Source of the DNA: Thiotrichales bacterium
GTDB lineage: Bacteria; Pseudomonadota; Gammaproteobacteria; Thiomicrospirales; Thiomicrospiraceae
Direction of reading: 5' to 3'
DNA: 64,000 nucleotides
NCBI GenBank assembly: GCA_016938655.1
Contig: JAFGUG010000043.1
Span: forward strand, 1-64,000
Within the stretch, counting starts at the first letter, position 1. Each line of letters opens with the position of its first letter. Both the position numbers and the translations under genes were made by a program. The notes beneath the pieces are model-generated. The model was not told where the DNA came from and ran no database searches. It saw nothing but the letters and a program-made list of their open reading frames with translations. Below, piece after piece: positions 1 to 64,000 of this stretch.

Positions 1-1702
1 AACTAAACAGCGCGTTCCACATACGAGACAACAATCCAGGCTTTTTCTCTTCAGCAATCGCTTCGGAAACCGGAGAGGTCTCTTGAGCAGGGCTTGGAGG
101 CGGTGAAGAAGGCTGTACGTTTTTAACCGCAGGTTCCTCTTTTACAATCGCTTTAACGGCTTCCGTTTTATGATGATCTTCTGGAAGAATCATCTCTTTA
201 ACTTCATAGCTTGGGCTGTTGTTGCTCTCTTCACCATTACGCGTACGTTCAATCGTGTACTGTGGGGTAACCAGATGTTCGTTCGGAACAATCAAGATAT
301 GCAGTTCATGACGATCTTCAATTTTAGTGATTTGATTACGCTTCTCATTTAATAAGAAGGTGGCTACATCAACCGGCAGTTGAACGGTAACGCGACGCGT
401 GTTCTCTTTCATCGATTCTTCTTCAAGCAAGCGAAGAATAGAGAGTGCTAATGATTCAACACCGCGGATAACGCCGACGCCTTTACAGCGAGGGCAGACG
501 ATCTGGGTGGCTTCTTCAATAGAAGGACGTAGACGTTGACGCGACATTTCAAGCAGACCAAAACGCGAGATTTTGCCGATTTGAACACGCGCTCGATCGG
601 TTTTAACCGCCTCTTTCATTTTGTTTTCAACATCACGTTGGTGACGGTTTGAGTGCATGTCGATAAAGTCGATGACCACAAGGCCACCAATGTCACGCAA
701 ACGCAGTTGGCGCGCAATCTCACAAGCCGCTTCCATATTTGTATGGTAGGCGGTCTCTTCAATGTCCCCCCCTTTGGTTGAGCGACTTGAGTTGATGTCA
801 ATTGAAGTTAGCGCTTCAGTGATATCAATCACAATTGCGCCACCCGATGGAAGGGTAACTTCACGCTGGTAAGCGGATTCAATTTGTGACTCAATTTGAA
901 AACGTGTAAACAGCGGAATGGTATCTTGATACGGTTTAACTTTGTAAACCTGTTGTGGCATAACGTGCTGAATAAAATCACGTGCCTTATGGAACGTGGT
1001 CATATCATCAATGATAATTTCACCAATATCTTGACGTAAATAGTCACGAATCGCCAAGATGACCATGTCAGACTCTTGGTGAATTAGGAATGGCGCCGGC
1101 TTATCAACTGAGGCTGTCTTAATGGCGTCCCACAACTGAACGAGGTAGTTAACGCCCCATTGCAGTTCCTCGGTGTTTTTACCCACACCAGCGGTACGAA
1201 TAATCATGCCCATACCATCAGGAATGTCTGTATCACGTAAGGCATCACGAATTTCTGAGCGTTCATCACCTTCAATACGTCGTGAGATTCCACCCGCTTT
1301 TGGGTTGTTTGGCATCATGACGATGTAAGGGCCCGCTAGGGTGATTTGTGTGGTTAAGGCCGCGCCTTTATTTCCACGTTCTTCTTTTTGTACTTGAACA
1401 ATGATCTCTTGACCTTCATTCAGTACTTCACGAATTGACAGGCGTCCGCCTTCTGATTTTTCTTTTGGAAAATACTCTTCAGCTACTTCTTTAAAAGGAA
1501 GGAAGCCGTGACGGTCACCGCCGTAGTCAACAAAAGCGGCTTCTAAGCTTGGTTCAATGCGGGTGATACGGCCTTTATAAATATTGGCTTTTTTCTTCTG
1601 GTGGTGCGGTGTTTCGACGTCTAAGTCGTACAGGGTTTGTCCATCGACAAGGGCAATGCGCAGCTCTTCTTGCTGAGTCGCATTTATAAGCATTCTTTTC
1701 AT
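1..1702 (-). CDS. rne: Ribonuclease E, N-terminal catalytic part (runs off the window)
   Basis: Essential endoribonuclease that starts mRNA decay and processes rRNA and tRNA precursors; it is also the scaffold of the degradosome. About 567 residues are visible, beginning [10 protein letters not shown] at an ATG at 1702-1700. The S1 RNA-binding domain follows the first 35 residues. The SIDINSSR and VIDFIDM motifs correspond to those holding Asp303 and Asp346 in E. coli. The Zn-link CPRC falls at residues 403-406, against 404-407 in E. coli. After it comes the small domain and then a Pro/Glu-rich stretch (SSPPPSP) that begins the disordered C-terminal scaffold. That start of a scaffold favours RNase E over the shorter RNase G. 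The C-terminus lies left of base 1. Confidence 0.95.
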
Positions 1703-2549
1703 GCTGTTCTCTTTATAGTTTTGAGACATCTAATAAGAAGCCCAAGATGCTACGAACAAAGACGGGAAAGAGATCGTTGAAGGCCGAGAATAGGGTCGGC
1801 AGATAAGAAGTTTTGGCATTTGTTGCTGTTTTGATTTAACAAAGGCACACACGATAAGGTTAGTGGAGGGGTTAGAGGGGGACGATTTTGTCGCATGACC
1901 TGAATAACCTTTTGGGCAATATATTTGAATATTGCTTGGCCGAAAAGCGGCTGTTTCTCACTACATTTTCTGTGTTGTTGGGTGCCTTATAGCAACAGTG
2001 GTATCGAGCTTGAATTGCATTTTATTTGAATTTTGGATTCAAGCTCTAGCCAACATCAGATTTCAACTTTGGCAAAATCTGTTATTTGTTTGGTCTCTTA
2101 TCGACATTAATCGATTTCATTATCCCGTATCATCAATGAGGCGTCTTATAGTTGAATATAAAAACACTGCGCCTACTGATTTTGTCGGGCTTATTATTAA
2201 GCGTGACAGGCTAAACTTTTGTGCGGTTTAGGGTGCTCGGTCATAATAAGTTGCATGCTTTTGGGCTTGTAAGGTGTTATTAGATGTTGTTAATTAATGG
2301 TTTTATCGCCTTTTATAGGGGATAAAGCGGATTAAAAATTCTTGCACAGTTTCGAGTTGTGCCATCTCCAACGGTTGCTTACAAATTTAAGCACCGCAAA
2401 TATAGCACCCATTTTCATGCTATGCAATGACATATTCGCTCGGTGCATGTAAACTGACGCCAATTTTTAACGTTTAGCGTTTTAATTAAGGTGTCTGGTG
2501 GTTTGTGTAGGGCACTTTTACTAGACGCTTTAATAAGGTGGTTGGGTTC
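1703..2549. other. Long non-coding gap between divergent rne and rluC
   Basis: About 850 bases with no convincing gene. The open frame at 1932-2231 starts at TTG, lacks a ribosome binding site and has an unremarkable translation. A perfect 7-bp hairpin (GCAATAT/ATATTGC) lies at 1916-1935. In E. coli rne has a long 5' untranslated region with hairpins that mediate autoregulation by RNase E, so part of this gap probably has that role. This is inference from gene identity and gap length. I could not place promoters for either gene with confidence. Confidence 0.5.
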
Positions 2550-3500
2550 ATGTCGGCAAAGGTTCAATTTGTTACCGTTGAAGAGGAAGATGCGGGTCAG
2601 CGGGTAGATAATTTCTTAATGCGTCATTTAAGAAAGGCACCTAAGACCTTGATTTACAGAATTGTTCGCAAAGGGGAAGTGCGCGTTAATAAAGGCCGTG
2701 TTAAAGCCAGTACCCGATTGGTTGCGGGTGATATCGTGCGTATTCCCCCCGTCACGGTACCCGATAAAGTTGAAGTGATTGAAGGCGATATTCCGCACGC
2801 TCAGTTGCAGCGAATTGAGGCGAATATTCTGTTTGAAGATAACGATCTAATGGTGATCAATAAACCTTCGGGGATTGCGGTGCATGGTGGCACGGGCATT
2901 AACTGGGGGTTGATTGAGATGGTTCGGTTGTTACGTCCGCTGGCACGTCGCATTGAGTTGGTTCACCGAATTGACCGGGATACCTCAGGGTGTATTTTAA
3001 TTGCCAAAAAACCGTCGGTACTGAAAGCCTTGCAGCAGCAAATTCGTGATAATAAATTTGATAAACGTTACATCGCTATGGTGAGTGGCAGTTGGCCAAA
3101 GGCTAAGAATAGGATTGATTTACCTTTGCGTAAAGACCGTCCCAAAGAGGGGGGGTGGCATGTGGTTGTTGCCAATGATGGTAAAGAAGCGGTCAGTTAC
3201 TTTAGTGTCGAGCAACATCTTAAGGGGTGTGATTTAGTTACGGTTAAATTAAAAACGGGTCGCACACACCAAATTCGTGTTCATGCGCTCTCTCAGGGCT
3301 GCGCTTTGGTTGGTGACGATAAGTACGGCAGTTACGATGTAAATAAACAATTCCGACCTCTTGGTATGAAGCGATTAGCCTTGCATGCACAGTTTTTAGG
3401 CTTCACCCACCCAGTCACTAATGAGTGGATGTTAATTGAAGCCCCAATATGGCCAGATTTTGAAAAAACCATCCAGGCATTAACGCTGGATAAAAAATAG
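2550..3500 (+). CDS. rluC: 23S rRNA pseudouridine synthase RluC
   Basis: Converts specific uridines of 23S rRNA (955, 2504 and 2580 in E. coli) to pseudouridine. There is an N-terminal S4 RNA-binding domain (about residues 15-75), then the RluA-type catalytic domain. The signature HRIDRDTSG starts at residue 139, making the catalytic aspartate residue 142 (144 in E. coli). A GTG 12 bases upstream (2538) is also in frame, but AAGGTGG at 2535-2541 is correctly spaced for the ATG at 2550, so that start is preferred. The rne-rluC divergent arrangement is shared with E. coli, and a HAD phosphatase gene follows after 9 bases. Confidence 0.93.
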   Translation: MSAKVQFVTVEEEDAGQRVDNFLMRHLRKAPKTLIYRIVRKGEVRVNKGRVKASTRLVAGDIVRIPPVTVPDKVEVIEGDIPHAQLQRIEANILFEDNDLMVINKPSGIAVHGGTGINWGLIEMVRLLRPLARRIELVHRIDRDTSGCILIAKKPSVLKALQQQIRDNKFDKRYIAMVSGSWPKAKNRIDLPLRKDRPKEGGWHVVVANDGKEAVSYFSVEQHLKGCDLVTVKLKTGRTHQIRVHALSQGCALVGDDKYGSYDVNKQFRPLGMKRLALHAQFLGFTHPVTNEWMLIEAPIWPDFEKTIQALTLDKK

Positions 3501-3509
3501 GATTTTAGT

Positions 3510-4175
3510 GTGAAACAATACGAGTTAGTGATTTTTGATTGGGATGGCACGATTATGAATTCAGAAGCCAGAATTGTTACTTCAATTCAGGTTGCTGCCG
3601 AGCGTTGTGGCTTGCCCGTTTTATCGGATCATGAATCGAAACAGATTATTGGCTTAAGTCTGGATAAGGCGATTTTAGGACTTTACCCTGATGCGACTGA
3701 CGAAAAAGTTGCCGCGATGGCGAACGCTTATTCGCAGTGTTTTCTAGAAGAGAGTCAGGTTGAGATGGTACCCTTTGATGGCGCCGAGTCGTTATTACTG
3801 GGCCTAAAGATGGCGGGCATCAAAACTGCGATTGCCACGGGTAAGAGTCGACGTGGTTTAGACCAAGTGTTAAGTGAATGCGGGTTTGGTGGTTATTTTG
3901 ATATGACAAGAACACCGGTTGAATCCGCATCAAAACCTGATCCACTTATGTTGCAACAAATATTAGCAGAGTTAAATGTACCGGTTGAACACGCATTGAT
4001 GGTGGGCGATACCTCTTTTGATTTACAGATGGCAGCAAATATTAATATGGACCGTGTGGCCATGTCTTACGGTGTGCATGATAAACCTATTTTAGACGAG
4101 CATAATCCCTTGGCGCATTTTGATAGCATGCAGGACTTACACAGTTGGTTAACCCCGAGATTGAAAGTGGGTTAG
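3510..4175 (+). CDS. HAD-superfamily (subclass IA) hydrolase, phosphoglycolate-phosphatase-like
   Basis: Predicted soluble phosphatase of 221 residues. Motif I is DWDGT near residues 9-13 (nucleophile and general-acid Asp), followed by a helical cap. The conserved Thr/Lys region is ATGKSRRGL, and motif IV is VGDTSFDLQMA near residue 165. This arrangement is that of the Gph/PgmB branch; the substrate cannot be read from sequence. It starts at GTG 9 bases after rluC, in the same operon. It converges on yceF, and the gap between them contains an inverted pair of GCAGGCCTGC palindromes. Confidence 0.85.
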   Translation: MKQYELVIFDWDGTIMNSEARIVTSIQVAAERCGLPVLSDHESKQIIGLSLDKAILGLYPDATDEKVAAMANAYSQCFLEESQVEMVPFDGAESLLLGLKMAGIKTAIATGKSRRGLDQVLSECGFGGYFDMTRTPVESASKPDPLMLQQILAELNVPVEHALMVGDTSFDLQMAANINMDRVAMSYGVHDKPILDEHNPLAHFDSMQDLHSWLTPRLKVG

Positions 4176-4212
4176 TTTGAATTGAGATCAAAAAGTTCGT
4201 TAAATAAAACTT

Positions 4213-4260
4213 AGCAGGCCTGCCCAAATGAACGTTGTTTTAATTTTTGGCAGGCCTGCT
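4213..4260. terminator. Inverted pair of GCAGGCCTGC palindromes, likely bidirectional terminator
   Basis: AGCAGGCCTGCC at 4213-4224 and its exact reverse complement GGCAGGCCTGCT at 4249-4260 are separated by 24 bases. They can form a 12-bp stem between the convergent HAD gene and yceF, and each arm is itself nearly palindromic. TTTTT lies in the loop (4243-4247) and a short T-run follows the second arm (4264-4267), so termination is plausible but not proven. Confidence 0.55.
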
Positions 4261-4279
4261 TACTTTTGAATACCCCATT

Positions 4280-4894
4280 TTAGGGTTTTAGAGGCAGTAC
4301 AATGCCCATTTTGGCAAACAGGCTGGTTAAATCAATTAAGGGAAGGCCAATGAGTGCATTAGGGTCTTTACTCTCAATTTTTTCAAACAGTGTGATGCCT
4401 AGGCCTTCCGATTTAAAGCTCCCAGCACACTCATAAGGTTGCTCAGCGAGCAGGTAGTTCTCAATCGTTTGAGTGTCTAACACTCTAAAGTGGACGATGG
4501 TTCGATCCATGGTTTGGTGGATTTGTTTATTCGTCGGGTCAATCACGACTAACCCCGTTAAGAAAGTGATGGCATGACCACTAAAGGTTTGTAACTGTTC
4601 AACGGCCTTTTGGTGAGAGTGGGGTTTGCCAATTGGTTGGTTATTAAAGGTCGCACATTGATCCGAGGCGATGATGATTTTATTAGAGTGTGTTTCAGCC
4701 ACTTTTTTTGCTTTTAATAAAGACAGCCGTTCAATCATGGCATGCGGTTTTTCACCGTCTAAGGGGGATTCATCAATCTCCGGGGCAAGCTGAATAAATG
4801 GCAGCTGAAGTTTTTCAAGCATCTGTTTTCGAAAGCGAGAGGAGGAGCCTAAAACAATCTCTGGCAGTTGGCTTTTATTGGTAATGATTTGCAT
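4280..4894 (-). CDS. yceF: Maf-family nucleotide pyrophosphatase YceF (m7GTP type)
   Basis: House-cleaning nucleoside triphosphate pyrophosphatase; the E. coli YceF subfamily prefers 7-methyl-GTP. The protein has 204 residues. The Maf start motif is VLGSSSRFRKQML (residues 14-26), followed by the PEIDE segment, ASDQ near residue 77, which fits the YceF subfamily, and a C-terminal GLPL motif. It is divergent from yceD-rpmF-plsX, matching the E. coli locus. Confidence 0.88.
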   Translation of the reverse strand: MQIITNKSQLPEIVLGSSSRFRKQMLEKLQLPFIQLAPEIDESPLDGEKPHAMIERLSLLKAKKVAETHSNKIIIASDQCATFNNQPIGKPHSHQKAVEQLQTFSGHAITFLTGLVVIDPTNKQIHQTMDRTIVHFRVLDTQTIENYLLAEQPYECAGSFKSEGLGITLFEKIESKDPNALIGLPLIDLTSLFAKMGIVLPLKP

Positions 4895-4929
4895 AGAGTT
4901 TAATTTCTGTTGTCAATAGTGGGGTTTAA

Positions 4930-4957
4930 CCCACTAATTTAATTAATAATTAGTGGG
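4930..4957. repeat. 10-bp perfect hairpin between yceF and yceD
   Basis: CCCACTAATT (4930-4939) pairs perfectly with AATTAGTGGG (4948-4957) around an 8-base AT loop. It lies upstream of the yceF start and before the yceD promoter, so it could be an operator or a yceF leader structure. No T-run follows in either direction. Confidence 0.5.
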
Positions 4958-5092
4958 CGCGAGCAGTGCGTGAAGTACGTGGAAATCTAGTTGGTAAAAT
5001 CAGAAATTAACACGATAAGAAAGCGAAGTATCTTGTTGGTTTTTAGGCAAATTTAACGTCTTAATTTAATTTATAAAAAATGCGTGTTTTTT

Positions 5093-5121
5093 TTGACTTA
5101 ATTGAGCGATGCGAGTATGAT
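5093..5121 (+). promoter_or_regulatory. Sigma-70 promoter of the yceD-rpmF-plsX-fab operon
   Basis: TTGACT (5093-5098), a 17-base spacer and TATGAT (5116-5121). The expected start site is near 5128, two bases before the yceD ATG at 5130, so the transcript would be leaderless or nearly so. Confidence 0.7.
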
Positions 5122-5129
5122 TCGCCGCT

Positions 5130-5678
5130 ATGTTTAACAAGCTTCCAGAACTCATAGATCCAATCAACTCGGTCAACCATAATAAACACATTGTGGCTCG
5201 AGTCAACCAAGTGCGTTTAAAACGCCTTGCTGCCTTGGTGCAAGATGCGGATCGTGAAGTAATGGTTGATCTGGAATTCTATTATAATAAGGCACTGCGT
5301 ATGCCGGCCTTTATTATGAAGCTTGAAACCAGTTTAAATCTGCAGTGTCAGCGTTCTTTAGAGTATTTTGATTTCCCAGTTACCACTGAGGTAAAAGGGG
5401 TCATGACTCAATCGATGGCACTGGTTGACGATGTTCCAAATGACGTTGATATTTTTGAAATTCAAGAAGATGAGAAAGTTTCACTTCCTGAATGGGTCGA
5501 AGATGAGCTGTTATTATGTGTGCCGTTATCGCCCACAAAAGAGGGCAGTTCAATGCCGTATGAAAATACGAGTGGGACTGCTGATCAAGAAAAAATTCCG
5601 TCTGGAAGTGATGCTTTAAATGAAACGTCTACTTCAAGACCTAACCCGTTTGCAGCGTTGCAAGGGTTAAAAAAATAG
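5130..5678 (+). CDS. yceD: YceD (DUF177) family protein, 23S rRNA accumulation
   Basis: DUF177 protein of 182 residues, always found upstream of rpmF and linked to 23S rRNA accumulation in other organisms. The N-terminus KLPELIDP matches the known start of the family (KLP-x-x-x-DP in E. coli), supporting the ATG at 5130. No Shine-Dalgarno is visible and the promoter -10 box ends 8 bases before the ATG. The cysteine of the LQCQRSLE segment is the remnant of the family CxxC zinc-type motif; here the second Cys is replaced. The acidic C-terminus followed by a Ser/Thr-rich tail is longer than in short homologues. Confidence 0.88.
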   Translation: MFNKLPELIDPINSVNHNKHIVARVNQVRLKRLAALVQDADREVMVDLEFYYNKALRMPAFIMKLETSLNLQCQRSLEYFDFPVTTEVKGVMTQSMALVDDVPNDVDIFEIQEDEKVSLPEWVEDELLLCVPLSPTKEGSSMPYENTSGTADQEKIPSGSDALNETSTSRPNPFAALQGLKK

Positions 5679-5701
5679 TTTTATAAATTTAGGAGATTGC
5701 C

Positions 5702-5875
5702 ATGGCTGTTCAAAAAAGTCGTAAAACCCCATCAAGACGTGGTATGCGTCGTTCTCACGATGCAGTAGATGCACCTACATTAACTGTAGATGAAACGACG
5801 GGTGAAGTTCACCGTCGTCACCATGTAACTGCAGATGGTTACTACAAAGGTAAAAAAGTCGTCGCAGACAAATAA
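5702..5875 (+). CDS. rpmF: 50S ribosomal protein L32
   Basis: 57 residues beginning [20 protein letters not shown], the characteristic L32 N-terminus. AGGAG at 5690-5694 is the ribosome binding site. It lies 23 bases after yceD and 14 before plsX, the classic yceD-rpmF-plsX order that ties ribosome supply to lipid synthesis. This bacterium lacks the CxxC pair found in zinc-type L32 proteins. Confidence 0.96.
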
Positions 5876-5889
5876 AAGGCTAATCGCTC

Positions 5890-6918
5890 TTGAGTATTAA
5901 AATTGCTATAGATGCGATGGGCGGTGACCACGGTATATCGGTCACCGTTCCAGCTTCCCTTGATTCCCTTACCAAATTCTCTGATATCGAAATTATTCTG
6001 GTCGGCAAAGAAGACCTGATTAATGAAGAACTGTCAAAATACAACTACGATACCGCTCGTGTATCTGTTCAGCATGCTGATCAAGTGGTTGAGATGGATG
6101 ACCTTCCATCTAAAGCCTTAAGAAATAAACGCCAATCTTCGATGCGCATCGCACTTAATTTAGTTAAGGATGATGAGGCACACGCTTGCGTGAGTGCCGG
6201 TAATACAGGGGCACTGATGGCGGTGGCTAAGTTTGTATTGAAAACACTGCCAGATATCTCTCGACCCGCAATCTGTACCACGTTACCCACAATGAAAGGG
6301 CATGTTCATGTTCTAGATTTGGGTGCAAACGTGGGTATTGATGGCGAGACGTTGGCACAGTTTGCAATAATGGGTTCGGTATTAACCACTGCGGTGGATG
6401 ATAATCCCACGCCTCGAGTGAGCCTGCTGAATATTGGTGAAGAGGAAATCAAAGGACATCAGCGCATCAAAGATGCGCACAAAATCCTTCGAGATACCGA
6501 CATTAACTATGTGGGTTATGCAGAAGGGGATGATATTTTTAAAGGCGATGTGGATGTCGTGGCTTGTGATGGTTTTGATGGCAACGTCGCGTTAAAAGCT
6601 TCTGAAGGCGTTGCTAAGATGATCTCCTTCTATTTAAAAGAAGCCTTCACAAAAAACTGGCTAACCAAGTTAGTCGCTATCCTATCCATGCCTGTCTTAA
6701 AGTCATTTAAGAGCAAAGTGGATCCAAGACGTTATAATGGTGCCTCTTTGTTAGGATTGAGAAAAACCGTGATTAAAAGTCATGGTGGCGCGGATGCATT
6801 TTCTTTCTATCATGCTATTGCCGAAGCGCGCTTGGAAGTAAGTAAGAACATCCCAGAGCGTATCTCAGCTGAAGTTTCTAAACTGATTCATCAGTCAAAC
6901 GCTTCACAAAACGATTAA
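5890..6918 (+). CDS. plsX: Phosphate acyltransferase PlsX
   Basis: Makes acyl-phosphate from acyl-ACP for the first acylation of glycerol-3-phosphate. The 342 residues begin with IAIDAMGGD. SAGNTGALMA (near residue 100) and GFDGNVALKASEG (near residue 228) are typical PlsX motifs. The start codon is TTG: no in-frame ATG fits the family N-terminus, and AAAAGG at 5874-5879, overlapping the rpmF stop, is 10 bases upstream. Soluble and peripheral to the membrane. It begins the fatty-acid gene run plsX-fabH-fabD-fabG-acpP. Confidence 0.95.
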   Translation: MSIKIAIDAMGGDHGISVTVPASLDSLTKFSDIEIILVGKEDLINEELSKYNYDTARVSVQHADQVVEMDDLPSKALRNKRQSSMRIALNLVKDDEAHACVSAGNTGALMAVAKFVLKTLPDISRPAICTTLPTMKGHVHVLDLGANVGIDGETLAQFAIMGSVLTTAVDDNPTPRVSLLNIGEEEIKGHQRIKDAHKILRDTDINYVGYAEGDDIFKGDVDVVACDGFDGNVALKASEGVAKMISFYLKEAFTKNWLTKLVAILSMPVLKSFKSKVDPRRYNGASLLGLRKTVIKSHGGADAFSFYHAIAEARLEVSKNIPERISAEVSKLIHQSNASQND

Positions 6919-6986
6919 CCGAACGCCTTTCGGTTAATTCCGTTAATTACTGTTGTTATGACAGTCTAGATAAAAGTTAAGTTTCT

Positions 6987-7964
6987 ATGAGCCAAAAAAT
7001 CTATAGCCGTATTACTGGGACAGGTGGTTACCTACCCGAAAAAATCTTAACCAATGTCGATCTTGAGCAAATGGTCGAGACCAGTGACGAGTGGATTCGT
7101 GAGCGCACGGGTATTGAGCAACGACACATTGCGGCAGAGGGGCAAACGACTTGTGATTTAGCGGAACAGGCAACCCTAAGAGCCTTAGAGATGGCAGGAA
7201 TAGAGGCTACTCAAATTGACCTGATTGTGGTGGCGACCACCACACCTGATAAAACCTTTCCGAGCACGGCCTGTTTACTTCAACAACGTTTAAATATTCA
7301 TGGCTGTCCTGCCTTTGATGTTCAGGCCGTTTGTTCAGGCTTTATTTATGCCCTAAGTGTTGCCGATCAGTTTGTTAAAACAGGAATGTCAAAGTGTGCA
7401 CTGGTTGTGGGGGCGGAAACCTTGTCGAGGATCACGAACTGGGAAGATAGAAATACCTGTGTTTTGTTTGGTGATGGTGCCGGAGCGGTGTTACTGCAGG
7501 CCTCAGAAGAGCCAGGTATTTTGTCTACGCATATTCATGCCGATGGTGAATATGAAGAGCTGTTGCATGTACCATCTGGGGTCTCCAAGTTACCTCAAAC
7601 GGATGCCATTGCCGAGCGCACCATGCAGATGAAGGGGAATGAAGTCTTTAAAGTAGCGGTCAATACACTGAGCCGTATTGCTAATGAAACCCTAGAAGCC
7701 AACAATATGCAAAAAGAAGACATTGATTGGTTAGTGCCGCATCAAGCAAACTTACGCATTATTAAAGCGACCGCTAAAAAATTAAAATTGCGTGATGACC
7801 AGACGGTTATCACTGTGAATAAACACGCCAATACCTCGAGTGCCTCTGTGCCCATGGCGCTGGATGAAGCAGTTCGAGATGGTCGAATTCAGCGTGGTCA
7901 AACTCTGTTGTTAGAGGCCTTTGGTGGTGGATTCACATGGGGCTCTGCGTTAATCAAATATTAA
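6987..7964 (+). CDS. fabH: 3-oxoacyl-ACP synthase III (KAS III)
   Basis: Condenses acetyl-CoA with malonyl-ACP to initiate type II fatty-acid synthesis. The 325 residues have the normal length. The catalytic triad is visible: Cys116 in AVCSGF, His252 in VPHQAN and Asn in HANTSS. Near the C-terminus is FGGGFTWG. It lies 68 bases after plsX, in the conserved order. Confidence 0.97.
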
Positions 7965-7976
7965 CGGTTAAAAGTG

Positions 7977-7988
7977 AGCAGGCCTGCT
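7977..7988. repeat. GCAGGCCTGC palindrome copy, fabH-fabD gap
   Basis: AGCAGGCCTGCT within a 16-bp perfect palindrome TGAGCAGGCCTGCTCA (7975-7990); the left side continues as AAAAG. It lies 12 bases after the fabH stop. Confidence 0.9.
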
Positions 7989-8045
7989 CAATCGCATTGT
8001 TCAATAATCGATAAAAGATAAGTTACAAAATTAGGAATCATTTTT

Positions 8046-8969
8046 ATGTCATACGCATTTGTTTTTCCAGGACAAGGTTCTCAGTCAGTTGGCATGTTAG
8101 CCGAACTAGCGGCCTCTAATCCGATTGTTCAAGAAGTGTTTGCTGAAGCCTCTGCCGTTTTAGGGTACGACCTTTGGGATGTGGTGCAAAATGATGCAGA
8201 TGGAAAGCTAAACCAAACCGACGTTACGCAACCTGCTATGCTTGCGGCAGGGATTGCGGTTTACCGCACCTTAATGTCTCAGGCTGAAACCGCACCTGCT
8301 TACCTTGCAGGACACTCTTTGGGTGAATACACCGCATTGGTTGCCAGCGGCGTGATGACCTTAGCACAAGGGATTGAATTAGTTGCTGAGCGTGGGCGGC
8401 TAATGCAATCAGCCGTGCCTGCTGGTCAAGGTGGTATGGCAGCGGTGCTCGGTATGGAAGACGATGCAGTGGTTGCGGTTTGTGAAGGCGTAGACGGTAT
8501 TGTTGAAGCGGTAAACTTTAACTCACCCGGTCAAGTTGTGATTGCCGGAAACAAAGACGCGGTGGATATTGCGATGGCTGCGGCTACCGAAGCCGGTGCT
8601 TCTCGTGTTGTACCTTTAGCCGTCAGTGTGCCTTCTCACTGCTCATTAATGAAGCCCGCGGCAGATGCGTTAGAACTAAAATTAGCAGACATGACCTTTG
8701 CTGAAGCGCAAATTCCAGTGATTCATAATGTGAATGTTGCTGTCTCTGTATCTGAAGAAGAAATCAAGCAAGCGTTAGTAAAGCAGCTTTACCAACCCGT
8801 TCAATGGGTTAAAACGGTTGAGGCAATGAAGGCCGATGGGGTTGATAACCTGTTAGAATTAGGGCCAGGAAAAGTATTGATGGGTCTAAACCGTCGTATA
8901 GATCGTAAAATGGGCATGATTGCCGTTTACGATGACGCCACACTAGAAAAAGCGCTATCAAGCTTATAG
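8046..8969 (+). CDS. fabD: Malonyl-CoA:ACP transacylase
   Basis: Transfers malonyl from CoA to ACP. The 307 residues start YAFVFPGQGSQ. The nucleophile Ser91 is in GHSLGEY, Arg is in the VAERGRLMQ segment, and the second His is in SVPSHCSLM. The C-terminal LLELGPGKVL is typical. It sits between fabH and fabG as in E. coli. Confidence 0.97.
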   Translation: MSYAFVFPGQGSQSVGMLAELAASNPIVQEVFAEASAVLGYDLWDVVQNDADGKLNQTDVTQPAMLAAGIAVYRTLMSQAETAPAYLAGHSLGEYTALVASGVMTLAQGIELVAERGRLMQSAVPAGQGGMAAVLGMEDDAVVAVCEGVDGIVEAVNFNSPGQVVIAGNKDAVDIAMAAATEAGASRVVPLAVSVPSHCSLMKPAADALELKLADMTFAEAQIPVIHNVNVAVSVSEEEIKQALVKQLYQPVQWVKTVEAMKADGVDNLLELGPGKVLMGLNRRIDRKMGMIAVYDDATLEKALSSL

Positions 8970-9007
8970 AATAACGCGACACACACTCTTTAGTAAGGAT
9001 TTTAAGT

Positions 9008-9748
9008 ATGTTGACAGGTAAAGTTGCCTTAGTAACAGGCGCAAGCCGCGGAATTGGAAAAGCCATCGCTTTGGATTTAGCGGCACAAGGTGCCACAGTG
9101 ATTGGAACGGCTACCTCTGATGCCGGTGCAGAAAACATTTCGGCCTATTTAAAAGAAGCAGGTGCAAATGGGGTAGGAAAGTGCCTAAATGTGACTGAAG
9201 CCGACATGATTACCTCAGTCTTAGCGGAAATTACTAAAGAGTTTGGCGTGCCAACCATCTTAGTAAATAACGCAGGGATTACCCGTGACAATTTACTGAT
9301 GCGTATGAAAGATGATGAGTGGGATGATATTATTCAAACCAACTTAACCTCGGTGTTCCGAACGTCTAAAGCGTGTTTGCGTGGCATGATGAAAGCCAAA
9401 GGTGGCCGTATTATTAACATTGCTTCTGTTGTTGGTGTGATGGGGAATGCGGGTCAAACTAACTATGCCGCCGCCAAAGCGGGTATTATTGGTTTCAGTA
9501 AGTCTCTAGCACGTGAAGTCGGCGCACGAAACATTACGGTTAATACGATTGCACCTGGTTTTATTGATACCGATATGACCAAAGGCCTGCCTGAAGAACA
9601 ACGTGAAGCTTTAAGCAAACAAATTCCATTACAGTGTTTAGGTCAGCCAGAAGACATCGCTAAAGCGGTCACCTTTTTAGCGGGCGATGGCGGTGCTTAC
9701 ATTACGGGTCAAACCTTAAATGTAAACGGCGGCATGTACATGGTTTAA
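9008..9748 (+). CDS. fabG: 3-oxoacyl-ACP reductase
   Basis: NADPH-dependent ketoreductase of the elongation cycle. The 246-residue classical SDR has the cofactor loop TGASRGIGKA near residue 11 and NNAG near residue 86. The catalytic residues are Ser140 in NIASVVG, Tyr153 and Lys157 in YAAAK. The C-terminus is NVNGGMYMV, as in the E. coli enzyme. A good ribosome site (AAGGA) lies just upstream. Confidence 0.97.
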   Translation: MLTGKVALVTGASRGIGKAIALDLAAQGATVIGTATSDAGAENISAYLKEAGANGVGKCLNVTEADMITSVLAEITKEFGVPTILVNNAGITRDNLLMRMKDDEWDDIIQTNLTSVFRTSKACLRGMMKAKGGRIINIASVVGVMGNAGQTNYAAAKAGIIGFSKSLAREVGARNITVNTIAPGFIDTDMTKGLPEEQREALSKQIPLQCLGQPEDIAKAVTFLAGDGGAYITGQTLNVNGGMYMV

Positions 9749-9893
9749 TTGAATTTGCGCTTACTTCGTCTGCGTAAATGATTTGAATCAAGAAAAAACC
9801 TCAAGATAAAACTTGATAAACGCAGAAGATAAAGCGAAAATACGTCAAATTATTTGAAACATACTTTTTAAAAACAAAAAACTGGAGAATTCC

Positions 9894-10133
9894 ATGAGCA
9901 GTATTGAAGAACGCGTAAAGAAAATTGTTGTTGAACAATTAGGTGTAGAAGAAGATCAGGTAACAGCTGATGCATCTTTTGTTGATGACTTAGGTGCGGA
10001 CTCTCTGGACACGGTTGAGCTAGTAATGGCGCTTGAAGAAGAATTTGATTGCGAAATTCCTGATGAAGAAGCAGAGAAAATCTCTACCCTAGCGCAAGCA
10101 ACTGCTTACGTTAACGCTAACCTAGACAGCTAG
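9894..10133 (+). CDS. acpP: Acyl carrier protein
   Basis: The 79-residue acidic carrier of acyl intermediates. Phosphopantetheine is attached to Ser37 in [15 protein letters not shown] precedes the ATG at the expected distance. A 145-base gap separates it from fabG, long enough for a dedicated promoter as expected for this abundant protein, although I could not identify one firmly. A strong terminator follows. Confidence 0.97.
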
Positions 10134-10172
10134 GTTACGTTTTAAAAGGTTGCGAATTAGCAAGTCTTTAAG

Positions 10173-10200
10173 AAAAAAGCCGTATTTATGCGGCTTTTTT
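10173..10200 (+). terminator. Rho-independent terminator after acpP
   Basis: AAAAAAGCCG (10173-10182) pairs with CGGCTTTTTT (10191-10200) around an 8-base loop: a 10-bp stem ending in a T-run. It partly uncouples acpP from fabF. Confidence 0.85.
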
Positions 10201-10264
10201 TGTATCTAAAAGTCATTCATAATAAGGCTTTTAAAGAATTCAATGCATAGATGAGGTCACAGTT

Positions 10265-11503
10265 TTGTCTAAACGTCGTGTGGTAATTACTGGTTTAGGT
10301 GTGTTAACACCTGTAGGCTTAACGGTTTCAGAAACATGGAACAATTTATTGGCAGGAAAAAGTGGCATCGACTTTCTAACAAAGTTTGATACCGACCCTT
10401 TTTCAGTGAAGTTTGGGGGCGTCTTAAAAGGCTTTAATGCCACAGACTACATCTCTGCTAAAGAAGCCAAGAAGATGGATCCGTTTATCCATTACGGCAT
10501 CGCGGCGGGTACGCAAGCCCTGCAAGATTCGGGATTAGAAGTCACCGAAGAGAATGCGTTCCGTATTGGTGTGTCAATTGGCTCGGGTATTGGTGGGATT
10601 GGTTCCATTGAAACTCAGCACACGATTTATGAGAAGTCTGGCCCTCGTCGTATTTCACCGTTTTTTGTACCCAGTGCCATTATCAATATGATTTCGGGTA
10701 ACTTGTCGATTATGCATGGCTTAAAAGGACCAAACATGGCGATTGGTACGGCGTGCGCAACTGGGACTCATAGCATTGGTGACTCTGCGCGTATGATTCA
10801 ATACGGTGATGCGGATGTGATGATTGCCGGTGGTGCCGAATACGCGACGACTGAGCTCGGTTTAGGTGGCTTTGCCGCGGCACGTGCCTTATCAACGCGT
10901 AACGATAATCCTCAAGCGGCAAGCCGTCCATGGGATAAGGGTCGTGACGGCTTTGTATTAAGTGACGGTGCCGGTGCAGTGGTGCTTGAAGAGTACGAAC
11001 ATGCCAAAGCACGTGGTGCCAAAATGTACGCCGAAGTGCTTGGGTTTGGTATGAGTGGCGATGCCTATCACATGACCTTGCCAGCCGCGGGTGGTGAAGG
11101 TGCGGCACGTTGCATGGTTACGGCGTTAAAAAATGCTGGTATCGACCGCAGTCAAATTGGTTACATAAATGCACACGGAACTTCAACCCCTGCGGGTGAT
11201 GTCTGTGAAACCATGGCGGTTAAATCGACCTTTGGAGATCACGCTTACAACTTAGCCATGAGTTCAACTAAGTCGATGACCGGTCATGCATTGGGTGCAG
11301 CGGGTGCAATGGAAGCGGTGTTTACTGCGTTAGCGTTAAAAGAACAGGTGTTGCCACCGACGATTAACCTAGAAGACCCCGAAGAGGGATGTGATTTGGA
11401 TTACGTTGCCAGTGGTGCGCGCGATGCTAAAATTGACTACGCACTGTCAAACTCGTTTGGATTTGGTGGAACCAATGCCAGCTTGGTGTTAGGTAAGATT
11501 TAA
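10265..11503 (+). CDS. fabF: 3-oxoacyl-ACP synthase II (KAS II)
   Basis: Elongating condensing enzyme of fatty-acid synthesis, important for cis-vaccenate formation. The 412 residues have catalytic Cys164 in GTACATGTH, with the two His in [11 protein letters not shown] and in TGHALGAAG. The N-terminus [11 protein letters not shown] matches E. coli FabF. The start is TTG, with GAGG at 10253-10256 eight bases upstream. It lies behind the acpP terminator. Confidence 0.96.
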
Positions 11504-11542
11504 TCTTTCCATCTAAATTTTGTTCTGGTTGAATCGGCCACC

Positions 11543-11617
11543 AAAAACCGTTTAATCCTTGTTGATTAAGCGGTTTTTTGCTTTTTTAGGCCTTAAAAAA
11601 GTCACCACTTTTAAGGC
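11543..11617 (+). terminator. Tandem hairpin terminators after fabF
   Basis: The first hairpin is 11543-11579: a 15-bp stem starting AAAAACCG and ending CGGTTTTT, with one G-U pair and a T-run. The second is 11590-11617, GCCTTAAAA.../ACTTTTAAGGC with a two-base bulge. Together they isolate the fab operon from pabB. Confidence 0.8.
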
Positions 11618-11626
11618 TTATAATTT

Positions 11627-11653
11627 TTGTAGCGGCTGACTCTCAAGTATAAT
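11627..11653 (+). promoter_or_regulatory. Probable promoter of pabB-pabC-mltG
   Basis: TATAAT at 11648-11653 is a perfect -10 box. The -35 candidates are TTTTGT (17-base spacer) or TTGTAG (15-base spacer), both weak. The expected start site is near 11660. Confidence 0.5.
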
Positions 11654-11684
11654 CTTAGCTTTTAAAGTGCCAGAGAACCCAAGC

Positions 11685-13142
11685 ATGCAGACAGTGGAAT
11701 GTGCAGATTCAATAGAATCAAAACAGGTTGTGATTCAACAGCCGGTTTGCCTTGCACCGAATCAAAAACTCGATTTAGCCATGTTGCACCAGCTTAATCC
11801 GCAACGATACCCGTTTTTATTAGAGAGTGTTGCGCAAAGCGAGCTACTAGGTGGGTTCGATATTTTATTTGCCTTTCCTCAAGAGACATTGCAACTATTA
11901 GATACCACACAGGCGGATGCGTTTGTTTTGTCGGTTAAGTCTGCGTTTGCCAACTTAAAAACGCCACGTCTGGATTGTGATCTGCCATTTTATGGTGGTT
12001 GGTTTGCCTACTTTAGTTATGACTACGCACAGGTGGTTGAACCGACGCTTAACCTACCAAAATCGGAATTTCCATTGGCGAATCTCACACGTGTGCCGTG
12101 TGCCATCGTTGTGAATCATAAAACGGCTGAGATTTCGATTGTTGTTGAACACGCCTTTACTGACAACATTGCGCAAATAGAACATGACATTCAAGCCGCT
12201 TTGCAGTTGCCTGAATTAACCACCGACTTAACGATTAAACAGGCCAGCGAAGAGCCTGATCAAAAATATTTGAGTGGCGTAGAAGCCATCAAAGAGTACA
12301 TTCTTTCGGGGGATATTTTTCAGGTAAATATCTCACGCTTGTGGCAAGTAGCACTCAATCAAGACGACCACTATCTAAAGGTTTATCAGGCACTTCGTCA
12401 GAATAACCCCGCTCCGTTTGCGGCTTTAGCGCACTTCTCAGACACTCAAAGTACGCAAGCCAATGTGCCTGCTTGGCAAATTATCAGTTCCTCTCCAGAA
12501 CGACTTGTAAAGTATCAGTCTCCTTGGGTCGATACACGCCCAATTGCTGGCACTCGTAAACGCAGTGCTAATCTTGATCAAGATAAAGCGCTGATTGAAG
12601 AGTTGATTTCGCACCCTAAAGAGCGTGCAGAACACATCATGTTGATTGATTTGGAACGTAATGATTTAGGGCGTATTTGCCAACCGGGTACCGTAGAAGT
12701 GAATGAACTGATGGTGGTTGAGAGTTACGAGCATGTGCACCACATTGTTTCTAACGTGCGTGGGCAGTTACGTGATGGCTTTGACCCCTTGGACATTGTT
12801 CATGCTCTGTTTCCAGGCGGTACCATTACCGGCTGTCCAAAAGTGCGCTGTATGGAGATCATTGCCGAACTTGAACGGATGCCACGCGAAGCCTATACCG
12901 GTTCGTTAGGTTATATCAATCGTGATGGTTCGATGGATTTAAACATCTTAATTCGTACCATGATTCACAGCCAAAAAGACGGCGAAAATTGTGTGCAGTT
13001 TCGAGCCGGGGCGGGCATTGTTGCCGACTCTGAGCCGGCTTTTGAATTGGTTGAAACTCGTCATAAAGCTAAAGGCTTAATTAATGCCCTTGACTGTTCG
13101 CAAGCTCAAAGTTTGCATCAAGAAGAGAAGGCTACGGTGTAA
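11685..13142 (+). CDS. pabB: Aminodeoxychorismate synthase component I
   Basis: Converts chorismate to 4-amino-4-deoxychorismate with ammonia from the glutaminase partner, for folate. The protein has the chorismate-binding fold: PIAGTRKRS near residue 288, ERNDLGR, and FPGGTITGCPKVRCMEII. The segment aligned to E. coli PIKGT reads PIAGT, so the lysine that attacks C2 in E. coli PabB is absent. PabB proteins lacking this lysine, and TrpE, share the alanine. The adjacent pabC, not trpG or trpD, decides for PabB. A GTG at 11667 is also in frame but lies about 7 bases from the predicted transcript start, so the ATG at 11685 is preferred. Confidence 0.88.
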   Translation: MQTVECADSIESKQVVIQQPVCLAPNQKLDLAMLHQLNPQRYPFLLESVAQSELLGGFDILFAFPQETLQLLDTTQADAFVLSVKSAFANLKTPRLDCDLPFYGGWFAYFSYDYAQVVEPTLNLPKSEFPLANLTRVPCAIVVNHKTAEISIVVEHAFTDNIAQIEHDIQAALQLPELTTDLTIKQASEEPDQKYLSGVEAIKEYILSGDIFQVNISRLWQVALNQDDHYLKVYQALRQNNPAPFAALAHFSDTQSTQANVPAWQIISSSPERLVKYQSPWVDTRPIAGTRKRSANLDQDKALIEELISHPKERAEHIMLIDLERNDLGRICQPGTVEVNELMVVESYEHVHHIVSNVRGQLRDGFDPLDIVHALFPGGTITGCPKVRCMEIIAELERMPREAYTGSLGYINRDGSMDLNILIRTMIHSQKDGENCVQFRAGAGIVADSEPAFELVETRHKAKGLINALDCSQAQSLHQEEKATV

Positions 13143-14098
13143 TGACGGGGTTATGTTGGGTAAACGGCCAACGTGCGGATGAGATTTCGACAATGGATCG
13201 AAGTGTGCAGTACGGCGATGGTTTTTTTACTACTCTGCTTGTTATACAGGGGCAGGTCTATAATTGGCAAGGGCACTGGTGGCGGTTACAAAATAGTGCC
13301 AAGCGACTTGGTTTTCCTGCGCTTGTAGAGTCGGATGTTCGGAATCTGCTTAAATCGGTTTTAGCCGATTTTGTTGAAGTAACGCAAGCGAAAAAGGATT
13401 CAAGCCTTTCAGACAGTTCATTTAAAAGTCAGCAGGCCTGCTGTTTTAATGATTCATCCAAGCCCTTAGCGATGAAGCTCGTTATTACAAGGGGGGTGGG
13501 TGGAAAAGGCTATCAACCGCCTTTAGAACCAAAGCCGAATACGATTGTTTATATCCATCCCCATCCACAATTTGAAAACGTCTGCGATTTTGAAACCATG
13601 TCAGCACCGATTGAACTGGGGTTAAGTCAAACCTTAAGTACGATTCAACCGCAACTGGCTGGTTTGAAGCATCTCAATCGTTTGGAAAACGTGTTAGCAC
13701 GCAACGAACTGCTTACCACCGGTTTGAGTGAAGCCTTAATGCTTAATGCTAATGAAGAGGTGGTGTGTGCCACACAATCGAACCTATTTTTAATTAAAGA
13801 CAACACATTGATGACACCGAACTTAGCGCAAAGTGGCGTTTCCGGCACCACTCGACTGCAGATCTCACACCTAGCCGAAGGCGTTGGGTTGGACTATCAA
13901 GAGTGTTACCTGACCTTGGAGGATTGTCTTCAAGCGGATGAGCTGTTTTTAACCAATGCACTACGCGGGGTGATGCCCGTGAACCTGTTTCAACAAAGGG
14001 CTTATTCTTCAGAGCGTACCTTAGCGATTCATCAGGCTTGGGTGGTTTGGCAAGCACAAAATAGATGGTGTTTAATGGCTGACGAGCGTGTTAATTGA
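13142..14098 (+). CDS. pabC: Aminodeoxychorismate lyase
   Basis: PLP-dependent fold-IV lyase releasing pyruvate to give p-aminobenzoate. The 318 residues start WVNGQRADEISTMDRSVQYGDGFFTT; GLKHLNRLENVLAR carries the PLP lysine. The start overlaps the pabB stop by one base (TAATG). E. coli PabC has 269 residues; most of the excess here is a Ser/Lys-rich insertion at about residues 83-108, just before the conserved LVITRGVGGKGY strand. A GCAGGCCTGC palindrome is embedded in it. The gene overlaps mltG, forming pabB-pabC-mltG-(tmk-holB-tatD). Confidence 0.93.
   Translation: MTGLCWVNGQRADEISTMDRSVQYGDGFFTTLLVIQGQVYNWQGHWWRLQNSAKRLGFPALVESDVRNLLKSVLADFVEVTQAKKDSSLSDSSFKSQQACCFNDSSKPLAMKLVITRGVGGKGYQPPLEPKPNTIVYIHPHPQFENVCDFETMSAPIELGLSQTLSTIQPQLAGLKHLNRLENVLARNELLTTGLSEALMLNANEEVVCATQSNLFLIKDNTLMTPNLAQSGVSGTTRLQISHLAEGVGLDYQECYLTLEDCLQADELFLTNALRGVMPVNLFQQRAYSSERTLAIHQAWVVWQAQNRWCLMADERVN
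13431..13442. repeat. GCAGGCCTGC palindrome copy inside pabC
   Basis: AGCAGGCCTGCT, preceded by AAAAGTC and followed by GTTTT, inside the insertion of pabC. Read in frame it gives QQAC. Confidence 0.9.
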
Positions 14099-15144
14099 TG
14101 AGACTGACGTTTATAAAAAAAATGCTGGCGGCTTTTTTAATTGTATTTGCCTTTTCAGCAGGCCTGTTTGCTTTCCAACTTAACCAGTTTTTAACTCAGC
14201 CGATTGCCGAGTCCGAGCAAGTACAAACCATCAATATTCTGCCTGGGTCATCCGCACATAAAGTGGCCCAACAACTGAATCAAGCAGGCCTGCTGACTTT
14301 TCCCAAAGGGTTTGTTTGGTATCTGCGTTATCAAGAGAAGCATGGTTTAATTAAAGCGGGCGAATTAACGATTAACCCTAAGTGGACGGTTGCGCAATTA
14401 ACCGATGCTTTGCTAAAAGGGGAAACGGTTCAGTATCCAATCACCCTGATTGCCGGTCACACCTTTAAACAGACACTTGAAACCCTAAAGTCGGCTGAAA
14501 AGTTAAAGCATGCGTTGAGTGATGAATTAACGCCAGAAGCCCTAGCATCACTTTATGAAACGTTTGGTTTGCAGAACCTGAACGATAAAAAATACCCCTA
14601 TGCCGGTTTAGAGGGTTGGTTTTTACCCGAAACCTTTTACTACCAAGCGGGCGACAGTGACGTTTCGATTTTAAAGCGTGCTCAGGCGCACTTGAAAACG
14701 GTTTTAGAAACCGAGTGGCAAAACCGAGCTAAAAACTTACCGCTTAAAACGCCGTATGAAGCGCTGATTTTAGCCTCGATTGTTGAAAAAGAGACCGGCA
14801 TTGCGCATGAGCGTCCGTTGATTGCTGGTGTGTTTGTGAATCGTTTAAATAAACGTATGCGCCTGCAAACTGATCCAACCGTAATTTATGGCATTGGAGC
14901 CGACTACGATGGCAATATCCGCAAGCGTGATTTGTTGACCAAAACAACCTATAACACCTATAAAATAAACGGCTTACCGCCCACACCCATCGCTATGCCC
15001 AGTGCAGAGGCGATTCGTGCGGTCATGCACCCAACGCCAACCAAAGCCTTGTATTTTGTGGCTAAGGGCGGTGGTGAGCATCAATTCTCTAACACGCTGA
15101 TTGAACACAATAAAGCAGTTCAACAATACATACTTAATCGCTAA
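14098..15144 (+). CDS. mltG: Endolytic murein transglycosylase MltG (YceG)
   Basis: Cuts nascent peptidoglycan and is thought to set glycan chain length. The 348-residue inner-membrane protein has one N-terminal anchor (about residues 9-28), a LysM-like region (INILPGSSAHKVAQQL) and the YceG catalytic domain. That domain carries the active Glu in ASIVEKETG, plus RLQTDPTVIYG and LPPTPIAMPS. An in-frame TTG lies 3 bases before, but the ATG at 14098 overlapping the pabC TGA (TGATG) is the natural coupled start. Two palindrome copies lie in the first 65 codons. Confidence 0.94.
   Translation: MRLTFIKKMLAAFLIVFAFSAGLFAFQLNQFLTQPIAESEQVQTINILPGSSAHKVAQQLNQAGLLTFPKGFVWYLRYQEKHGLIKAGELTINPKWTVAQLTDALLKGETVQYPITLIAGHTFKQTLETLKSAEKLKHALSDELTPEALASLYETFGLQNLNDKKYPYAGLEGWFLPETFYYQAGDSDVSILKRAQAHLKTVLETEWQNRAKNLPLKTPYEALILASIVEKETGIAHERPLIAGVFVNRLNKRMRLQTDPTVIYGIGADYDGNIRKRDLLTKTTYNTYKINGLPPTPIAMPSAEAIRAVMHPTPTKALYFVAKGGGEHQFSNTLIEHNKAVQQYILNR
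14283..14294. repeat. GCAGGCCTGC palindrome copy inside mltG
   Basis: AGCAGGCCTGCT followed by GACTTTT, the right half of the long consensus; reads QAGLL in frame. A degenerate copy (AGCAGGCCTGTT) lies at 14157-14168, reading SAGLF within the membrane anchor. Confidence 0.9.
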
Positions 15145-15230
15145 CGCTTTTTAGTGTATTTTTCAGTCACGCTGGTAAGTACTTCAATACTTGAAAAAGT
15201 GTTAAACCATTGACCAAGGAAACGGCAAAC

Positions 15231-15860
15231 ATGACAGGCAAATTTCTGACCCTTGAAGGCACCGAAGGCGCCGGTAAATCAACCAATTTAAGTTTTATTA
15301 AAGAATGGTTAACTGAGCAAGGCATTGAAGTGATCAGTACTCGAGAGCCGGGAGGCACGGAAATTGGCGAAGCGGTCCGTGGTATCTTACTCAACCAAGA
15401 TTTCACGGCCATGCATGAAGATACCGAGTTACTGTTAATGTTTGCCGCACGCGCTCAGCATTTAAGAGAGAAAATTTTGCCAGCACTGGCGCAAGGTAAA
15501 TGGGTGATTTCTGATCGTTTTACCGATGCCTCTTATGCTTACCAAGGCGCGGCGCGTGGCATGGGGTTTGAGCGCATTGCACAAATCGAACAGTGGGTTC
15601 AGCAGGGCGTTCACCCAGATACCACCTTTGTCTTTGACCTGCCGATTGAAGTGGGTATGGCGCGTGTTGCAGCCAGAGGAGGCGAAACTGATCGTTTTGA
15701 ACAAGAGAAGCACGATTTTTTTGAAAAAGTACGTGGCGCCTATTTAACGCGTGCCGCTCAAGCACCAGAACGTTATAAAGTATTGGATGCTTCCCAATCC
15801 CTTGAATCGGTTCAAGCGGCGATTGTGGCACGTTTACAATCGCTTATAAGCGAGGCGTAA
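15231..15860 (+). CDS. tmk: Thymidylate kinase
   Basis: Phosphorylates dTMP to dTDP. The 209 residues include the P-loop EGTEGAGKST (residues 8-17), the DR(Y/F) motif SDRFTDASYAYQG near residue 94, and a lid region RGGETDRFEQE. An in-frame TTG at 15210 would add seven residues, but AAGGA at 15215-15219 precedes the ATG at 15231, which gives the normal family N-terminus. It is followed one base later by holB, as in most gammaproteobacteria. Confidence 0.95.
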   Translation: MTGKFLTLEGTEGAGKSTNLSFIKEWLTEQGIEVISTREPGGTEIGEAVRGILLNQDFTAMHEDTELLLMFAARAQHLREKILPALAQGKWVISDRFTDASYAYQGAARGMGFERIAQIEQWVQQGVHPDTTFVFDLPIEVGMARVAARGGETDRFEQEKHDFFEKVRGAYLTRAAQAPERYKVLDASQSLESVQAAIVARLQSLISEA

Positions 15861-15861
15861 T

Positions 15862-16854
15862 ATGAGTGTTAACCTAGCACCTTGGTTAGTTCCACAATGG
15901 CAACAGTGGCAACAATTGCAAAGCCGATTAGGGCACGCTTATCTATTTGCAGGCCCTAAAGGCATTGGACTGGAATCTTTTGTTGAACAGGCCGCCCAAA
16001 CCTTGTTTTGCGATACTCGCAATGCCTGTGGCCACTGCACGGGTTGCCATCTGTTGGCGACTCGTCAGCACCCCGATTTTTATCATTTGACGGTGTTAGA
16101 GGATAAAAAAGAGATGACGGTGGATCAGGTGCGTGGCTTAATCAATAAGCTTAATGAAACTTCGCACCAAGGCGGCTATAAAGTGGCGTGGATCGAAGGC
16201 CCGGAGCGTTTAAACAAAGCGGCGTTTAATGCGCTGTTAAAAAGCTTGGAAGAGCCTGCGGAACGGACCTTGTTTATGTTGACTACGCATCAAGCCGGCT
16301 CACTGCCCGCTACCATTATTAGCCGATGCCAGAAATTGAACTTTACCGCACCCCCAATTGAAACCGCACAGGCCTGGTTGCACCAAGCCCTGCCGCAAGC
16401 CGATCAAGCTTTGCTGAAGCGTGCTTTACGTTTAAATTGGGGCGCACCTATGGATGCTAAAAATTGGATAGAAAACAGTCAGTTTGAACAAGATAACGAT
16501 TGGAAAACTGCAGTTAAACAACTGCAATCGGGTCAAAAAACGGTCAGCCAAGTGGTCGAGCCGTGGCTAAAATGGACTCAGCCTGAGCAAGTATTTGATT
16601 TCTTCTACTTGTGGAGCGTGACCGCATTGCGTACCGCGTTTTATCAAGAGAACACGCAATACACGGATGCTCAAAAACAGAACTGGCTGCGATTTCAGCA
16701 GGCCTGCCTAAATGCCAAACGTACTTGGCGTGGCAACGCCAATAAACAGTTAGTGTTAGAGGCATTGTGTTTAGAGTGGTTACAAATTCAACAATCGCAT
16801 ACGCCTCTCGAGAGTGTGTTTGCGGATGAAAACAGAAAAGGAAAACTCGCGTGA
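15862..16854 (+). CDS. holB: DNA polymerase III delta-prime subunit
   Basis: Clamp-loader subunit of 330 residues. The non-hydrolysing P-loop-like segment AGPKGIG is near residue 31. There is a zinc-binding CxxCxxC cluster (CGHCTGCHLL, with an upstream Cys) and ALLKSLEEP, the conserved delta-prime helix. ISRCQKLNF near residue 152 is the SRC motif used in loader assembly. It lies between tmk and tatD, and its stop overlaps the tatD start. Confidence 0.94.
   Translation: MSVNLAPWLVPQWQQWQQLQSRLGHAYLFAGPKGIGLESFVEQAAQTLFCDTRNACGHCTGCHLLATRQHPDFYHLTVLEDKKEMTVDQVRGLINKLNETSHQGGYKVAWIEGPERLNKAAFNALLKSLEEPAERTLFMLTTHQAGSLPATIISRCQKLNFTAPPIETAQAWLHQALPQADQALLKRALRLNWGAPMDAKNWIENSQFEQDNDWKTAVKQLQSGQKTVSQVVEPWLKWTQPEQVFDFFYLWSVTALRTAFYQENTQYTDAQKQNWLRFQQACLNAKRTWRGNANKQLVLEALCLEWLQIQQSHTPLESVFADENRKGKLA
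16697..16708. repeat. GCAGGCCTGC palindrome copy inside holB
   Basis: AGCAGGCCTGCC near the 3' end of holB, reading QQACL in frame. It lies in a poorly conserved part of the protein. Confidence 0.9.
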
Positions 16855-17630
16855 TTGTCGATTCACATTGTCATTTAAATATTTTGCCAGAAGATAAAGT
16901 GGGCTCGGTTGCTGACGTCATTGAGCGTGCCAAAGAACTCGGTGTAGAGCGAATTTTATGTGTGGCGATTAATCCTGAACAGTGGCCTGCGGTGTTAGAG
17001 CTTGCCGATACTTTTCCAGAGGTGTATGCCGCGATTGGTGTGCATCCGTGTGAAGAGCCCAGTGTCAAGGTGACAGATGAAGCCTTATTAGCAGCCGCTT
17101 CGCACCCAAAGGTGATTGCAATTGGTGAGATTGGTTTGGATTACTTCCACTTTAATGTCGAAGAACAAGATATGACGTGGCAGCACGACCGTTTGCGCCA
17201 ACATGTGCGCATTGCCAAGCAGTTGCAAAAGCCGGTGATTATCCATACCCGTAATTCAACACCAGACTGCTTGGACATTTTGAAAGCATCGGGGGCCGAT
17301 GAAGTGGGCGGCATTATGCACTGTTTTGTCGAGGACATGGATACGGCAAACCAAGCGATGGAAATCGGGTTTTATATTTCGTTTTCGGGGATTGTGACCT
17401 TTAAAAATGCCACGGATTTAAAAGCGGTGGCGCAACAAGTGCCCCTAGATCGCTTGCTGGTGGAAACTGATTCACCGTATTTGGCACCGATGCCATACCG
17501 CGGTAAAACGAATCAACCAGGCTACACCCGTTATGTGGTTGAAGAGATTGCCAAATTGCGTGATTTGCCATTTGAAACCGTGGCAGAGGCCACCACAGAA
17601 AATTTTAACCGCCTATTTAAACTTGCTTAA
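16851..17630 (+). CDS. ycfH: TatD-family metal-dependent DNase (YcfH type)
   Basis: Metallo-dependent hydrolase of 259 residues. DSHCHLN near residues 4-10 supplies the first two metal His ligands. IGEIGLDY near residue 90 carries the bridging Glu, IHTR another His, MHCF a further His, and LVETDSPYLAP the Asp. The GTG start overlaps the holB stop (GTGA) and AAAAGGAAAA lies upstream. In pseudomonads pilZ sits between holB and tatD; it is absent here. Confidence 0.92.
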   Translation: MIVDSHCHLNILPEDKVGSVADVIERAKELGVERILCVAINPEQWPAVLELADTFPEVYAAIGVHPCEEPSVKVTDEALLAAASHPKVIAIGEIGLDYFHFNVEEQDMTWQHDRLRQHVRIAKQLQKPVIIHTRNSTPDCLDILKASGADEVGGIMHCFVEDMDTANQAMEIGFYISFSGIVTFKNATDLKAVAQQVPLDRLLVETDSPYLAPMPYRGKTNQPGYTRYVVEEIAKLRDLPFETVAEATTENFNRLFKLA

Positions 17631-17668
17631 CCGTTAACGTCTAAATTTAAAGAGATTAAGAGAAACCT

Positions 17669-19492
17669 ATGAGAACAATGGCCGCTGAAAAGCCTAAAAA
17701 AATTAAAGTAATTGCCTCTTCAGAGCGTTCTTATACTTGGCAGCGCATCTACGATTTAGTGGTTCAGCATAAACCGGAGTTGATTAAAGCCAATATCATC
17801 GCCTTTTTTGCGATGCTCGCCACCGTGCCGTTACCAATGTTATTGCCGATTTTGGTCGATGAAGTGTTACTGGATAAACCGGGCCCCATTGTCGCGTTCT
17901 TACAGATGTTTGTCTCATCCGACTGGTACACCGCGACCTATTATATTGTCGCGATTACCATTATCACCATTATTTTACGTGGCATGGGATTAGGGTTAGG
18001 CGTTTGGCAGATGCAACAGTTCACAGTGATTGCCAAAAACGTCACCTTTAAAATCCGTAAGGACTTGTTGGCACGAGTGCAAGGTGTGTCGATGGCACAG
18101 TACGAAACCATGGGCAGCGGCAGTGTTTCTGCCACCATGCTCAACGACGTCAACACCATTGATACCTTCTTAGGCACAACGGTCAGTAAGCTGATTATTG
18201 CGGTCTTTTCATTAATTGGTATCAGTGCGGTTTTGTTCTGGTTGAACTGGCAGTTAGCGGTGTTTATTTTACTGTTTAATCCCATCGTCGTTTACTTCAC
18301 CATGGTCATGGGGCGTCGTGTTAAAACGCTTAAAAAAGATGAAAACACCGCGGTTGATGCGTTCCAGCAATCTTTGACTGAAACGATGGATGCGTTACAG
18401 CAGATTCGAGCGGCGAACCAAGATAAAAACTTTTTTGACCGTGTGCGCACCAATGCCTATTCCATTAAGACCCACTCAGAAGCGTTTACGTGGCGCAGTG
18501 ATGCGGCCAGTCGATTCTCATTTATGATTTTTTTGGTGGGGTTTGATCTGTTCCGTGGTGCCGGCATGCTGATGGTGGTGTTCTCCGATTTAAGTATCGG
18601 CCAGATGATTGCGGTATTCGGTTACCTTTGGTTTATGATGGGACCCGTGCAAGAACTGTTGGCCATTCAATACGGTTACAGTGCCGCCAGTGGCGCCTTG
18701 CAACGCATCAACGAAGTCCTCGACCTAGATCAAGAGCCGGTTTATAAAAGTAGCGTTAACCCGTTTAATCGCCCTGAGCCTTTAGCCGTTGAAGTGAAAG
18801 ATGTCAGTTTTCACTATCCAGGTAAAACCGAAGATGTGCTGCATAAATTGAATTTCACTATAAACCCCGGTGAAAAACTCGCGTTGGTGGGTGCAAGTGG
18901 GGGCGGTAAGACTACATTGGTACAGATTCTGCTAGGTTTTTACGAGGCGCAATCGGGCGATGTTTTGTATGGCGGTGAAAAAATTCACGACATCGGTCAG
19001 CAGACCGTGCGTCAGAATGTGGCAACGGTATTGCAACAACCGGTGTTATTCCACCAAAGTATTCGCTTTAACTTAACGCTAGGCCAAGAGATGGAAGAGT
19101 CGCATCTATGGCAAGCTTTAGAGCAAGCGCAATTGGATGATGTGGTCAAAGCGCTTGAACTTGGTTTGGAGACTGTGGTTGGGCGTAATGGAATTAAACT
19201 CTCTGGCGGTCAACGTCAGCGTTTAGCGATTGCTAGAATGATTCTGCAAGATCCTAAAGTGGTGATTATGGATGAAGCCACCTCCGCTTTGGATATGGAA
19301 ACCGAACGCCAACTGTATGTGGATTTAGCCCCGTTTTTAGAAAACCGTACAACCTTAATTGTGGCGCATCGTTTGAGCTCAATTAAACAAGCCGATCGTA
19401 TTTTAGTGTTTGAAGATGGCCACATCATCGAAACCGGAAGTCACGAAGAGCTAATTGCACAAGAGGGTACCTACCATAAATTATATCGATAA
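17669..19492 (+). CDS. ABC exporter, fused permease-ATPase (MsbA/lipid-type)
   Basis: Half-transporter of 607 residues expected to dimerise in the inner membrane. The N-terminal half has about six membrane segments (first near residues 40-62) of the type-1 exporter fold. The nucleotide-binding domain (about residues 375-600) has Walker A GASGGGKTT, signature LSGGQRQR, Walker B VVIMDEATSALD and the AHRLSS H-loop. The cargo cannot be read from sequence; MsbA-like lipid A export and peptide export are both possible. It starts 38 bases after tatD. Confidence 0.88.
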   Translation: MRTMAAEKPKKIKVIASSERSYTWQRIYDLVVQHKPELIKANIIAFFAMLATVPLPMLLPILVDEVLLDKPGPIVAFLQMFVSSDWYTATYYIVAITIITIILRGMGLGLGVWQMQQFTVIAKNVTFKIRKDLLARVQGVSMAQYETMGSGSVSATMLNDVNTIDTFLGTTVSKLIIAVFSLIGISAVLFWLNWQLAVFILLFNPIVVYFTMVMGRRVKTLKKDENTAVDAFQQSLTETMDALQQIRAANQDKNFFDRVRTNAYSIKTHSEAFTWRSDAASRFSFMIFLVGFDLFRGAGMLMVVFSDLSIGQMIAVFGYLWFMMGPVQELLAIQYGYSAASGALQRINEVLDLDQEPVYKSSVNPFNRPEPLAVEVKDVSFHYPGKTEDVLHKLNFTINPGEKLALVGASGGGKTTLVQILLGFYEAQSGDVLYGGEKIHDIGQQTVRQNVATVLQQPVLFHQSIRFNLTLGQEMEESHLWQALEQAQLDDVVKALELGLETVVGRNGIKLSGGQRQRLAIARMILQDPKVVIMDEATSALDMETERQLYVDLAPFLENRTTLIVAHRLSSIKQADRILVFEDGHIIETGSHEELIAQEGTYHKLYR

Positions 19493-19559
19493 TTGTTAGG
19501 TGGCTTTCATGGCAAAATAATAAAAAAACCATGATGAAAAATCTGAGGAGATTATTCAA

Positions 19560-19997
19560 ATGTCACAATCAAAACAATTATCGAACCTCCTATTGGCCTG
19601 TGTAATAGCAGCCAGTTCTTTCCTTTCAACTCAAGGGTTTGCCGCATCGGGGCCCTCTGTTGAAAGCGTTGAAGGCGCAACCACCATCGGTGCCAAAGAG
19701 GCCAAAGAACTTTGGCTCAAAGGCGCTGTCTTTATTGATACACGTAAAACCGCCGATTGGGATGCAGGGCGTATTCCCGGTGCTTTGCACATCAGTATAA
19801 AAAAACCTGAATTTAATCCAGATTACATTGCGCAATACGTTGCTAAAGACCATCCGGTTGTCAGTTACTGTAATGCTCAACTTTGTCATCGAGCGGCCAG
19901 TGGAGCAAAAAAACTGGTTGAATACGGTTATACCCAAGTCTATTACTTCCGCTTAGGCTTCCCTTCTTGGAAAAATGCCAACTACCCTTACGAATAA
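19560..19997 (+). CDS. Periplasmic single-domain rhodanese
   Basis: Sulfurtransferase-fold protein of 145 residues with an N-terminal signal peptide ending near AFA-AS (residue 30). The active-site loop starts at Cys104 (YCNAQLCHRA); a second Cys is five residues on. The domain has FIDTRKTADWDAGRIPGALHIS. In sulfur oxidisers such proteins may handle sulfane sulfur; that role is inference. A chemoreceptor gene follows after 21 bases, possibly in the same transcript. Confidence 0.85.
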   Translation: MSQSKQLSNLLLACVIAASSFLSTQGFAASGPSVESVEGATTIGAKEAKELWLKGAVFIDTRKTADWDAGRIPGALHISIKKPEFNPDYIAQYVAKDHPVVSYCNAQLCHRAASGAKKLVEYGYTQVYYFRLGFPSWKNANYPYE

Positions 19998-20018
19998 GCT
20001 TAGACGGAGCACCTAATA

Positions 20019-22343
20019 ATGAAACAAAGTTCACTTAAAACAAAAATTGAAATTTTTACGGTTGCCGTTGTTTTAATCACCGTGGCCATTCTTGCCGCAG
20101 TCTTTACCTTTAACGGGATGCAGGCACAAACACAATTAAAAACCTCTATTGCGGGTAAGCAGGACGTCATTGAAAAGATGATTGTTAATCAGGTGGTTGG
20201 CGAGATGGAAAAGAGTGTGTTTGCATTTACTCGTGAAGCCAAGTTATTAAAAGGGATTAAAGAGAGCGATAAGACATTAATTGCAGAACGTGCTAACACC
20301 ACGTCTAACTTACTAGAAGCAACCGGGGTTACCTCGAATATTCGTATTCTTTCAAAAGACAATGATTTACTGTTTTCAAGAAACACCGCTGAATCGGGAA
20401 AATATAACTTAAAACTGGCTACCAAAACCTTCAAAGAGATGGAACTGGTGCGTGGGGTTGAAAAGGTCGGCAATGCCGAACCTGAAATCCACTTTATCTT
20501 CCCAATTGCGCCAAGAGGTGATGCTCTGGCGGTGATTGATATGACACTGAAGTACAGTAAATTAATTTCGATGGCGGCAGACCTTTCTGGCAGTGCACTA
20601 TTTTTGTACGATCTGTCCGGAAACCTTATTACTAGCACGAATGAAGAATTAGGCCAAGTCGTTGAATCATTGGGTTTGGATGTTACAGAATTTGCGATGT
20701 CTCAAGTCGATTATGCTGACCGAATTTACAATGTGGTTTCGCAACCGGTATTGGACAGTTTTGGAGACACCATCGCTTACAAAGTCTCGTTATCAGATAC
20801 CACCGAATTAAAAGCCGCTGAACAAAATGTCTTTAATATGGGCGCAATTTTTGTGTTGGTTTGGTTACTGGTTGCCTTCTTTAGCATTAAGTTCATTTTA
20901 ACGCGTTCGTTTAAACCGCTTCTCAGCATGCAATCCACCGTGGCGGCCATTCAATCAAGTGGCGACCTTGCACTCCGAGTTGAGGTTCAAGCTAACAATG
21001 AAATTGGCGATGCGGCTAAAAGTATTAATGAACTGATTTCGATGGTAGAGAACGTATTCACCGAAAGTAACCATGTTATGCAATCGGTTGCCAATGGTGA
21101 CTTTAAACAGCGCATCAGTAAAAATTACCATGGTCAATTTGAGACTCTTAAAGTGTCGGTTAATGCCTCGGTTGAAAGTGTTGATGTCACCATGCAACAA
21201 CTCAATAAAGTTGGTTTGGCGATCTCTGATGGAGACTTTAGTGTTCGAATGGATGCACAAGTTAAAGGGCAAATTCGTACCACTATTAATGATGCCATGA
21301 ATACCATGAGTTCGGTTGTATCCGACATTAACCATGTGTTAAACGAGATGGCCAAAGGTCACTTTGATGGGAATGTCACAACCCATGCAAAAGGTGAGAT
21401 GAAGGCATTAGTTGAAAATGTGAACAGCAGTATCAAACAAACTTCATTGGCGCTAGAGGATATCGCTCGAGTCATATCAGCGCTTTCAGATGGCGACTTA
21501 ACTCAATCAGTGACCACGTCTTATCAAGGACAGTTTGCTGAAGTAAGTAGTGGGTTAAATACCTCAATGAGAAGCTTGTCTAAGTTAATTTCGGATACCA
21601 CTATAGGGGTTCATAATTTGGTTGATAACGTTAACCAGATTTACCAAGGTAGCCAAGACTTAAACGATCGAACTCAAACCCAAGCGGCTTCGTTAGAAGA
21701 GACGACCGCTACCATGGATCAGATTACCCATGCGGTCAACCAAACAACGGATAATGCACGTGAAGCGAACCGACTTGCTTCTTCTGCAAGAACACAGGCG
21801 GATGATGGTGCGGTTGTTATGCGCAGCACCATTGATTCAATGGCTGAAATCAAGCAGGCGAGTCATCGTATTGAAGAGATTATCGGCTTAATTGATAGCA
21901 TTGCTTTCCAAACCAACTTACTTGCACTCAATGCCGCGGTAGAAGCCGCTAGAGCAGGGGAACATGGGCGAGGCTTTGCCGTAGTAGCTGGAGAAGTTCG
22001 AAATCTTGCTGGAAAATCAGCTGATGCAGCACGAGATATTAAAAATTTAATTGAAAATGCGGTTGATGCGGTTGAGCAAGGTACAGAACGTGCCGAGAAA
22101 TCGGATGAAGCGTTACAAGCCATTACCGAAAGTATTCGTCAAGTCAGTGAGATTGTCGCAGAAATTACCGAGGCCTCTGCAGAGCAGTCACACTCCATTT
22201 CTCAAATTGGATTAGCGGTGAGCGAAATCGATAATGCAACGCAACAAAATGCGGCTTTAGTCGAAGAAACCACTGCGGCGGCTGAAACCATGCGTGATGA
22301 AACAGGTGCGTTAGGTGAATTAGTTGGAAAATTTAAAGTTTAA
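20019..22343 (+). CDS. Methyl-accepting chemotaxis protein
   Basis: Transmembrane chemoreceptor of 774 residues. TM1 is about residues 11-30, the periplasmic sensor about 31-268 (Cache-like by size; ligand unknown), and TM2 about 270-292. Several consecutive HAMP units cover about residues 292-530, then comes the signalling domain. The conserved hairpin tip begins near residue 620 and includes [20 protein letters not shown] and [12 protein letters not shown]. The QNAALVEE segment near the end is a probable methylation helix. No CheR-tethering pentapeptide is present. Multiple HAMP repeats make it longer than Tsr/Tar. Confidence 0.92.
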
Positions 22344-22366
22344 TTGACCGTCGTGCCAATTTTAGA

Positions 22367-22404
22367 GCCCAGTGATAGGAGAGGTCTTATCACTGGGCTT
22401 TTTT
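22367..22404 (+). terminator. Rho-independent terminator after the chemoreceptor
   Basis: GCCCAGTGATA (22367-22377) pairs with TATCACTGGGC (22388-22398), followed by six T. Confidence 0.88.
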
Positions 22405-22416
22405 GTTTGAGCATTC

Positions 22417-22428
22417 AGCAGGCCTGCT
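22417..22428. repeat. GCAGGCCTGC palindrome copy before the sucrose operon
   Basis: AGCAGGCCTGCT with the flank GACTTTCAAAA, immediately after the chemoreceptor terminator. Confidence 0.9.
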
Positions 22429-22601
22429 GACTTTCAAAATGAAATGCGCTTTGAGATCAATTTATGCTGAAAAACGACCTTTAAAAGGCTGCTCACTGTT
22501 ACATTGTCTTTGAATTTGTTATGGTAAATAGCAATCTTGATTCATAAAAACCATTTATGATGATGTTTCTTCAGTCAACAAGAGTAGTCAAAAACGAAAT
22601 T

Positions 22602-24806
22602 ATGAATGAAAATCAAACCGGTGTGTATATTGCACTAATGAGTGTTCACGGCTTAATCCGTGGGCATAACTTGGAATTAGGGCGGGATGCCGATACGGGT
22701 GGCCAAAGCCTCTATGTTTTGGAGCTCGCTCAGGCTTTAGCGGAACGACCTGAAGTGAGCAAAGTAGAGCTGTTTACCCGTCTTGTAAAAGATGACGCGG
22801 TTGATGCGGACTATGCTCAGCCCATTGAGCAGGTATCGGATAAGTTTTCGATTGTCAGAATCGAAGCGGGGCCGGAAGAGTATATCTATAAAGAGCAGCT
22901 CTGGAACTATTTAGATACCTTTGCGGACAATATGATGGAGTATTTTCGCCATCAAAATCACTACCCAGATATTCTTCACAGTCACTATGCCGATGCCGGT
23001 TACGTTGGTAGCCAGCTGGCCAATCAACTCTCTATTCCACTCATTCATACCGGTCACTCTTTAGGGCGGGTTAAACGCGCACGACTGTTTGCCAATGGTG
23101 TTTCAACGGCAGAGATTGAAAGCCAATACAACATGTCTAAACGCATTAATGCCGAAGAGCAGGTTTTAGCTACGGCAGAGCGTGTGATTACCAGCACCAA
23201 TCAAGAGATTGAAGAGCAGTACGAAATTTACGATTTCTATCAACCCGAGCAAATGCGCGTTATTCCACCGGGTACCAATCTTAATCAATTTCAACCACCG
23301 CGAGGCGATGAGCTCGGTTCAGAACTCTACCAGCAGTTAACCTATTCTCTAAAAGATGCCAATAAACCAATTATTCTGGCGCTTTCAAGACCCGATCCAC
23401 GTAAAAACATCACCGCCCTTATTGAAGCGTTTGGCCAATCGCCCGAGTTACAAGCCAAAGCCAACTTGGTGATTATTGCCGGCAATCGTGATGATGTCGA
23501 TGATTTGGAATCGGGTGCGCAAGAGGTCTTTCATGAGATTTGGGGAATGATTGATCGCTATGATTTGTATGGCAAAGTCTCTCTGCCAAAGCATCATAGC
23601 CGAAATGAGGTGGCCTTTATTTACAGGGTTGCCGCGGCATCAGGTGGGGTGTTTGTTAACCCTGCTTTAACCGAACCGTTTGGTTTAACACTCATTGAAG
23701 CGGCCGCATCCGGCCTGCCGATTGTAGCCACCGAAGATGGCGGGCCCAGAGACATTATTGAAAACTGTCAAAACGGCATTTTGATTGATCCATTGGAGCC
23801 ACAAACCATTACCCATGCCTTATTGGAAATGCTCTATCAACCCGATATGAAAGACCGAATGATTCAGCAAGGCTTAACTGGCGTTAAAGCCCACTATGCT
23901 TGGGCAGCGCACGCTGAGAGCTATTTAAAATTGGTTAATCCAATCATTAAAAATGCAGAGCGTTTGCCGAGAACGCCGATAGAAAGACGTTCAGCGCTGT
24001 ATAAAGACCGTGCCTTTGTCACCAGTCTGGATCACAACTTGGTAGGTAATCCGGAAGCGTTAACCAAGTTAGTGTCGTTGTTGAAAACACACCGTAAATC
24101 GACTTTGTTTATAGTCGCGACCAATAGACGACTCGATTCTGCTCTGCGTTTGCTAAAGCACTTTAAAATTCCTGAACCCGATATTCTAATCACCAGTTCG
24201 GGAACGGAAATTTGTTATGCACCCAAATTGAACAAAGATCAATTCTGGGCAAAACACATCGATTTCCACTGGGGCAGACATAAAATTAAAGATTTAATGG
24301 ACAGTCATCCTGGGTTATATCTTCAGCCAAAATCGGAACAAACCCCGTTTAAAATCAGCTATTACTTGAATAAAGACGTTACCGATTTACAGCACATCAA
24401 TGGCATTCTGCGCCAAGAGGACGAGTCGGCACACACTCAGCTTTCCTTTAATAAATACTTAGATATTTTACCCATGCGCGCTTCTAAAGGCATGGCGTTA
24501 CGCTATGTGGCTGACCGTTGGCAGATTCCGTTGGAGAATATTTTGGTGGCCGGCGGTTCGGGTGCGGATGAAGACATGATGCGCGGTAATACGCTCGCTG
24601 TGGTGGTGGCCAACCGTCACAAAGAGGACTTAACGAGTTTAAAAGAGTTTGACGGGATTTACTATGCCAAAAAGAATTATGAAGAGGGTATTCTAGAGGC
24701 GATTGAGCACTATGACTTCTTTGGTAAGCACTTTTCTGTTCACTCGGAAGCTCAAGTTACGGGTAGTAAGCAGACAGACTCTGAACAGAGTGAGGGTAAG
24801 TCATGA
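22602..24806 (+). CDS. sps: Sucrose-phosphate synthase with C-terminal HAD-like domain
   Basis: Makes sucrose-6-phosphate from a nucleotide-glucose and fructose-6-phosphate. The GT4 glycosyltransferase region is residues ~1-460: VHGLIRG, ELGRDADTGGQS, HTGHSLGRVKR, PPGTNLNQF, ALSRPDPRKN and EPFGLTLIEAAASGLP. A HAD-IIB phosphatase-like domain (~470-735) includes the VAGGSGADEDMM motif. It lacks the canonical N-terminal DxD nucleophile pair, so the separate spp gene probably does the dephosphorylation. An in-frame ATG at 22557 would add 15 atypical residues; neither start has a good ribosome site, so 22602 is chosen on family N-terminus. The stop overlaps spp. Confidence 0.92.
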   Translation: MNENQTGVYIALMSVHGLIRGHNLELGRDADTGGQSLYVLELAQALAERPEVSKVELFTRLVKDDAVDADYAQPIEQVSDKFSIVRIEAGPEEYIYKEQLWNYLDTFADNMMEYFRHQNHYPDILHSHYADAGYVGSQLANQLSIPLIHTGHSLGRVKRARLFANGVSTAEIESQYNMSKRINAEEQVLATAERVITSTNQEIEEQYEIYDFYQPEQMRVIPPGTNLNQFQPPRGDELGSELYQQLTYSLKDANKPIILALSRPDPRKNITALIEAFGQSPELQAKANLVIIAGNRDDVDDLESGAQEVFHEIWGMIDRYDLYGKVSLPKHHSRNEVAFIYRVAAASGGVFVNPALTEPFGLTLIEAAASGLPIVATEDGGPRDIIENCQNGILIDPLEPQTITHALLEMLYQPDMKDRMIQQGLTGVKAHYAWAAHAESYLKLVNPIIKNAERLPRTPIERRSALYKDRAFVTSLDHNLVGNPEALTKLVSLLKTHRKSTLFIVATNRRLDSALRLLKHFKIPEPDILITSSGTEICYAPKLNKDQFWAKHIDFHWGRHKIKDLMDSHPGLYLQPKSEQTPFKISYYLNKDVTDLQHINGILRQEDESAHTQLSFNKYLDILPMRASKGMALRYVADRWQIPLENILVAGGSGADEDMMRGNTLAVVVANRHKEDLTSLKEFDGIYYAKKNYEEGILEAIEHYDFFGKHFSVHSEAQVTGSKQTDSEQSEGKS

Positions 24807-25660
24807 GGTTATTGCTTTGTACGGACATGGATCGAACTGTGATACCCAATGGCATGCAAACGGAAGCTAAAAATGCACGAGCTGACTTTACCCAGTTTTG
24901 TGCCTTGCCATCGGTTACTTTAGCGTATGTAACCGGTCGTCATTTAGGGTTAATGCAGCAAGCGGTGGATGAATACCACTTGCCTCAAGCAGACTATGCC
25001 ATTACCGATGTGGGCACACGAATTTATCAGCAAAAAGACAGTCAATGGCACTCGATTGAGGCGTGGGAAACTGAGATTGACCTAGATTGGCGGATACTCA
25101 AACCCGCACAAATCCAGAGTTCTCTCAATGACATTGCGGGTCTTTCACTGCAAGAACCTGAAAAGCAAAACCCGCATAAGATTAGCTATTACGTTGACCT
25201 GAATCAGTTAAATGAGCAGGCCTGCTTAAATCTTGTGCAAAAACATTTAGACTCTTTAGCGGTGCAAACCAATTTGATTTGGAGTATCGATGAAACGACG
25301 AACACCGGGTTGCTGGATATTTTGCCGCCCCGAGCCAATAAACTGCACGCCATTAATTTTTTACAGCACTACTTAAATTATGCGGAACAAGAGGTGGTTT
25401 TTGCGGGTGACAGTGGCAATGACCTGGAAGTCTTAATTAGCTCAGTTCAATCGGTGTTAGTGGCCAATGCAACCGAAGAACTCAAAGCGCAAGCCCTATC
25501 CCTAGTGACAAAGCGCAAGACAACCTCTCAGTTTTATCAAGCGATCAACGCCACAGAAAACAGTGGCCATTACAGTGCCGGCGTTTTACAGGGTGTTAGT
25601 CACTTTCTGCCTGAATTTAAACCTTACATTCATACTCTTCAAAAAAAGGATCATCAATGA
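24803..25660 (+). CDS. spp: Sucrose-6-phosphate phosphatase
   Basis: HAD-IIB phosphatase of 285 residues. LLCTDMDRTV (residues 3-12) has both catalytic Asp. AYVTGRH is motif II, KISYYVD lies in the cap, and GDSGNDLEVL near residue 208 is motif IV. ATG overlaps the sps stop (ATGA) and its own stop overlaps the next gene, so the genes are translationally coupled. Removes phosphate to give free sucrose, typically a compatible solute in halophiles. Confidence 0.92.
   Translation: MRLLLCTDMDRTVIPNGMQTEAKNARADFTQFCALPSVTLAYVTGRHLGLMQQAVDEYHLPQADYAITDVGTRIYQQKDSQWHSIEAWETEIDLDWRILKPAQIQSSLNDIAGLSLQEPEKQNPHKISYYVDLNQLNEQACLNLVQKHLDSLAVQTNLIWSIDETTNTGLLDILPPRANKLHAINFLQHYLNYAEQEVVFAGDSGNDLEVLISSVQSVLVANATEELKAQALSLVTKRKTTSQFYQAINATENSGHYSAGVLQGVSHFLPEFKPYIHTLQKKDHQ
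25215..25226. repeat. GCAGGCCTGC palindrome copy inside spp
   Basis: AGCAGGCCTGCT, followed by TAAAT; reads EQACL in frame. Confidence 0.9.
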
Positions 25661-26541
25661 GTTCATCATCTAACACACCGATATCTCTTTATGGTGAAGT
25701 GTTGTTTGACTGCTTTAATCACGCAGATAAACAAGAGCAAGTGCTTGGTGGTGCGCCTTTTAACATTTGTTGGCACCTGCAAGCCTTGGGCGATAATCCA
25801 GTATTTATCTCTAGAGTGGGTAACGATAAGTTGGGTGAGAAAATAATTCAACAGGCCTGCGATTGGGGCATTGCAACGGATAATATACAGGTTGATGAAA
25901 GCAACCCAACAGGCCAGGTAGACGTGACCTTTGAGGGCGATGAGCCGCACTATGATATAAAAGTGAACAGTGCCTATGATTTTATTCAGCAATCTGACAT
26001 TCAGTTACCCAATGCACAAGGCATTTTGTACCACGGCTCCTTGGCATTACGAAGTGATTATGCCAAAGTGCAATTTCAAACGTTGGTTGACTCAGGCGAT
26101 TGGTCGATTTTTTTGGATGTGAATTTACGCGCCCCGTGGTGGGATAAAACGCATCTCATATCATGGATTAAACAAGCAAAATGGGTCAAACTCAATATCG
26201 ATGAATTGCGTGAACTGGGCTTTAAACAACCGAATATTGAAGAGGCAATTCAGGCTTTTCAATTGCAATACGGTAATGAACACGTCATTGTGACCCAAGG
26301 CGCGGATGGCGTGACCGTGCTCACCAAACACGGTTTCTTTAGCGAGACACCCGATAAAATCGAGCAGTTTATTGATGCTGTGGGGGCGGGCGATGCCTTT
26401 ACGGCTGTTTACATTCATGGCCTAGTCCAAAATTGGCCGATTCAAAAAACGCTTGCAACGGCACAGGGGCTAGCAAGCAAAATTATTGGCATTCGCGGTG
26501 CCACACCGAATCATAAATCCTTTTATCAGTCGCTAATCTAA
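25657..26541 (+). CDS. frk: Fructokinase (PfkB family)
   Basis: Phosphorylates the fructose released from sucrose. The 294-residue ribokinase-fold protein has GEVLFDCF at the N-terminus, LGGAPFNICWHL substrate contacts, and VTQGADGVTV. The PfkB signature is AVGAGDAFTAV near residue 240, with the catalytic Asp. ATG overlaps the spp stop by 4 bases. With spp upstream and amylosucrase downstream, fructose is the obvious substrate. Confidence 0.92.
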   Translation: MSSSSNTPISLYGEVLFDCFNHADKQEQVLGGAPFNICWHLQALGDNPVFISRVGNDKLGEKIIQQACDWGIATDNIQVDESNPTGQVDVTFEGDEPHYDIKVNSAYDFIQQSDIQLPNAQGILYHGSLALRSDYAKVQFQTLVDSGDWSIFLDVNLRAPWWDKTHLISWIKQAKWVKLNIDELRELGFKQPNIEEAIQAFQLQYGNEHVIVTQGADGVTVLTKHGFFSETPDKIEQFIDAVGAGDAFTAVYIHGLVQNWPIQKTLATAQGLASKIIGIRGATPNHKSFYQSLI

Positions 26542-26570
26542 GCTGATTTAATCAAAATAGTTAAGAGCTT

Positions 26571-28526
26571 ATGTACGAAGAAATCTCCCACTCCTTATTG
26601 AACGATATACTCAATCAAATCAAACCGGACATCTACAATAAAGATTTACGCCATTTTTATACCCGTCTTGGCGCCAATTTTTATGCCATCCATGGCCTGT
26701 TTGGCAAGCTGTATGGCAATCGTCCCGACTTTGAGCAGCAGGCGCTCAAACTGGTGGAAACCATGGCGCGTAAATACATCAAACGTTCAGACGAACTTAA
26801 GGTGCAAGATATTGAGCGTGAGCGTGATTACAACTGGTTTTTACACCAAAAATGGGTGGGCATGGCGCTGTATGCAAATGGCTTTGCAAAAGACCTAAAA
26901 GATATGCAAAGCCATTTGAGTTATTTGCAAGAACTCGGTGTGAATATGGTGCATATTATGCCGATTATGAAGTGCCCCGAGGGGCAAAGTGATGGCGGTT
27001 ATGCGGTCAGTGATTTTAGAGATATTGATGACCGAGTCGGGTCGCTTGAGGATTTAAAAGCGCTCTCAGAAGATATGCGTCAACGTGACATGCTCTTGGC
27101 GTTGGATGTGGTTTTGAACCACACCTCGGACGAACACGAATGGGCCGAAAAAGCCCGTGAAGGTGATCCCGTTTATCGTGACTACTACTACACCTATGAA
27201 AACCGCAATATCCCCGATATGTTTGAACAAGGGATGTTGGAAGTGTTTCCTGAAACGGCACCAGGTAACTTCACTTGGGATGAAAAAATGCAACGTTGGG
27301 TAATGACGGTGTTTAATACCTACCAATGGGATTTAAATTACAACAATCCTGCGGTATTTATTGAAATGCTGGATGTTATTCTTTATTGGGCGAACCAAGG
27401 TGCCGACATTCTGCGTTTGGATGCGGTGGCGTTTCTTTGGAAAAAACTCGGCAGCACCTGCCAAAACGAACATGAAGCCCATCTGATTTTACAATTACTC
27501 AAAGACTGCTGTCAGGTGACGGCGCCCGGCGTCTTGTTTATTGCCGAGGCGATTGTTGCGCCCTCTGAAGTTACCAAATATTTTGGCGAAGATGCCATTA
27601 TTGCCAAAGAGTGTGAAGTGGCTTATAACGCCACTTATATGGCGCTTCTATGGGATGCGGTAGCCACTAAAAATGCCAATTTATTAACCCAAGGTATTAA
27701 AAGCTTACCCTGTAAGTTAGAGCGAGCAACTTGGTTAAATTACATTCGTTGTCACGATGATATCGGCTTAGGGTTTGATGATAAAGACATTATTCAAGCC
27801 GGTTATGAACCGCATTCACACCGTCGTTTTTTAATTAACTACCTCACTGGTCGTTATGAAGGTTCGCACGCTCGTGGCTTGCCATTTGCAGAGAATTTTA
27901 AAACAGGAGACTCAAGAATCTCAGGCTCGCTCGCCTCATTAGTTGGTTTGCAATATGCCATCGAAAGCGGTGACCTGGAAGCGCAAGCGGATGCGGTCAA
28001 ACAGACCTTGCTTTTAAACAGCATGATCCTCTCTTTTGGTGGCTTGCCGTTACTGTATTACGGTGATGAAATTGGAACTTTAAATGATGATGCCTACCTA
28101 GATGACCCGATTAAAATGGATGACAACCGTTGGGTGCATCGACCTTGTATCAATTGGCAAAAAGCGGAAAAAAGACATGAAACGGGCACCATTGAATATC
28201 AGCTGTTTAACGGCATTAAAAAGATGATTTCGGTTCGTAAAGAGGTGAATGTGTTCTCGGACTTTAATAATCGTGAGCTGGTGGATGTGGGGAACCCTAA
28301 TCTGTTTGTGTTTAATCGTTATAACCCCCAAAAGGCCAGTGACCGAGTTTTGGTGGTGGCTAACTTTAATAATCGCCCACAAAAACTCGATTTACAAGAT
28401 GTTGATAGCTGGGGAACTTACGATCAAGGTGAGCTGTTTGACTTATACACACGCCAGAAACCGGAAATTTATAATAACGCTTTAGTGATTCCGGCCTTTG
28501 GGTTTTATTGGCTAAGAGAGATGTAA
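26571..28526 (+). CDS. ams: Amylosucrase (GH13)
   Basis: Splits sucrose, transferring glucose to a glucan and freeing fructose for the kinase. The 651 residues compare with 636 in the Neisseria polysaccharea enzyme. The catalytic nucleophile is Asp284 in RLDAVAF, the acid/base is Glu326 in IAEAIV, and the transition-state residues are His395-Asp396 in RCHDD; Neisseria has Asp286, Glu328 and His392-Asp393. ALDVVLNHTSDEHEW is GH13 region I. No signal peptide, so cytoplasmic. Sucrose hydrolase is the alternative, but the N-terminal helical domain fits amylosucrase. Confidence 0.9.
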   Translation: MYEEISHSLLNDILNQIKPDIYNKDLRHFYTRLGANFYAIHGLFGKLYGNRPDFEQQALKLVETMARKYIKRSDELKVQDIERERDYNWFLHQKWVGMALYANGFAKDLKDMQSHLSYLQELGVNMVHIMPIMKCPEGQSDGGYAVSDFRDIDDRVGSLEDLKALSEDMRQRDMLLALDVVLNHTSDEHEWAEKAREGDPVYRDYYYTYENRNIPDMFEQGMLEVFPETAPGNFTWDEKMQRWVMTVFNTYQWDLNYNNPAVFIEMLDVILYWANQGADILRLDAVAFLWKKLGSTCQNEHEAHLILQLLKDCCQVTAPGVLFIAEAIVAPSEVTKYFGEDAIIAKECEVAYNATYMALLWDAVATKNANLLTQGIKSLPCKLERATWLNYIRCHDDIGLGFDDKDIIQAGYEPHSHRRFLINYLTGRYEGSHARGLPFAENFKTGDSRISGSLASLVGLQYAIESGDLEAQADAVKQTLLLNSMILSFGGLPLLYYGDEIGTLNDDAYLDDPIKMDDNRWVHRPCINWQKAEKRHETGTIEYQLFNGIKKMISVRKEVNVFSDFNNRELVDVGNPNLFVFNRYNPQKASDRVLVVANFNNRPQKLDLQDVDSWGTYDQGELFDLYTRQKPEIYNNALVIPAFGFYWLREM

Positions 28527-28694
28527 CGAGTGCCTAAGGAGTCCTGTATTTTTAGAAGGCACTTAAAAGCGTCACATTTAAATGAAAGTTTTTTAGGTGC
28601 CTGCGGTCTTTTATTTAATTGGTTATAAAGTCGAACCATTTAAACTTTGTATCATTAATTGGTAGTTTGTCTAAAAACTTGTACAATCAAAACT

Positions 28695-29129
28695 ATGAAA
28701 AATTATTTAATGCTCTTTTTCCTGTTATTTAGTTCGCTGTCTTCGCAGTGGGCAGGGGCGAGTACGTTAAATAAAAATACGGATGAATCTAAAGCCGTAT
28801 CAACCGTTGCTGTCGAAAGCTCTCATGTTCATATGCATCATGCCGTTGATCACACCAATACAAATCACAACCATCAACAGGCACATGAATCGCATGATTG
28901 TTGTCCATCCATGAACACGTCAGCAGAAAAGACGTTTACGCCTTGTGCGTATTGTGGCGATAACTGCCAGTGTGCCAGTGGCCAGACCTGTCAGCATATC
29001 TCTCCGGTTGTGAATTTTGATTCCCCCTCAATATCAGCAGGCCTGCTGAGTTCTGTTACCACCGCTTCGTATACACCTTTATTGGTGTCGGTTGCCATCT
29101 CGCCTGAATTTAAACCCCCGCAAGCTTAA
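28695..29129 (+). CDS. Small exported His/Cys-rich protein of the Cus locus
   Basis: 144 residues after a signal peptide start (MKNYLMLFFLLFSSLSSQWAGAS). The mature part has an HVHMHH and HTNTNHNHQQAHESHDCC stretch, then CAYCGDNCQCASGQTC, so metal binding is likely. A longer frame begins at 28659 but the hydrophobic leader starts at 28695. I do not recognise a named family; it resembles small leader proteins found before cusB/czcB genes. It probably delivers or buffers Cu(I)/Ag(I) in the periplasm (inference). Confidence 0.7.
   Translation: MKNYLMLFFLLFSSLSSQWAGASTLNKNTDESKAVSTVAVESSHVHMHHAVDHTNTNHNHQQAHESHDCCPSMNTSAEKTFTPCAYCGDNCQCASGQTCQHISPVVNFDSPSISAGLLSSVTTASYTPLLVSVAISPEFKPPQA
29036..29047. 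repeat. GCAGGCCTGC palindrome copy inside the His-rich gene
   Basis: AGCAGGCCTGCT, 16-bp palindrome with flanking C/G; reads SAGLLSS in frame. Confidence 0.9.
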
Positions 29130-29210
29130 TCCTGACCGATTGTTTTAATGATGTTCACTTACACGTTTTAAGTGGCTTGGTTTTTGGATTTATGAAAAAA
29201 GGGTTTAATC

Positions 29211-30560
29211 ATGAGACGTTTTGTTTCTGTATTTTTTATCGGCTTGTTCTCGTTGCTGTCTGTGCATTCTGTTCTTGCAGAAGAGATGGCCAATCACGAT
29301 TCGCACGCACACGACGACCACAGCGCACACGACGACCACAGCGCACACGACGACCACCAAGTTGCGAATTTGCCATCACTTGAATTGTCCAGTGGGGCCG
29401 ACTTGGTCAAATACGTGTGCCCCATGCACCCACAAATTGTGCGCGACCACGAAGGAATTTGCCCACTTTGCGGAATGGATTTGGTAAAGCAAATCTTTAA
29501 GCAAAATGCATCAACCCCCAAAATTTCGGTATCGGGCTCTGCTGCGGATGGCTTGCAACAAGGGTTGGCAATTCGTACTTCAAAAGTGGAACGCGTGACG
29601 CTTTGGAAATACATTCCGACCTTTGGAAAAGTGGTCGCAGACGAGGCCAATGTGATTCATGTTCACCCTCGTGCATCCGGATGGATTAGCGACTTAAGTG
29701 TTCGCAGTAATGGTGAAATGGTTGAAAAAGGCCAGTTGCTCTATCGTATTTACTCGCCTGAAATTGTCTCTGCGCAACAAGATTTGTTGCTTGCTCGCCA
29801 AAACCAAAAGCGTTTGGGCAACCAAGCCAATTCGGTTTTAGAATCCGCCAAAATTCGTCTTGAACTGCTTGGCGTAAGCAAAGGGGATATTGCCAACATT
29901 ATTAAACGCAATCGGGTGATTCACAAAATCCCGGTATATGCTTTGCAAGCCGGTGTGGCCAGTGACTTGATTGTGCAAGATGGGATGTATGTTCAGCCGC
30001 AAATCGAGTTAATGAGTTTGACCGATTTAAGTCGTGTTTGGGTCGAGGCTGAGGTATTGCCCTTGCAACAAGACTGGATTCGCGATGGCTTAACCGCCGC
30101 CGTCACATCAGACGCTTTTCCTGGACGTGAGTGGGAGAGCTTTATTGACTATATCTACCCCGTTACCGATGTTAAAACCCAAGCCTTGAAAGTGCGTTTG
30201 CCACTTGATAACCCATTTAGAAAACTCAAGCCCAATATGTTTATGGACGTGGCCATTTATGGCGGACCAAAACGCAACGTGCTTGCCATTCCTCTGGAAG
30301 CCGTGATTGATGATGGGCTCACCAAACGCGTGGTGAAAGCGTTGGATAATGGTCAGTTTGAAGTGGTGGAACTCACCACCGGCATGCAAAGTAAAGGCAT
30401 TGTAGAAGTGCTTTCAGGGCTGGCCGAGGGCGAGACGATTGTGACCTCAGGTCAGTTTTTAATTGATTCAGAGAGTCAGATTCAATCAAATTTACAGCGT
30501 TTGATGTCAGCGCCCGCTGCTTCGCCTTCTGCTTCATCATCAACCGATGCAAACGAGTAG
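29211..30560 (+). CDS. cusB: CusB-type efflux periplasmic adaptor with heavy-metal-binding domain
   Basis: Membrane-fusion subunit joining the RND pump to the outer-membrane channel; 449 residues. The signal peptide ends near VLAEE. A His/Asp-rich stretch (residues ~27-48, three HDDHSA-type repeats) precedes the YVCPMHPQIV...CPLCGMDLV heavy-metal-binding domain. Then come barrel-sandwich (VHPRASGWISDL), alpha-hairpin and beta-barrel domains. It is followed 10 bases later by the RND gene. Cus rather than Czc is favoured by the metal domain and the CusA-like partner. Confidence 0.9.
   Translation: MRRFVSVFFIGLFSLLSVHSVLAEEMANHDSHAHDDHSAHDDHSAHDDHQVANLPSLELSSGADLVKYVCPMHPQIVRDHEGICPLCGMDLVKQIFKQNASTPKISVSGSAADGLQQGLAIRTSKVERVTLWKYIPTFGKVVADEANVIHVHPRASGWISDLSVRSNGEMVEKGQLLYRIYSPEIVSAQQDLLLARQNQKRLGNQANSVLESAKIRLELLGVSKGDIANIIKRNRVIHKIPVYALQAGVASDLIVQDGMYVQPQIELMSLTDLSRVWVEAEVLPLQQDWIRDGLTAAVTSDAFPGREWESFIDYIYPVTDVKTQALKVRLPLDNPFRKLKPNMFMDVAIYGGPKRNVLAIPLEAVIDDGLTKRVVKALDNGQFEVVELTTGMQSKGIVEVLSGLAEGETIVTSGQFLIDSESQIQSNLQRLMSAPAASPSASSSTDANE
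29300..29358 (+). repeat. Three in-frame 18-bp repeats in cusB
   Basis: The unit GCACACGACGACCACAGC occurs about three times head to tail, the last unit diverging. It encodes AHDDHS. Near-identical DNA suggests recent slippage and a tunable number of metal-binding repeats. Confidence 0.85.
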
Positions 30561-30569
30561 GGGGCTAGG

Positions 30570-33500
30570 ATGATTAATAACATAATTGCTTACTCAATCC
30601 GCAATCGAATTTTGGTCTTACTCATCAGTTTAACCCTTGCTGCTTGGGGGTGGATGGCATTAAACAAAACCGCACTGGATGCCATTCCTGATCTGTCGGA
30701 TGTTCAAGTCATTATCAAAACCCCCTTTGCAGGGCAAACCCCGCAGGTGGTGGAAGACCAAATCACCTACCCGATTTCCAGTTTAATGATGTCGGTGCCC
30801 AAAGCCAAAGTGGTGCGTGGTTACTCATTTTTTGGCGACTCGTATGTGTATGTGTTGTTTGAAGATGGCACCGACCCTTACTGGGCAAGAACCCGTGTAC
30901 TGGAATACTTAAATCAAGTAAAAGGACAACTGCCAGACTCTGCCCAGCCCGTTTTAGGGCCGGACGCGTCGGGTGTGGGTTGGATTTATCAGTATGTGTT
31001 GGTAGATAAAACCCAAAATACCGACCTTGCTCAACTGCGCAGTTTGCAAGATTGGTTTTTAAAATTTGAACTGCAATCGGTTGCCGGTGTTTCCGAGGTC
31101 GCCTCGGTAGGCGGCATGATTAAGCAGTATCAGGTGGTGGTTAATCCTAATAAATTGCGTGCCTATCAAATCACCTTAAAACAAGTTCAAGAAGCGATTC
31201 GTAAAAGCACCGTGCAAATGGGCGCTTCGGTGATTGAACAGGGCGAAGCGGAGTACATGGTCGCTTTGAAAGGCTATGTAAATAAAGTAGCCGATTTAGA
31301 ATCGATTCCGTTAGGGTTGGCCTCTGAAAATGGGTCACCTCTGTTATTAAAGGACATTGCCCAAATTAAATTAGGTGCAGAGTCTCGCCGTGGCATTGCC
31401 GACTTAGATGGTGAGGGTGAAGTGGTGGGCGGTATTGTTGTGATGCGCTCAGGCGAAAACGCCTCACAAGTCATTGAAGCAGTAAAAGATAAAATCTCAA
31501 CCCTTAAAAACAGTTTGCCATCGGGGGTTGAGCTCGTTGAGGTTTATGATCGTTCCGGTTTGATTGACCGAGCGGTAGAAACCTTGACGAATAAGCTTTT
31601 GTTAGAAATGTTAATTGTCGCACTGGTGTCTATTGTCTTTTTAATGCATTTACGGTCTGCTTTAGTGGCGGTTATTTCTTTGCCACTTGGAATATTAGGC
31701 GCGTTTATTATCATTGAGGCGATGGGCGTGTCGGCGAATATTATGAGCTTAGGGGGGATTGCCATCGCCATTGGCACCATGGTGGATGCCACCATTGTTA
31801 TGATTGAAAATGCGCATAAACATCTTGAAGCGCATTATCAGAAAACGGGTAAGGTTGCCAAAGGAGAGGAGCATTGGCAGATTGTTTTAGTTTCGGCAAA
31901 AGAGGTCGGTTTACCGCTGTTTTTATCCCTGTTGATTATCGCCCTGAGTTTTGTGCCGATTTTTGCTCTGCAAGAACAAGCGGGCAGACTGTTTACGCCC
32001 CTAGCCTTAACCAAAACCTTGGCGATGGCGGTTGCCGCTGCTTTAGCCATTACCTTAGTGCCGGTGTTAATAGGCTACTTTGTTCGTGGACGCTTGCCGA
32101 AAGAGAGCAAAAACCCAATTAATCGAGTGTTAATTTTTCTGTATCGACCCACCTTAAAAGCCTTATTAGTATGGCCTAAAACCGTCATTGTGGTCTCTTT
32201 GGTGGTGTTGGCTTCGATTGTCTACCCTTGGCAGCAGTTGGGTTCTGAGTTTATGCCCGAACTTGAAGAGGGCGATTTACTGTATATGCCCACTACGTTA
32301 CCAGGCCTGTCAATTGGGGAAGCGCAAGCACTGTTGCAAAAAACCGATGCCATTATTAAGTCGGTTCCTGAGGTGAAAACGGTGTTCGGTAAAATTGGTC
32401 GAGCCGATACCGCAACCGACCCCGCGCCCTTAACCATGATTGAAACCACTATTCAGTTGCATGATAAGTCTGAGTGGCGTGCCGGCATGACCTTGCCTAA
32501 ATTGATTGAAGAGCTCAACGACAAGGTGCAATTTCCAGGGTTAACCAATGCGTGGGTGCAACCCATTAAAACCCGCATCGATATGCTTTCCACCGGAATT
32601 AAAACGCCGATTGGCATAAAAGTATCGGGTGACGACTTGGCTAAAATAGAGCGTATTGGCCAAGAAATAGAGGCCGCCATCAGTGGTCTGCCAGGCACCT
32701 TATCGGCTTTTTCGGATAGAGCACAAGGCGGGCGCTACATTGATATTTTGCCAAACAGAACCAATATGGCGCGCTACGGTTTAAACATGGAAGACTTGGC
32801 CGATATTCTCTCAACCGCAGTCGGTGGTAAGGCGTTACAAACCACCATTGAAGGGCGAGAGCGTTATTCGATGAACCTGCGTTATCCGCAAGTGTGGCGT
32901 GATTCTGTGCAAAAACTGCAACAGTTACCGATCGTTTCACCGAATGGTCAGCAACTGCAATTGGGGCAGGTAGCGGATGTGGTGATCAAACTCGGCCCGC
33001 CGATGATTAAGTCTGAAAACGCGCGCTTAAATGGCTGGACGTTTGTGGACATTGAAAGTGGCACGGATTTAGCCGGTTATGTGCAACAAGCCAAGCAAGT
33101 GGTGGCCGATAACGTCACCTTGCCTGCGGGTTATAGTGTGGCTTGGACAGGGCAGTATGAGTACTTGTTGAAAGCTCAGAAAACGCTGGAAACCATTGTG
33201 CCGTTCACGATTCTCATTATTTTTATGTTGCTCTACCTCATCTTTAAAAATGGGGTTGAGGCTTTAATGATTCTAATTGTTGTGCCGTTTGCTTTGTTGG
33301 GTTCGGTGTGGACGATTTGGTGGCTGGGTTATGACTATTCGGTAGCCGTCGCCGTGGGCATGATTGCCCTTGCCGGCGTCGCCGCTGAGTTTGGTGTCAT
33401 TATGCTGCTGTATCTCAAGCAGGCGATAGACAGTGCCCAACAAGAAAAGCGTTTAAACAACCCCGCCGATTTGGTTCAAGCGATTATGAAAGGGGCGGTA

Positions 33501-33740
33501 CAGCGTATTCGTCCAAAAGCGATGACGGTCATTGTGATTGTGGCCGGTTTACTGCCCATTATGTTTGGCAGTGGCACGGGGTCGGAAGTTATGCAGCGCA
33601 TTGCCGCACCGATGATTGGTGGCATGATATCCGCCCCAGTTGTGTCGATGATACTCATTCCCATACTGACCTATCTGCTTTACAGAAACCGTCTGTTTAC
33701 ACTTGTGCAAGGTCAATACGTTTTAAAGGAAAAGTCATGA
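30570..33740 (+). CDS. cusA: CusA-type heavy-metal RND efflux pump
   Basis: Proton-driven inner-membrane pump of 1056 residues with the usual two sets of membrane helices and two large periplasmic loops. ALDAIPDLSDVQVIIKT near residue 34 is a HME-RND hallmark. The fourth-helix signature GIAIAIGTMVDATIVMIEN carries the proton-relay Asp. MLSTGIKTPIGIKVSG matches the region around the Met ligands of E. coli CusA. Cu(I)/Ag(I) is the likely substrate; Czc-type Zn/Co/Cd pumps are the alternative. It overlaps the outer-membrane gene by 4 bases. Confidence 0.92.
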   Translation: MINNIIAYSIRNRILVLLISLTLAAWGWMALNKTALDAIPDLSDVQVIIKTPFAGQTPQVVEDQITYPISSLMMSVPKAKVVRGYSFFGDSYVYVLFEDGTDPYWARTRVLEYLNQVKGQLPDSAQPVLGPDASGVGWIYQYVLVDKTQNTDLAQLRSLQDWFLKFELQSVAGVSEVASVGGMIKQYQVVVNPNKLRAYQITLKQVQEAIRKSTVQMGASVIEQGEAEYMVALKGYVNKVADLESIPLGLASENGSPLLLKDIAQIKLGAESRRGIADLDGEGEVVGGIVVMRSGENASQVIEAVKDKISTLKNSLPSGVELVEVYDRSGLIDRAVETLTNKLLLEMLIVALVSIVFLMHLRSALVAVISLPLGILGAFIIIEAMGVSANIMSLGGIAIAIGTMVDATIVMIENAHKHLEAHYQKTGKVAKGEEHWQIVLVSAKEVGLPLFLSLLIIALSFVPIFALQEQAGRLFTPLALTKTLAMAVAAALAITLVPVLIGYFVRGRLPKESKNPINRVLIFLYRPTLKALLVWPKTVIVVSLVVLASIVYPWQQLGSEFMPELEEGDLLYMPTTLPGLSIGEAQALLQKTDAIIKSVPEVKTVFGKIGRADTATDPAPLTMIETTIQLHDKSEWRAGMTLPKLIEELNDKVQFPGLTNAWVQPIKTRIDMLSTGIKTPIGIKVSGDDLAKIERIGQEIEAAISGLPGTLSAFSDRAQGGRYIDILPNRTNMARYGLNMEDLADILSTAVGGKALQTTIEGRERYSMNLRYPQVWRDSVQKLQQLPIVSPNGQQLQLGQVADVVIKLGPPMIKSENARLNGWTFVDIESGTDLAGYVQQAKQVVADNVTLPAGYSVAWTGQYEYLLKAQKTLETIVPFTILIIFMLLYLIFKNGVEALMILIVVPFALLGSVWTIWWLGYDYSVAVAVGMIALAGVAAEFGVIMLLYLKQAIDSAQQEKRLNNPADLVQAIMKGAVQRIRPKAMTVIVIVAGLLPIMFGSGTGSEVMQRIAAPMIGGMISAPVVSMILIPILTYLLYRNRLFTLVQGQYVLKEKS

Positions 33741-35050
33741 ATACGAATCGATTTTTAACGCTTATTTTTTCAGGTGTTGCGGCTTTCAGTGCGAGTTTTC
33801 TAAGCTTACCCGTGTTGGCGAATCCGGTAGACGAGGCGTTAGTGGTTGAACCGTCGCCTCTGCAAACACTGTTTAATCAGGCGCTTGAAAACAATCCAAC
33901 GCTGTTCTTAGCGCAAGCGGTGCAACAAACCGCCAGTAGTTATGAGCAAGAAACCCGCAGCTTGTTAGCACCCAAGGTCGGGTTACAGTCTGAGTTGAGT
34001 TATGCGTGGATGAAAAATAAGGATTTTGCTCGAACCAGCAATCAATTGCAGGCGACTTATCCGCTCTATCAACCCGATAAATCGAACTTAATTGATATGG
34101 CTAGCCACGAATACAAAGCCGCCGTTTTTCAGCGAGAAGCCGAGCAACAACGACTCTTTTTAAAGATTTCGGAGGTCTATTTTGACTACTGGCAAAAAAA
34201 GGCCGATTTTGAGTTTCTGCAAAAAGAGCAGGCCTCCATCACCGAAATTCTGCAACAGTTGAATCAACGCTTTCAAATTGGTTATCAAGACCTAAATGAC
34301 ATCGCCGAAATTCAAGCTCGGCTGGATACTAATCAGGCCGACTTAATTAACGCCCAGTTAGCGATGGGGATTGCGCAAAATAATTTAGACGAGTTGGTTG
34401 GCACCACGGTTAATTTAACCGAGCAGACCTTCCCAGAAAGGTTGCCCGCAAGTCTATTCAATCAAACTCAGCTTGCTGATGAAGCGCAATGGCGTGCGTT
34501 TATACAACGTCACCCAGAAATTTTGCTGATTCAAGAGCAACAAACGGCCATTAAAGAGTCGATTGATTACGCAAAAAATCGAGATGGCCTGCAAATAGAA
34601 GCGTTTAGTGCGTTGGTGTATAACGACAGTAACGGCAATTTTTACGATGATATGCAAGGCGTGAGAGCAGGGGTGCGTTTAGAACTGCCGATTTACACCG
34701 GCGGTGGAACCAATGCCGCCATAGCAAAAGCCAGAGGTATGCAATCCCAAGCCAAAGCTCGAGTGCAGCAAAAAACCTTAATGTTAAGCACGCAAGCCAA
34801 GCAAGCGTTTATTAAGTACCAAGCGTTAACTCAGTCTTTAAAATCGCTTAATGCCTCCTTAAGTTCAACCCGTTTAGCCAAGCAGGCGACTGAAAATGGG
34901 TTAGTGACCGGCAGTCGTAATTTATTGGATTTATTAAATGCGCAAAGACAAACCCATAAAGTGGAAAGAGATATTCCCGTTGTAAAAGCCAATATCTGGA
35001 AAAGTTGGCACGAGCTTAGAGCGGCTTTAGGGATTTTGCAGGTTGGGTAA
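33737..35050 (+). CDS. cusC: TolC-family outer-membrane channel of the Cus system
   Basis: 437 residues with signal peptide (cleavage near VLANP) and two OEP repeats forming long helices. Characteristic segments are TYPLYQPDKSN, LPIYTGGGTNAAIAKARG, and a second-repeat coil near AKQATENGLVTGSRNLLDLLNAQR. No lipobox is seen, unlike E. coli CusC. Its ATG overlaps the cusA stop (ATGA), so it is the last gene of the efflux operon. Confidence 0.88.
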   Translation: MNTNRFLTLIFSGVAAFSASFLSLPVLANPVDEALVVEPSPLQTLFNQALENNPTLFLAQAVQQTASSYEQETRSLLAPKVGLQSELSYAWMKNKDFARTSNQLQATYPLYQPDKSNLIDMASHEYKAAVFQREAEQQRLFLKISEVYFDYWQKKADFEFLQKEQASITEILQQLNQRFQIGYQDLNDIAEIQARLDTNQADLINAQLAMGIAQNNLDELVGTTVNLTEQTFPERLPASLFNQTQLADEAQWRAFIQRHPEILLIQEQQTAIKESIDYAKNRDGLQIEAFSALVYNDSNGNFYDDMQGVRAGVRLELPIYTGGGTNAAIAKARGMQSQAKARVQQKTLMLSTQAKQAFIKYQALTQSLKSLNASLSSTRLAKQATENGLVTGSRNLLDLLNAQRQTHKVERDIPVVKANIWKSWHELRAALGILQVG

Positions 35051-35135
35051 TCGTTTATGTTTTGTTCCACTTATCGGTAGAAGGGGGATTTGAAAATAGA
35101 TACTTAACTTATTTAGATTAGCTGAAGACAATAAA

Positions 35136-35167
35136 AAACCCGCTTACAACACTTTGTAAACGGGTTT
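35136..35167 (-). terminator. Terminator between cusC and folD
   Basis: AAACCCGCTTAC (35136-35147) pairs with GTAAACGGGTTT (35156-35167) with one mismatch. The minus-strand copy ends in six T, so it best serves folD; it may also stop cusC transcripts. Confidence 0.75.
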
Positions 35168-35178
35168 GGAGTTGTTTA

Positions 35179-35204
35179 AAAAGTAAGCAGGCCTGCTCAC
35201 TTTT
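35179..35204. repeat. Full-length 26-bp copy of the palindromic element
   Basis: AAAAGT, one base, AGCAGGCCTGCT (35186-35197), one base, ACTTTT: perfect symmetry apart from the single A/C position. This is the best example of the long consensus, lying 16 bases before the folD stop. Confidence 0.92.
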
Positions 35205-35219
35205 AATAGAAAGCTTAAC

Positions 35220-36080
35220 TTATAATTTACACTCTAACTCATAAGCCACTTTCATGGTGTTTTCAAGTAACGTTGCAATGGTCATTGGGCCAACACCACC
35301 TGGAACCGGCGTAATCCAACTGGCTTTCTCTTTTGCCACATCAAATTCCACGTCGCCACAAAGCGTGCCGTCTTCCATACGGTTAATGCCCACATCAATC
35401 ACAATGGCACCGTCTTTAATCCAGTCACCTTTGACCATGTTCGGAATCCCGACGCCCACGACCACTAAATCGGCTTCAGAAACCATTTTGGGTAAATCTT
35501 TGGTGGCACTGTGACAAATCGTAACCGTTGCACGTTCATTTAAAAGCTCTAACATCATCGGCACACCCACAATATTAGACGCACCGACCACAACGGCATT
35601 TAATCCACGCAAGGGAATACCCGTTTTGGCTAACATGGTCATCACACCGTGCGGTGTACAAGGCGCAAGCTGCATCATACGAGTCGCTAAACGACCTACA
35701 TTATAAGGGTGAAAACCATCGACATCTTTACAAGGGTGAATACGTTCAATAATGGCTTCTGCATTAATGTGTTCGGGAACAGGAAGTTGAACAATAATAC
35801 CGTGCACCGTGTCATCGGCATTCAGCTCATCGATTAACGCCAATACATCCTCTTGCGAAGTTTGTGCTGGCAACACTTGCGATACATCTTTAAAGCCGGC
35901 TTTTTCGCACGCAATTTTTTTGTTTCTAACATAAACCTGAGAAGCTGGGTCTTCACCCACCATAATCACCGCTAAACCCGGACGAGGCTTACCTGCCGCA
36001 ACTTGCTTATCGACTTCCTGTCTAATGGATTCACGTAGTTCCGCCGCAATGGCCTTACCGTCTAAAATTTTTGCTGACAT
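35220..36080 (-). CDS. folD: Methylene-THF dehydrogenase / methenyl-THF cyclohydrolase
   Basis: Bifunctional one-carbon enzyme of 286 residues. [14 protein letters not shown] holds the catalytic Lys and Tyr; [10 protein letters not shown] is in the NADP site; [19 protein letters not shown] is the C-terminal signature. A GTG at 36092 in frame would add four residues, but TAGGG followed by ATG at 36080 is the better start. Confidence 0.95.
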
Positions 36081-36314
36081 CGTATTTATCACCCTAACTA
36101 AGATAAAATTTTGTTCAATATAATAACCGATTTTTCAACCTCAAAGATTTCAGAATCATTTATATCCTTTATTAAAGCAGGTCAAAAACAGGACTTTTTT
36201 TATAGCTAAAACTTTTTTAGATAAATAATCAATGAGTTAGCGAAGGCTATCAAAGTCCTGTAAATGGGGTGATAAATTAAATTTAAAAAAACCGGTTTTT
36301 TTTTATGTTTGTTG

Positions 36315-36343
36315 TTGACAGCTATAGGGGGCGTCTATACAAT
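36315..36343 (+). promoter_or_regulatory. Canonical sigma-70 promoter of the tRNA operon
   Basis: TTGACA (36315-36320), 17-base spacer, TACAAT (36338-36343). The GC-rich discriminator ACGCC suggests stringent control, as usual for stable RNA operons. Confidence 0.85.
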
Positions 36344-36357
36344 ACGCCACATCTTCT

Positions 36358-36434
36358 CGGAGTGTAGCGCAGCTTGGTAGCGCACCTGTTTTGGGTACAG
36401 GTGGTCGGGGGTTCAAATCCCTCCACTCCGACCA
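36358..36434 (+). tRNA. tRNA-Pro (UGG)
   Basis: 77-nt cloverleaf. Acceptor CGGAGTG/CACTCCG, anticodon loop TTTGGGT giving UGG, T-arm GGTTCAAATCC, encoded CCA. Confidence 0.96.
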
Positions 36435-36496
36435 TATTCTTATTGGTCTGAAGGTAGTTTTTCTGCTTTCGTTTCAATAGTCAAAAGGTTCGATAA

Positions 36497-36573
36497 GCGC
36501 CCATAGCTCAACTGGATAGAGCATCGCCCTTCTAAGGCGAGGGTTTCAGGTTCGAATCCTGATGGGCGTACCA
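36497..36573 (+). tRNA. tRNA-Arg (UCU)
   Basis: 77-nt cloverleaf. Acceptor GCGCCCA/TGGGCGT, anticodon loop CTTCTAA giving UCU, T-arm GGTTCGAATCC, encoded CCA. Confidence 0.96.
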
Positions 36574-36604
36574 TTTCCTATGGTGTGTCGATCACGCCAT
36601 CTAT

Positions 36605-36681
36605 GGCGGATGTAGCTCAGTTGGTAGAGCCCCGGATTGTGATTCCGGTTGTCGCGGGTTCGATCCCCGTCATTCGCCCCA
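36605..36681 (+). tRNA. tRNA-His (GUG)
   Basis: 77 nt including the extra G at -1 paired with C73, diagnostic of tRNA-His. Anticodon loop TTGTGAT giving GUG, encoded CCA. A run of eight T follows directly (36682-36689). Confidence 0.96.
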
Positions 36682-36848
36682 TTTTTTTTATATATCAAAC
36701 TCTTAAACACACTCTTTTTCTTAGATTATTTAAGTTTTCGATTGTTATTTCTTCTTCTTTATCTCTAATTTTTCAACATACAACTTTGCAATATAAGCTA
36801 AATTTTATTCGAAAATTTTTCATAATTTGAATTATTTACTTTAAGCCT

Positions 36849-36881
36849 CGTGACAAATCCGTGACAAATCTGTGCCAAATC
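36849..36881 (+). repeat. Three tandem 11-bp direct repeats downstream of the tRNAs
   Basis: CGTGACAAATC, CGTGACAAATC and TGTGCCAAATC lie head to tail. The 11-bp period places them on one DNA face, as in iterons or cooperative regulator sites. Apart from these and the palindrome copy at 36956, the AT-rich gap 36690-37048 shows nothing else I can name. Confidence 0.85.
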
Positions 36882-36955
36882 TCAAAATTTCGAACATCAC
36901 TCTAGTTATTGAATGCTTTCAAAATATAACGATTGAACACCATAATTTAATACTT

Positions 36956-36967
36956 AGCAGGCCTGCT
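36956..36967. repeat. GCAGGCCTGC palindrome copy after the tRNA operon
   Basis: AGCAGGCCTGCT flanked by ACTT on the left and TCTTTT on the right, in the gap before the 37091 gene. Confidence 0.9.
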
Positions 36968-37048
36968 TCTTTTCTTATTACGTCAGAGCAATTAAATAAT
37001 CTCGTTTTTACTCAGTTTTAAACGGGCGTCCTTGCTTGCTTATCATTT

Positions 37049-37078
37049 GTTATTTATGCGTAGTAATACGTAAATAAC
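37049..37078 (+). promoter_or_regulatory. Inverted repeat just upstream of the 37091 gene
   Basis: GTTATTTA-TG-CGT and ACGTAAATAAC pair across a short centre, ending 12 bases before the ATG. It could be an operator or an mRNA hairpin affecting translation. Confidence 0.5.
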
Positions 37079-37090
37079 AGGCTAATTAAT

Positions 37091-37726
37091 ATGTTTAAAA
37101 TCACGCTTAAACGTTTTCACAAAACACTCAACCGTAAACAATTTAAAAAACGTTGTAAAACCTCCCGTTCCAAAGCATTTGCCAATCTTGACTCAAGTCT
37201 ATTAAGCCTCAACCCTGTTCAACAAAAACCGGATTTAATGGCTCAGCCAACGTGTCCTCGGTTTTTAACGCTCAAGTATCAAGAGGCCAATGCTTATGAA
37301 ATGATTGATGTGGCAGGCGACTTTAAAGTAGAAGCTAGGACACTACTCGATTGGTTGCTTAATCAAAAAAAGACAGGGATCCTAAAAACTAAGTTAATAG
37401 AGTGGCTTAAACGAGCCGATCAAAGTAACCTTTCGTCTTATGCACTTGCCCAAGGTACCATTAAACAATTAAATCTCGGTTTTTTTCTAGATACGGTGTT
37501 AGAGCACAATCCCGCTTTTAGTGTTCACTGTCCAAAATGCCAAAAACGCTACCACTCCAAACAAATTGAATACCTTCAACAAGGTAAAGGTTTCATAACG
37601 CGTCACGCCTTTTGCCCTAAAAGGCACGAAATATTCAAATTAGACGTTGTGCATTTTATGATCAAAGGCGGCCCTTCAATCGTGAAATCTACCATCCGAA
37701 TCATTAAACCCGCAGAGCCAACCTAA
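37091..37726 (+). CDS. Unknown protein with Cys/His knuckles
   Basis: 211 residues, strongly basic N-terminus (about residues 1-30, rich in Lys/Arg), soluble. The middle contains ARTLLDWLLNQKKTGILKTKLIEWL. The C-terminal third has HCPKCQKRYHS and, about 30 residues on, HAFCPKRHEIFKLDV, consistent with a small zinc-binding fold. I recognise no family. Helix-rich plus basic plus zinc suggests nucleic-acid binding, but that is inference only. It stands alone between the tRNA operon and two copies of the palindrome. Confidence 0.65.
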   Translation: MFKITLKRFHKTLNRKQFKKRCKTSRSKAFANLDSSLLSLNPVQQKPDLMAQPTCPRFLTLKYQEANAYEMIDVAGDFKVEARTLLDWLLNQKKTGILKTKLIEWLKRADQSNLSSYALAQGTIKQLNLGFFLDTVLEHNPAFSVHCPKCQKRYHSKQIEYLQQGKGFITRHAFCPKRHEIFKLDVVHFMIKGGPSIVKSTIRIIKPAEPT

Positions 37727-37730
37727 ACTT

Positions 37731-37742
37731 AGCAGGCCTGCC
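37731..37742. repeat. GCAGGCCTGC palindrome copy, first of a direct pair
   Basis: AGCAGGCCTGCC followed by TACTTTC, five bases after the 37091 gene ends. Confidence 0.9.
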
Positions 37743-37776
37743 TACTTTCAAACAGTCATTTATAATCTAAAGTGAC

Positions 37777-37788
37777 AGCAGGCCTGCC
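37777..37788. repeat. GCAGGCCTGC palindrome copy, second of a direct pair
   Basis: AGCAGGCCTGCC preceded by AAAGTGAC and followed by AACTTG; same orientation as the copy 46 bases upstream. Confidence 0.9.
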
Positions 37789-37873
37789 AACTTGTAGAAT
37801 CAAACCTTTGCAATTATTTAGCATAACGGTTTACCTTAACCCACTTTTCAAACCTTAAATATTAGGAAGTAAT

Positions 37874-38236
37874 GTGAATTTGTGCCCATTTTGTGACAGT
37901 GAATTTTATTTAGAAAACACAACCTGTTACGCACGCTTCGATCTCTACCCCGTAACAAAAGGCCACACCTTAGTTATCCCCAAAAGGCACGTTGCAACTT
38001 GGTTTGATATGAGCCAGCAAGAGCAAATTGATGCCATGAACTTAGTTCAAGCAGTAAAACTACAGCTAGATAAGGATTATTCACCCGATGGCTATAACAT
38101 TGGTGTAAATTGCGAAGCAGCCGCAGGCCAAACCATTGCCCATGCACACATACACGTCATTCCTCGCTACAAAGGTGATATGTCGGACCCAAAAGGCGGC
38201 GTGCGTGGTGTGATTCCAGAAAAACAAAAGTATTAA
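37874..38236 (+). CDS. HIT-family nucleotide hydrolase/transferase
   Basis: 120 residues with the histidine triad HAHIHVIP near residue 92. The N-terminal CPFCDSE zinc-type pair and the KGHTLVIPKRH segment are typical. The start is GTG with AGGA eight bases upstream. Likely hydrolyses purine nucleotide phosphoramidates or dinucleotides. It marks the left edge of the restriction gene block. Confidence 0.9.
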   Translation: MNLCPFCDSEFYLENTTCYARFDLYPVTKGHTLVIPKRHVATWFDMSQQEQIDAMNLVQAVKLQLDKDYSPDGYNIGVNCEAAAGQTIAHAHIHVIPRYKGDMSDPKGGVRGVIPEKQKY

Positions 38237-38249
38237 CGAATGAGTTCTT

Positions 38250-38495
38250 ATGCCAAATATTAGAGACAGCATTACAAAAGACAATGTTCTACAGGCGGTA
38301 GAAAAAATTGAGTCTGAAAAGTTACAGGGTCAATCGCAAAAGTATGAAGTGGTCATTAAAGGTAAGCACTATCCACCGCCACTGGTCTGCCAATATGCGG
38401 ATTATTTTGCAAAAGGTGAGCAAGGTTTACTTGAAACGAATACCTTTCCTGTTGGAAAAAATACTCGATGTTTTAAGGCTGTACCACTTCAATAA
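38250..38495 (+). CDS. Stand-alone domain resembling the ScoMcrA-type N-terminal head
   Basis: 81 residues. The core YEVVIKGKHYPPPLVCQYADYF, then a Gly/Asn stretch ending NTRCFKAV, resembles the small head domain found at the N-terminus of some ScoMcrA-like and McrB-like restriction proteins. There it is normally fused to an effector; here it ends in a stop with no fusion partner. It lies 13 bases after the HIT gene. Assignment is from pattern memory, so moderate confidence for family and low for function. Confidence 0.55.
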   Translation: MPNIRDSITKDNVLQAVEKIESEKLQGQSQKYEVVIKGKHYPPPLVCQYADYFAKGEQGLLETNTFPVGKNTRCFKAVPLQ

Positions 38496-38651
38496 TGCCG
38501 TTATGGATTTATGGGGTGGCAGTAAGGAATCGGAAAAGCTCTTGATTAAGGCCATGAATAGCCTGAGCATTTTACTTGGAAAGTCTGTGCTAAAGAATAA
38601 AAAGATATAGAAGTATCGAGATAAAAAATAATATTTAATTTAAAGGTAGTC

Positions 38652-38706
38652 ACGTATGGCTTAGAAAATTATAGGTCCAAACAATTTTAGTGAAAACACC
38701 ATACGT
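38652..38706. repeat. Nested inverted repeat upstream of the methyltransferase promoter
   Basis: ACGTATGG (38652-38659) pairs with CCATACGT (38699-38706). Inside, AAAATT (38665-38670) pairs with AATTTT (38683-38688). It sits about 30 bases before the -10 box, where a repressor or autoregulating methylase could bind. Confidence 0.55.
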
Positions 38707-38735
38707 TAGAAGGCGAAGAGTATTGTTTTGAAAGT

Positions 38736-38744
38736 TGGTATAAT
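38736..38744 (+). promoter_or_regulatory. Extended -10 promoter of the methyltransferase genes
   Basis: TGGTATAAT (38736-38744) is a perfect extended -10. The predicted start near 38751 leaves a leader of about 27 bases with GGAGAGG before the TTG at 38778. Confidence 0.65.
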
Positions 38745-38777
38745 CCCTCGATTTGGTTTTTTTGGAGAGGTTGAAAG

Positions 38778-39836
38778 TTGAAGGCAGTAGATTTATTTTC
38801 TGGTTGTGGGGGCTTCTCTTATGGATTCCAGCAAGCAGGTTTCGAAGTTGTTGTTGGTGTCGATAATAATGAGCACGCATTAAAAACATTTGAACTCAAT
38901 CATAACAATTCAAAAGGGTTTAACTTAGATTTGCATCTTGATTCAGCTATTGATGAATTGGTTCGCTATTTGCGTGAAAAAGAGCATGAGATTGACGTCA
39001 TTATTGCAGGACCTCCATGCCAGGGATTCTCATTGACGGGGACTCGAAATGCTGATGATAAAAGAAATACTTTGTTTTATGCCATCTTTAAATTAGCTTC
39101 AAAAATAAACCCAAAGGCAATCGTAATTGAAAATGTGCCGGGAATTATTACTTTGTATAAAGGTGCGGCTAAAAAAGAAATTTTAAGGCTTGCTGATGAA
39201 GCAGGTTATTCATGTAAATATCAATTAATGTATGCACCAGATTATGGGGTACCACAAATAAGAAAGCGAGTATTTTTTGTAGCCTTAAAAAAAGAGCTTG
39301 GTGAGTTTTCGTTTCCTGCGCCTATGCTAAATGAAGCTGAGTATGTAACTTGTAGTGATGCAATTTCAGATCTACCTTCATTGGAAAATGATTTTGGTGA
39401 TGATGTTTTATCATATACATCTAATCCTGATTCTGAATTTCAAAAAATAATGCGCAAAGGCTCAAAGTATATTCTTAATCACGTTGGTACTCGACACACA
39501 GATCACGTTATAAATGTAATATCACAGGTACCTGAAGGAGGTAATCATAAAGACCTGCCTCCAGGAGTCGGTGATTCTCGTAAGTTTAATGAAGCTTGGA
39601 CTCGTTATCATAGTCAGAAGCCTTCAAAGACAATTGATACCGGACATCGTAATCACTTTCACTATAAGTATCATCGTGTTCCTACGATCCGTGAAAATGC
39701 TAGATTACAAAGCTTTCCAGATGTTTTTAAATTTGTTGGCACTAAAACAGAACAAAATAAACAAGTTGGTAATGCGGTGCCTCCCTTATTGGGTAAAGTA
39801 ATTGCTGAACAACTTAAAGGTTATATCAGTGACTAA
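38778..39836 (+). CDS. DNA (cytosine-5) methyltransferase, first copy
   Basis: 352 residues. Motif I DLFSGCGGFSYGF (residues 5-17), motif IV GPPCQGFS with catalytic Cys81, motif VI ENVPG, motif VIII PQIRKRVFF, motif IX ARLQSFPD and motif X GNAVPPLL are all present. The TTG start is supported by GGAGAGG seven bases upstream. Its end overlaps the second methyltransferase by 8 bases. It should protect one strand of the sequence cut by the downstream nuclease. Base composition is more AT-rich than the surrounding genes, suggesting acquisition by transfer. Confidence 0.92.
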   Translation: MKAVDLFSGCGGFSYGFQQAGFEVVVGVDNNEHALKTFELNHNNSKGFNLDLHLDSAIDELVRYLREKEHEIDVIIAGPPCQGFSLTGTRNADDKRNTLFYAIFKLASKINPKAIVIENVPGIITLYKGAAKKEILRLADEAGYSCKYQLMYAPDYGVPQIRKRVFFVALKKELGEFSFPAPMLNEAEYVTCSDAISDLPSLENDFGDDVLSYTSNPDSEFQKIMRKGSKYILNHVGTRHTDHVINVISQVPEGGNHKDLPPGVGDSRKFNEAWTRYHSQKPSKTIDTGHRNHFHYKYHRVPTIRENARLQSFPDVFKFVGTKTEQNKQVGNAVPPLLGKVIAEQLKGYISD

Positions 39837-41019
39837 AAATCTAATAGATTTATTTGCCGGTTGCGGCGGTCTTACAGATGGTTTTATGCAAGCAGGTATG
39901 TATAGGGCTCTAGCGTCTGTTGAATGGGAAAGAAGGCCTTTAGAAACCTTGCATCATCGTATGCAAACAAAGTGGAAGGGTAATGAACATGAGGCAATTC
40001 TATTTGATATGCAAAGAACTGAAGAGCTGTTGCATGGGTTTGATGACGATGTATATGGTGAAAACCCAGGGTTAAAAAATATCGTTGCTAGTCAAAAGGT
40101 ACATGGTGTTATTGGTGGGCCACCATGTCAAGCTTATTCTATTGCCGGAAGAGTTCAGGATAAAAATGGGATGTGTGATGATTACCGAAATTATCTTTTT
40201 GAATCATACGTTAAAATTGTTGATACTTTTAAACCAGATTTCTTTGTTTTTGAAAATGTGGAGGGGATGCTTTCAGCTAAGCCCGGTGGAGTTAGTGTTA
40301 TTGAAAGGATCATAAAAGCTTTTGCTGATATTGGATACACCATATCAGATGATCTTCGAAAGGATGCTTTGTTCGATACTTCCTATTACGGCGTACCACA
40401 AAAGAGAAAGCGAGTAATTATTTATGGAGTTCCTCGTAAGAATGCGATAAAAATTTCTCAGTTTTATAAGCTGATGAAGAGTAGTCAAAGTGATTATCCT
40501 CTAGCATCAAAGGTCGCTTTTGACGGAATGCCAAAAGCTTTTCCAATCCAGGTCAATGAGCAGGCTAAAAAACTTTCTCATATAGTTGTTGGGAAGAATA
40601 AATTTCTAAATCATGAACCTCGTTATCATAACCCTCGTGATGTTGATCTCTTCAAGATGCTAGCGAAAGATTTAAAAAGTGGTAAAAATAAGTATTCCTC
40701 TCCTTCTGCTAGAGTTGATTTATATAATGAGTTAATGGGAAAAGAATCTAAATTCCATAAGCATCATGTCATAGATCCTGAAAAGCCGAGTAATACAATA
40801 CCTGCTCATCTATATAAAGATGGTTTACGTCATATTCATCCAGATCCAGAGCAAGCAAGAAGCATTACTGTCCGAGAAGCTGCAAGACTTCAGTCATTTG
40901 ATGATGATTTTGAATTTTTAGGGTCCAGAGGCGACCAATACAAAATGGTAGGAAATGCTGTACCACCGGCATTCGGTAAAATTATTGCTGAAGTGGTACA
41001 TCAGTTGCATAAAAATTAA
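39829..41019 (+). CDS. DNA (cytosine-5) methyltransferase, second copy
   Basis: 396 residues from GTG at 39829 (AAAGG upstream); an upstream in-frame TTG at 39802 is less likely. Motif I DLFAGCGGLTDGF, motif IV GPPCQAYS with Cys100, motif VI ENVEG, QKRKRVII, AARLQSFDDDFEFLG and GNAVPPAFG are present. It is clearly diverged from the first copy, including the target-recognition region, so the two probably methylate different strands or sites. It converges on the nuclease gene with a 4-base overlap. Confidence 0.92.
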   Translation: MTKNLIDLFAGCGGLTDGFMQAGMYRALASVEWERRPLETLHHRMQTKWKGNEHEAILFDMQRTEELLHGFDDDVYGENPGLKNIVASQKVHGVIGGPPCQAYSIAGRVQDKNGMCDDYRNYLFESYVKIVDTFKPDFFVFENVEGMLSAKPGGVSVIERIIKAFADIGYTISDDLRKDALFDTSYYGVPQKRKRVIIYGVPRKNAIKISQFYKLMKSSQSDYPLASKVAFDGMPKAFPIQVNEQAKKLSHIVVGKNKFLNHEPRYHNPRDVDLFKMLAKDLKSGKNKYSSPSARVDLYNELMGKESKFHKHHVIDPEKPSNTIPAHLYKDGLRHIHPDPEQARSITVREAARLQSFDDDFEFLGSRGDQYKMVGNAVPPAFGKIIAEVVHQLHKN

Positions 41020-42002
41020 ACTGAAAAATCGAAAGAGTAGATGCCTGGAGCAATCAGGCTTACTCCGATATTTAATCTCCCATATTGGTCTAAATCATTC
41101 CTGCTTACCGGTTGACCGTAAGCAACCCCTAATCTTGTTCTTAGATATATTCCTAATTCGTCCTTGTTTGGAAATGAGCAAATTTGTTTTGGATATATGT
41201 TATTAGGATTGAAGTTAGCTATAGACTGAGTTCCTTCCAAGACGGCTGTCATTTGTACTCCATCATCCCAGAAGATTTCTATCGAATCATTATGCCTATT
41301 AGGTTTTCCTCCTGATTGATGTGAAGACAACTGTTTAGGTGGAAATAGATTAGGAAAGTGGCGAATATGGTCAGTTCTTATAGGTATGTTGGCATCATCA
41401 GGTCTTGTATGGTTGCTGGGGTTTTGGCCCCAATTTAGACCATGTGCATTTTGAACTTGGCCTGTGCGAGGGTCTATGAGAGGGAGAAAGCATATGTTTG
41501 AGTTTGGAGTTGTTACATTGTTTGCCGTCGTTGTTTGAGTAGGTAATGAAGGCAAACCCTGTGAACAAGGTATCCAACTCGGTCTTAGATGGTTTATATA
41601 GTCATTTAAGTTTGTATAACTTGACTGATTTAAATCAGTTAGCACTTCTCTGAAGGGGGTCGTGAGGCCGTTAACTGAAAAGTTGGCAGACCCAATTAAT
41701 GCATCAATAATTTGTTCATCTTTATACCAGACATAACACTTAGAGTGAACACCAGTGCTTGAATACATGATGTTTATTTCATTGTTGGTTGCACTTTTTT
41801 GAGTCTGAACTAATGAATTGTGGAGTTGTTGTTTGATGCCATCAGAGCCATACATACCATATATAACCTTAGAAGGTATTGATAGGCTTAATAGATCCTT
41901 CACAGGGGATGGCCCAAGATAACCTGAGATAACTAGCAAGGAATCGGCATGGTTAGATAAGTGTCGATTAAAAATTTCATCATAAAGATTAGTGTATTTC
42001 AT
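41016..42002 (-). CDS. PLD-family type II restriction endonuclease (NgoFVII-like)
   Basis: 328 residues. The N-terminal phospholipase-D nuclease domain has the HxK motif HSKCYVWYKD near residue 106 and GSANFS near residue 122. The C-terminal half (about residues 215-328) matches the B3-like DNA-binding region of the NgoFVII/NgoAVII group, with DDGVQMTAVLEG, KDELGIYLRTRLG and DQYGRLNI. Such enzymes dimerise to make one PLD active site and cut beside a short site. Gene order with two 5mC methyltransferases makes a complete restriction-modification system. Confidence 0.85.
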   Translation of the reverse strand: MKYTNLYDEIFNRHLSNHADSLLVISGYLGPSPVKDLLSLSIPSKVIYGMYGSDGIKQQLHNSLVQTQKSATNNEINIMYSSTGVHSKCYVWYKDEQIIDALIGSANFSVNGLTTPFREVLTDLNQSSYTNLNDYINHLRPSWIPCSQGLPSLPTQTTTANNVTTPNSNICFLPLIDPRTGQVQNAHGLNWGQNPSNHTRPDDANIPIRTDHIRHFPNLFPPKQLSSHQSGGKPNRHNDSIEIFWDDGVQMTAVLEGTQSIANFNPNNIYPKQICSFPNKDELGIYLRTRLGVAYGQPVSRNDLDQYGRLNIGVSLIAPGIYSFDFSV

Positions 42003-42118
42003 CCCTTACGCCATAAAGATTCTTTTTGAATATACTGTTTATTTACTAATTGAAATATAAAAATACTAGAATACGTAAAAAAATCAACATTAAAGTTAGT
42101 ATTTATTATTGGAGAAGC

Positions 42119-43789
42119 ATGATTACGAAAGTTTGGCTACACAGATTTAATGATAATGAACTAGGTATTAGTGAAGAGGGAACTGGTAGAGGTGCATTTG
42201 TTCTGGTTCCTAAAGATGCCAGGAAATTACTACCCTCACTATCTGAAGAAAATGAATTTAAAACTACGGTAAGGGTCTATGTAAATAAAAAATTATTGGG
42301 TGACAATAATTACAGTAAACCGCCTTCTAAAAGCGAATATAGACTATCCCTTGCAGGTATTGGTGAATATTCAGGCGAAGGTGAACTTCTTTCAGGTGGG
42401 CAGTCAGTAGTTATTCATGGTTATGATGGTGGGGTTAATATTTCAACTGATTTACCGAACGAAACAATTGAGCCTTACCTAAGAGAGTTTTCTTCCAGAA
42501 CACCTCATAACAACACTGTATTATCCATAACGCATGAGGTTACAGGGTTAACTAGAGATGTAGTAAAAAATACATTATCAAAGCCCTTTATTCTTTTAGC
42601 AGGAATCTCCGGTACAGGGAAAAGCCGATTCGTTCGAGAACAGGCAATAAGTTGCTGGCAAACAGAAGAAGAAAAAAATAATATAGAAAATTTTGAATTA
42701 GTTTCAGTTCGACCTGATTGGCATGAGCCATCGGATTTATTGGGGTATGTCTCTCGTTTAGGTCAGGATGGGGCGGAGTTTATTACCACCGATGTTTTAC
42801 GTTTTATGGTTAAGGCGTGGTTGTCTGTTATTGATTTACCAAACTCATTTGGTGCGTCTGAATTTGATTACACAACGCACGATATTTCAAAAATTCCGCC
42901 ATTTTGGTTGTGTTTAGATGAGATGAATTTGGCGCCAGTGGAACAGTATTTTGCGGATTACTTGTCGGTAATAGAAACCCGAAAATGGGAGGAGGGTGTG
43001 TATACCTGTGACCCACTTTTAAAACCCGATACGTTTAATCAGCTAGAACCTAAAGGCCTAGAAAAACTGCGCGAAGCCTTAGGTTTGAAAGAGCCTTTAT
43101 TTGATGGTTTGTGGCGTTATTTTGTAAACAAAGGGATCAGTATTCCGTTTAACCTGATTGTGGCGGGTACGGTGAATATGGATGAAACCACGCATGGGTT
43201 TTCTCGTAAGGTGATTGATCGTGCCTTAACTTTCGATTTTGGGGAGTTTTTCCCCAACAATTCCGTTGCATTTTTTGAGGCGCTGCATGAACCAAAAGCT
43301 TTAGGTTATCCACTAGTGTCACACGCTAAATTAGCTGATTTAAATGACGTGATAATTGACAGTGATGGTAAAAAAACCAGAGCCTTTTTTGATGCGGTCA
43401 ATCATGTGTTAAAAGGCACTATGTTTGAACTGGCTTACCGTGCTTTAAATGAACTGTTTGTTTCTGTAATCAGTTTTAATCCAAAAACAGACGTTGAACT
43501 CCAAGCGGTTTGGGATGACTTTTTAATGATGAAAGTGTTGCCCCGTATTGAAGGTGACGAGGATAAGTTGTCTTACAAAAGTCAAACGTTATTAGAAGCA
43601 TTAATCACCACGCTTCAACAGCCGGATTGTTTGCAGAGCATTTGGAAAGACACAAATCGTCCAGACTTATTCAGACAGACCATTCTTTCACCTCAAGAAT
43701 TTATCCGTGTGCCGTGCCGTTCAAGCCTTAAACTAGAGTGGATGCAACATCGTTTACAGCAAAATGGGTTTACCAGCTTTTGGCCTTAG
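42119..43789 (+). CDS. McrB-like AAA+ GTPase of a type IV restriction system
   Basis: 557 residues from ATG at 42119 (GGAGAAG just upstream; an earlier in-frame start at 42050 gives an odd Lys-rich extension). The N-terminal ~150 residues (MITKVWLHRFNDNELG...) are a separate domain, unlike E. coli McrB, presumably for DNA or modification recognition. Walker A GISGTGKS is residues 162-169, Walker B CLDEMN has Asp267-Glu268, and GTVNMDETTHGFSRKVIDR includes the McrB-type NxxD element and sensor/arginine finger. It pairs with the downstream nuclease gene, 31 bases away. Confidence 0.85.
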   Translation: MITKVWLHRFNDNELGISEEGTGRGAFVLVPKDARKLLPSLSEENEFKTTVRVYVNKKLLGDNNYSKPPSKSEYRLSLAGIGEYSGEGELLSGGQSVVIHGYDGGVNISTDLPNETIEPYLREFSSRTPHNNTVLSITHEVTGLTRDVVKNTLSKPFILLAGISGTGKSRFVREQAISCWQTEEEKNNIENFELVSVRPDWHEPSDLLGYVSRLGQDGAEFITTDVLRFMVKAWLSVIDLPNSFGASEFDYTTHDISKIPPFWLCLDEMNLAPVEQYFADYLSVIETRKWEEGVYTCDPLLKPDTFNQLEPKGLEKLREALGLKEPLFDGLWRYFVNKGISIPFNLIVAGTVNMDETTHGFSRKVIDRALTFDFGEFFPNNSVAFFEALHEPKALGYPLVSHAKLADLNDVIIDSDGKKTRAFFDAVNHVLKGTMFELAYRALNELFVSVISFNPKTDVELQAVWDDFLMMKVLPRIEGDEDKLSYKSQTLLEALITTLQQPDCLQSIWKDTNRPDLFRQTILSPQEFIRVPCRSSLKLEWMQHRLQQNGFTSFWP

Positions 43790-43820
43790 TCACGAAGTTT
43801 AACAATACTAAGGGGATTCA

Positions 43821-46247
43821 ATGCAATCACTCTTAAAACTAAAAACCAAAGACTGGGAGTTGGTGGTTTGGTCTAAGCCAGTTGCAAACAAGCAGACTCG
43901 TTTAGCGCACACCTTGGCTCATCGTAATAAAATCTTGCCACTTTCTGAAATACGGTTTTCTGAACCTGTTTTATTTTATTCTGATAATGCGCCTGTTGTG
44001 GAAGGCGAATTTCCATTTTGGAGACGTTTTGGTAATCAAGAGTGCAGGGCGATTACACTTCCTAAACCGCTGTTTTTTGAAAACACCCTTTATGAATTTG
44101 AGTTTATCTTTAAAGCCCATGTTACGTTTACAGATGCGGTTGACACGCACCCCAAGGTTTGCCATAAGCTCAATAAAGTAAATGATGTTTTTCGGTTTTC
44201 AAATCGAGGTGTACCCGTTTTACAAGGCACAATCGCTTTTAAAAATGATATTGGTTGGTTTAAATTGCCCATTGCTTATTGGGTCAAAAATAAGCAAAAA
44301 AATATTTCGATTTCGTTAGAGGTATTGCCTACCAAAATCGACATGGAAGCGGATTTAGATGCCATTTATAAGGTATTGGATAACCAGTATCCGTTATGGC
44401 GTTTTGCTTTAGCAGAGTCAACCGAACAATCGGTTGATCGCACACGAGAAAAGCATGAGCCGTTTGAACTGTTATGGATTGCTGAATTTGAATCGCTTCG
44501 CCATTCAGTTGAAAAGGGTATTAAGCAAATATTAAGCGCACCACATAGCCGTTTATTACCAGAAACAAAAAAATTAAAAGCAGACCGGTTAAAAGGTAAA
44601 TTACCGACTAAGTTAGCTGAAAAAGTTCGTCAAGATATCAGCGCTGGTCAAACCCGTAAACGCTATGCCGTAACCCAAAAAAAGTTGAGTGCCGATACGC
44701 CTGAGAACCAGTTTATTCAATTTGTTTTGAGTTCGTTACAGAAACGATTAAAAGCGTTTAGCCAAAAGACGCGCCAATTTAATGAGCAACCTGAGCAACA
44801 ATGTTTATCAGAATCCTTTTTTCAAGAGATTCAGTCTTGGATTCAACCTTTAGAGCATTTTCAAAATAACCCGTTATTCAAAGAGTTATCGACTTTTAAA
44901 GGGTTGAATGGCGAGTCGTTGGTGTTGCAACAAAAAACGGGTTATTCGGCGGTTTATAAGGCTTGGCAACAGCTTAAATGGTATTTGGGCGTGCTTGGTA
45001 ATCAAGCGACCGTCTCTATGAAAACCATTGAAGAACTTTACGAAATTTGGTGTTTCTTAGAAGTAAAACGATTATTAATTGAAGACTTAGGCTTTGAAGA
45101 ACAGGCCACTAACAAAGGCTTGCTGTATAAGAAAGACTTAACCTTTGATATCAAAAATGGCAATTATGGCTCTTTTAAAATGAGCAGGCCTGATGGGATA
45201 GTTATTGTTTTAAAACATGAGCCCTTGTTTAAAAATCAAGATTTGAAAGAGGGGATTCGAGTTTGGACAGCCAGCCAAAAGCCCGATATTTTATTAGAAA
45301 TTACGTTTAAAAACGGTGAGCAGTTTGTGTGGCTGTTTGATGCAAAGTATCGAATTAAACCACCAAAAAACGTTAAAAAAGATGGTCAAAAAGAATCCAT
45401 TGATTGGGTACCCGATGATGCATTGAATCAAATGCATCGCTATCGTGATGCACTTTTTTATCAAGACAAACAAGACAGCGCAGGGCAGACTAGGCCTGTA
45501 TTTGGTGCTTACGCTTTATACCCTGGCTATTTTGAACAATCGAGCACAGCGTCTAATCCGTATCAGGAAGCGATTAACAAAATTGATATTGGTGCCTTTC
45601 CACTACTGCCTTCGCAACCAGCTTTTAACGGTAGCCTTTGGTTGTCTAATTTTTTAAAAGAGAAAATAGGCACCAAGCAAAACGTCTATTCAACCGCATT
45701 AAGTGACCATTTGTACCTTCAAGATTCCGCACGTATTCCTTATCGCGGTTTGAGTGTGAACAAAGAGAATGCACTTACCATGACCATAGCCTTAGGTAAA
45801 CCCGCAGGGCGAGAATCAAATTACCTAAAACGCTTCGAAGAGGGATTGGCGGAGTGGTATCACGTACCAGTAAAGACAATTAAAGATTTTCAAAATAAAA
45901 TTGAAGCCGATATCGAGCATACGATTATGCATGAGTTGCAATTTGTAGCGATTGCAACTCGATCCTTTGGGCCGGCTTCTCAGAGTATTGAATGGGTTTG
46001 GCCAGTTAAATCCGTGAGTATTAAAAAACGCAGAGAACTCACACTGGAACAAACAGGTCGAGCACCCAAAAACAATAAAGATTATTGGCTACTTGAATTG
46101 GGTGCTCCCTTTAAATTACGAGACACTGTGATTAATGTGCCGAGTGCGAGTTTTATGGCGTCGATTAAACTTACTACCTTAATTGAATTGACCGAATCGC
46201 GTGATTTTAAGAAACTTAAAGCGGTTTATACCGCTTTGCAAGTTTGA
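43821..46247 (+). CDS. McrC-like nuclease subunit (DUF2357 type)
   Basis: 808 residues, AAGGGG ribosome site. The long N-terminal and middle region (beta-rich start, helical 250-400) fits DUF2357-type McrC homologues that dock on McrB. The PD-(D/E)xK nuclease core is YEIWCFLEVKRLL, then LLEITFKNGEQ and FDAKYRI with Asp507 and Lys509. About 300 extra residues follow the core, longer than E. coli McrC (348). The bulk of the gene has host-like composition and carries one degenerate palindrome copy (45183). Together with the McrB-like GTPase it should cut modified DNA. Confidence 0.8.
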   Translation: MQSLLKLKTKDWELVVWSKPVANKQTRLAHTLAHRNKILPLSEIRFSEPVLFYSDNAPVVEGEFPFWRRFGNQECRAITLPKPLFFENTLYEFEFIFKAHVTFTDAVDTHPKVCHKLNKVNDVFRFSNRGVPVLQGTIAFKNDIGWFKLPIAYWVKNKQKNISISLEVLPTKIDMEADLDAIYKVLDNQYPLWRFALAESTEQSVDRTREKHEPFELLWIAEFESLRHSVEKGIKQILSAPHSRLLPETKKLKADRLKGKLPTKLAEKVRQDISAGQTRKRYAVTQKKLSADTPENQFIQFVLSSLQKRLKAFSQKTRQFNEQPEQQCLSESFFQEIQSWIQPLEHFQNNPLFKELSTFKGLNGESLVLQQKTGYSAVYKAWQQLKWYLGVLGNQATVSMKTIEELYEIWCFLEVKRLLIEDLGFEEQATNKGLLYKKDLTFDIKNGNYGSFKMSRPDGIVIVLKHEPLFKNQDLKEGIRVWTASQKPDILLEITFKNGEQFVWLFDAKYRIKPPKNVKKDGQKESIDWVPDDALNQMHRYRDALFYQDKQDSAGQTRPVFGAYALYPGYFEQSSTASNPYQEAINKIDIGAFPLLPSQPAFNGSLWLSNFLKEKIGTKQNVYSTALSDHLYLQDSARIPYRGLSVNKENALTMTIALGKPAGRESNYLKRFEEGLAEWYHVPVKTIKDFQNKIEADIEHTIMHELQFVAIATRSFGPASQSIEWVWPVKSVSIKKRRELTLEQTGRAPKNNKDYWLLELGAPFKLRDTVINVPSASFMASIKLTTLIELTESRDFKKLKAVYTALQV

Positions 46248-46363
46248 AGCGCAGTCGTCTTCTATTTGATTTTATAGCGTCTTTTAGTTAAAGATTATTT
46301 GAGCACTTTAAATATTCTGATTTAAGAAGATTAGTTTAATCGTTGCTTGATTTAAATATTGGA

Positions 46364-46382
46364 AATGGCAATCATTATCATT
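46364..46382. promoter_or_regulatory. Fur box upstream of the iron transporter
   Basis: AATGGCAATCATTATCATT; its reverse complement AATGATAATGATTGCCATT matches the Fur consensus GATAATGATAATCATTATC at most positions. It lies about 45 bases before the binding-protein ATG. Confidence 0.75.
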
Positions 46383-46424
46383 TACAATGCTTTTAACTTT
46401 TAGTTAATTGAGTGAGCTTGAATC

Positions 46425-47465
46425 ATGAAAATTTCAAATTTAAAAACACTGTTGTCCGTTTCTGTTCTGTCGTTTACTTTGGCGGTTCCGCTTAATACTG
46501 CGCAGGCCAGTGAAGAGGTGGTGAATGTTTATTCGGCTAGAAAAGAGCAGCTTATTAAGCCATTGCTTGATGCGTTTACCGAGCAAACTGGGATAAAAGT
46601 GAATTTGGTGACCAGTAAGGCCGATGCATTATTGAAGCGCTTGCAAACGGAGGGCATGAACTCGCCGGCAGATTTGTTGATTACCACCGATGTCGGTCGT
46701 TTGTACCGAGCCAAAGAAGCGGGCGTTGTTCAACCGGCCATCACACCCGATTTGCAAAAACGTGTACCAATGAACCTGCAAGATTCTGAGCATTACTGGT
46801 TAGGGTTAACGACTCGAGCGCGCGTGATTGTGTATGCCAATGACCGTGTTAAGCCCTCTGAATTAAGTACTTACGAAGCGTTGGCCGAGCCGGAATGGAA
46901 AAAACGTCTGTGTATTCGTTCGTCAGATAATATATACAACCAATCACTGGTCTCTTCGATGATTGCTAATAAAGGTGAGCAAGCCACAGCAGATTGGGCG
47001 AATGGGTTAGTTAAAAACTTTGCTCGCAAACCAAAAGGTGGAGACCGCGATCAAGTGAAAGCCGTGGCAGCAGGGCAGTGTGACATCGCCGTAATTAACA
47101 CCTATTATTTGGGGCAGATGGTGAATAGCCAAGATGAAGACGAAAAAGCCGCTGGGCAATCGGTGTCGGTTTTTTGGCCAAACCAATCTGACCGTGGTGC
47201 ACACGTGAATGTCAGTGGGGTGGCGGTGACGAAAGCGTCTAAAAACAAAGAAAACGCATTAAAGCTTATTGCATTTTTGTTGTCCGATGAATCGCAGAAA
47301 TGGTACGCTGAAGCCAATAACGAATACCCTGTTATTGATGGAGTGGCGATAAGTCAAACCCTAAAAAACTGGGGCAGCTTTAAATCGGATGCGCTGAATC
47401 TGTCTGAGTTAGGGAAACATAACCTAGAAGCCGTGCGTTTAATGGATCGTGCTAGCTGGCGTTAA
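46425..47465 (+). CDS. fbpA: Iron(III) ABC transporter periplasmic binding protein (FbpA type)
   Basis: 346 residues. The signal peptide ends at AQA-SEE (residue ~28). The mature start VVNVYSARKEQLIKPLLDAF is typical of ferric-binding proteins. The two adjacent iron-coordinating tyrosines are Tyr227-Tyr228 in NTYYLG. The Fur box upstream fits iron repression. Permease and ATPase genes follow on the same strand. Confidence 0.92.
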   Translation: MKISNLKTLLSVSVLSFTLAVPLNTAQASEEVVNVYSARKEQLIKPLLDAFTEQTGIKVNLVTSKADALLKRLQTEGMNSPADLLITTDVGRLYRAKEAGVVQPAITPDLQKRVPMNLQDSEHYWLGLTTRARVIVYANDRVKPSELSTYEALAEPEWKKRLCIRSSDNIYNQSLVSSMIANKGEQATADWANGLVKNFARKPKGGDRDQVKAVAAGQCDIAVINTYYLGQMVNSQDEDEKAAGQSVSVFWPNQSDRGAHVNVSGVAVTKASKNKENALKLIAFLLSDESQKWYAEANNEYPVIDGVAISQTLKNWGSFKSDALNLSELGKHNLEAVRLMDRASWR

Positions 47466-47594
47466 AACGCACGCCAATGATTCGGCTATAATCTGCAGTC
47501 AAACGACTCAATCCACTTAACAACTTAAGCGATTTAAATCATTTGAAGCCATTCACTACCCTAAATCGATTAACCCACTTACTGCAAAGGCATG

Positions 47595-49235
47595 ATGCTT
47601 AGTATGTTTTTATCTAAAAATAAGTGGTTAATCTTTACGGTGTTGGTGGCGGTTTTGTTAACCATGCCGATGTGGATATTGGTGAGTTTCATTTTTGAGC
47701 CCACCAATGAAAATTGGCAGCACCTTACTGAAACCGTGCTCTCCGAGTACGTGTTTAACTCCATTTGGTTAATGTTGGGGGTCACGGTTGGCACCCTTTT
47801 ATTAGGTGTGCCGACCGCTTGGTTAGTGAGTCAGTACCAGTTTTTTGGTAAAGGCTTTTTGCACTGGGCGTTATTGCTCCCTTTGGCGGTGCCCGCTTAT
47901 ATTATTGCCTACACCTATACAGGCCTGTTGGAATTTGAGGGGCCCGTTCAAACCTATCTTCGTTCAATTTTTGGACTTCAAACCGTTAACGCTTGGTTTC
48001 CAGAGGTGCGTTCTCTAGGCGGCGCCATCGTCATGTTCTCGTTGGTGCTTTACCCGTATGTCTACTTATTAAGCCGCGCGGCGTTTTTAAATCAAAGTCA
48101 GCAGGCTTTAGAGGCCAGTAAAATGTTGGGTGCAGGCCCGGCACGTCGTTTCTTTAAGGTGGCACTACCGATGGCGCGCCCAGCGATTATTGCCGGCTTA
48201 ACTTTGGCGTTAATGGAGACCTTAGCCGATTTTGGAACCGTGCAATATTTTGGCGTACCGACCTTTACCACCGGCATTTACCGAACGTGGACAGGATTTG
48301 GTGACACGACGACGACGGTGCATTTGTCCTTGATTTTATTGGCGTTTGTGTTGGTTCTGATGCTGATTGAGTTTTGGTCGAGAAAGCAGGCAAAGTACTT
48401 CTCTTCAAACACCTCAAATCGTTCAAAAACCACCTTTATTGAGTTGAAAGGCCTGTCTTCTGGATTCGCGTTTGCCTTCTGTTTAACGCCAATCTTACTC
48501 GGTTTTATTTTGCCAGCTATACAGCTCATTTACTGGTCGGCAATGACCGCCGAAACTGAATTTAATAGCGAATTTATCACCCTGATTTGGAACAGTTTTT
48601 ACCTAGCGTTCATTACGTCGGTGGTGGTGCTTGGTTTGGCGTTGTTTCTGGCGTATGCCAAGCGTATTCATAATCACCCCACGACCAATGCAGCAATTAA
48701 AGTGGCCGCACTCGGTTATGCCATTCCGGGAACGGTGATTGCCATTGCGGTGATGATTCCATTGGGCTGGTTAGATAATACGTTAGATGGATTGATGCAA
48801 AATGCATTCGGGATTTCAACAGGCCTGCTGTTATCGGGTACCTTGTTTGCCTTGGTGTTTGCTTACAGTTTTCGTTTTTTGTCGGTGGCGTTGCAAACCA
48901 TCGATACCGGTTTAGGTCGGGTGAAACCGAGTATGGATGAATCGGCTCGAACTCTGGGCGCATCACGTTTTACGATTCTTAAAAACATCCATTTTCCGTT
49001 GATTCAAACCAGTTTGTTGACCGCCTTTATTTTGGTGTTTGTTGAGGTGTTAAAAGAGCTGCCAACCACCTTGATTTTAAGACCGTTTAACTTCAATACG
49101 CTCTCCGTTCGCGCCTATGAAATGGCGGCAGACGAACGCCTTGCCGATGCAGGCCTGCCGGCTTTATTAATTGTGTTAACCAGTATTATTCCGATTATCA
49201 TCTTGAGCAAACTCATAGGAAGAAAGCATGCCTAA
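47595..49235 (+). CDS. fbpB: Iron(III) ABC transporter permease (FbpB type)
   Basis: Fused two-module permease with about 12 membrane segments; ~546 residues. Two EAA loops that contact the ATPase are visible: ALEASKMLGAGPARRFFKVALP and, in the second half, DESARTLGASRFTILKNIHFP. In-frame ATGs lie at 47592, 47595 and 47604; AAAGG at 47586-47590 does not decide between them. It overlaps the ATPase gene by 8 bases. Confidence 0.92.
   Translation: MLSMFLSKNKWLIFTVLVAVLLTMPMWILVSFIFEPTNENWQHLTETVLSEYVFNSIWLMLGVTVGTLLLGVPTAWLVSQYQFFGKGFLHWALLLPLAVPAYIIAYTYTGLLEFEGPVQTYLRSIFGLQTVNAWFPEVRSLGGAIVMFSLVLYPYVYLLSRAAFLNQSQQALEASKMLGAGPARRFFKVALPMARPAIIAGLTLALMETLADFGTVQYFGVPTFTTGIYRTWTGFGDTTTTVHLSLILLAFVLVLMLIEFWSRKQAKYFSSNTSNRSKTTFIELKGLSSGFAFAFCLTPILLGFILPAIQLIYWSAMTAETEFNSEFITLIWNSFYLAFITSVVVLGLALFLAYAKRIHNHPTTNAAIKVAALGYAIPGTVIAIAVMIPLGWLDNTLDGLMQNAFGISTGLLLSGTLFALVFAYSFRFLSVALQTIDTGLGRVKPSMDESARTLGASRFTILKNIHFPLIQTSLLTAFILVFVEVLKELPTTLILRPFNFNTLSVRAYEMAADERLADAGLPALLIVLTSIIPIIILSKLIGRKHA
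49149..49158. repeat. GCAGGCCTGC core copy inside fbpB
   Basis: Core only, reading AGLPA in frame. Shorter relatives with core CAGGCCTG lie in the same gene at 47930 and 48820. Confidence 0.8.
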
Positions 49236-50292
49236 GCTTCAGATAAATGCCATTAAAAGTGTCTACCAAGACACCACGATTGTTAACCGTTTATCGCTGT
49301 CGTTACAAAAAGGCGAAATTGGCTGTTTATTAGGGCCAAGTGGCTGCGGTAAAACCACATTATTGCGTTGTATAGCCGGTTTACAAGATCTTAAAGAAGG
49401 CGAAATTACCCTGTCGGAACAAGTGATCTCGCATTCCGATTTTACGTTGCCCACCGAACAACGCAATATTGGCATGGTGTTTCAAGATTACGCCCTGTTT
49501 CCGCACATGACCATTGGGCAAAATATTCAATTTGGCATTCCGCATCTTTCACGGGCACAAAAAAAACAGCGCACCCAAGCACTGCTTGAACTGGTGAGTT
49601 TACCGGACATGGAAAAACGCTATCCGCACGAGTTATCCGGTGGTCAACAACAGCGTATCGCCTTGGCCAGAGCCCTAGCGCCAAAGCCCGATATTCTGTT
49701 AATGGATGAGCCGTTTTCGGGGTTGGATGTGGAGTTGCGAGAGTCGCTAGCACGTGAAGTGAGATGCATTTTAAAAGCGGAAGGCATCACCGCTTTAATG
49801 GTGACGCACAATCAGAATGAAGCCTTTGCGATTGCCGATTCGATTGGCGTGATGCAAGCTGGCAAACTGTTGCAGTGGGATACCCCATACCGTCTGTATC
49901 ATGAACCCAAACACCCGTTTATTGCCGACTTTATCGGGCAAGGTTCGCTGATTAGCGGCACGGTCTGTGATTGCCAAGCGGTGCATACCGAGTTAGGCCT
50001 TTTAAAAACCCATTTGCCGTTTGGTGTCATCACTGGCGAGGCTGTTTCGGTGTTGGTTCGACCCGATGACATCTTGCACGATGACGACAGTGACTGGAAG
50101 CTTGAGGTCGTGAACCGCGCTTTTAGAGGTTCGCACTTTTTGTTTACCCTTAAATTGCCAAGCGGTGAAAAAGTGCTTTGTATGAGTCAATCTCACCACG
50201 ACCATGCAGTGGGCTCAAAAATCGGCATTAAACTCGAAATGGATCACGCTGTAGTGTTTCAGTCCCAAGCAACCTTGACGGAGTTAGACTAA
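49228..50292 (+). CDS. fbpC: Iron(III) ABC transporter ATP-binding protein (FbpC type)
   Basis: 354 residues. Walker A GPSGCGKTT (near residue 36), Q-loop VFQDYALFPH, signature LSGGQQQR, Walker B ILLMDEPFSGLD and H-loop VTHN. The C-terminal ~115 residues form the TOBE-type regulatory domain of FbpC/PotA-like ATPases. It ends the Fur-controlled operon. Confidence 0.93.
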   Translation: MPKLQINAIKSVYQDTTIVNRLSLSLQKGEIGCLLGPSGCGKTTLLRCIAGLQDLKEGEITLSEQVISHSDFTLPTEQRNIGMVFQDYALFPHMTIGQNIQFGIPHLSRAQKKQRTQALLELVSLPDMEKRYPHELSGGQQQRIALARALAPKPDILLMDEPFSGLDVELRESLAREVRCILKAEGITALMVTHNQNEAFAIADSIGVMQAGKLLQWDTPYRLYHEPKHPFIADFIGQGSLISGTVCDCQAVHTELGLLKTHLPFGVITGEAVSVLVRPDDILHDDDSDWKLEVVNRAFRGSHFLFTLKLPSGEKVLCMSQSHHDHAVGSKIGIKLEMDHAVVFQSQATLTELD

Positions 50293-50420
50293 CCTTTATC
50301 GATGGTTGGTTGCGGCAGTCAGCACATCACGCTAAAACTCAAACCCATCTTGAGCGGTGAAATCCTTTTTGCGGCTATCTGATACGATACTAAAATGAAC
50401 TTATTTTTGAGAGCACAGAT

Positions 50421-51293
50421 ATGAAACGACGGCTGCATAATTTCAGCGTTACACGCATCAAGTGGTTGGCCGCACTGCTTTTGGCGAGTGTGGTGTTGGC
50501 AGGGTGCTCAACCCGTTTTGTGTACAACCAACTAGATTGGTTAGCGCCGTGGTATCTTGAAGACTACGTGACCATTGAAAACTATCAGCAAGATGAATTT
50601 TCTGCCTCACTGGATTCCGTTTTAGATTGGCATCGTGCTACCCAATTACCGCTTTATGCCAGTTTTTTAGCGACCCTTACCACCGAGTTGCAAATGCCCG
50701 TTTCCAAGGAAAGGGTTGCTGAGCATTTTTTGCAACTAGATGATTTTATCGAAACGGTGTTCACCCGCTTTGGAAGGGATTTTTCACCGTTAATGGCGCA
50801 AATGAACGCTGAACAACAAGCAGAACTACTGGAAAACTTAACCGATAAAAACCTAGAGTACTATGAGGATAAGGTGTTAATTGGTGAGGCGAAGTCTAAA
50901 GAGAAAAGCAAAGAACGCCTGCACGATTTTTTAGAAGATTGGTTGGATGATTTAACCCCAAGTCAAACACAAATGATTGAACAATGGTCTGCGGACTTGG
51001 ATTGGTTGACGCCCGGTTTTTACCAAAATCGACAGGCCTGGCAAGCGCATTTAAAAACGATTTTTGCCGATCAGAACGCCAATAAATCTCAACAAATTGA
51101 AGCCATGTTTAAAGATAGACGTCAGTTTTGGTCGGATGAACTGAAGCAACAGTTTGCTCATAACCAACAGGTAACCGCTGGGTTTATTGTGCAGTTGGTT
51201 AACAGCTTAGACAGTAAACAAAAACAGTTGTTGGTTAAAAACTTGAAACAATATGAAGCTGATTTTAGGTTACTGGCCAGTCAGTCTAATTAA
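50421..51293 (+). CDS. DUF6279-type lipoprotein
   Basis: 290 residues. The lipobox is VLAGC with lipidated Cys29, after a basic start and a hydrophobic stretch. The mature part begins STRFVYNQLDWLAPWYLEDYVT, the hallmark of this family of unknown function, and is helical and rich in Gln. Ser at +2 predicts outer-membrane anchoring on the periplasmic side. It stands as its own unit. Confidence 0.82.
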   Translation: MKRRLHNFSVTRIKWLAALLLASVVLAGCSTRFVYNQLDWLAPWYLEDYVTIENYQQDEFSASLDSVLDWHRATQLPLYASFLATLTTELQMPVSKERVAEHFLQLDDFIETVFTRFGRDFSPLMAQMNAEQQAELLENLTDKNLEYYEDKVLIGEAKSKEKSKERLHDFLEDWLDDLTPSQTQMIEQWSADLDWLTPGFYQNRQAWQAHLKTIFADQNANKSQQIEAMFKDRRQFWSDELKQQFAHNQQVTAGFIVQLVNSLDSKQKQLLVKNLKQYEADFRLLASQSN

Positions 51294-51329
51294 ACCAGTC
51301 AATAACGTGATGAATTAAGAGAGAAGTGA

Positions 51330-51980
51330 ATGGCATTTTGGGATAAAAACGCACTGAATGAATTGAGTCAAAAAAAAACCATTCATTTGATTAACTCGAT
51401 TACGGGTATCAAACCAGGCAACTTGATTTCGACCAGTGATTCGTCAGGGCAACATAATGTGGCGGTGTTCAGTTCGGTGATTCATTTAGGCAGTGCGCCA
51501 CCTTTGTTAGGGTTTGTGTTGCGACCAAAAGGTGCGGTCACTCGTCATACCTATGACAACATCCTAGAAACCGGCATTTACAATATCAACGCCATTCACC
51601 AAGACTGGGCGGATAAAGCGCATACTACCTCGTTAAAGTTCGCAAAAACTGAATCGGAGTTTGAGGCTGTGGGATTGGATATGCACTTTAGAGAAGATAA
51701 TCCTGTGCCGTTTGTGGCCGATGCGCCGATTCAAATTGCCATGAAACACGTGCAATCGATAGATATCCCTTTAAATGGCACCACCTTAGTGATTGGTGAA
51801 GTGCAAAGCGTTTATGTGCCTGATCACGGCGTGGACGAGGAGGGGCGTTTGGATTTAGAAAAGCTTAAGGTTGCGGGAGTTTCGGGTTTGAATGGCTACT
51901 ACGGTTTTAAGCATTTAGCGGAGTTCTCGCAACCTGAGATGGATGCGCCGTTGGTGAATCTACTCGATGCATCCAAATAA
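51330..51980 (+). CDS. Flavin reductase-like FMN-binding protein
   Basis: 216 residues with the split-barrel flavin reductase fold. LINSITGIKPGNLISTSD, NVAVFSSVIHLGSAPPLLGFVLR and DNILETGIYNINAI correspond to the FMN-binding strands. Function may be flavin supply or a small oxidoreductase reaction. It starts 37 bases after the lipoprotein gene, with AGAGAGAAG as ribosome site. Confidence 0.85.
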   Translation: MAFWDKNALNELSQKKTIHLINSITGIKPGNLISTSDSSGQHNVAVFSSVIHLGSAPPLLGFVLRPKGAVTRHTYDNILETGIYNINAIHQDWADKAHTTSLKFAKTESEFEAVGLDMHFREDNPVPFVADAPIQIAMKHVQSIDIPLNGTTLVIGEVQSVYVPDHGVDEEGRLDLEKLKVAGVSGLNGYYGFKHLAEFSQPEMDAPLVNLLDASK

Positions 51981-52020
51981 CGTTTTAAGATGACTCATCA
52001 ACCTCACAAACGAATCCGTT

Positions 52021-53379
52021 ATGCGCAATAAACAAACCACACCCACACGCCACGATTTATGGTTCCTGCCATTGGGCGGCACCGGTGAAATTGGCATGAA
52101 TATGAACCTCTATGGGCATGCAGGTGAGTGGTTAATGGTGGATTGCGGCATTGGCTTTGACGATAAAAATGGTCGAAATCGTTATATTGCGGATGCGCGT
52201 TTTATTCAGCAACAAATTGAGCACAATGCCCATTGCTTGCAGGCCATTGTCATTACCCATGCCCATGAAGATCATATTGGCGCGATTGTGGAATTGTGGC
52301 CAACTTTACGTGCCCCCATTTTTGCGACGCGCTTTGCGATTGAGGTGATAGTTAACAAACTCTCTAACTCGCCTTGGGCAGCGCACGTGCCGTTGCACAT
52401 TATTAACGTGCATCAGCGTTATGAACTGGGGCAGTTTTCCGTGACTTGGCTGCCATTGCCACACTCGATTCCGGAGGCCTGCGCGTTGTTAATTGAAACC
52501 GATGTGGGCAATGTGCTGCACACCGGTGATTGGAAAAAAGACGATAACCCTGTGTTGGGTGCAGGCTTTGATGCGGCCAGTTTTGCGGCTTTAACGTCTT
52601 TGCCGGTGGATGCGATGATTGCCGATTCGACCAATGCCACCAAACTCGGGCACAGTCGTTCAGAGAGCAGTGTTTACACAGGCCTGCTGAAAACCATTAA
52701 AGCGCAAAAAGGCCGAGTGGTTGTCACCTGTTTTAGCAGTAATATCGCACGGTTTGTTACCTTGGTAAAAATCGCCCATAAACTGAATAAACACTGTGCG
52801 GTGTTTGGGCGCTCGCTAGAGAATATGGTGTCCATTGCCAAGCGTTTGGGCTATTGGCCAGATAACCTCACCTTAGTTGACCCAAAGCATGTTGGTTATC
52901 TGCCAAAAGAGGAGGTGATGGTCATTGCCACCGGCTCCCAAGCAGAGCTACGATCAGCGACTCAAAAATTGGCATTGGGCTATCACCCTTGGCTGTTTTT
53001 AGAACCGGAAGACACGGTGATTTACAGCGCCATTAAAATTCCGCCGAACACCCAAACCATTGACCAACAAATTTCCCATTTTGAAACCTTGGGTGTGAAG
53101 GTGATTCATGCTGAAGATGCCGAAAAAGAAGGGGTTGTGTTGCACGCCTCTGGTCATCCAAATCAACAAGACTTAATCGATTTTTATTCGCTGATTAAAC
53201 CTGACATGCTGATTCCCACGCATGGCGAAGCGGAACACTTAAAAGCCCACCAACTGGTCGCCGAACAGGCCGGAATTAGAACGGTATTAGCCGGTGAAAA
53301 TGGCGATCTGTTTAAAATAAAACCGTTTGCCAAGAAGCTTGATCAGTGGGCGCCGATTGGCAAAATTCAAATCGGTTGA
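52021..53379 (+). CDS. Ribonuclease J-family metallo-beta-lactamase hydrolase
   Basis: 452 residues. PLGGTGEIGMN at the N-terminus and the metal site HAHEDH (His80, His82, Asp84, His85), with later HTGDWK and HASGHPNQQDL and the PTHGEAEH motif, place it in the RNase J/beta-CASP family. It lacks about 100 C-terminal residues relative to Bacillus RNase J (about 555), typical of the short proteobacterial type. Proposed 5'-3' exo/endonuclease on RNA. RNase E is encoded in the same window. Confidence 0.85.
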   Translation: MRNKQTTPTRHDLWFLPLGGTGEIGMNMNLYGHAGEWLMVDCGIGFDDKNGRNRYIADARFIQQQIEHNAHCLQAIVITHAHEDHIGAIVELWPTLRAPIFATRFAIEVIVNKLSNSPWAAHVPLHIINVHQRYELGQFSVTWLPLPHSIPEACALLIETDVGNVLHTGDWKKDDNPVLGAGFDAASFAALTSLPVDAMIADSTNATKLGHSRSESSVYTGLLKTIKAQKGRVVVTCFSSNIARFVTLVKIAHKLNKHCAVFGRSLENMVSIAKRLGYWPDNLTLVDPKHVGYLPKEEVMVIATGSQAELRSATQKLALGYHPWLFLEPEDTVIYSAIKIPPNTQTIDQQISHFETLGVKVIHAEDAEKEGVVLHASGHPNQQDLIDFYSLIKPDMLIPTHGEAEHLKAHQLVAEQAGIRTVLAGENGDLFKIKPFAKKLDQWAPIGKIQIG

Positions 53380-53421
53380 ATTCTATTTTTTTAAAAGGTT
53401 TAAGCGATCAAATAAGGCGGT

Positions 53422-53877
53422 ATGACGATGATGCAATTAAAAACAGGCCTGTTCGGTTTTGTGTTGTTATTGATTTCTACGTTGGCAAATGCAACCTTGA
53501 CCGAGGCGATGGATGCTTACGCCAATAAAGACTATCAAACCGCTTACAGGCTGTTTCTTCCTTTAGCCGAAGCGGGTAATCCGTATGCCCAATACGGCCT
53601 AGCGAAACTGTATGCCAGTGGTGATTTGAGTGGATTGGATGAAACTGGTCAAATGGATGAACGGGTTAAACGTGATGAGTTAAAGGCGTTCAACTGGTAT
53701 CAAAAAGCGGCCAATAAAAGTTATGGGATTGCTCAAAATAATCTGGGTCTGTTTTATGAAGTCGGTAAGGGCACGCAAAAGGACATCAAACAAGCCAAAC
53801 ACTGGTTTACCTTGGCTTGCGAAAATCGCTGTTCAGAAGGGTGTAAAAATTTGCAACGAATTGAGTTTGAGGAGTAA
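53422..53877 (+). CDS. Exported Sel1-repeat protein
   Basis: 151 residues: signal peptide ending near ANA (residue ~24), then two Sel1-like repeats. These are YQTAYRLFLPLAEAGNPYAQYGLAKLY and AFNWYQKAANKSYGIAQNNLGLFYEVGKG, followed by a Cys-containing third partial repeat. Likely a periplasmic protein-protein adaptor. Three close ATGs (53422, 53425, 53428) make the exact start uncertain. It converges on the exonuclease gene with an 10-base gap. Confidence 0.8.
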   Translation: MTMMQLKTGLFGFVLLLISTLANATLTEAMDAYANKDYQTAYRLFLPLAEAGNPYAQYGLAKLYASGDLSGLDETGQMDERVKRDELKAFNWYQKAANKSYGIAQNNLGLFYEVGKGTQKDIKQAKHWFTLACENRCSEGCKNLQRIEFEE

Positions 53878-53887
53878 TCCCTTGAAA

Positions 53888-55420
53888 TTACTCAAAGTGG
53901 ATTTGTGTATCGGGTAGCAAGGGGGTGATTTTGAGTCCTGCTTTTTTGCACAAATCGTCGCTAAGCAAAAAGCGAATCAGAATAAAGTAGATGTCCAAAT
54001 CAAAAAAGTCATCGCTTTGTTGGATTGTGACGTTGTTGTTTTGTTTGTTTAAGAATGGTTCGTAACTCCATAAATCCATGGAGGTTTTTATTTTACCCAG
54101 ATAACACCAATCATTAATCAGGTGAAACGCTTTGAGTTTACTCACGGCGTTAAACTCTTCTACAATCACCGGCGCACTAAACGGCCACTGCTGTTTTTTC
54201 AGTTTTTTCATCGCATTTTCAACCCGAAGGTTATAGCTCACCGCCGGCTCTTTTTGACAGCATGCGCCCATACACTTCTTTACTTGAAACGCAAAACAGG
54301 CGCCTTGTTTGCCTTTTTCTAAACCACTCAAACGATGACACAAAAAATGTTCATCCACCAATTTCTCTAAACGATTACTCGCTTGACGGCGACTGCGAAA
54401 CAGGCCAAACACCGATTCGGTTTGGCTGGTATCGGTGACGGCTTGTATCTTAATATTTAAATAGCCGTTCTCTTCAACTAGCTTGTATTGATAAAGTTTC
54501 GTGACCTTTTTAAGCCGTCGGTTCAAGCTGGGTGAAAGGGTTTTGACTTGCTGTGACTCTAAAATTTGTGCACCAAAATCGGAGGGCGTTTCATCAAATT
54601 CAATGTGGTGCAGTTGATGGCTTAAATGGTGATCAACCGTAGTTTGGTGGTCTTGATAAAAATGGCTCAACACTCGGGTTTTAAGATTCACCGATTTACC
54701 GACATACAACAAACGGTGGTTCTCGTTATAAAAGTAATAAACGCCGGGTGAATCCGGCAGGTCTTCGAGTTGTTTTTCATCCAATTGACTGGGCAGAGAG
54801 GGGCGTTTTAGTAAGCGGTTACAGGCGGAAGCAATGCTCTCTTCATCAAATTCTAAACTCATCACTTCAAACAGCTGCATAATCACTTGGGTATCGTCCA
54901 TCGCGCGATGACGATTCTGAACGTGTGTTCCCAAGCGCTGAATAATGGCATCCAAGCTGTGTTTTTTAAATTGCGGGTACATCAATCGGCTTAACTTAAC
55001 GGAGCATAACGTTTTTAACGAGAGCGTTTGCCCACAGCGTCGGGCTTCGTTTTTGAGAAAACCATAATCAAAACGGGCGTTGTGCGCTACCAGTACGCGG
55101 TCTTGCAGTTTTTCTTGAATGGTTGGCCACAGTTGCTCAAAAGTAGGGGCGTCTTCTACCATGCGATTATGAATGCCGGTGATATTGGTAATCCAAGGCG
55201 GAATGGTGGTTTGCGGATCAATCAAACTTTGCCACTGCTCAACCACTTGACCGTTATCCACTAGGATAATGGCCAGTTCGGTCATACGATCTCGGGTGGC
55301 TTTGCCACCGGTCGTTTCGCAATCCAGAATCGCCATCTTTTCTGGAAACCCCGTTAATGGCTGAAGCTGTTTGTATTCCGTGATGTCCGGTGCGTGATGG
55401 CTTAGGTTGGATGGGTTCAT
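53888..55420 (-). CDS. DEDDh exonuclease fused to UvrC-type GIY-YIG nuclease
   Basis: 510 residues. The N-terminal domain (about 28-185) is a DNA polymerase III epsilon-like 3'-5' exonuclease: AILDCETTG, GIHNRMVEDAP, AHNARFDYGFL, HRAMDDT. The middle domain (about 225-300) is GIY-YIG: DSPGVYYFYNENHRLLYVGKSVNLKTRV, as in UvrC and Cho. The C-terminal part has CFAFQVKKCMGACC, a UvrC-like Cys cluster. The known epsilon-Cho fusion architecture suggests a back-up in nucleotide excision repair. Confidence 0.88.
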   Translation of the reverse strand: MNPSNLSHHAPDITEYKQLQPLTGFPEKMAILDCETTGGKATRDRMTELAIILVDNGQVVEQWQSLIDPQTTIPPWITNITGIHNRMVEDAPTFEQLWPTIQEKLQDRVLVAHNARFDYGFLKNEARRCGQTLSLKTLCSVKLSRLMYPQFKKHSLDAIIQRLGTHVQNRHRAMDDTQVIMQLFEVMSLEFDEESIASACNRLLKRPSLPSQLDEKQLEDLPDSPGVYYFYNENHRLLYVGKSVNLKTRVLSHFYQDHQTTVDHHLSHQLHHIEFDETPSDFGAQILESQQVKTLSPSLNRRLKKVTKLYQYKLVEENGYLNIKIQAVTDTSQTESVFGLFRSRRQASNRLEKLVDEHFLCHRLSGLEKGKQGACFAFQVKKCMGACCQKEPAVSYNLRVENAMKKLKKQQWPFSAPVIVEEFNAVSKLKAFHLINDWCYLGKIKTSMDLWSYEPFLNKQNNNVTIQQSDDFFDLDIYFILIRFLLSDDLCKKAGLKITPLLPDTQIHFE

Positions 55421-55472
55421 TCGCAGGTTCGTCTTTAGTCTTCGTTTGGTTTGATGTTTGAGTGTTGGTTGC

Positions 55473-56798
55473 TTAAAGCGTTTGAGTAACGTTTGTAAAA
55501 GTGTCTAATACATTGACACGTGCTTTCAGTTTGGCCGCCAACAAGTATAAACCACCAAGTTTACGGTGAAAGAACAGCGCGTCAGCCGGCGGGGTATGCC
55601 AGTAGTCCAACTCCATACTCAGAGCCATGCCTTTGTCTTTAATGCGGGCAGGTAGGTCAGAGGTGCCAAAATCAAACTCACCTTTAAATTGAATCGGTTC
55701 GCAGGCCTGCTGAAATAGCTCAATCACCGCGGCTTTTTGTTGGGGCAAGATACTGGCGCTAAAAAAGCCAATCTGGGTTGCGGCGGCTTCAATTTCTTGC
55801 GGATTGTGGGCTATCGCTCCGCGAATTAATTTGAGATACCCCTCTGAAATTTGCTCACTGTAATGACGGGTCGCGCCAAAGTCGAGTAAGACTACCTGGT
55901 GGGTTTTGGGGTTGAATTGGTAGTTGGCAAAGTTGGGGTCGGTTTGCACCAACTTAAACTCAAACATCTCTTTAAATAACAGTTCAAATAGCGCCTGCAT
56001 AATGGCGTTTCGTTCGTCTTGAGCAGCATGCACGCGCGATTCAATCGGCACGCCTTCCACAAAATCCATTGCCAAAATGTTCTCAGAGGTCAGTTCGGAG
56101 TGAACACTCGGAATTAAAAAACGTGGATCATTATTTAAGTGGGTTTTATAAAGATTTAAACAGTCAGACTCATATTGATAGTCGGCCTCAGCGTGCAGTT
56201 GCAGTTTGGCCTCAAGCAGAATGGGTTTTAGGTCAACCGTTTTGGGAATCAGACCAGAAAGTTTTAACAAACTGGAGAGATTGTCTACGTCACTGTCGAT
56301 GGTGGTCTTTATGCCCGGGTACTGAATTTTTAATGCCAAGTGGCGACCATCTTGGGTGTGTGCTTCATGCACTTGACCAATGGAGGCGGCAGCAATCGGG
56401 TAGAACGAGAACTGGGCAAACTGATCTTGCCAATCGTCACCCCAGTCGGATTCTAAAACGCCCACCAACTGATTCAATGGCATGGACTTGCCTTCAGAAC
56501 GTAACTTGCTGAGTATAGTCGTCAGCTCTTCGGGCAACAGGTCGCCGGCATCCATTGACAACAGTTGACCTACTTTCATAGCGGCACCACGCATTTGCGC
56601 CAAGTGATCGGCAAAGCGTTTGGCATTGCCGGGTGTCAGGAGCAAGTCTTTTGTATTAGGGCGCTGGCCTTTAGCCAACTGTTTACTGCCCTCAAGCAAC
56701 ATATTGCCAGCCACGCTGGAGACCAAACCGGTAAATTTACTAAACCGATTCAAGCGGCCTTTGGGCATTTTTTTGGACTCTATTTCGCGACTTTGCAT
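55473..56798 (-). CDS. ABC1/UbiB-family atypical kinase
   Basis: 441 residues of the ABC1 (COQ8/UbiB) family. The KxGQ motif is AMKVGQLLSMDAGDLLPEEL, with the Ala-rich loop PIAAASIGQVHEA and VAIK-type lysine in LALKIQYPGIK. The metal site is in LLDFGATRHYSE. There are no C-terminal membrane helices as in E. coli UbiB, so it belongs to the soluble branch. Role probably linked to quinone or isoprenoid lipids (inference). Confidence 0.85.
   Translation of the reverse strand: MQSREIESKKMPKGRLNRFSKFTGLVSSVAGNMLLEGSKQLAKGQRPNTKDLLLTPGNAKRFADHLAQMRGAAMKVGQLLSMDAGDLLPEELTTILSKLRSEGKSMPLNQLVGVLESDWGDDWQDQFAQFSFYPIAAASIGQVHEAHTQDGRHLALKIQYPGIKTTIDSDVDNLSSLLKLSGLIPKTVDLKPILLEAKLQLHAEADYQYESDCLNLYKTHLNNDPRFLIPSVHSELTSENILAMDFVEGVPIESRVHAAQDERNAIMQALFELLFKEMFEFKLVQTDPNFANYQFNPKTHQVVLLDFGATRHYSEQISEGYLKLIRGAIAHNPQEIEAAATQIGFFSASILPQQKAAVIELFQQACEPIQFKGEFDFGTSDLPARIKDKGMALSMELDYWHTPPADALFFHRKLGGLYLLAAKLKARVNVLDTFTNVTQTL
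55701..55710. repeat. GCAGGCCTGC core copy inside the ABC1 kinase gene
   Basis: CGCAGGCCTGCTG; on the coding strand it reads QQACE in frame. Confidence 0.85.
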
Positions 56799-56952
56799 GG
56801 TTACATTCCATTATTAATCGGTATAAAACCGTTAAGGCGATTAAACCCATTGATACCCGTGTTTTAAATGGTTTTAGAACGGGGTGATTAGGCATCTTTT
56901 ATCGGTTAATTTAGCCTATTTATTAAGATTGGGTGTGAGCAGAACGAAACTT

Positions 56953-56964
56953 AGCAGGCCTGCT
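56953..56964. repeat. GCAGGCCTGC palindrome copy between tas and the ABC1 gene
   Basis: AGCAGGCCTGCT with left ACTT and right CACTTTTAAAA flanks; lies 40 bases downstream of the tas stop. Confidence 0.9.
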
Positions 56965-57003
56965 CACTTTTAAAAGGATGGATTTAAGACGATTTTGATT
57001 TAT

Positions 57004-58047
57004 TTAAGGCGATGGAATGGTGTATTGGTTATGGATTTTTTCAATGGCTTGCAGTGCCTCTTCGTTTAAGGTGACGTTAATAGAATCGATGTTCTCTGCT
57101 AACTGCTTAATGGAGGTCGCACCAATAATATTGGCACTCACAAACGGTTGTTGGTTCACAAACGCCAAAGCCAATTGAGTGGGGGTTAAATTGTGTGCTT
57201 TGGCTAACTCCGCATACGCTTGCGTGGCAAGCACCGCATTGGGATTAATATAACGGTCATAGTGCGGAAACAGGTCGAGTCTTGAGTCTTTTGGGCACTG
57301 ATTATTCAGGTATTTACCCGAAAGAGCGCCGAATCCAAGCGGCGAGTAGGCCAGTAAACCAATGTGTTCTTGATAAGCCACTTCCGCTAAACCAATTTCA
57401 AAGCTACGGTTTAATAAGTTGTAGGGGTTTTGTACCGTGACAATTTTTTGCAGACCTTTACGTTCGGCTAGTTGTAAAAACTTCATCGTTCCCCAAGCCG
57501 TTTCGTTGGAAAGACCAATCTGACGAATTTTGCCCGCTTTAACTAATTCCGTTAAGACTTCAAGGGTTTCTTCAAAGTCTGTGGTGTCCTCTTTGTGCTC
57601 AGGCGCACGGAAATTCAGCTGACCAAAGAAGTTGGTGGTGCGTTCCGGCCAATGCAGTTGGTATAAGTCTAGGTAGTCAGTCTGTAGACGTTTAAGAGAG
57701 GCCTCTAGGGCTTGATGAATGTGCTGTTTATTAAAGCGTGTTTCACCGCCTCTAATATGAGTGCTAAAACTGCTTGGCCCAGCAATTTTAGACGCCAACA
57801 CAATCTCATCACGGCGCTTGTGCTGCGCTAACCAGTTACCAATCATGGTTTCGGTGTGGCCGTAAGTCTCGGCGCGCGGCGGCACGGCATAAAGTTCTGC
57901 AGTATCCCAAAAGTTGACGCCTTGTTCTAACGCAAAATCCATCTGTTCAAACGCTTCGCTTTGCGTGTTCTGCTCGCCCCAAGTCATAGTGCCTAAACAG
58001 ATTCGACTGACTGAAATATCCGAGTGACCCAGTTTGTTGTATTGCAT
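57004..58047 (-). CDS. tas: NADP(H)-dependent aldo-keto reductase (Tas type)
   Basis: 347-residue TIM-barrel reductase. YNKLGHSDISVSRICLGTMTWG at the N-terminus, FWDTAELYAVPPRAETYG with catalytic Asp and Tyr, LASKIAG with Lys and YQLHWPERTTNFFG with His form the tetrad. This closely follows E. coli Tas (346 residues). Physiological substrate unknown. Confidence 0.92.
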   Translation of the reverse strand: MQYNKLGHSDISVSRICLGTMTWGEQNTQSEAFEQMDFALEQGVNFWDTAELYAVPPRAETYGHTETMIGNWLAQHKRRDEIVLASKIAGPSSFSTHIRGGETRFNKQHIHQALEASLKRLQTDYLDLYQLHWPERTTNFFGQLNFRAPEHKEDTTDFEETLEVLTELVKAGKIRQIGLSNETAWGTMKFLQLAERKGLQKIVTVQNPYNLLNRSFEIGLAEVAYQEHIGLLAYSPLGFGALSGKYLNNQCPKDSRLDLFPHYDRYINPNAVLATQAYAELAKAHNLTPTQLALAFVNQQPFVSANIIGATSIKQLAENIDSINVTLNEEALQAIEKIHNQYTIPSP

Positions 58048-58439
58048 GATGTTTTCCCAGTGACGTTATGAATGTCATCAGAATAGCAAATAATCTGAAA
58101 ACAAGAAAACAGGTAAACCTAATTTCATTATGGCTAGCCATGAGTGGTTATTTTATGTGCAGTTTAAAAAGGAATTTTCGAGCGGTTTTAGAGGGTGGTA
58201 TAGATACTTAATGCATTAACTTAGCTTATGTTTTGGTGGCTTTATTCGGTTTTAGAGTGCTGTTTGTTCTTACGTGTCATAAATGTTTCATGCAAAAAAA
58301 GCGGGTAAATGGTTTTTTAAATGTCAAAACCAAGTAAAATAGTGTGAAATTTAAGTGATTGATATTGTTGTAAAGTCCCGTTTTATAAGGGTTTTAAATT
58401 AATTAATGTAAATAAATAACATTTATTTAATAAAAAGTA
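58048..58439. other. Non-coding gap between tas and the small-peptide operon
   Basis: About 390 AT-rich bases with no gene or strong hairpin that I can support. The tas promoter should be in its left part. Confidence 0.4.
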
Positions 58440-58467
58440 TTGATATGTCATCAGAAAAGCTTATACT
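58440..58467 (+). promoter_or_regulatory. Probable promoter of the small-peptide operon
   Basis: TTGATA (58440-58445), 16-base spacer, TATACT (58462-58467); start site expected near 58475, 42 bases before the first ATG. Confidence 0.55.
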
Positions 58468-58516
58468 AAACCCAGATTAAATAATTTTATGAAGCAAAGC
58501 TTCAAAGGAAACAGAT

Positions 58517-58657
58517 ATGGAATTTCGTAATAAGCAAAAAGATAACAATCCAATGGGCGGATTTGTAAGCGTTAAGGTTTTATCAACCGGTTTACCAATG
58601 GCGGTACTGAGCGCAATTTATGCTGCTCTCTCATTTTCAGTGGGTAGTGCAGTTTAA
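58517..58657 (+). CDS. Small hydrophobic peptide, copy 1 of 3
   Basis: 46 residues: MEFRNKQKDNNPMGG, then a hydrophobic stretch ending LSFSVGSAV. The ribosome site AAAGGA lies eight bases upstream. The same charged start, a Gly-Gly at residues 14-15 and the LS-x-IYA-x-LSF core recur in the two following genes. The C-terminal ~22 residues could span a membrane. Family unknown to me. Conservation of three separate copies, each with its own ribosome site, strongly supports real coding. Confidence 0.8.
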   Translation: MEFRNKQKDNNPMGGFVSVKVLSTGLPMAVLSAIYAALSFSVGSAV

Positions 58658-58704
58658 TTTCAATCAACATTAATCACATTTAATCGATTAAAAGGATGTT
58701 AGCC

Positions 58705-58845
58705 ATGTATTCACGTAATAAACAAAAAGACAAGAACCCGATGGGTGGATTTTTAAGCGTTAAGGTTTTTTCAACCGGTGTGCCAATGGCGATACTAAGC
58801 ACCATTTATGCAACATTAAGCTTTACCTTTGGTAGTGCTGTTTGA
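58705..58845 (+). CDS. Small hydrophobic peptide, copy 2 of 3
   Basis: 46 residues: MYSRNKQKDKNPMGG followed by FLSVKVFSTGVPMAIL and a C-terminus LSFTFGSAV. By eye it matches copy 1 at about 35 of 46 positions without gaps; most differences are conservative (Ile/Val/Leu/Phe). AAAGGA eight bases before the ATG. The 47-base spacer after copy 1 is long for translational coupling, so each gene is initiated on its own. Confidence 0.8.
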   Translation: MYSRNKQKDKNPMGGFLSVKVFSTGVPMAILSTIYATLSFTFGSAV

Positions 58846-58904
58846 AATCACGCGTTTCTAACTAGAAAATAAAAGTTAGATTCAAAAAAAGTAAGGAATT
58901 AATT

Positions 58905-59042
58905 ATGTATTCAAGAAATAAACAGAAAGACAAAAACCCGTTAGGTGGCTTATTTAGTAAAGTCTTCACAACGGTTATTCCAATGAGTGTGTTAAGTGGA
59001 ATCTATGCTACGTTGAGTTTCACTATCGCCAGTGCGGTTTAA
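58905..59042 (+). CDS. Small hydrophobic peptide, copy 3 of 3
   Basis: 45 residues: MYSRNKQKDKNPLGG, then LFSKVFTTVIPMSVL and C-terminus LSFTIASAV. One residue shorter than the others in the middle and the most diverged, but the first 12 residues are identical to copy 2. AAGGA seven bases upstream. A terminator follows within 60 bases, closing the operon. Confidence 0.78.
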   Translation: MYSRNKQKDKNPLGGLFSKVFTTVIPMSVLSGIYATLSFTIASAV

Positions 59043-59096
59043 GCAACAAACGTGCAATTTTAGATTGTTCGAATACAAAAACTCGTTGTGTTTCAT

Positions 59097-59121
59097 AAGG
59101 CCTCTTTATTGGGGCTTTTTT
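59097..59121 (+). terminator. Terminator of the small-peptide operon
   Basis: AAGGCCTC pairs with GGGGCTTT (two G-U pairs) around TTTATT, followed by a T-run to 59121. Confidence 0.65.
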
Positions 59122-59324
59122 GTGTCTATAAGTTTGGTTTTATGACGTTTTAGCTCAATAAGAACCTTTTCTATGAGAATTTTTTAAGTGATGAAATAGG
59201 GTGTTGATTAAGCTTTGACCCATTTAGGTGCAAGCTTGAGCCTGATTGACTTCTAGCAGGCCTATTAAGTTTGATTTTCATGGGTTTTTTTTGGACGTAT
59301 AAAAGTTAACACTATGAATTTTAA

Positions 59325-59446
59325 ATAAAAAATTAGTTTTGGTTTAGCGGTTGCATTAACTAAGTCAGTTAGTTCAAAGTTAGTTAGACGCTTAACGCTC
59401 ATCGCTCTGGTTTAAGGTTATCCAGGCATTGATGAGCGTTTTTTTT
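59325..59446 (+). ncRNA. Candidate small RNA upstream of the ANTAR regulator genes
   Basis: A promoter-like TTGGAC (59291-59296), 16 bases, TATGAA (59313-59318) precedes about 120 non-coding bases. These end in a strong terminator: AACGCTCATC (59394-59403) pairs with GATGAGCGTT (59431-59440), then six more T. Inside the loop CTGG/CCAG forms a second stem, and AACTAA/TTAGTT at about 59357-59373 a third. No open frame fits. The left part, 59122-59290, has only a degenerate palindrome copy (59255). Confidence 0.4.
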
Positions 59447-59540
59447 GCCTTAAAGATTTGTGTAATTAATATCCCTAACGGTTTTATGTTGGCCAGTTTT
59501 TAAATCAATAGGGTGCACCATTTGTGCTTGATTGAAATCA

Positions 59541-59552
59541 AGCAGGCCTGCT
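59541..59552. repeat. GCAGGCCTGC palindrome copy upstream of the ANTAR genes
   Basis: AGCAGGCCTGCT preceded by AAATCA and followed by GATTTTTT. The rest of 59447-59742 shows nothing else certain; a TATAAA at about 59713 could be a -10 box for the following gene. Confidence 0.9.
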
Positions 59553-59742
59553 GATTTTTTATCTTTTGTCTGAAATGAAGCATTTAAGCGCCGTAAATGA
59601 TTTGTTTTGGTGCGTAATAGAAGGCTATTTCTCAATTTAAATTAGCAAATGCTAATAACCTCATGATTTTTATTCATAAAATAAAATTGGTCTGTGCACT
59701 GTTAACTACATACTATAAATAATGTTTACAGGAGAGGCAAAG

Positions 59743-60327
59743 ATGGCTTCAGGATTTGATGTTTTATTAGTCTGTGATGAGGTAAGTGCATCGCAACCGT
59801 TGGTTGATGGCTTAAAGGTGTCGGGGGCTGCTAACGTGATCACGGCTTCAACCCGCGATAATGTTCTAAAGGTACTCAGCAGTCAGTCGGTTGACTTGGT
59901 GGTGTTGGATGTCGCAAAACCAACCATGAATCTGTTTGAACAATTTGCCGTGATTCAGGCTTACTGCCCAAAACCGGTTATCTGTTTCAGTGATGATCGT
60001 GATTCGCATGTGATTGCGCAATCGGTCAAAGCAGGGGTCACCGCTTACATTGTGGACGGTAAAAGCCCGGATCGCCTCAGACCGATTATTGAAGTGGCCA
60101 TGTTACGTTTTAACGAGTGCCAAGCAGTCAAGAAAGAGTTGGCACAGGTTAAGGGCAAGCTTTCTGAGCGTGCCATTATTGAAAAAGCCAAAGGCCTGTT
60201 AATTGAGCATAAAGGCATGTCTGAGGATCAGGCTTATAAAACTATGCGCAAAATGGCGATGGATCAAGGCAAAAAAATTACCGTTATTGCCCACGAGATC
60301 TGCGATGTGGTTGCGGCACTTGGATAA
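59743..60327 (+). CDS. ANTAR-domain response regulator, NasT-like, first copy
   Basis: 194 residues from ATG at 59743, preceded by CAGGAGAGG; an ATG 21 bases earlier is in frame but lies in front of that ribosome site. A receiver-like domain (about residues 1-120) has VVLDVAKP at the phosphoacceptor position. A coiled linker follows, then the ANTAR RNA-binding domain: ERAIIEKAKGLLIEHKGMSEDQAY and IAHEICDVV. NasT proteins bind leader RNA to prevent termination in nitrate-assimilation operons. It is followed by a second copy and a NasS-like sensor. Confidence 0.88.
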   Translation: MASGFDVLLVCDEVSASQPLVDGLKVSGAANVITASTRDNVLKVLSSQSVDLVVLDVAKPTMNLFEQFAVIQAYCPKPVICFSDDRDSHVIAQSVKAGVTAYIVDGKSPDRLRPIIEVAMLRFNECQAVKKELAQVKGKLSERAIIEKAKGLLIEHKGMSEDQAYKTMRKMAMDQGKKITVIAHEICDVVAALG

Positions 60328-60379
60328 ATCAATACCGTGTTTTTCTATTGTGCGCAAAGATTAGCAGGTGCTCAATGAT

Positions 60380-60961
60380 ATGGATTTATTAAAAGTTCTC
60401 TTAGTCGATTCCGACACAGCGCGCTCTGCGCTTTTGAGTCAGGCACTTCAAGACCAAGGTTATGAGGTGATTGCCCGTGTCCAACCGGGCGCGAATTTGT
60501 TGGCGATGATTGCCAACTTCATGCCCGATATGGTGGTCATTGATACCGACAGTCCGGATCGAGATATGCTGGAAAGTATGTCTTTGTTAAATCAACATAA
60601 CCCCATGCCTGTTGTGATGTTTGCTGATGAAGATAATGACGTGGTGGTGCGTGAAGCGATTCGCTCTGGCGTAAGTGGTTACGTTGCCCGCAACACCGAC
60701 TCCAAGCGTGTTCGCTCGATTATGCAGGTCGCTATTGCACGATTTAGAGAGTATCAAGCCCTTAAGAACGAGCTCAGTCAGACTAAAAACGAGCTTGAGA
60801 AGGGCAAGCTACTCCAAAAAGCGAAATCCCTATTAATCAAACATAAAAAAGTCACGGAAGACGAGGCACACCAAGCCATACAAAAATTATCGATGGATCA
60901 AAATAAGTCGGTGGTAGAAGTGGCTGAGAATATCATTAGTGTGCTTGAGATGAGTTTATGA
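60380..60961 (+). CDS. ANTAR-domain response regulator, NasT-like, second copy
   Basis: 193 residues; AGGTG nine bases before the ATG at 60380 (a GTG at 60368 is in frame). The receiver domain is closer to consensus than in copy 1: LLVDSD acid pair and VVIDTDSPD phospho-Asp. The C-terminal ANTAR domain is KLLQKAKSLLIKHKKVTEDEAHQAI then VAENIISVLEM. Clearly paralogous to copy 1 but diverged, with substitutions in the ANTAR core (GLLIEHKG to SLLIKHKK). The NasS-like gene starts 9 bases later. Confidence 0.88.
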   Translation: MDLLKVLLVDSDTARSALLSQALQDQGYEVIARVQPGANLLAMIANFMPDMVVIDTDSPDRDMLESMSLLNQHNPMPVVMFADEDNDVVVREAIRSGVSGYVARNTDSKRVRSIMQVAIARFREYQALKNELSQTKNELEKGKLLQKAKSLLIKHKKVTEDEAHQAIQKLSMDQNKSVVEVAENIISVLEMSL

Positions 60962-60970
60962 GGAAGCATC

Positions 60971-62155
60971 ATGCAGAACAATAGCCAGCAAAGTAGCCAG
61001 CCTGAATCCGTTATTAAAATTGGTTTTAGTCCGTTAACCGACAGTGCGCCATTGATTGTGGCCAAGGAAAAAGGCTATTTTGCAGAGCAAGGGCTGCAGG
61101 TTGAGCTGTTCCGTGAGGTTTCTTGGGCCAGTATTCGCGATAAGTTGGTGTTTGGTGAATACGATGCGGCACACATGCTTGCTCCCATGCTGATGTCGAC
61201 CACTTTAGGCGCAGCTGGATCCATTAAAAAGCCATTAGTCAGCGGTTATTCATTTGGTTTAAACGGCAATGCGGTGAGTGTATCTAATACGTTGTTTGAT
61301 GAAATGAATCAGATTGATGCGGCGCTTATTCATCACCCAGAACGTACCTCAACGGTTTTAAAACAGATTGTTACAAAACGCCAATCCAGTGGTTTGTCTA
61401 AGTTACGTTTTGCCGTGGTTTTTCCATTTTCGATGCATTATTACTTGTTAAATCATTGGTTACAAACCGGTGGGCTTCAAGCCAATGATGAGGTTGAGAT
61501 TTTAGTGGTTCCGCCTTCAAGAGTGGTGCAAGCCTTGGAGGAGGGGTTAATCGATGGGTATTGCGTTGGGGAACCCTGGAACACTCATGCTGTTATAAAG
61601 CAAGTGGGGGTGACCTTAATTACTGGTTACGAGATTTGGAACAATGCACCCGAAAAAGTCTTGGCGGTGACACAAGAGTGGGCACAGAGCCATGAAAGAG
61701 AACATAAAAAATTAATTTGGGCGCTGTATCAAGCCAGTGCATGGATTGATGATGAGGCTAATCGGCAAGCCTTGTTTGACATGTTGTCTCGAGAGGAATA
61801 CGTGGGCGCGCCCATTTCAAGTATCGAAAACGCCTATGTTGGTAATGTTATTAATCCTTCATCCGGTGTGACACGCTCGATTCCAAACTTCTCTTTGCCA
61901 TTTAAGTATTTTGCCAATTTTCCGTGGCAATCGCATGCCCGTTGGATTTTGCAACAGATGATTGAATTAGGTCAGGTGAGTGCCGATATTAAACTCGAAG
62001 AGATTGCACGGTCGGTTTATTTAACCGAACTGTATCGAGAGGTTATGCAGGAGCAGGGGGTGTCGGTGCCCGATTTCAATAGTAAGTCGGAAGGCCTGCA
62101 CTCCGAGCCGTGGACAAAAGGTCAGTTTGTGTTGGGCGAAGATCGCTTTTTGTAA
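60971..62155 (+). CDS. NasS-like cytoplasmic nitrate/nitrite sensor
   Basis: 394 residues of the NrtA/CmpA/NasS solute-binding fold: IKIGFSPLTDSAPLIVAKEKGYFAEQGL, GEYDAAHMLAPMLMSTTLG and GYCVGEPWN. It has no signal peptide and starts MQNNSQQSS, as in the cytoplasmic sensor NasS, which holds NasT inactive until nitrate binds. Position right after two NasT-like genes and ahead of an exported homologue supports this. GAGGAAG ribosome site. Confidence 0.85.
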   Translation: MQNNSQQSSQPESVIKIGFSPLTDSAPLIVAKEKGYFAEQGLQVELFREVSWASIRDKLVFGEYDAAHMLAPMLMSTTLGAAGSIKKPLVSGYSFGLNGNAVSVSNTLFDEMNQIDAALIHHPERTSTVLKQIVTKRQSSGLSKLRFAVVFPFSMHYYLLNHWLQTGGLQANDEVEILVVPPSRVVQALEEGLIDGYCVGEPWNTHAVIKQVGVTLITGYEIWNNAPEKVLAVTQEWAQSHEREHKKLIWALYQASAWIDDEANRQALFDMLSREEYVGAPISSIENAYVGNVINPSSGVTRSIPNFSLPFKYFANFPWQSHARWILQQMIELGQVSADIKLEEIARSVYLTELYREVMQEQGVSVPDFNSKSEGLHSEPWTKGQFVLGEDRFL

Positions 62156-62196
62156 CCTCTTTTTATCAATGGCTGCACCTAAATCGTGCAAAAGCG

Positions 62197-62392
62197 TGAC
62201 TAAAAGTGGTCAGTTAAGCGTTTTAAAAAGCCTTTTAAGTTGACTAAAAGTAGCAAGATTTTATTAACTTATTGAATTTTATATATATTTAATGAGTTGG
62301 ATTTTAAAATGTTTAACTCTTATTAATCTGTTGAGTGATGATGCTCTGTTTATCTTACCGCCTTAATGTCTAAATTAAGCGGCAGAGCATCA
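62197..62392 (+). promoter_or_regulatory. Structured leader before the nitrate-type binding protein
   Basis: The 326-base gap contains a direct repeat TGACTAAAAGT at 62197-62207 and 62241-62251; the first copy can fold as TGAC/GTCA. Further on is a two-tier hairpin. The outer stem TGATGCTCTG (62339-62348) pairs with CAGAGCATCA (62383-62392). The inner stem CCGC-TTAAT pairs with ATTAA-GCGG and closes a six-base loop (62368-62373). A leader acted on by the ANTAR proteins is the natural guess. No classical T-run terminator is obvious, and the hexaloop does not show the A1/G4 pattern of known ANTAR targets. Confidence 0.55.
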
Positions 62393-62481
62393 CATGATCT
62401 TTATAGATCTTACCTGTTAGATAGTCAGAGCCCATTCTCATTTTGTTTTGACTTGAAAATTTAACTTGTAAGGAAATGACC

Positions 62482-63891
62482 ATGTCTTTATCTAAAAACC
62501 TTGAATCAACCAATACACGCCGTCACTTTTTAAAGAAAACTGCCTTAGCGGTGACAACCGTTTTAGCAATGTCTTCTGGTGCGTTTGTTTCTAGTGCTTA
62601 TGCTCTGGGCGCCGCTGAAAAAGAAGATTTGAAATTTGGTTTTATTAAACTCACCGATATGGCTCCGTTAGCGATCGCTTATGAAAAGGGCTATTTTGAA
62701 GACGAAGGTTTGTATGTACAGTTAGAAGCACAAGCAAACTGGAAAGTGCTATTAGACCGCGTGATTGATGGTCAGTTAGATGGCGCGCATATGTTAGCAG
62801 GCCAGCCAATCGCGGCAACGATGGGTTACGGAACCAAAGCAAACATTATTACCCCAATTTCAATGGACTTAAACGGTAACGCGATTACCGTGTCTAATAA
62901 AACTTGGGAGGCGATGAAGCCGCATGTTGCAATGGAAGACGGCAAGCCTAAGCACCCAATTAGCGCGTCTGCATTAAAGCCGGTGGTTGAGTCGTATAAA
63001 GATGCCGGTAAGCCATTTAAGATGGGGATGGTGTTCCCAGTCTCCACCCACAACTATGAACTGCGTTATTGGTTAGCAGCAGGGGGGTTAAACCCAGGTT
63101 TCTACGCGCCGCATAAAGGCGATACCTCCGGTACCTTAAACGCCGATGTTCAACTCTCTGTGACGCCACCGCCACAAATGCCGGCGACGATGGAAGCGGG
63201 TACCATTGAAGGCTATTGCGTAGGCGAACCTTGGAACCAGCAAGCGGTATTCAAAGGCATTGGTGTACCGGTTATCTCGGATAACTCGATTCAAAAAAAC
63301 AACCCAGAAAAGGTCTTTGGATTGCGTGAAGATTTCTATGAACAGTATCCAAATACCACCATTCGCGTTGTAAAAGCGATGATTCGTGCCGCGCATTGGC
63401 TTGATGCTGAAAACAATAAAAACCGTCCAGCGGCCGTGAAGATTTTATCGCAACCCAACTATGTGGGCGCAGACTACAAAGTGATTGCCAACTCGATGAC
63501 CGGAACGTTTGAATACGAGAAGGGCGATAAGCGTTCTGAACCCGATTTCAACGTATTCTTCCGTTATAACGCAACCTACCCTTATTACTCAGATGCAATT
63601 TGGTACATGACGCAAATGCGTCGTTGGGGGCAGATTTCAGAAGCGCAAACCGACTCTTGGTACAAAGATATGGCTAAAAAAGTCTATCGTCCAGACATCT
63701 ATAAGCAAGCGGTGGATGAGTTAATTGCAGACGGTACATTCAAAGCCTCAGAATTTGCAGAAGTGGCGAAAACAGATGGTTTCCGTGGCGTACAAGATGA
63801 CTTTATGGATGGTATCCCGTACGACGGTTCTAAGCCAAATGCGTACATTGATAGCATGGTCATCGGTATCAAAGGCGACAAAAAACTGTAA
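62482..63891 (+). CDS. nrtA: Exported NrtA/CmpA-family substrate-binding protein
   Basis: 469 residues. The Tat-type signal NTRRHFLKKTALAVTT is followed by a cleavage site near AYA (residue ~42). The body repeats the NasS-type fold with DLKFGFIKLTDMAPLAIAYEKGYF, DGAHMLAGQPIAATMGYG, and GYCVGEPWNQQAVFKG. AGGA is correctly spaced for the ATG at 62482 rather than 62476. Nitrate is favoured by the NasST genes upstream; bicarbonate (CmpA) is the alternative and cannot be excluded by eye. Confidence 0.87.
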   Translation: MSLSKNLESTNTRRHFLKKTALAVTTVLAMSSGAFVSSAYALGAAEKEDLKFGFIKLTDMAPLAIAYEKGYFEDEGLYVQLEAQANWKVLLDRVIDGQLDGAHMLAGQPIAATMGYGTKANIITPISMDLNGNAITVSNKTWEAMKPHVAMEDGKPKHPISASALKPVVESYKDAGKPFKMGMVFPVSTHNYELRYWLAAGGLNPGFYAPHKGDTSGTLNADVQLSVTPPPQMPATMEAGTIEGYCVGEPWNQQAVFKGIGVPVISDNSIQKNNPEKVFGLREDFYEQYPNTTIRVVKAMIRAAHWLDAENNKNRPAAVKILSQPNYVGADYKVIANSMTGTFEYEKGDKRSEPDFNVFFRYNATYPYYSDAIWYMTQMRRWGQISEAQTDSWYKDMAKKVYRPDIYKQAVDELIADGTFKASEFAEVAKTDGFRGVQDDFMDGIPYDGSKPNAYIDSMVIGIKGDKKL

Positions 63892-63971
63892 TTAATCCCT
63901 TATTTTCTGCTCTTAAGCGTTAAGAGCAGAATCCCTAAATAGTTATATTTTGAAACTCATAAGGTGATGAT

Positions 63972-64000
63972 ATGAATCCTTTAACATGGGGCGTAATTGA
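63972..64000 (+). CDS. Start of the next gene, probably the ABC permease
   Basis: ATG at 63972 with AAGGTGAT upstream; only MNPLTWGVI is visible before the window ends. From gene order an NrtB-type permease is expected, but the residues are too few to confirm it. Confidence 0.4.

Follow-up and report, generated by a model that had tools for sequence, protein, structure and literature searches.

Among described systems, the closest to the motif considered here are two kinds of bacterial uptake sequence and a set of cyanobacterial palindromes. The neisserial DUS (GCCGTCTGAA, core CTG) occurs, according to the available portions of its literature, as numerous copies scattered over genes and intergenic regions, as clade dialects with a constant inner core and as inverted pairs linked to terminators (PMC3630211; PMC12616744). 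The present motif shares these traits but differs in sequence, and most of its dialects are palindromic. The Pasteurellaceae USS resembles it in joining a core to an AT-rich extended motif that starts with an A stretch, and in its reuse in terminator hairpins (PMC1852404, available portion). However, the USS core is GCGG (PMC12616744, available portion), whereas here CAGG is found, as CAGGCCTG or with other right halves, and USS is asymmetric, unlike most dialects described below. The receptor of USS is unproven, and that of the present motif is likewise putative. One account (PMC1939737, available portion) describes known uptake sequences as lacking palindromic symmetry, which counts against reading a palindrome as an uptake tag. 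Cyanobacterial HIP1 and the alternate HIPs, by contrast, are GC-rich palindromes with very many copies that are replaced in some lineages (PMC4390886, available portion). They differ from the present word, which has long AT arms in most clades and asymmetric relatives, and which the methyltransferases tested here do not track.

A Dispersed Palindrome in the Window and Host Genome

The window, the whole 64,000-nucleotide stretch analyzed here, contains 17 exact copies of GCAGGCCTGC against 0.06 expected in 64 kb; none of 100 dinucleotide shuffles reached 17, and their mean was 0.06. Allowing one mismatch gave 26 sites (shuffle mean 1.43), and the window holds 27 copies of the 8-bp core CAGGCCTG. 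The preliminary description had listed 17 positions and a chance figure of about 0.06; every position was matched and the figure was reproduced as the shuffle mean. It also gave five “degenerate” positions, all of them one base off: four carry the core (14158, 45184, 52678, and 53443) and the fifth, at 59256, lacks it. The sites, to which no strand is assigned, are as follows.

4214..4223, GCAGGCCTGC, exact match, intergenic; inverted pair with the 4250 copy
4250..4259, GCAGGCCTGC, exact match, intergenic; pair partner of 4214
7978..7987, GCAGGCCTGC, intergenic, 14 bases past ORF 6987-7964
13432..13441, GCAGGCCTGC, within class IV aminotransferase ORF 13142-14098 (Pfam PF01063)
14158..14167, core variant GCAGGCCTGT, within YceG-like ORF 14095-15144 (Pfam PF02618)
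14284..14293, GCAGGCCTGC, within the same YceG-like ORF; right arm full
16368..16377, core variant ACAGGCCTGG, within ORF 15862-16854
16698..16707, GCAGGCCTGC, within ORF 15862-16854
22418..22427, GCAGGCCTGC, intergenic; separate terminator-like hairpin at 22364-22401
25216..25225, GCAGGCCTGC, within ORF 24803-25660
25851..25860, core variant ACAGGCCTGC, within ORF 25657-26541
29037..29046, GCAGGCCTGC, within ORF 28659-29129; flagged terminator-like (29034-29049)
32301..32310, core variant CCAGGCCTGT, within ORF 30570-33740
35179..35204, full 26-bp element around GCAGGCCTGC (35187), intergenic; separate terminator-like hairpin at 35136-35167
36957..36966, GCAGGCCTGC, exact match, intergenic
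37732..37741, GCAGGCCTGC, intergenic; inverted pair with 37778
37778..37787, GCAGGCCTGC, intergenic; pair partner of 37732; 37773-37789 flagged terminator-like, minus strand
45184..45193, core variant GCAGGCCTGA, within DUF2357/PDDEXK ORF 43821-46247 (Pfam)
47919..47928, core variant ACAGGCCTGT, within ORF 47592-49235
48819..48828, core variant ACAGGCCTGC, within ORF 47592-49235
49149..49158, GCAGGCCTGC, within ORF 47592-49235
51032..51041, core variant ACAGGCCTGG, within ORF 50421-51293
52678..52687, core variant ACAGGCCTGC, within ORF 52021-53379
53443..53452, core variant ACAGGCCTGT, within ORF 53422-53877
55701..55710, GCAGGCCTGC, within ORF 55473-56798 (minus strand)
56954..56963, GCAGGCCTGC, intergenic; both arms strong
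59542..59551, GCAGGCCTGC, exact match, intergenic

Dispersal and over-representation are genome-wide. The 2.93-Mb host genome, which belongs to the Thiomicrorhabdus group, holds 596 copies of GCAGGCCTGC and none of the reversed control. In a 739-kb sample that includes the window, 192 copies were observed and 0.59 expected under an order-3 Markov model; this comparison had been named beforehand as one that could refute the claim, and the count lies far above expectation. Spacing is approximately random (CV 0.95), which is neutral for an uptake-tag reading.

As the preliminary description proposed, the 10-mer extends into a longer element, lies both between and within genes (111 intergenic and 81 coding copies in the 739-kb sample), and is read in two main frames (44 and 30 of the coding copies, with 7 in the third). 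The longer element, AAAnTnAGCAGGCCTGCTnAnTTT, is palindromic over 24 bp, and its flanks are kept within genes too. Pooled arms 3′ of the core read T89-n-A81-n-T85-T88-T82 (percent) in the intergenic copies and T74-n-A69-n-T60-T68-T59 in the coding ones, and in this sample the consensus weakens past the arm. The two arms are near-independent and have equal consensus. In the host-genome sample AAAnTnA followed by GCAGG occurs 191 times, against 0–7 for the other 19 orders of these letters; 172 of the 191 continue with CCTG, and half-sites alone show no clear excess.

Dialects Across the Family

GCAGGCCTGC is one dialect of a signal found more widely in the family. CAGGCCTG is present at 236–1173 copies in 32 of 62 family genomes and at 0–74 in the other 30 (reversed control 0–36); the dividing line between these high and low genomes, 200 copies, was set after the counts were known. 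Genomes were matched to Thiomicrorhabdus and Hydrogenovibrio, and to Thiomicrospira by named loci. The outer bases are clade-specific, being C in the host, G in most sampled clades and mixed in the T. chilensis clade.

Dialects have also been replaced among relatives. The non-palindromic CCAGGTTGGG reaches 364 copies in genome G064 and 400 in G068 against 0–7 in the other 60 genomes, and the non-palindromic ACTCAACAGGCCGG reaches 274 in G020 and 143 in G004 against 0–4 elsewhere. Both carry the arm in the same register as the palindromic dialects. A further form, CCAGGCTGGG, lies at three places in 19.5 kb of G063 and is a possible intermediate. CAGG is kept across dialects, and an AT-rich arm in most clades. 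The arm is not universal, because it is weak in genus g5, where position 2 has a T, position 4 is partly A (G in g5-2) and the TTT tract is missing; this counts against the uptake-tag reading below.

A recognized version of the word is absent from 25 of the 62 genomes. Thirteen of these low genomes were sampled and gave no clear word, at a depth that would miss sparse ones: about 40 kb each of G003, G019, and G024; 16–19.5 kb with a word scan of G012, G010, G026, G069, G060, and G032; and 11–19 kb, for the arm pattern only, of G059, G058, G072, and G001. The other 12 (G013, G022, G023, G028, G011, G016, G034, G071, G029, G031, G073, and G074) were sampled hardly or not at all. A weak word, AACTGCAACA, was seen in G003 (5 copies, 0.13 expected). 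The family tree, built from the single gene ComEC by a quick method, has long branches; the 6 of 62 genomes lacking a ComEC match are not in it.

A Putative DNA-Uptake Tag

What could maintain such a word? The palindrome is probably the host's dialect of a self-tag resembling DNA uptake sequences and found in many members of the family. Tagged DNA would be preferred by a receptor on the cell surface, which may be a minor type IV pilin; in most clades the tag would be an AT-rich arm (AAAnYnRn) adjoining CAGG. Since tagged DNA would be taken up and recombined more often, uptake bias together with point mutation would let tags build up both inside genes and in the intervals between them. The self-complementary core with an arm on either side would make palindromic dialects readable in both orientations, and some intergenic tags would later be reused in RNA hairpins near gene ends. 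The uptake function, the receptor and the drive are what we infer from these patterns.

The preliminary description had offered an uptake signal, a REP-like mobile palindrome and a protein-binding or chromosome-organizing site. The first fits best because of the dialects, the copies in and between genes, the arm and core in most clades and the hairpin reuse near gene ends; the mobile element is not supported by orthologous sites (see below), and the binding site fits less well. Coding sites that mostly align without gaps, the conservation of some sites, and the intergenic pairing with its high density between convergent genes also speak for the uptake signal (see below). The statement that no description was known agrees with the open-licence literature, where none was found among the matches listed; nor was a report of natural transformation in these genera found among them.

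ComEC and candidate receptor families were surveyed in the same 62 genomes. ComEC is present in 56, namely 31 of the 32 high genomes and 25 of the 30 low ones; it does not separate the two groups and was set aside as a marker of the word. The neisserial receptor family ComP_DUS exceeded its cut-off in none of the 62, with one sub-cut-off match in a low genome, and GspH pilin matches occurred in three, all low; neither gave a useful receptor candidate, which, like the ComEC distribution, weighs against the uptake reading. Within the fetched stretches a strict pilin motif found nothing, and a looser one found seven proteins, none of them pilin-like.

We lean, a little less firmly, towards a broader proposal: that this is a third family with uptake sequences besides Neisseriaceae and Pasteurellaceae. 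Its tags would be of independent origin, palindromic in the majority of lineages and thereby usable in either orientation, and turned asymmetric at least twice, with a possible living intermediate. If true, this third independent case would allow one to ask what uptake-sequence systems share. Sister species with different dialects would offer a route to the receptor and a test of spread by biased uptake, and the occurrence of both palindromic and asymmetric forms within a single family would be a natural experiment on specificity change. Some marine sulfur oxidisers of this family are in culture, among them Thiomicrorhabdus chilensis, with a palindromic dialect, and Hydrogenovibrio marinus, with CCAGGTTGGG.

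Alternative Explanations

The site of an intracellular homodimer, with a chromosome-organizing or regulatory role, is unlikely but the most tenable alternative. The palindrome's two arms, nearly independent and equal in consensus, give it the look of a dimer site, and some sites are conserved between species: the core was identical in 11 of 46 orthologue comparisons against 2 of 115 for control 8-mers. However, about 600 10-mer copies lie both inside genes and between them, the asymmetric versions in related genomes imply change at hundreds of sites, which is hard without drive, and 25 of 62 genomes have no recognized version.

Intrinsic terminators or hairpins for 3′-end processing are a very improbable origin, even though the 739-kb sample has features that would suit them. 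The intergenic share is 111 of 192 copies although ORFs cover 89% of the sequence, and density is highest between convergent genes (2.8 per kb, against 1.39 for tandem and 0.58 for divergent). Arm pairing exceeds shuffles at positions 2, 4, 9, 11, and 12 in intergenic copies only. The two close pairs fold strongly as RNA (4198-4268, −26.4 kcal/mol, z −5.42; 37718-37798, −25.5 kcal/mol, z −4.31), and a scan of 20000-39900 flagged 29034-29049 and 37773-37789 as terminator-like. Against this, four single sites gave z-scores of −1.03 (the 35179-35204 element, −8.1 kcal/mol), 1.22 (the 56954 copy, −2.5 kcal/mol), 1.03, and 0.27; the scan total of 25 hairpins was not above shuffles (21.6), and separate terminator-like hairpins lie beside the 22418 and 35187 copies. 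In G035, 122 of 128 core copies are within ORFs. Terminators, which the preliminary description had named as a possible refutation, do not explain the copies, because the arms persist in the 81 coding copies, where they show no surplus pairing. A similar pairing and convergent-gene pattern is reported for paired USS/DUS (PMC1852404, available portion), and the termination role of the putative tags looks like reuse, because the extra hairpin pairing is confined to intergenic copies.

Equally improbable is a HIP-like iterated palindrome generated or maintained by a DNA methyltransferase with specificity for part of the site, such as AGGCCT or GGCC. The word is a GC-rich palindrome with hundreds of copies per genome and outer-base variants, as are the HIPs of Elhai 2015 (PMC4390886, available portion), and the window itself holds two m5C methylase genes. 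Yet neither of the two families tested tracks the word: PF00145 (m5C methylases) exceeded its cut-off in 10 of the 32 high genomes and 13 of the 30 low ones, with no match in any of the nine g5 genomes, which carry 840–1128 copies of CAGGCCTG; PF01555 matched in 13 high genomes and 11 low ones; and at E 0.001 neither family was matched in 13 of the 32 high genomes. Long arms and non-palindromic dialects would also be unexpected.

A Chi-like or KOPS-like guide for recombination or segregation would suit a lineage-specific word occurring about once per 2–5 kb, but is highly improbable: a palindrome is directionless, strand counts of the asymmetric dialects are nearly even (166/198, 195/205, and 137/137), and of the 166 forward CCAGGTTGGG copies in G064, 64 fall within the first 1.006 Mb of the 2.491 Mb, against 67 under an even distribution. 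Spread by insertion of a REP- or MITE-like palindrome is the least credible explanation: copies are dispersed and partly intergenic, and 5 of 49 orthologue alignments are gapped at this point against 8 of 209 controls, but the consensus fades past the arm and coding sites are mostly ungapped (44 of 49 alignments; control 201 of 209).

Abundance of the Word and Its Extended Form

The preliminary description had placed 17 exact copies of the palindrome GCAGGCCTGC in the window; each was recovered where it had been placed, against 0.06 expected from shuffled sequences, and the inner 8-bp core, CAGGCCTG, occurs 27 times. The excess also holds against an order-3 Markov model: in a 739-kb sample made up of the window and further fetched stretches of the source genome, GCAGGCCTGC is found 192 times (0.59 expected) and CAGGCCTG 334 times (8.02 expected). 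Across the source genome (2.93 Mb, 108 contigs; completeness 95.66, contamination 7.72) there are 596 copies of GCAGGCCTGC and none of the same 10-mer with its letters reversed. Outside the family, 21 other genomes of the class that were searched hold 0–41 copies, with controls of at most 14.

The palindrome is part of a longer unit, AAAnTnAGCAGGCCTGCTnAnTTT. When both sides of the 192 sites are pooled, the core is followed by the consensus T-n-A-n-T-T-T. Read from the arm inwards, GCAGG follows AAAnTnA 191 times in the source-genome sample, while each of the other 19 orders of the same letters does so 0–7 times, and CCTG continues 172 of these 191 matches.

Dialects Within the Family

Counts of CAGGCCTG divide the 62 genomes of the family, the same 62 that an order-level search returned, into 32 with 236–1173 copies and 30 with 0–74 (reversed control 0–36); the dividing count of 200 was set after the counts were seen. 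Mapped onto a tree of ComEC from 56 genomes, this high or low label requires seven changes, at least five of them on well-supported branches. The source genome groups with genome G025, and its outer base is C in 491 of 666 arms. In the other sampled clades the commonest base is G, with the exception of the T. chilensis clade, which has a mixture of T, C and G. This clade and g6 also have the TTT tract, which is partly present in g1b and absent in g5.

Several low genomes carry asymmetric forms of the word. G020 carries AAACTCAACAGGCCGGGT, and the 14-mer ACTCAACAGGCCGG is found 274 times in G020 and 143 times in G004 (0–4 in the other 60 genomes; control 0). G064 and G068 carry AAAATCTRCCAGGTTGGGG, with 364 and 400 copies respectively of CCAGGTTGGG (0–7 in the other 60; reversed controls 0–5 per genome). 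In a 19.5-kb sample of their sister G063, AAAATCYRCCAGGCTGGGG occurs at three places and the CCAGGTTGGG form at one, and from this small sample the G063 word is a possible intermediate form. Among the matches listed, some G020 and G004 copies form inverted pairs about 30 bp apart, as do two copies in G063. Aligned by eye on CAGG, an arm AAAnYnRn in the same register is common to the source genome and the G020 and G063/G064/G068 dialects; the A tract has no counterpart in the g5 dialect. In G020 and G064 this one arm is combined with an asymmetric right half, and this suggests that recognition of the site does not require a symmetric dimer. A word is thus recognized in 37 of the 62 genomes (the 32 high genomes, G020, G004, G064, G068 and, provisionally, G063), and none was recognized in the other 25, for which sampling was mostly very thin.

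Single copies of the G020 dialect also lie at G000:C32:5286 and G026:C13:78035, about 8–9 kb from PF01555 genes that are 1123-codon frames in both genomes. Perhaps these mark a common acquired stretch, or contamination (7.72% in the source genome).

Placement, Hairpins and Arm Pairing

The copies had been described as both intergenic and genic, and this was confirmed: 111 of 192 lie outside ORFs (mechanical calls of at least 80 codons), although ORFs cover 89% of the sequence, and 81 are coding. In gaps of at least 20 bp, density is 2.8 copies per kb where the flanking genes converge, 1.39 where they are tandem and 0.58 where they diverge. RNA-type folding of six window stretches gave strong stems for the close pairs 4214/4250 and 37732/37778 (z -5.42 and -4.31), and none of the four single sites stood out (z -1.03, 1.22, 1.03 and 0.27). 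A terminator scan of one stretch, 20000–39900, flagged sites 29037 and 37778 themselves as terminator-like and placed separate terminator-like hairpins beside sites 22418 and 35187; its 25 predictions in total are no excess over shuffles. In G035, of genus g5, 122 of 128 core copies lie within ORFs; the function common to the family is accordingly not one at gene ends.

The arms are kept in both settings, with consensus frequencies of T 89, A 81, T 85, T 88 and T 82% at the 111 intergenic sites and T 74, A 69, T 60, T 68 and T 59% at the 81 coding sites. Left and right arm scores show only a weak correlation (-0.15 at intergenic sites, 0.05 at coding sites). At intergenic sites, the two halves of the palindrome match at positions 2 and 4 in 42 and 45 of 111 cases, compared with 27.8 and 30.6 after shuffling (P 0.0025 and 0.001), and positions 9, 11 and 12 also exceed shuffles (P 0.0115, 0.004 and 0.009). 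The coding sites show no excess pairing at variable positions 2 and 4 (25 vs 21.2 and 19 vs 20.2 of 81). In genes the motif is therefore kept with no hairpin, which speaks against termination as its basic role, and pairing is an addition in the intergenic copies.

Origin of the Copies

Orthologues of at least 45% identity were available in the fetched sequences for 43 coding core sites, giving 49 alignments. The 11 residues at the site are ungapped in 44 of the 49 (control positions 201 of 209), which speaks against the REP-like mobile palindrome offered as one option in the preliminary description. The core 8-mer is unchanged in 11 of 46 comparisons, which have sites in common and so are not independent, and control 8-mers matched for frame and GC are unchanged in 2 of 115. 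Taken together, these alignments indicate that copies arise mostly by substitution and that some are retained between species above the control level. In one fetched stretch, L017, three palindrome copies (18498, 18999 and 19378, spaced 501 and 379 bases) share an identical 25-base left flank, as if a segment had been repeated.

An origin in DNA methylation was considered for two methylase families, PF00145 (m5C) and PF01555. PF00145 scores above cut-off in 10 of the 32 high genomes and in 13 of the 30 low ones, and has no match in the nine g5 genomes bearing 840–1128 copies; for PF01555, at E 0.001, the figures are 13 high and 11 low genomes. Neither has a match in 13 of the 32 high genomes, 11 of which are at least 99% complete, and for these two families this origin was rejected. 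The window itself holds a restriction-modification stretch (38778–46247), in which two genes for m5C methylases are joined by an NgoFVII-like restriction endonuclease and a DUF2357/PD-(D/E)XK nuclease gene. One core copy, at 45185, lies within this stretch.

A Likely DNA Uptake Sequence

The word is most likely a DNA uptake sequence of the type represented by the neisserial DUS and the Pasteurellaceae USS, a step from pattern to uptake that we infer from their likeness. Its copies are scattered in their hundreds, its core carries an A-tract arm in most clades, its dialects keep the inner core and replace one another in related genomes, and copies are reused as hairpins between convergent genes; excerpts of PMC3630211, PMC12616744, PMC1852404 and PMC13020248 describe such features for DUS and USS. 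According to an excerpt of a 2025 paper (PMC12616744), words of this kind are known from two families alone, Neisseriaceae and Pasteurellaceae. This kind of sequence is already known; what appears to be new is the form found in a family of sulfur bacteria. The preliminary description knew of no account of the motif, and none of the word or its dialects was found among the titles and abstract starts listed from open-licence literature, in several searches the top of a longer result. The available main text of one genome paper of the group (PMC6501319) contains no competence terms, and that of another (PMC12628692) has them only for laboratory uses of E. coli.

ComEC is present in all but one of the 32 high genomes and in 25 of the 30 low ones, a distribution compatible with competence and not diagnostic of it. 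Models of the DUS receptor family (ComP_DUS) and of the pilin GspH yielded no receptor in the 62 genomes, and no pilin-like protein was found in the fetched parts of genomes. GspH matches at E 0.001 are confined, among the 62 genomes, to G010, G026 and G019 (L274–L276), three low-copy genomes that form a group on the ComEC tree. The ComEC of G020 (L246) aligns to the 853-residue frame of the source genome over residues 1–616 only, and may lack the C-terminal part.

A second octamer, ATCTCTTC, is also in excess, with 83 copies in the 739-kb sample of the source genome (20.2 expected), 17 in the G005 sample (3.1 expected) and 15 in those of G019 and G026 (1.96 expected).
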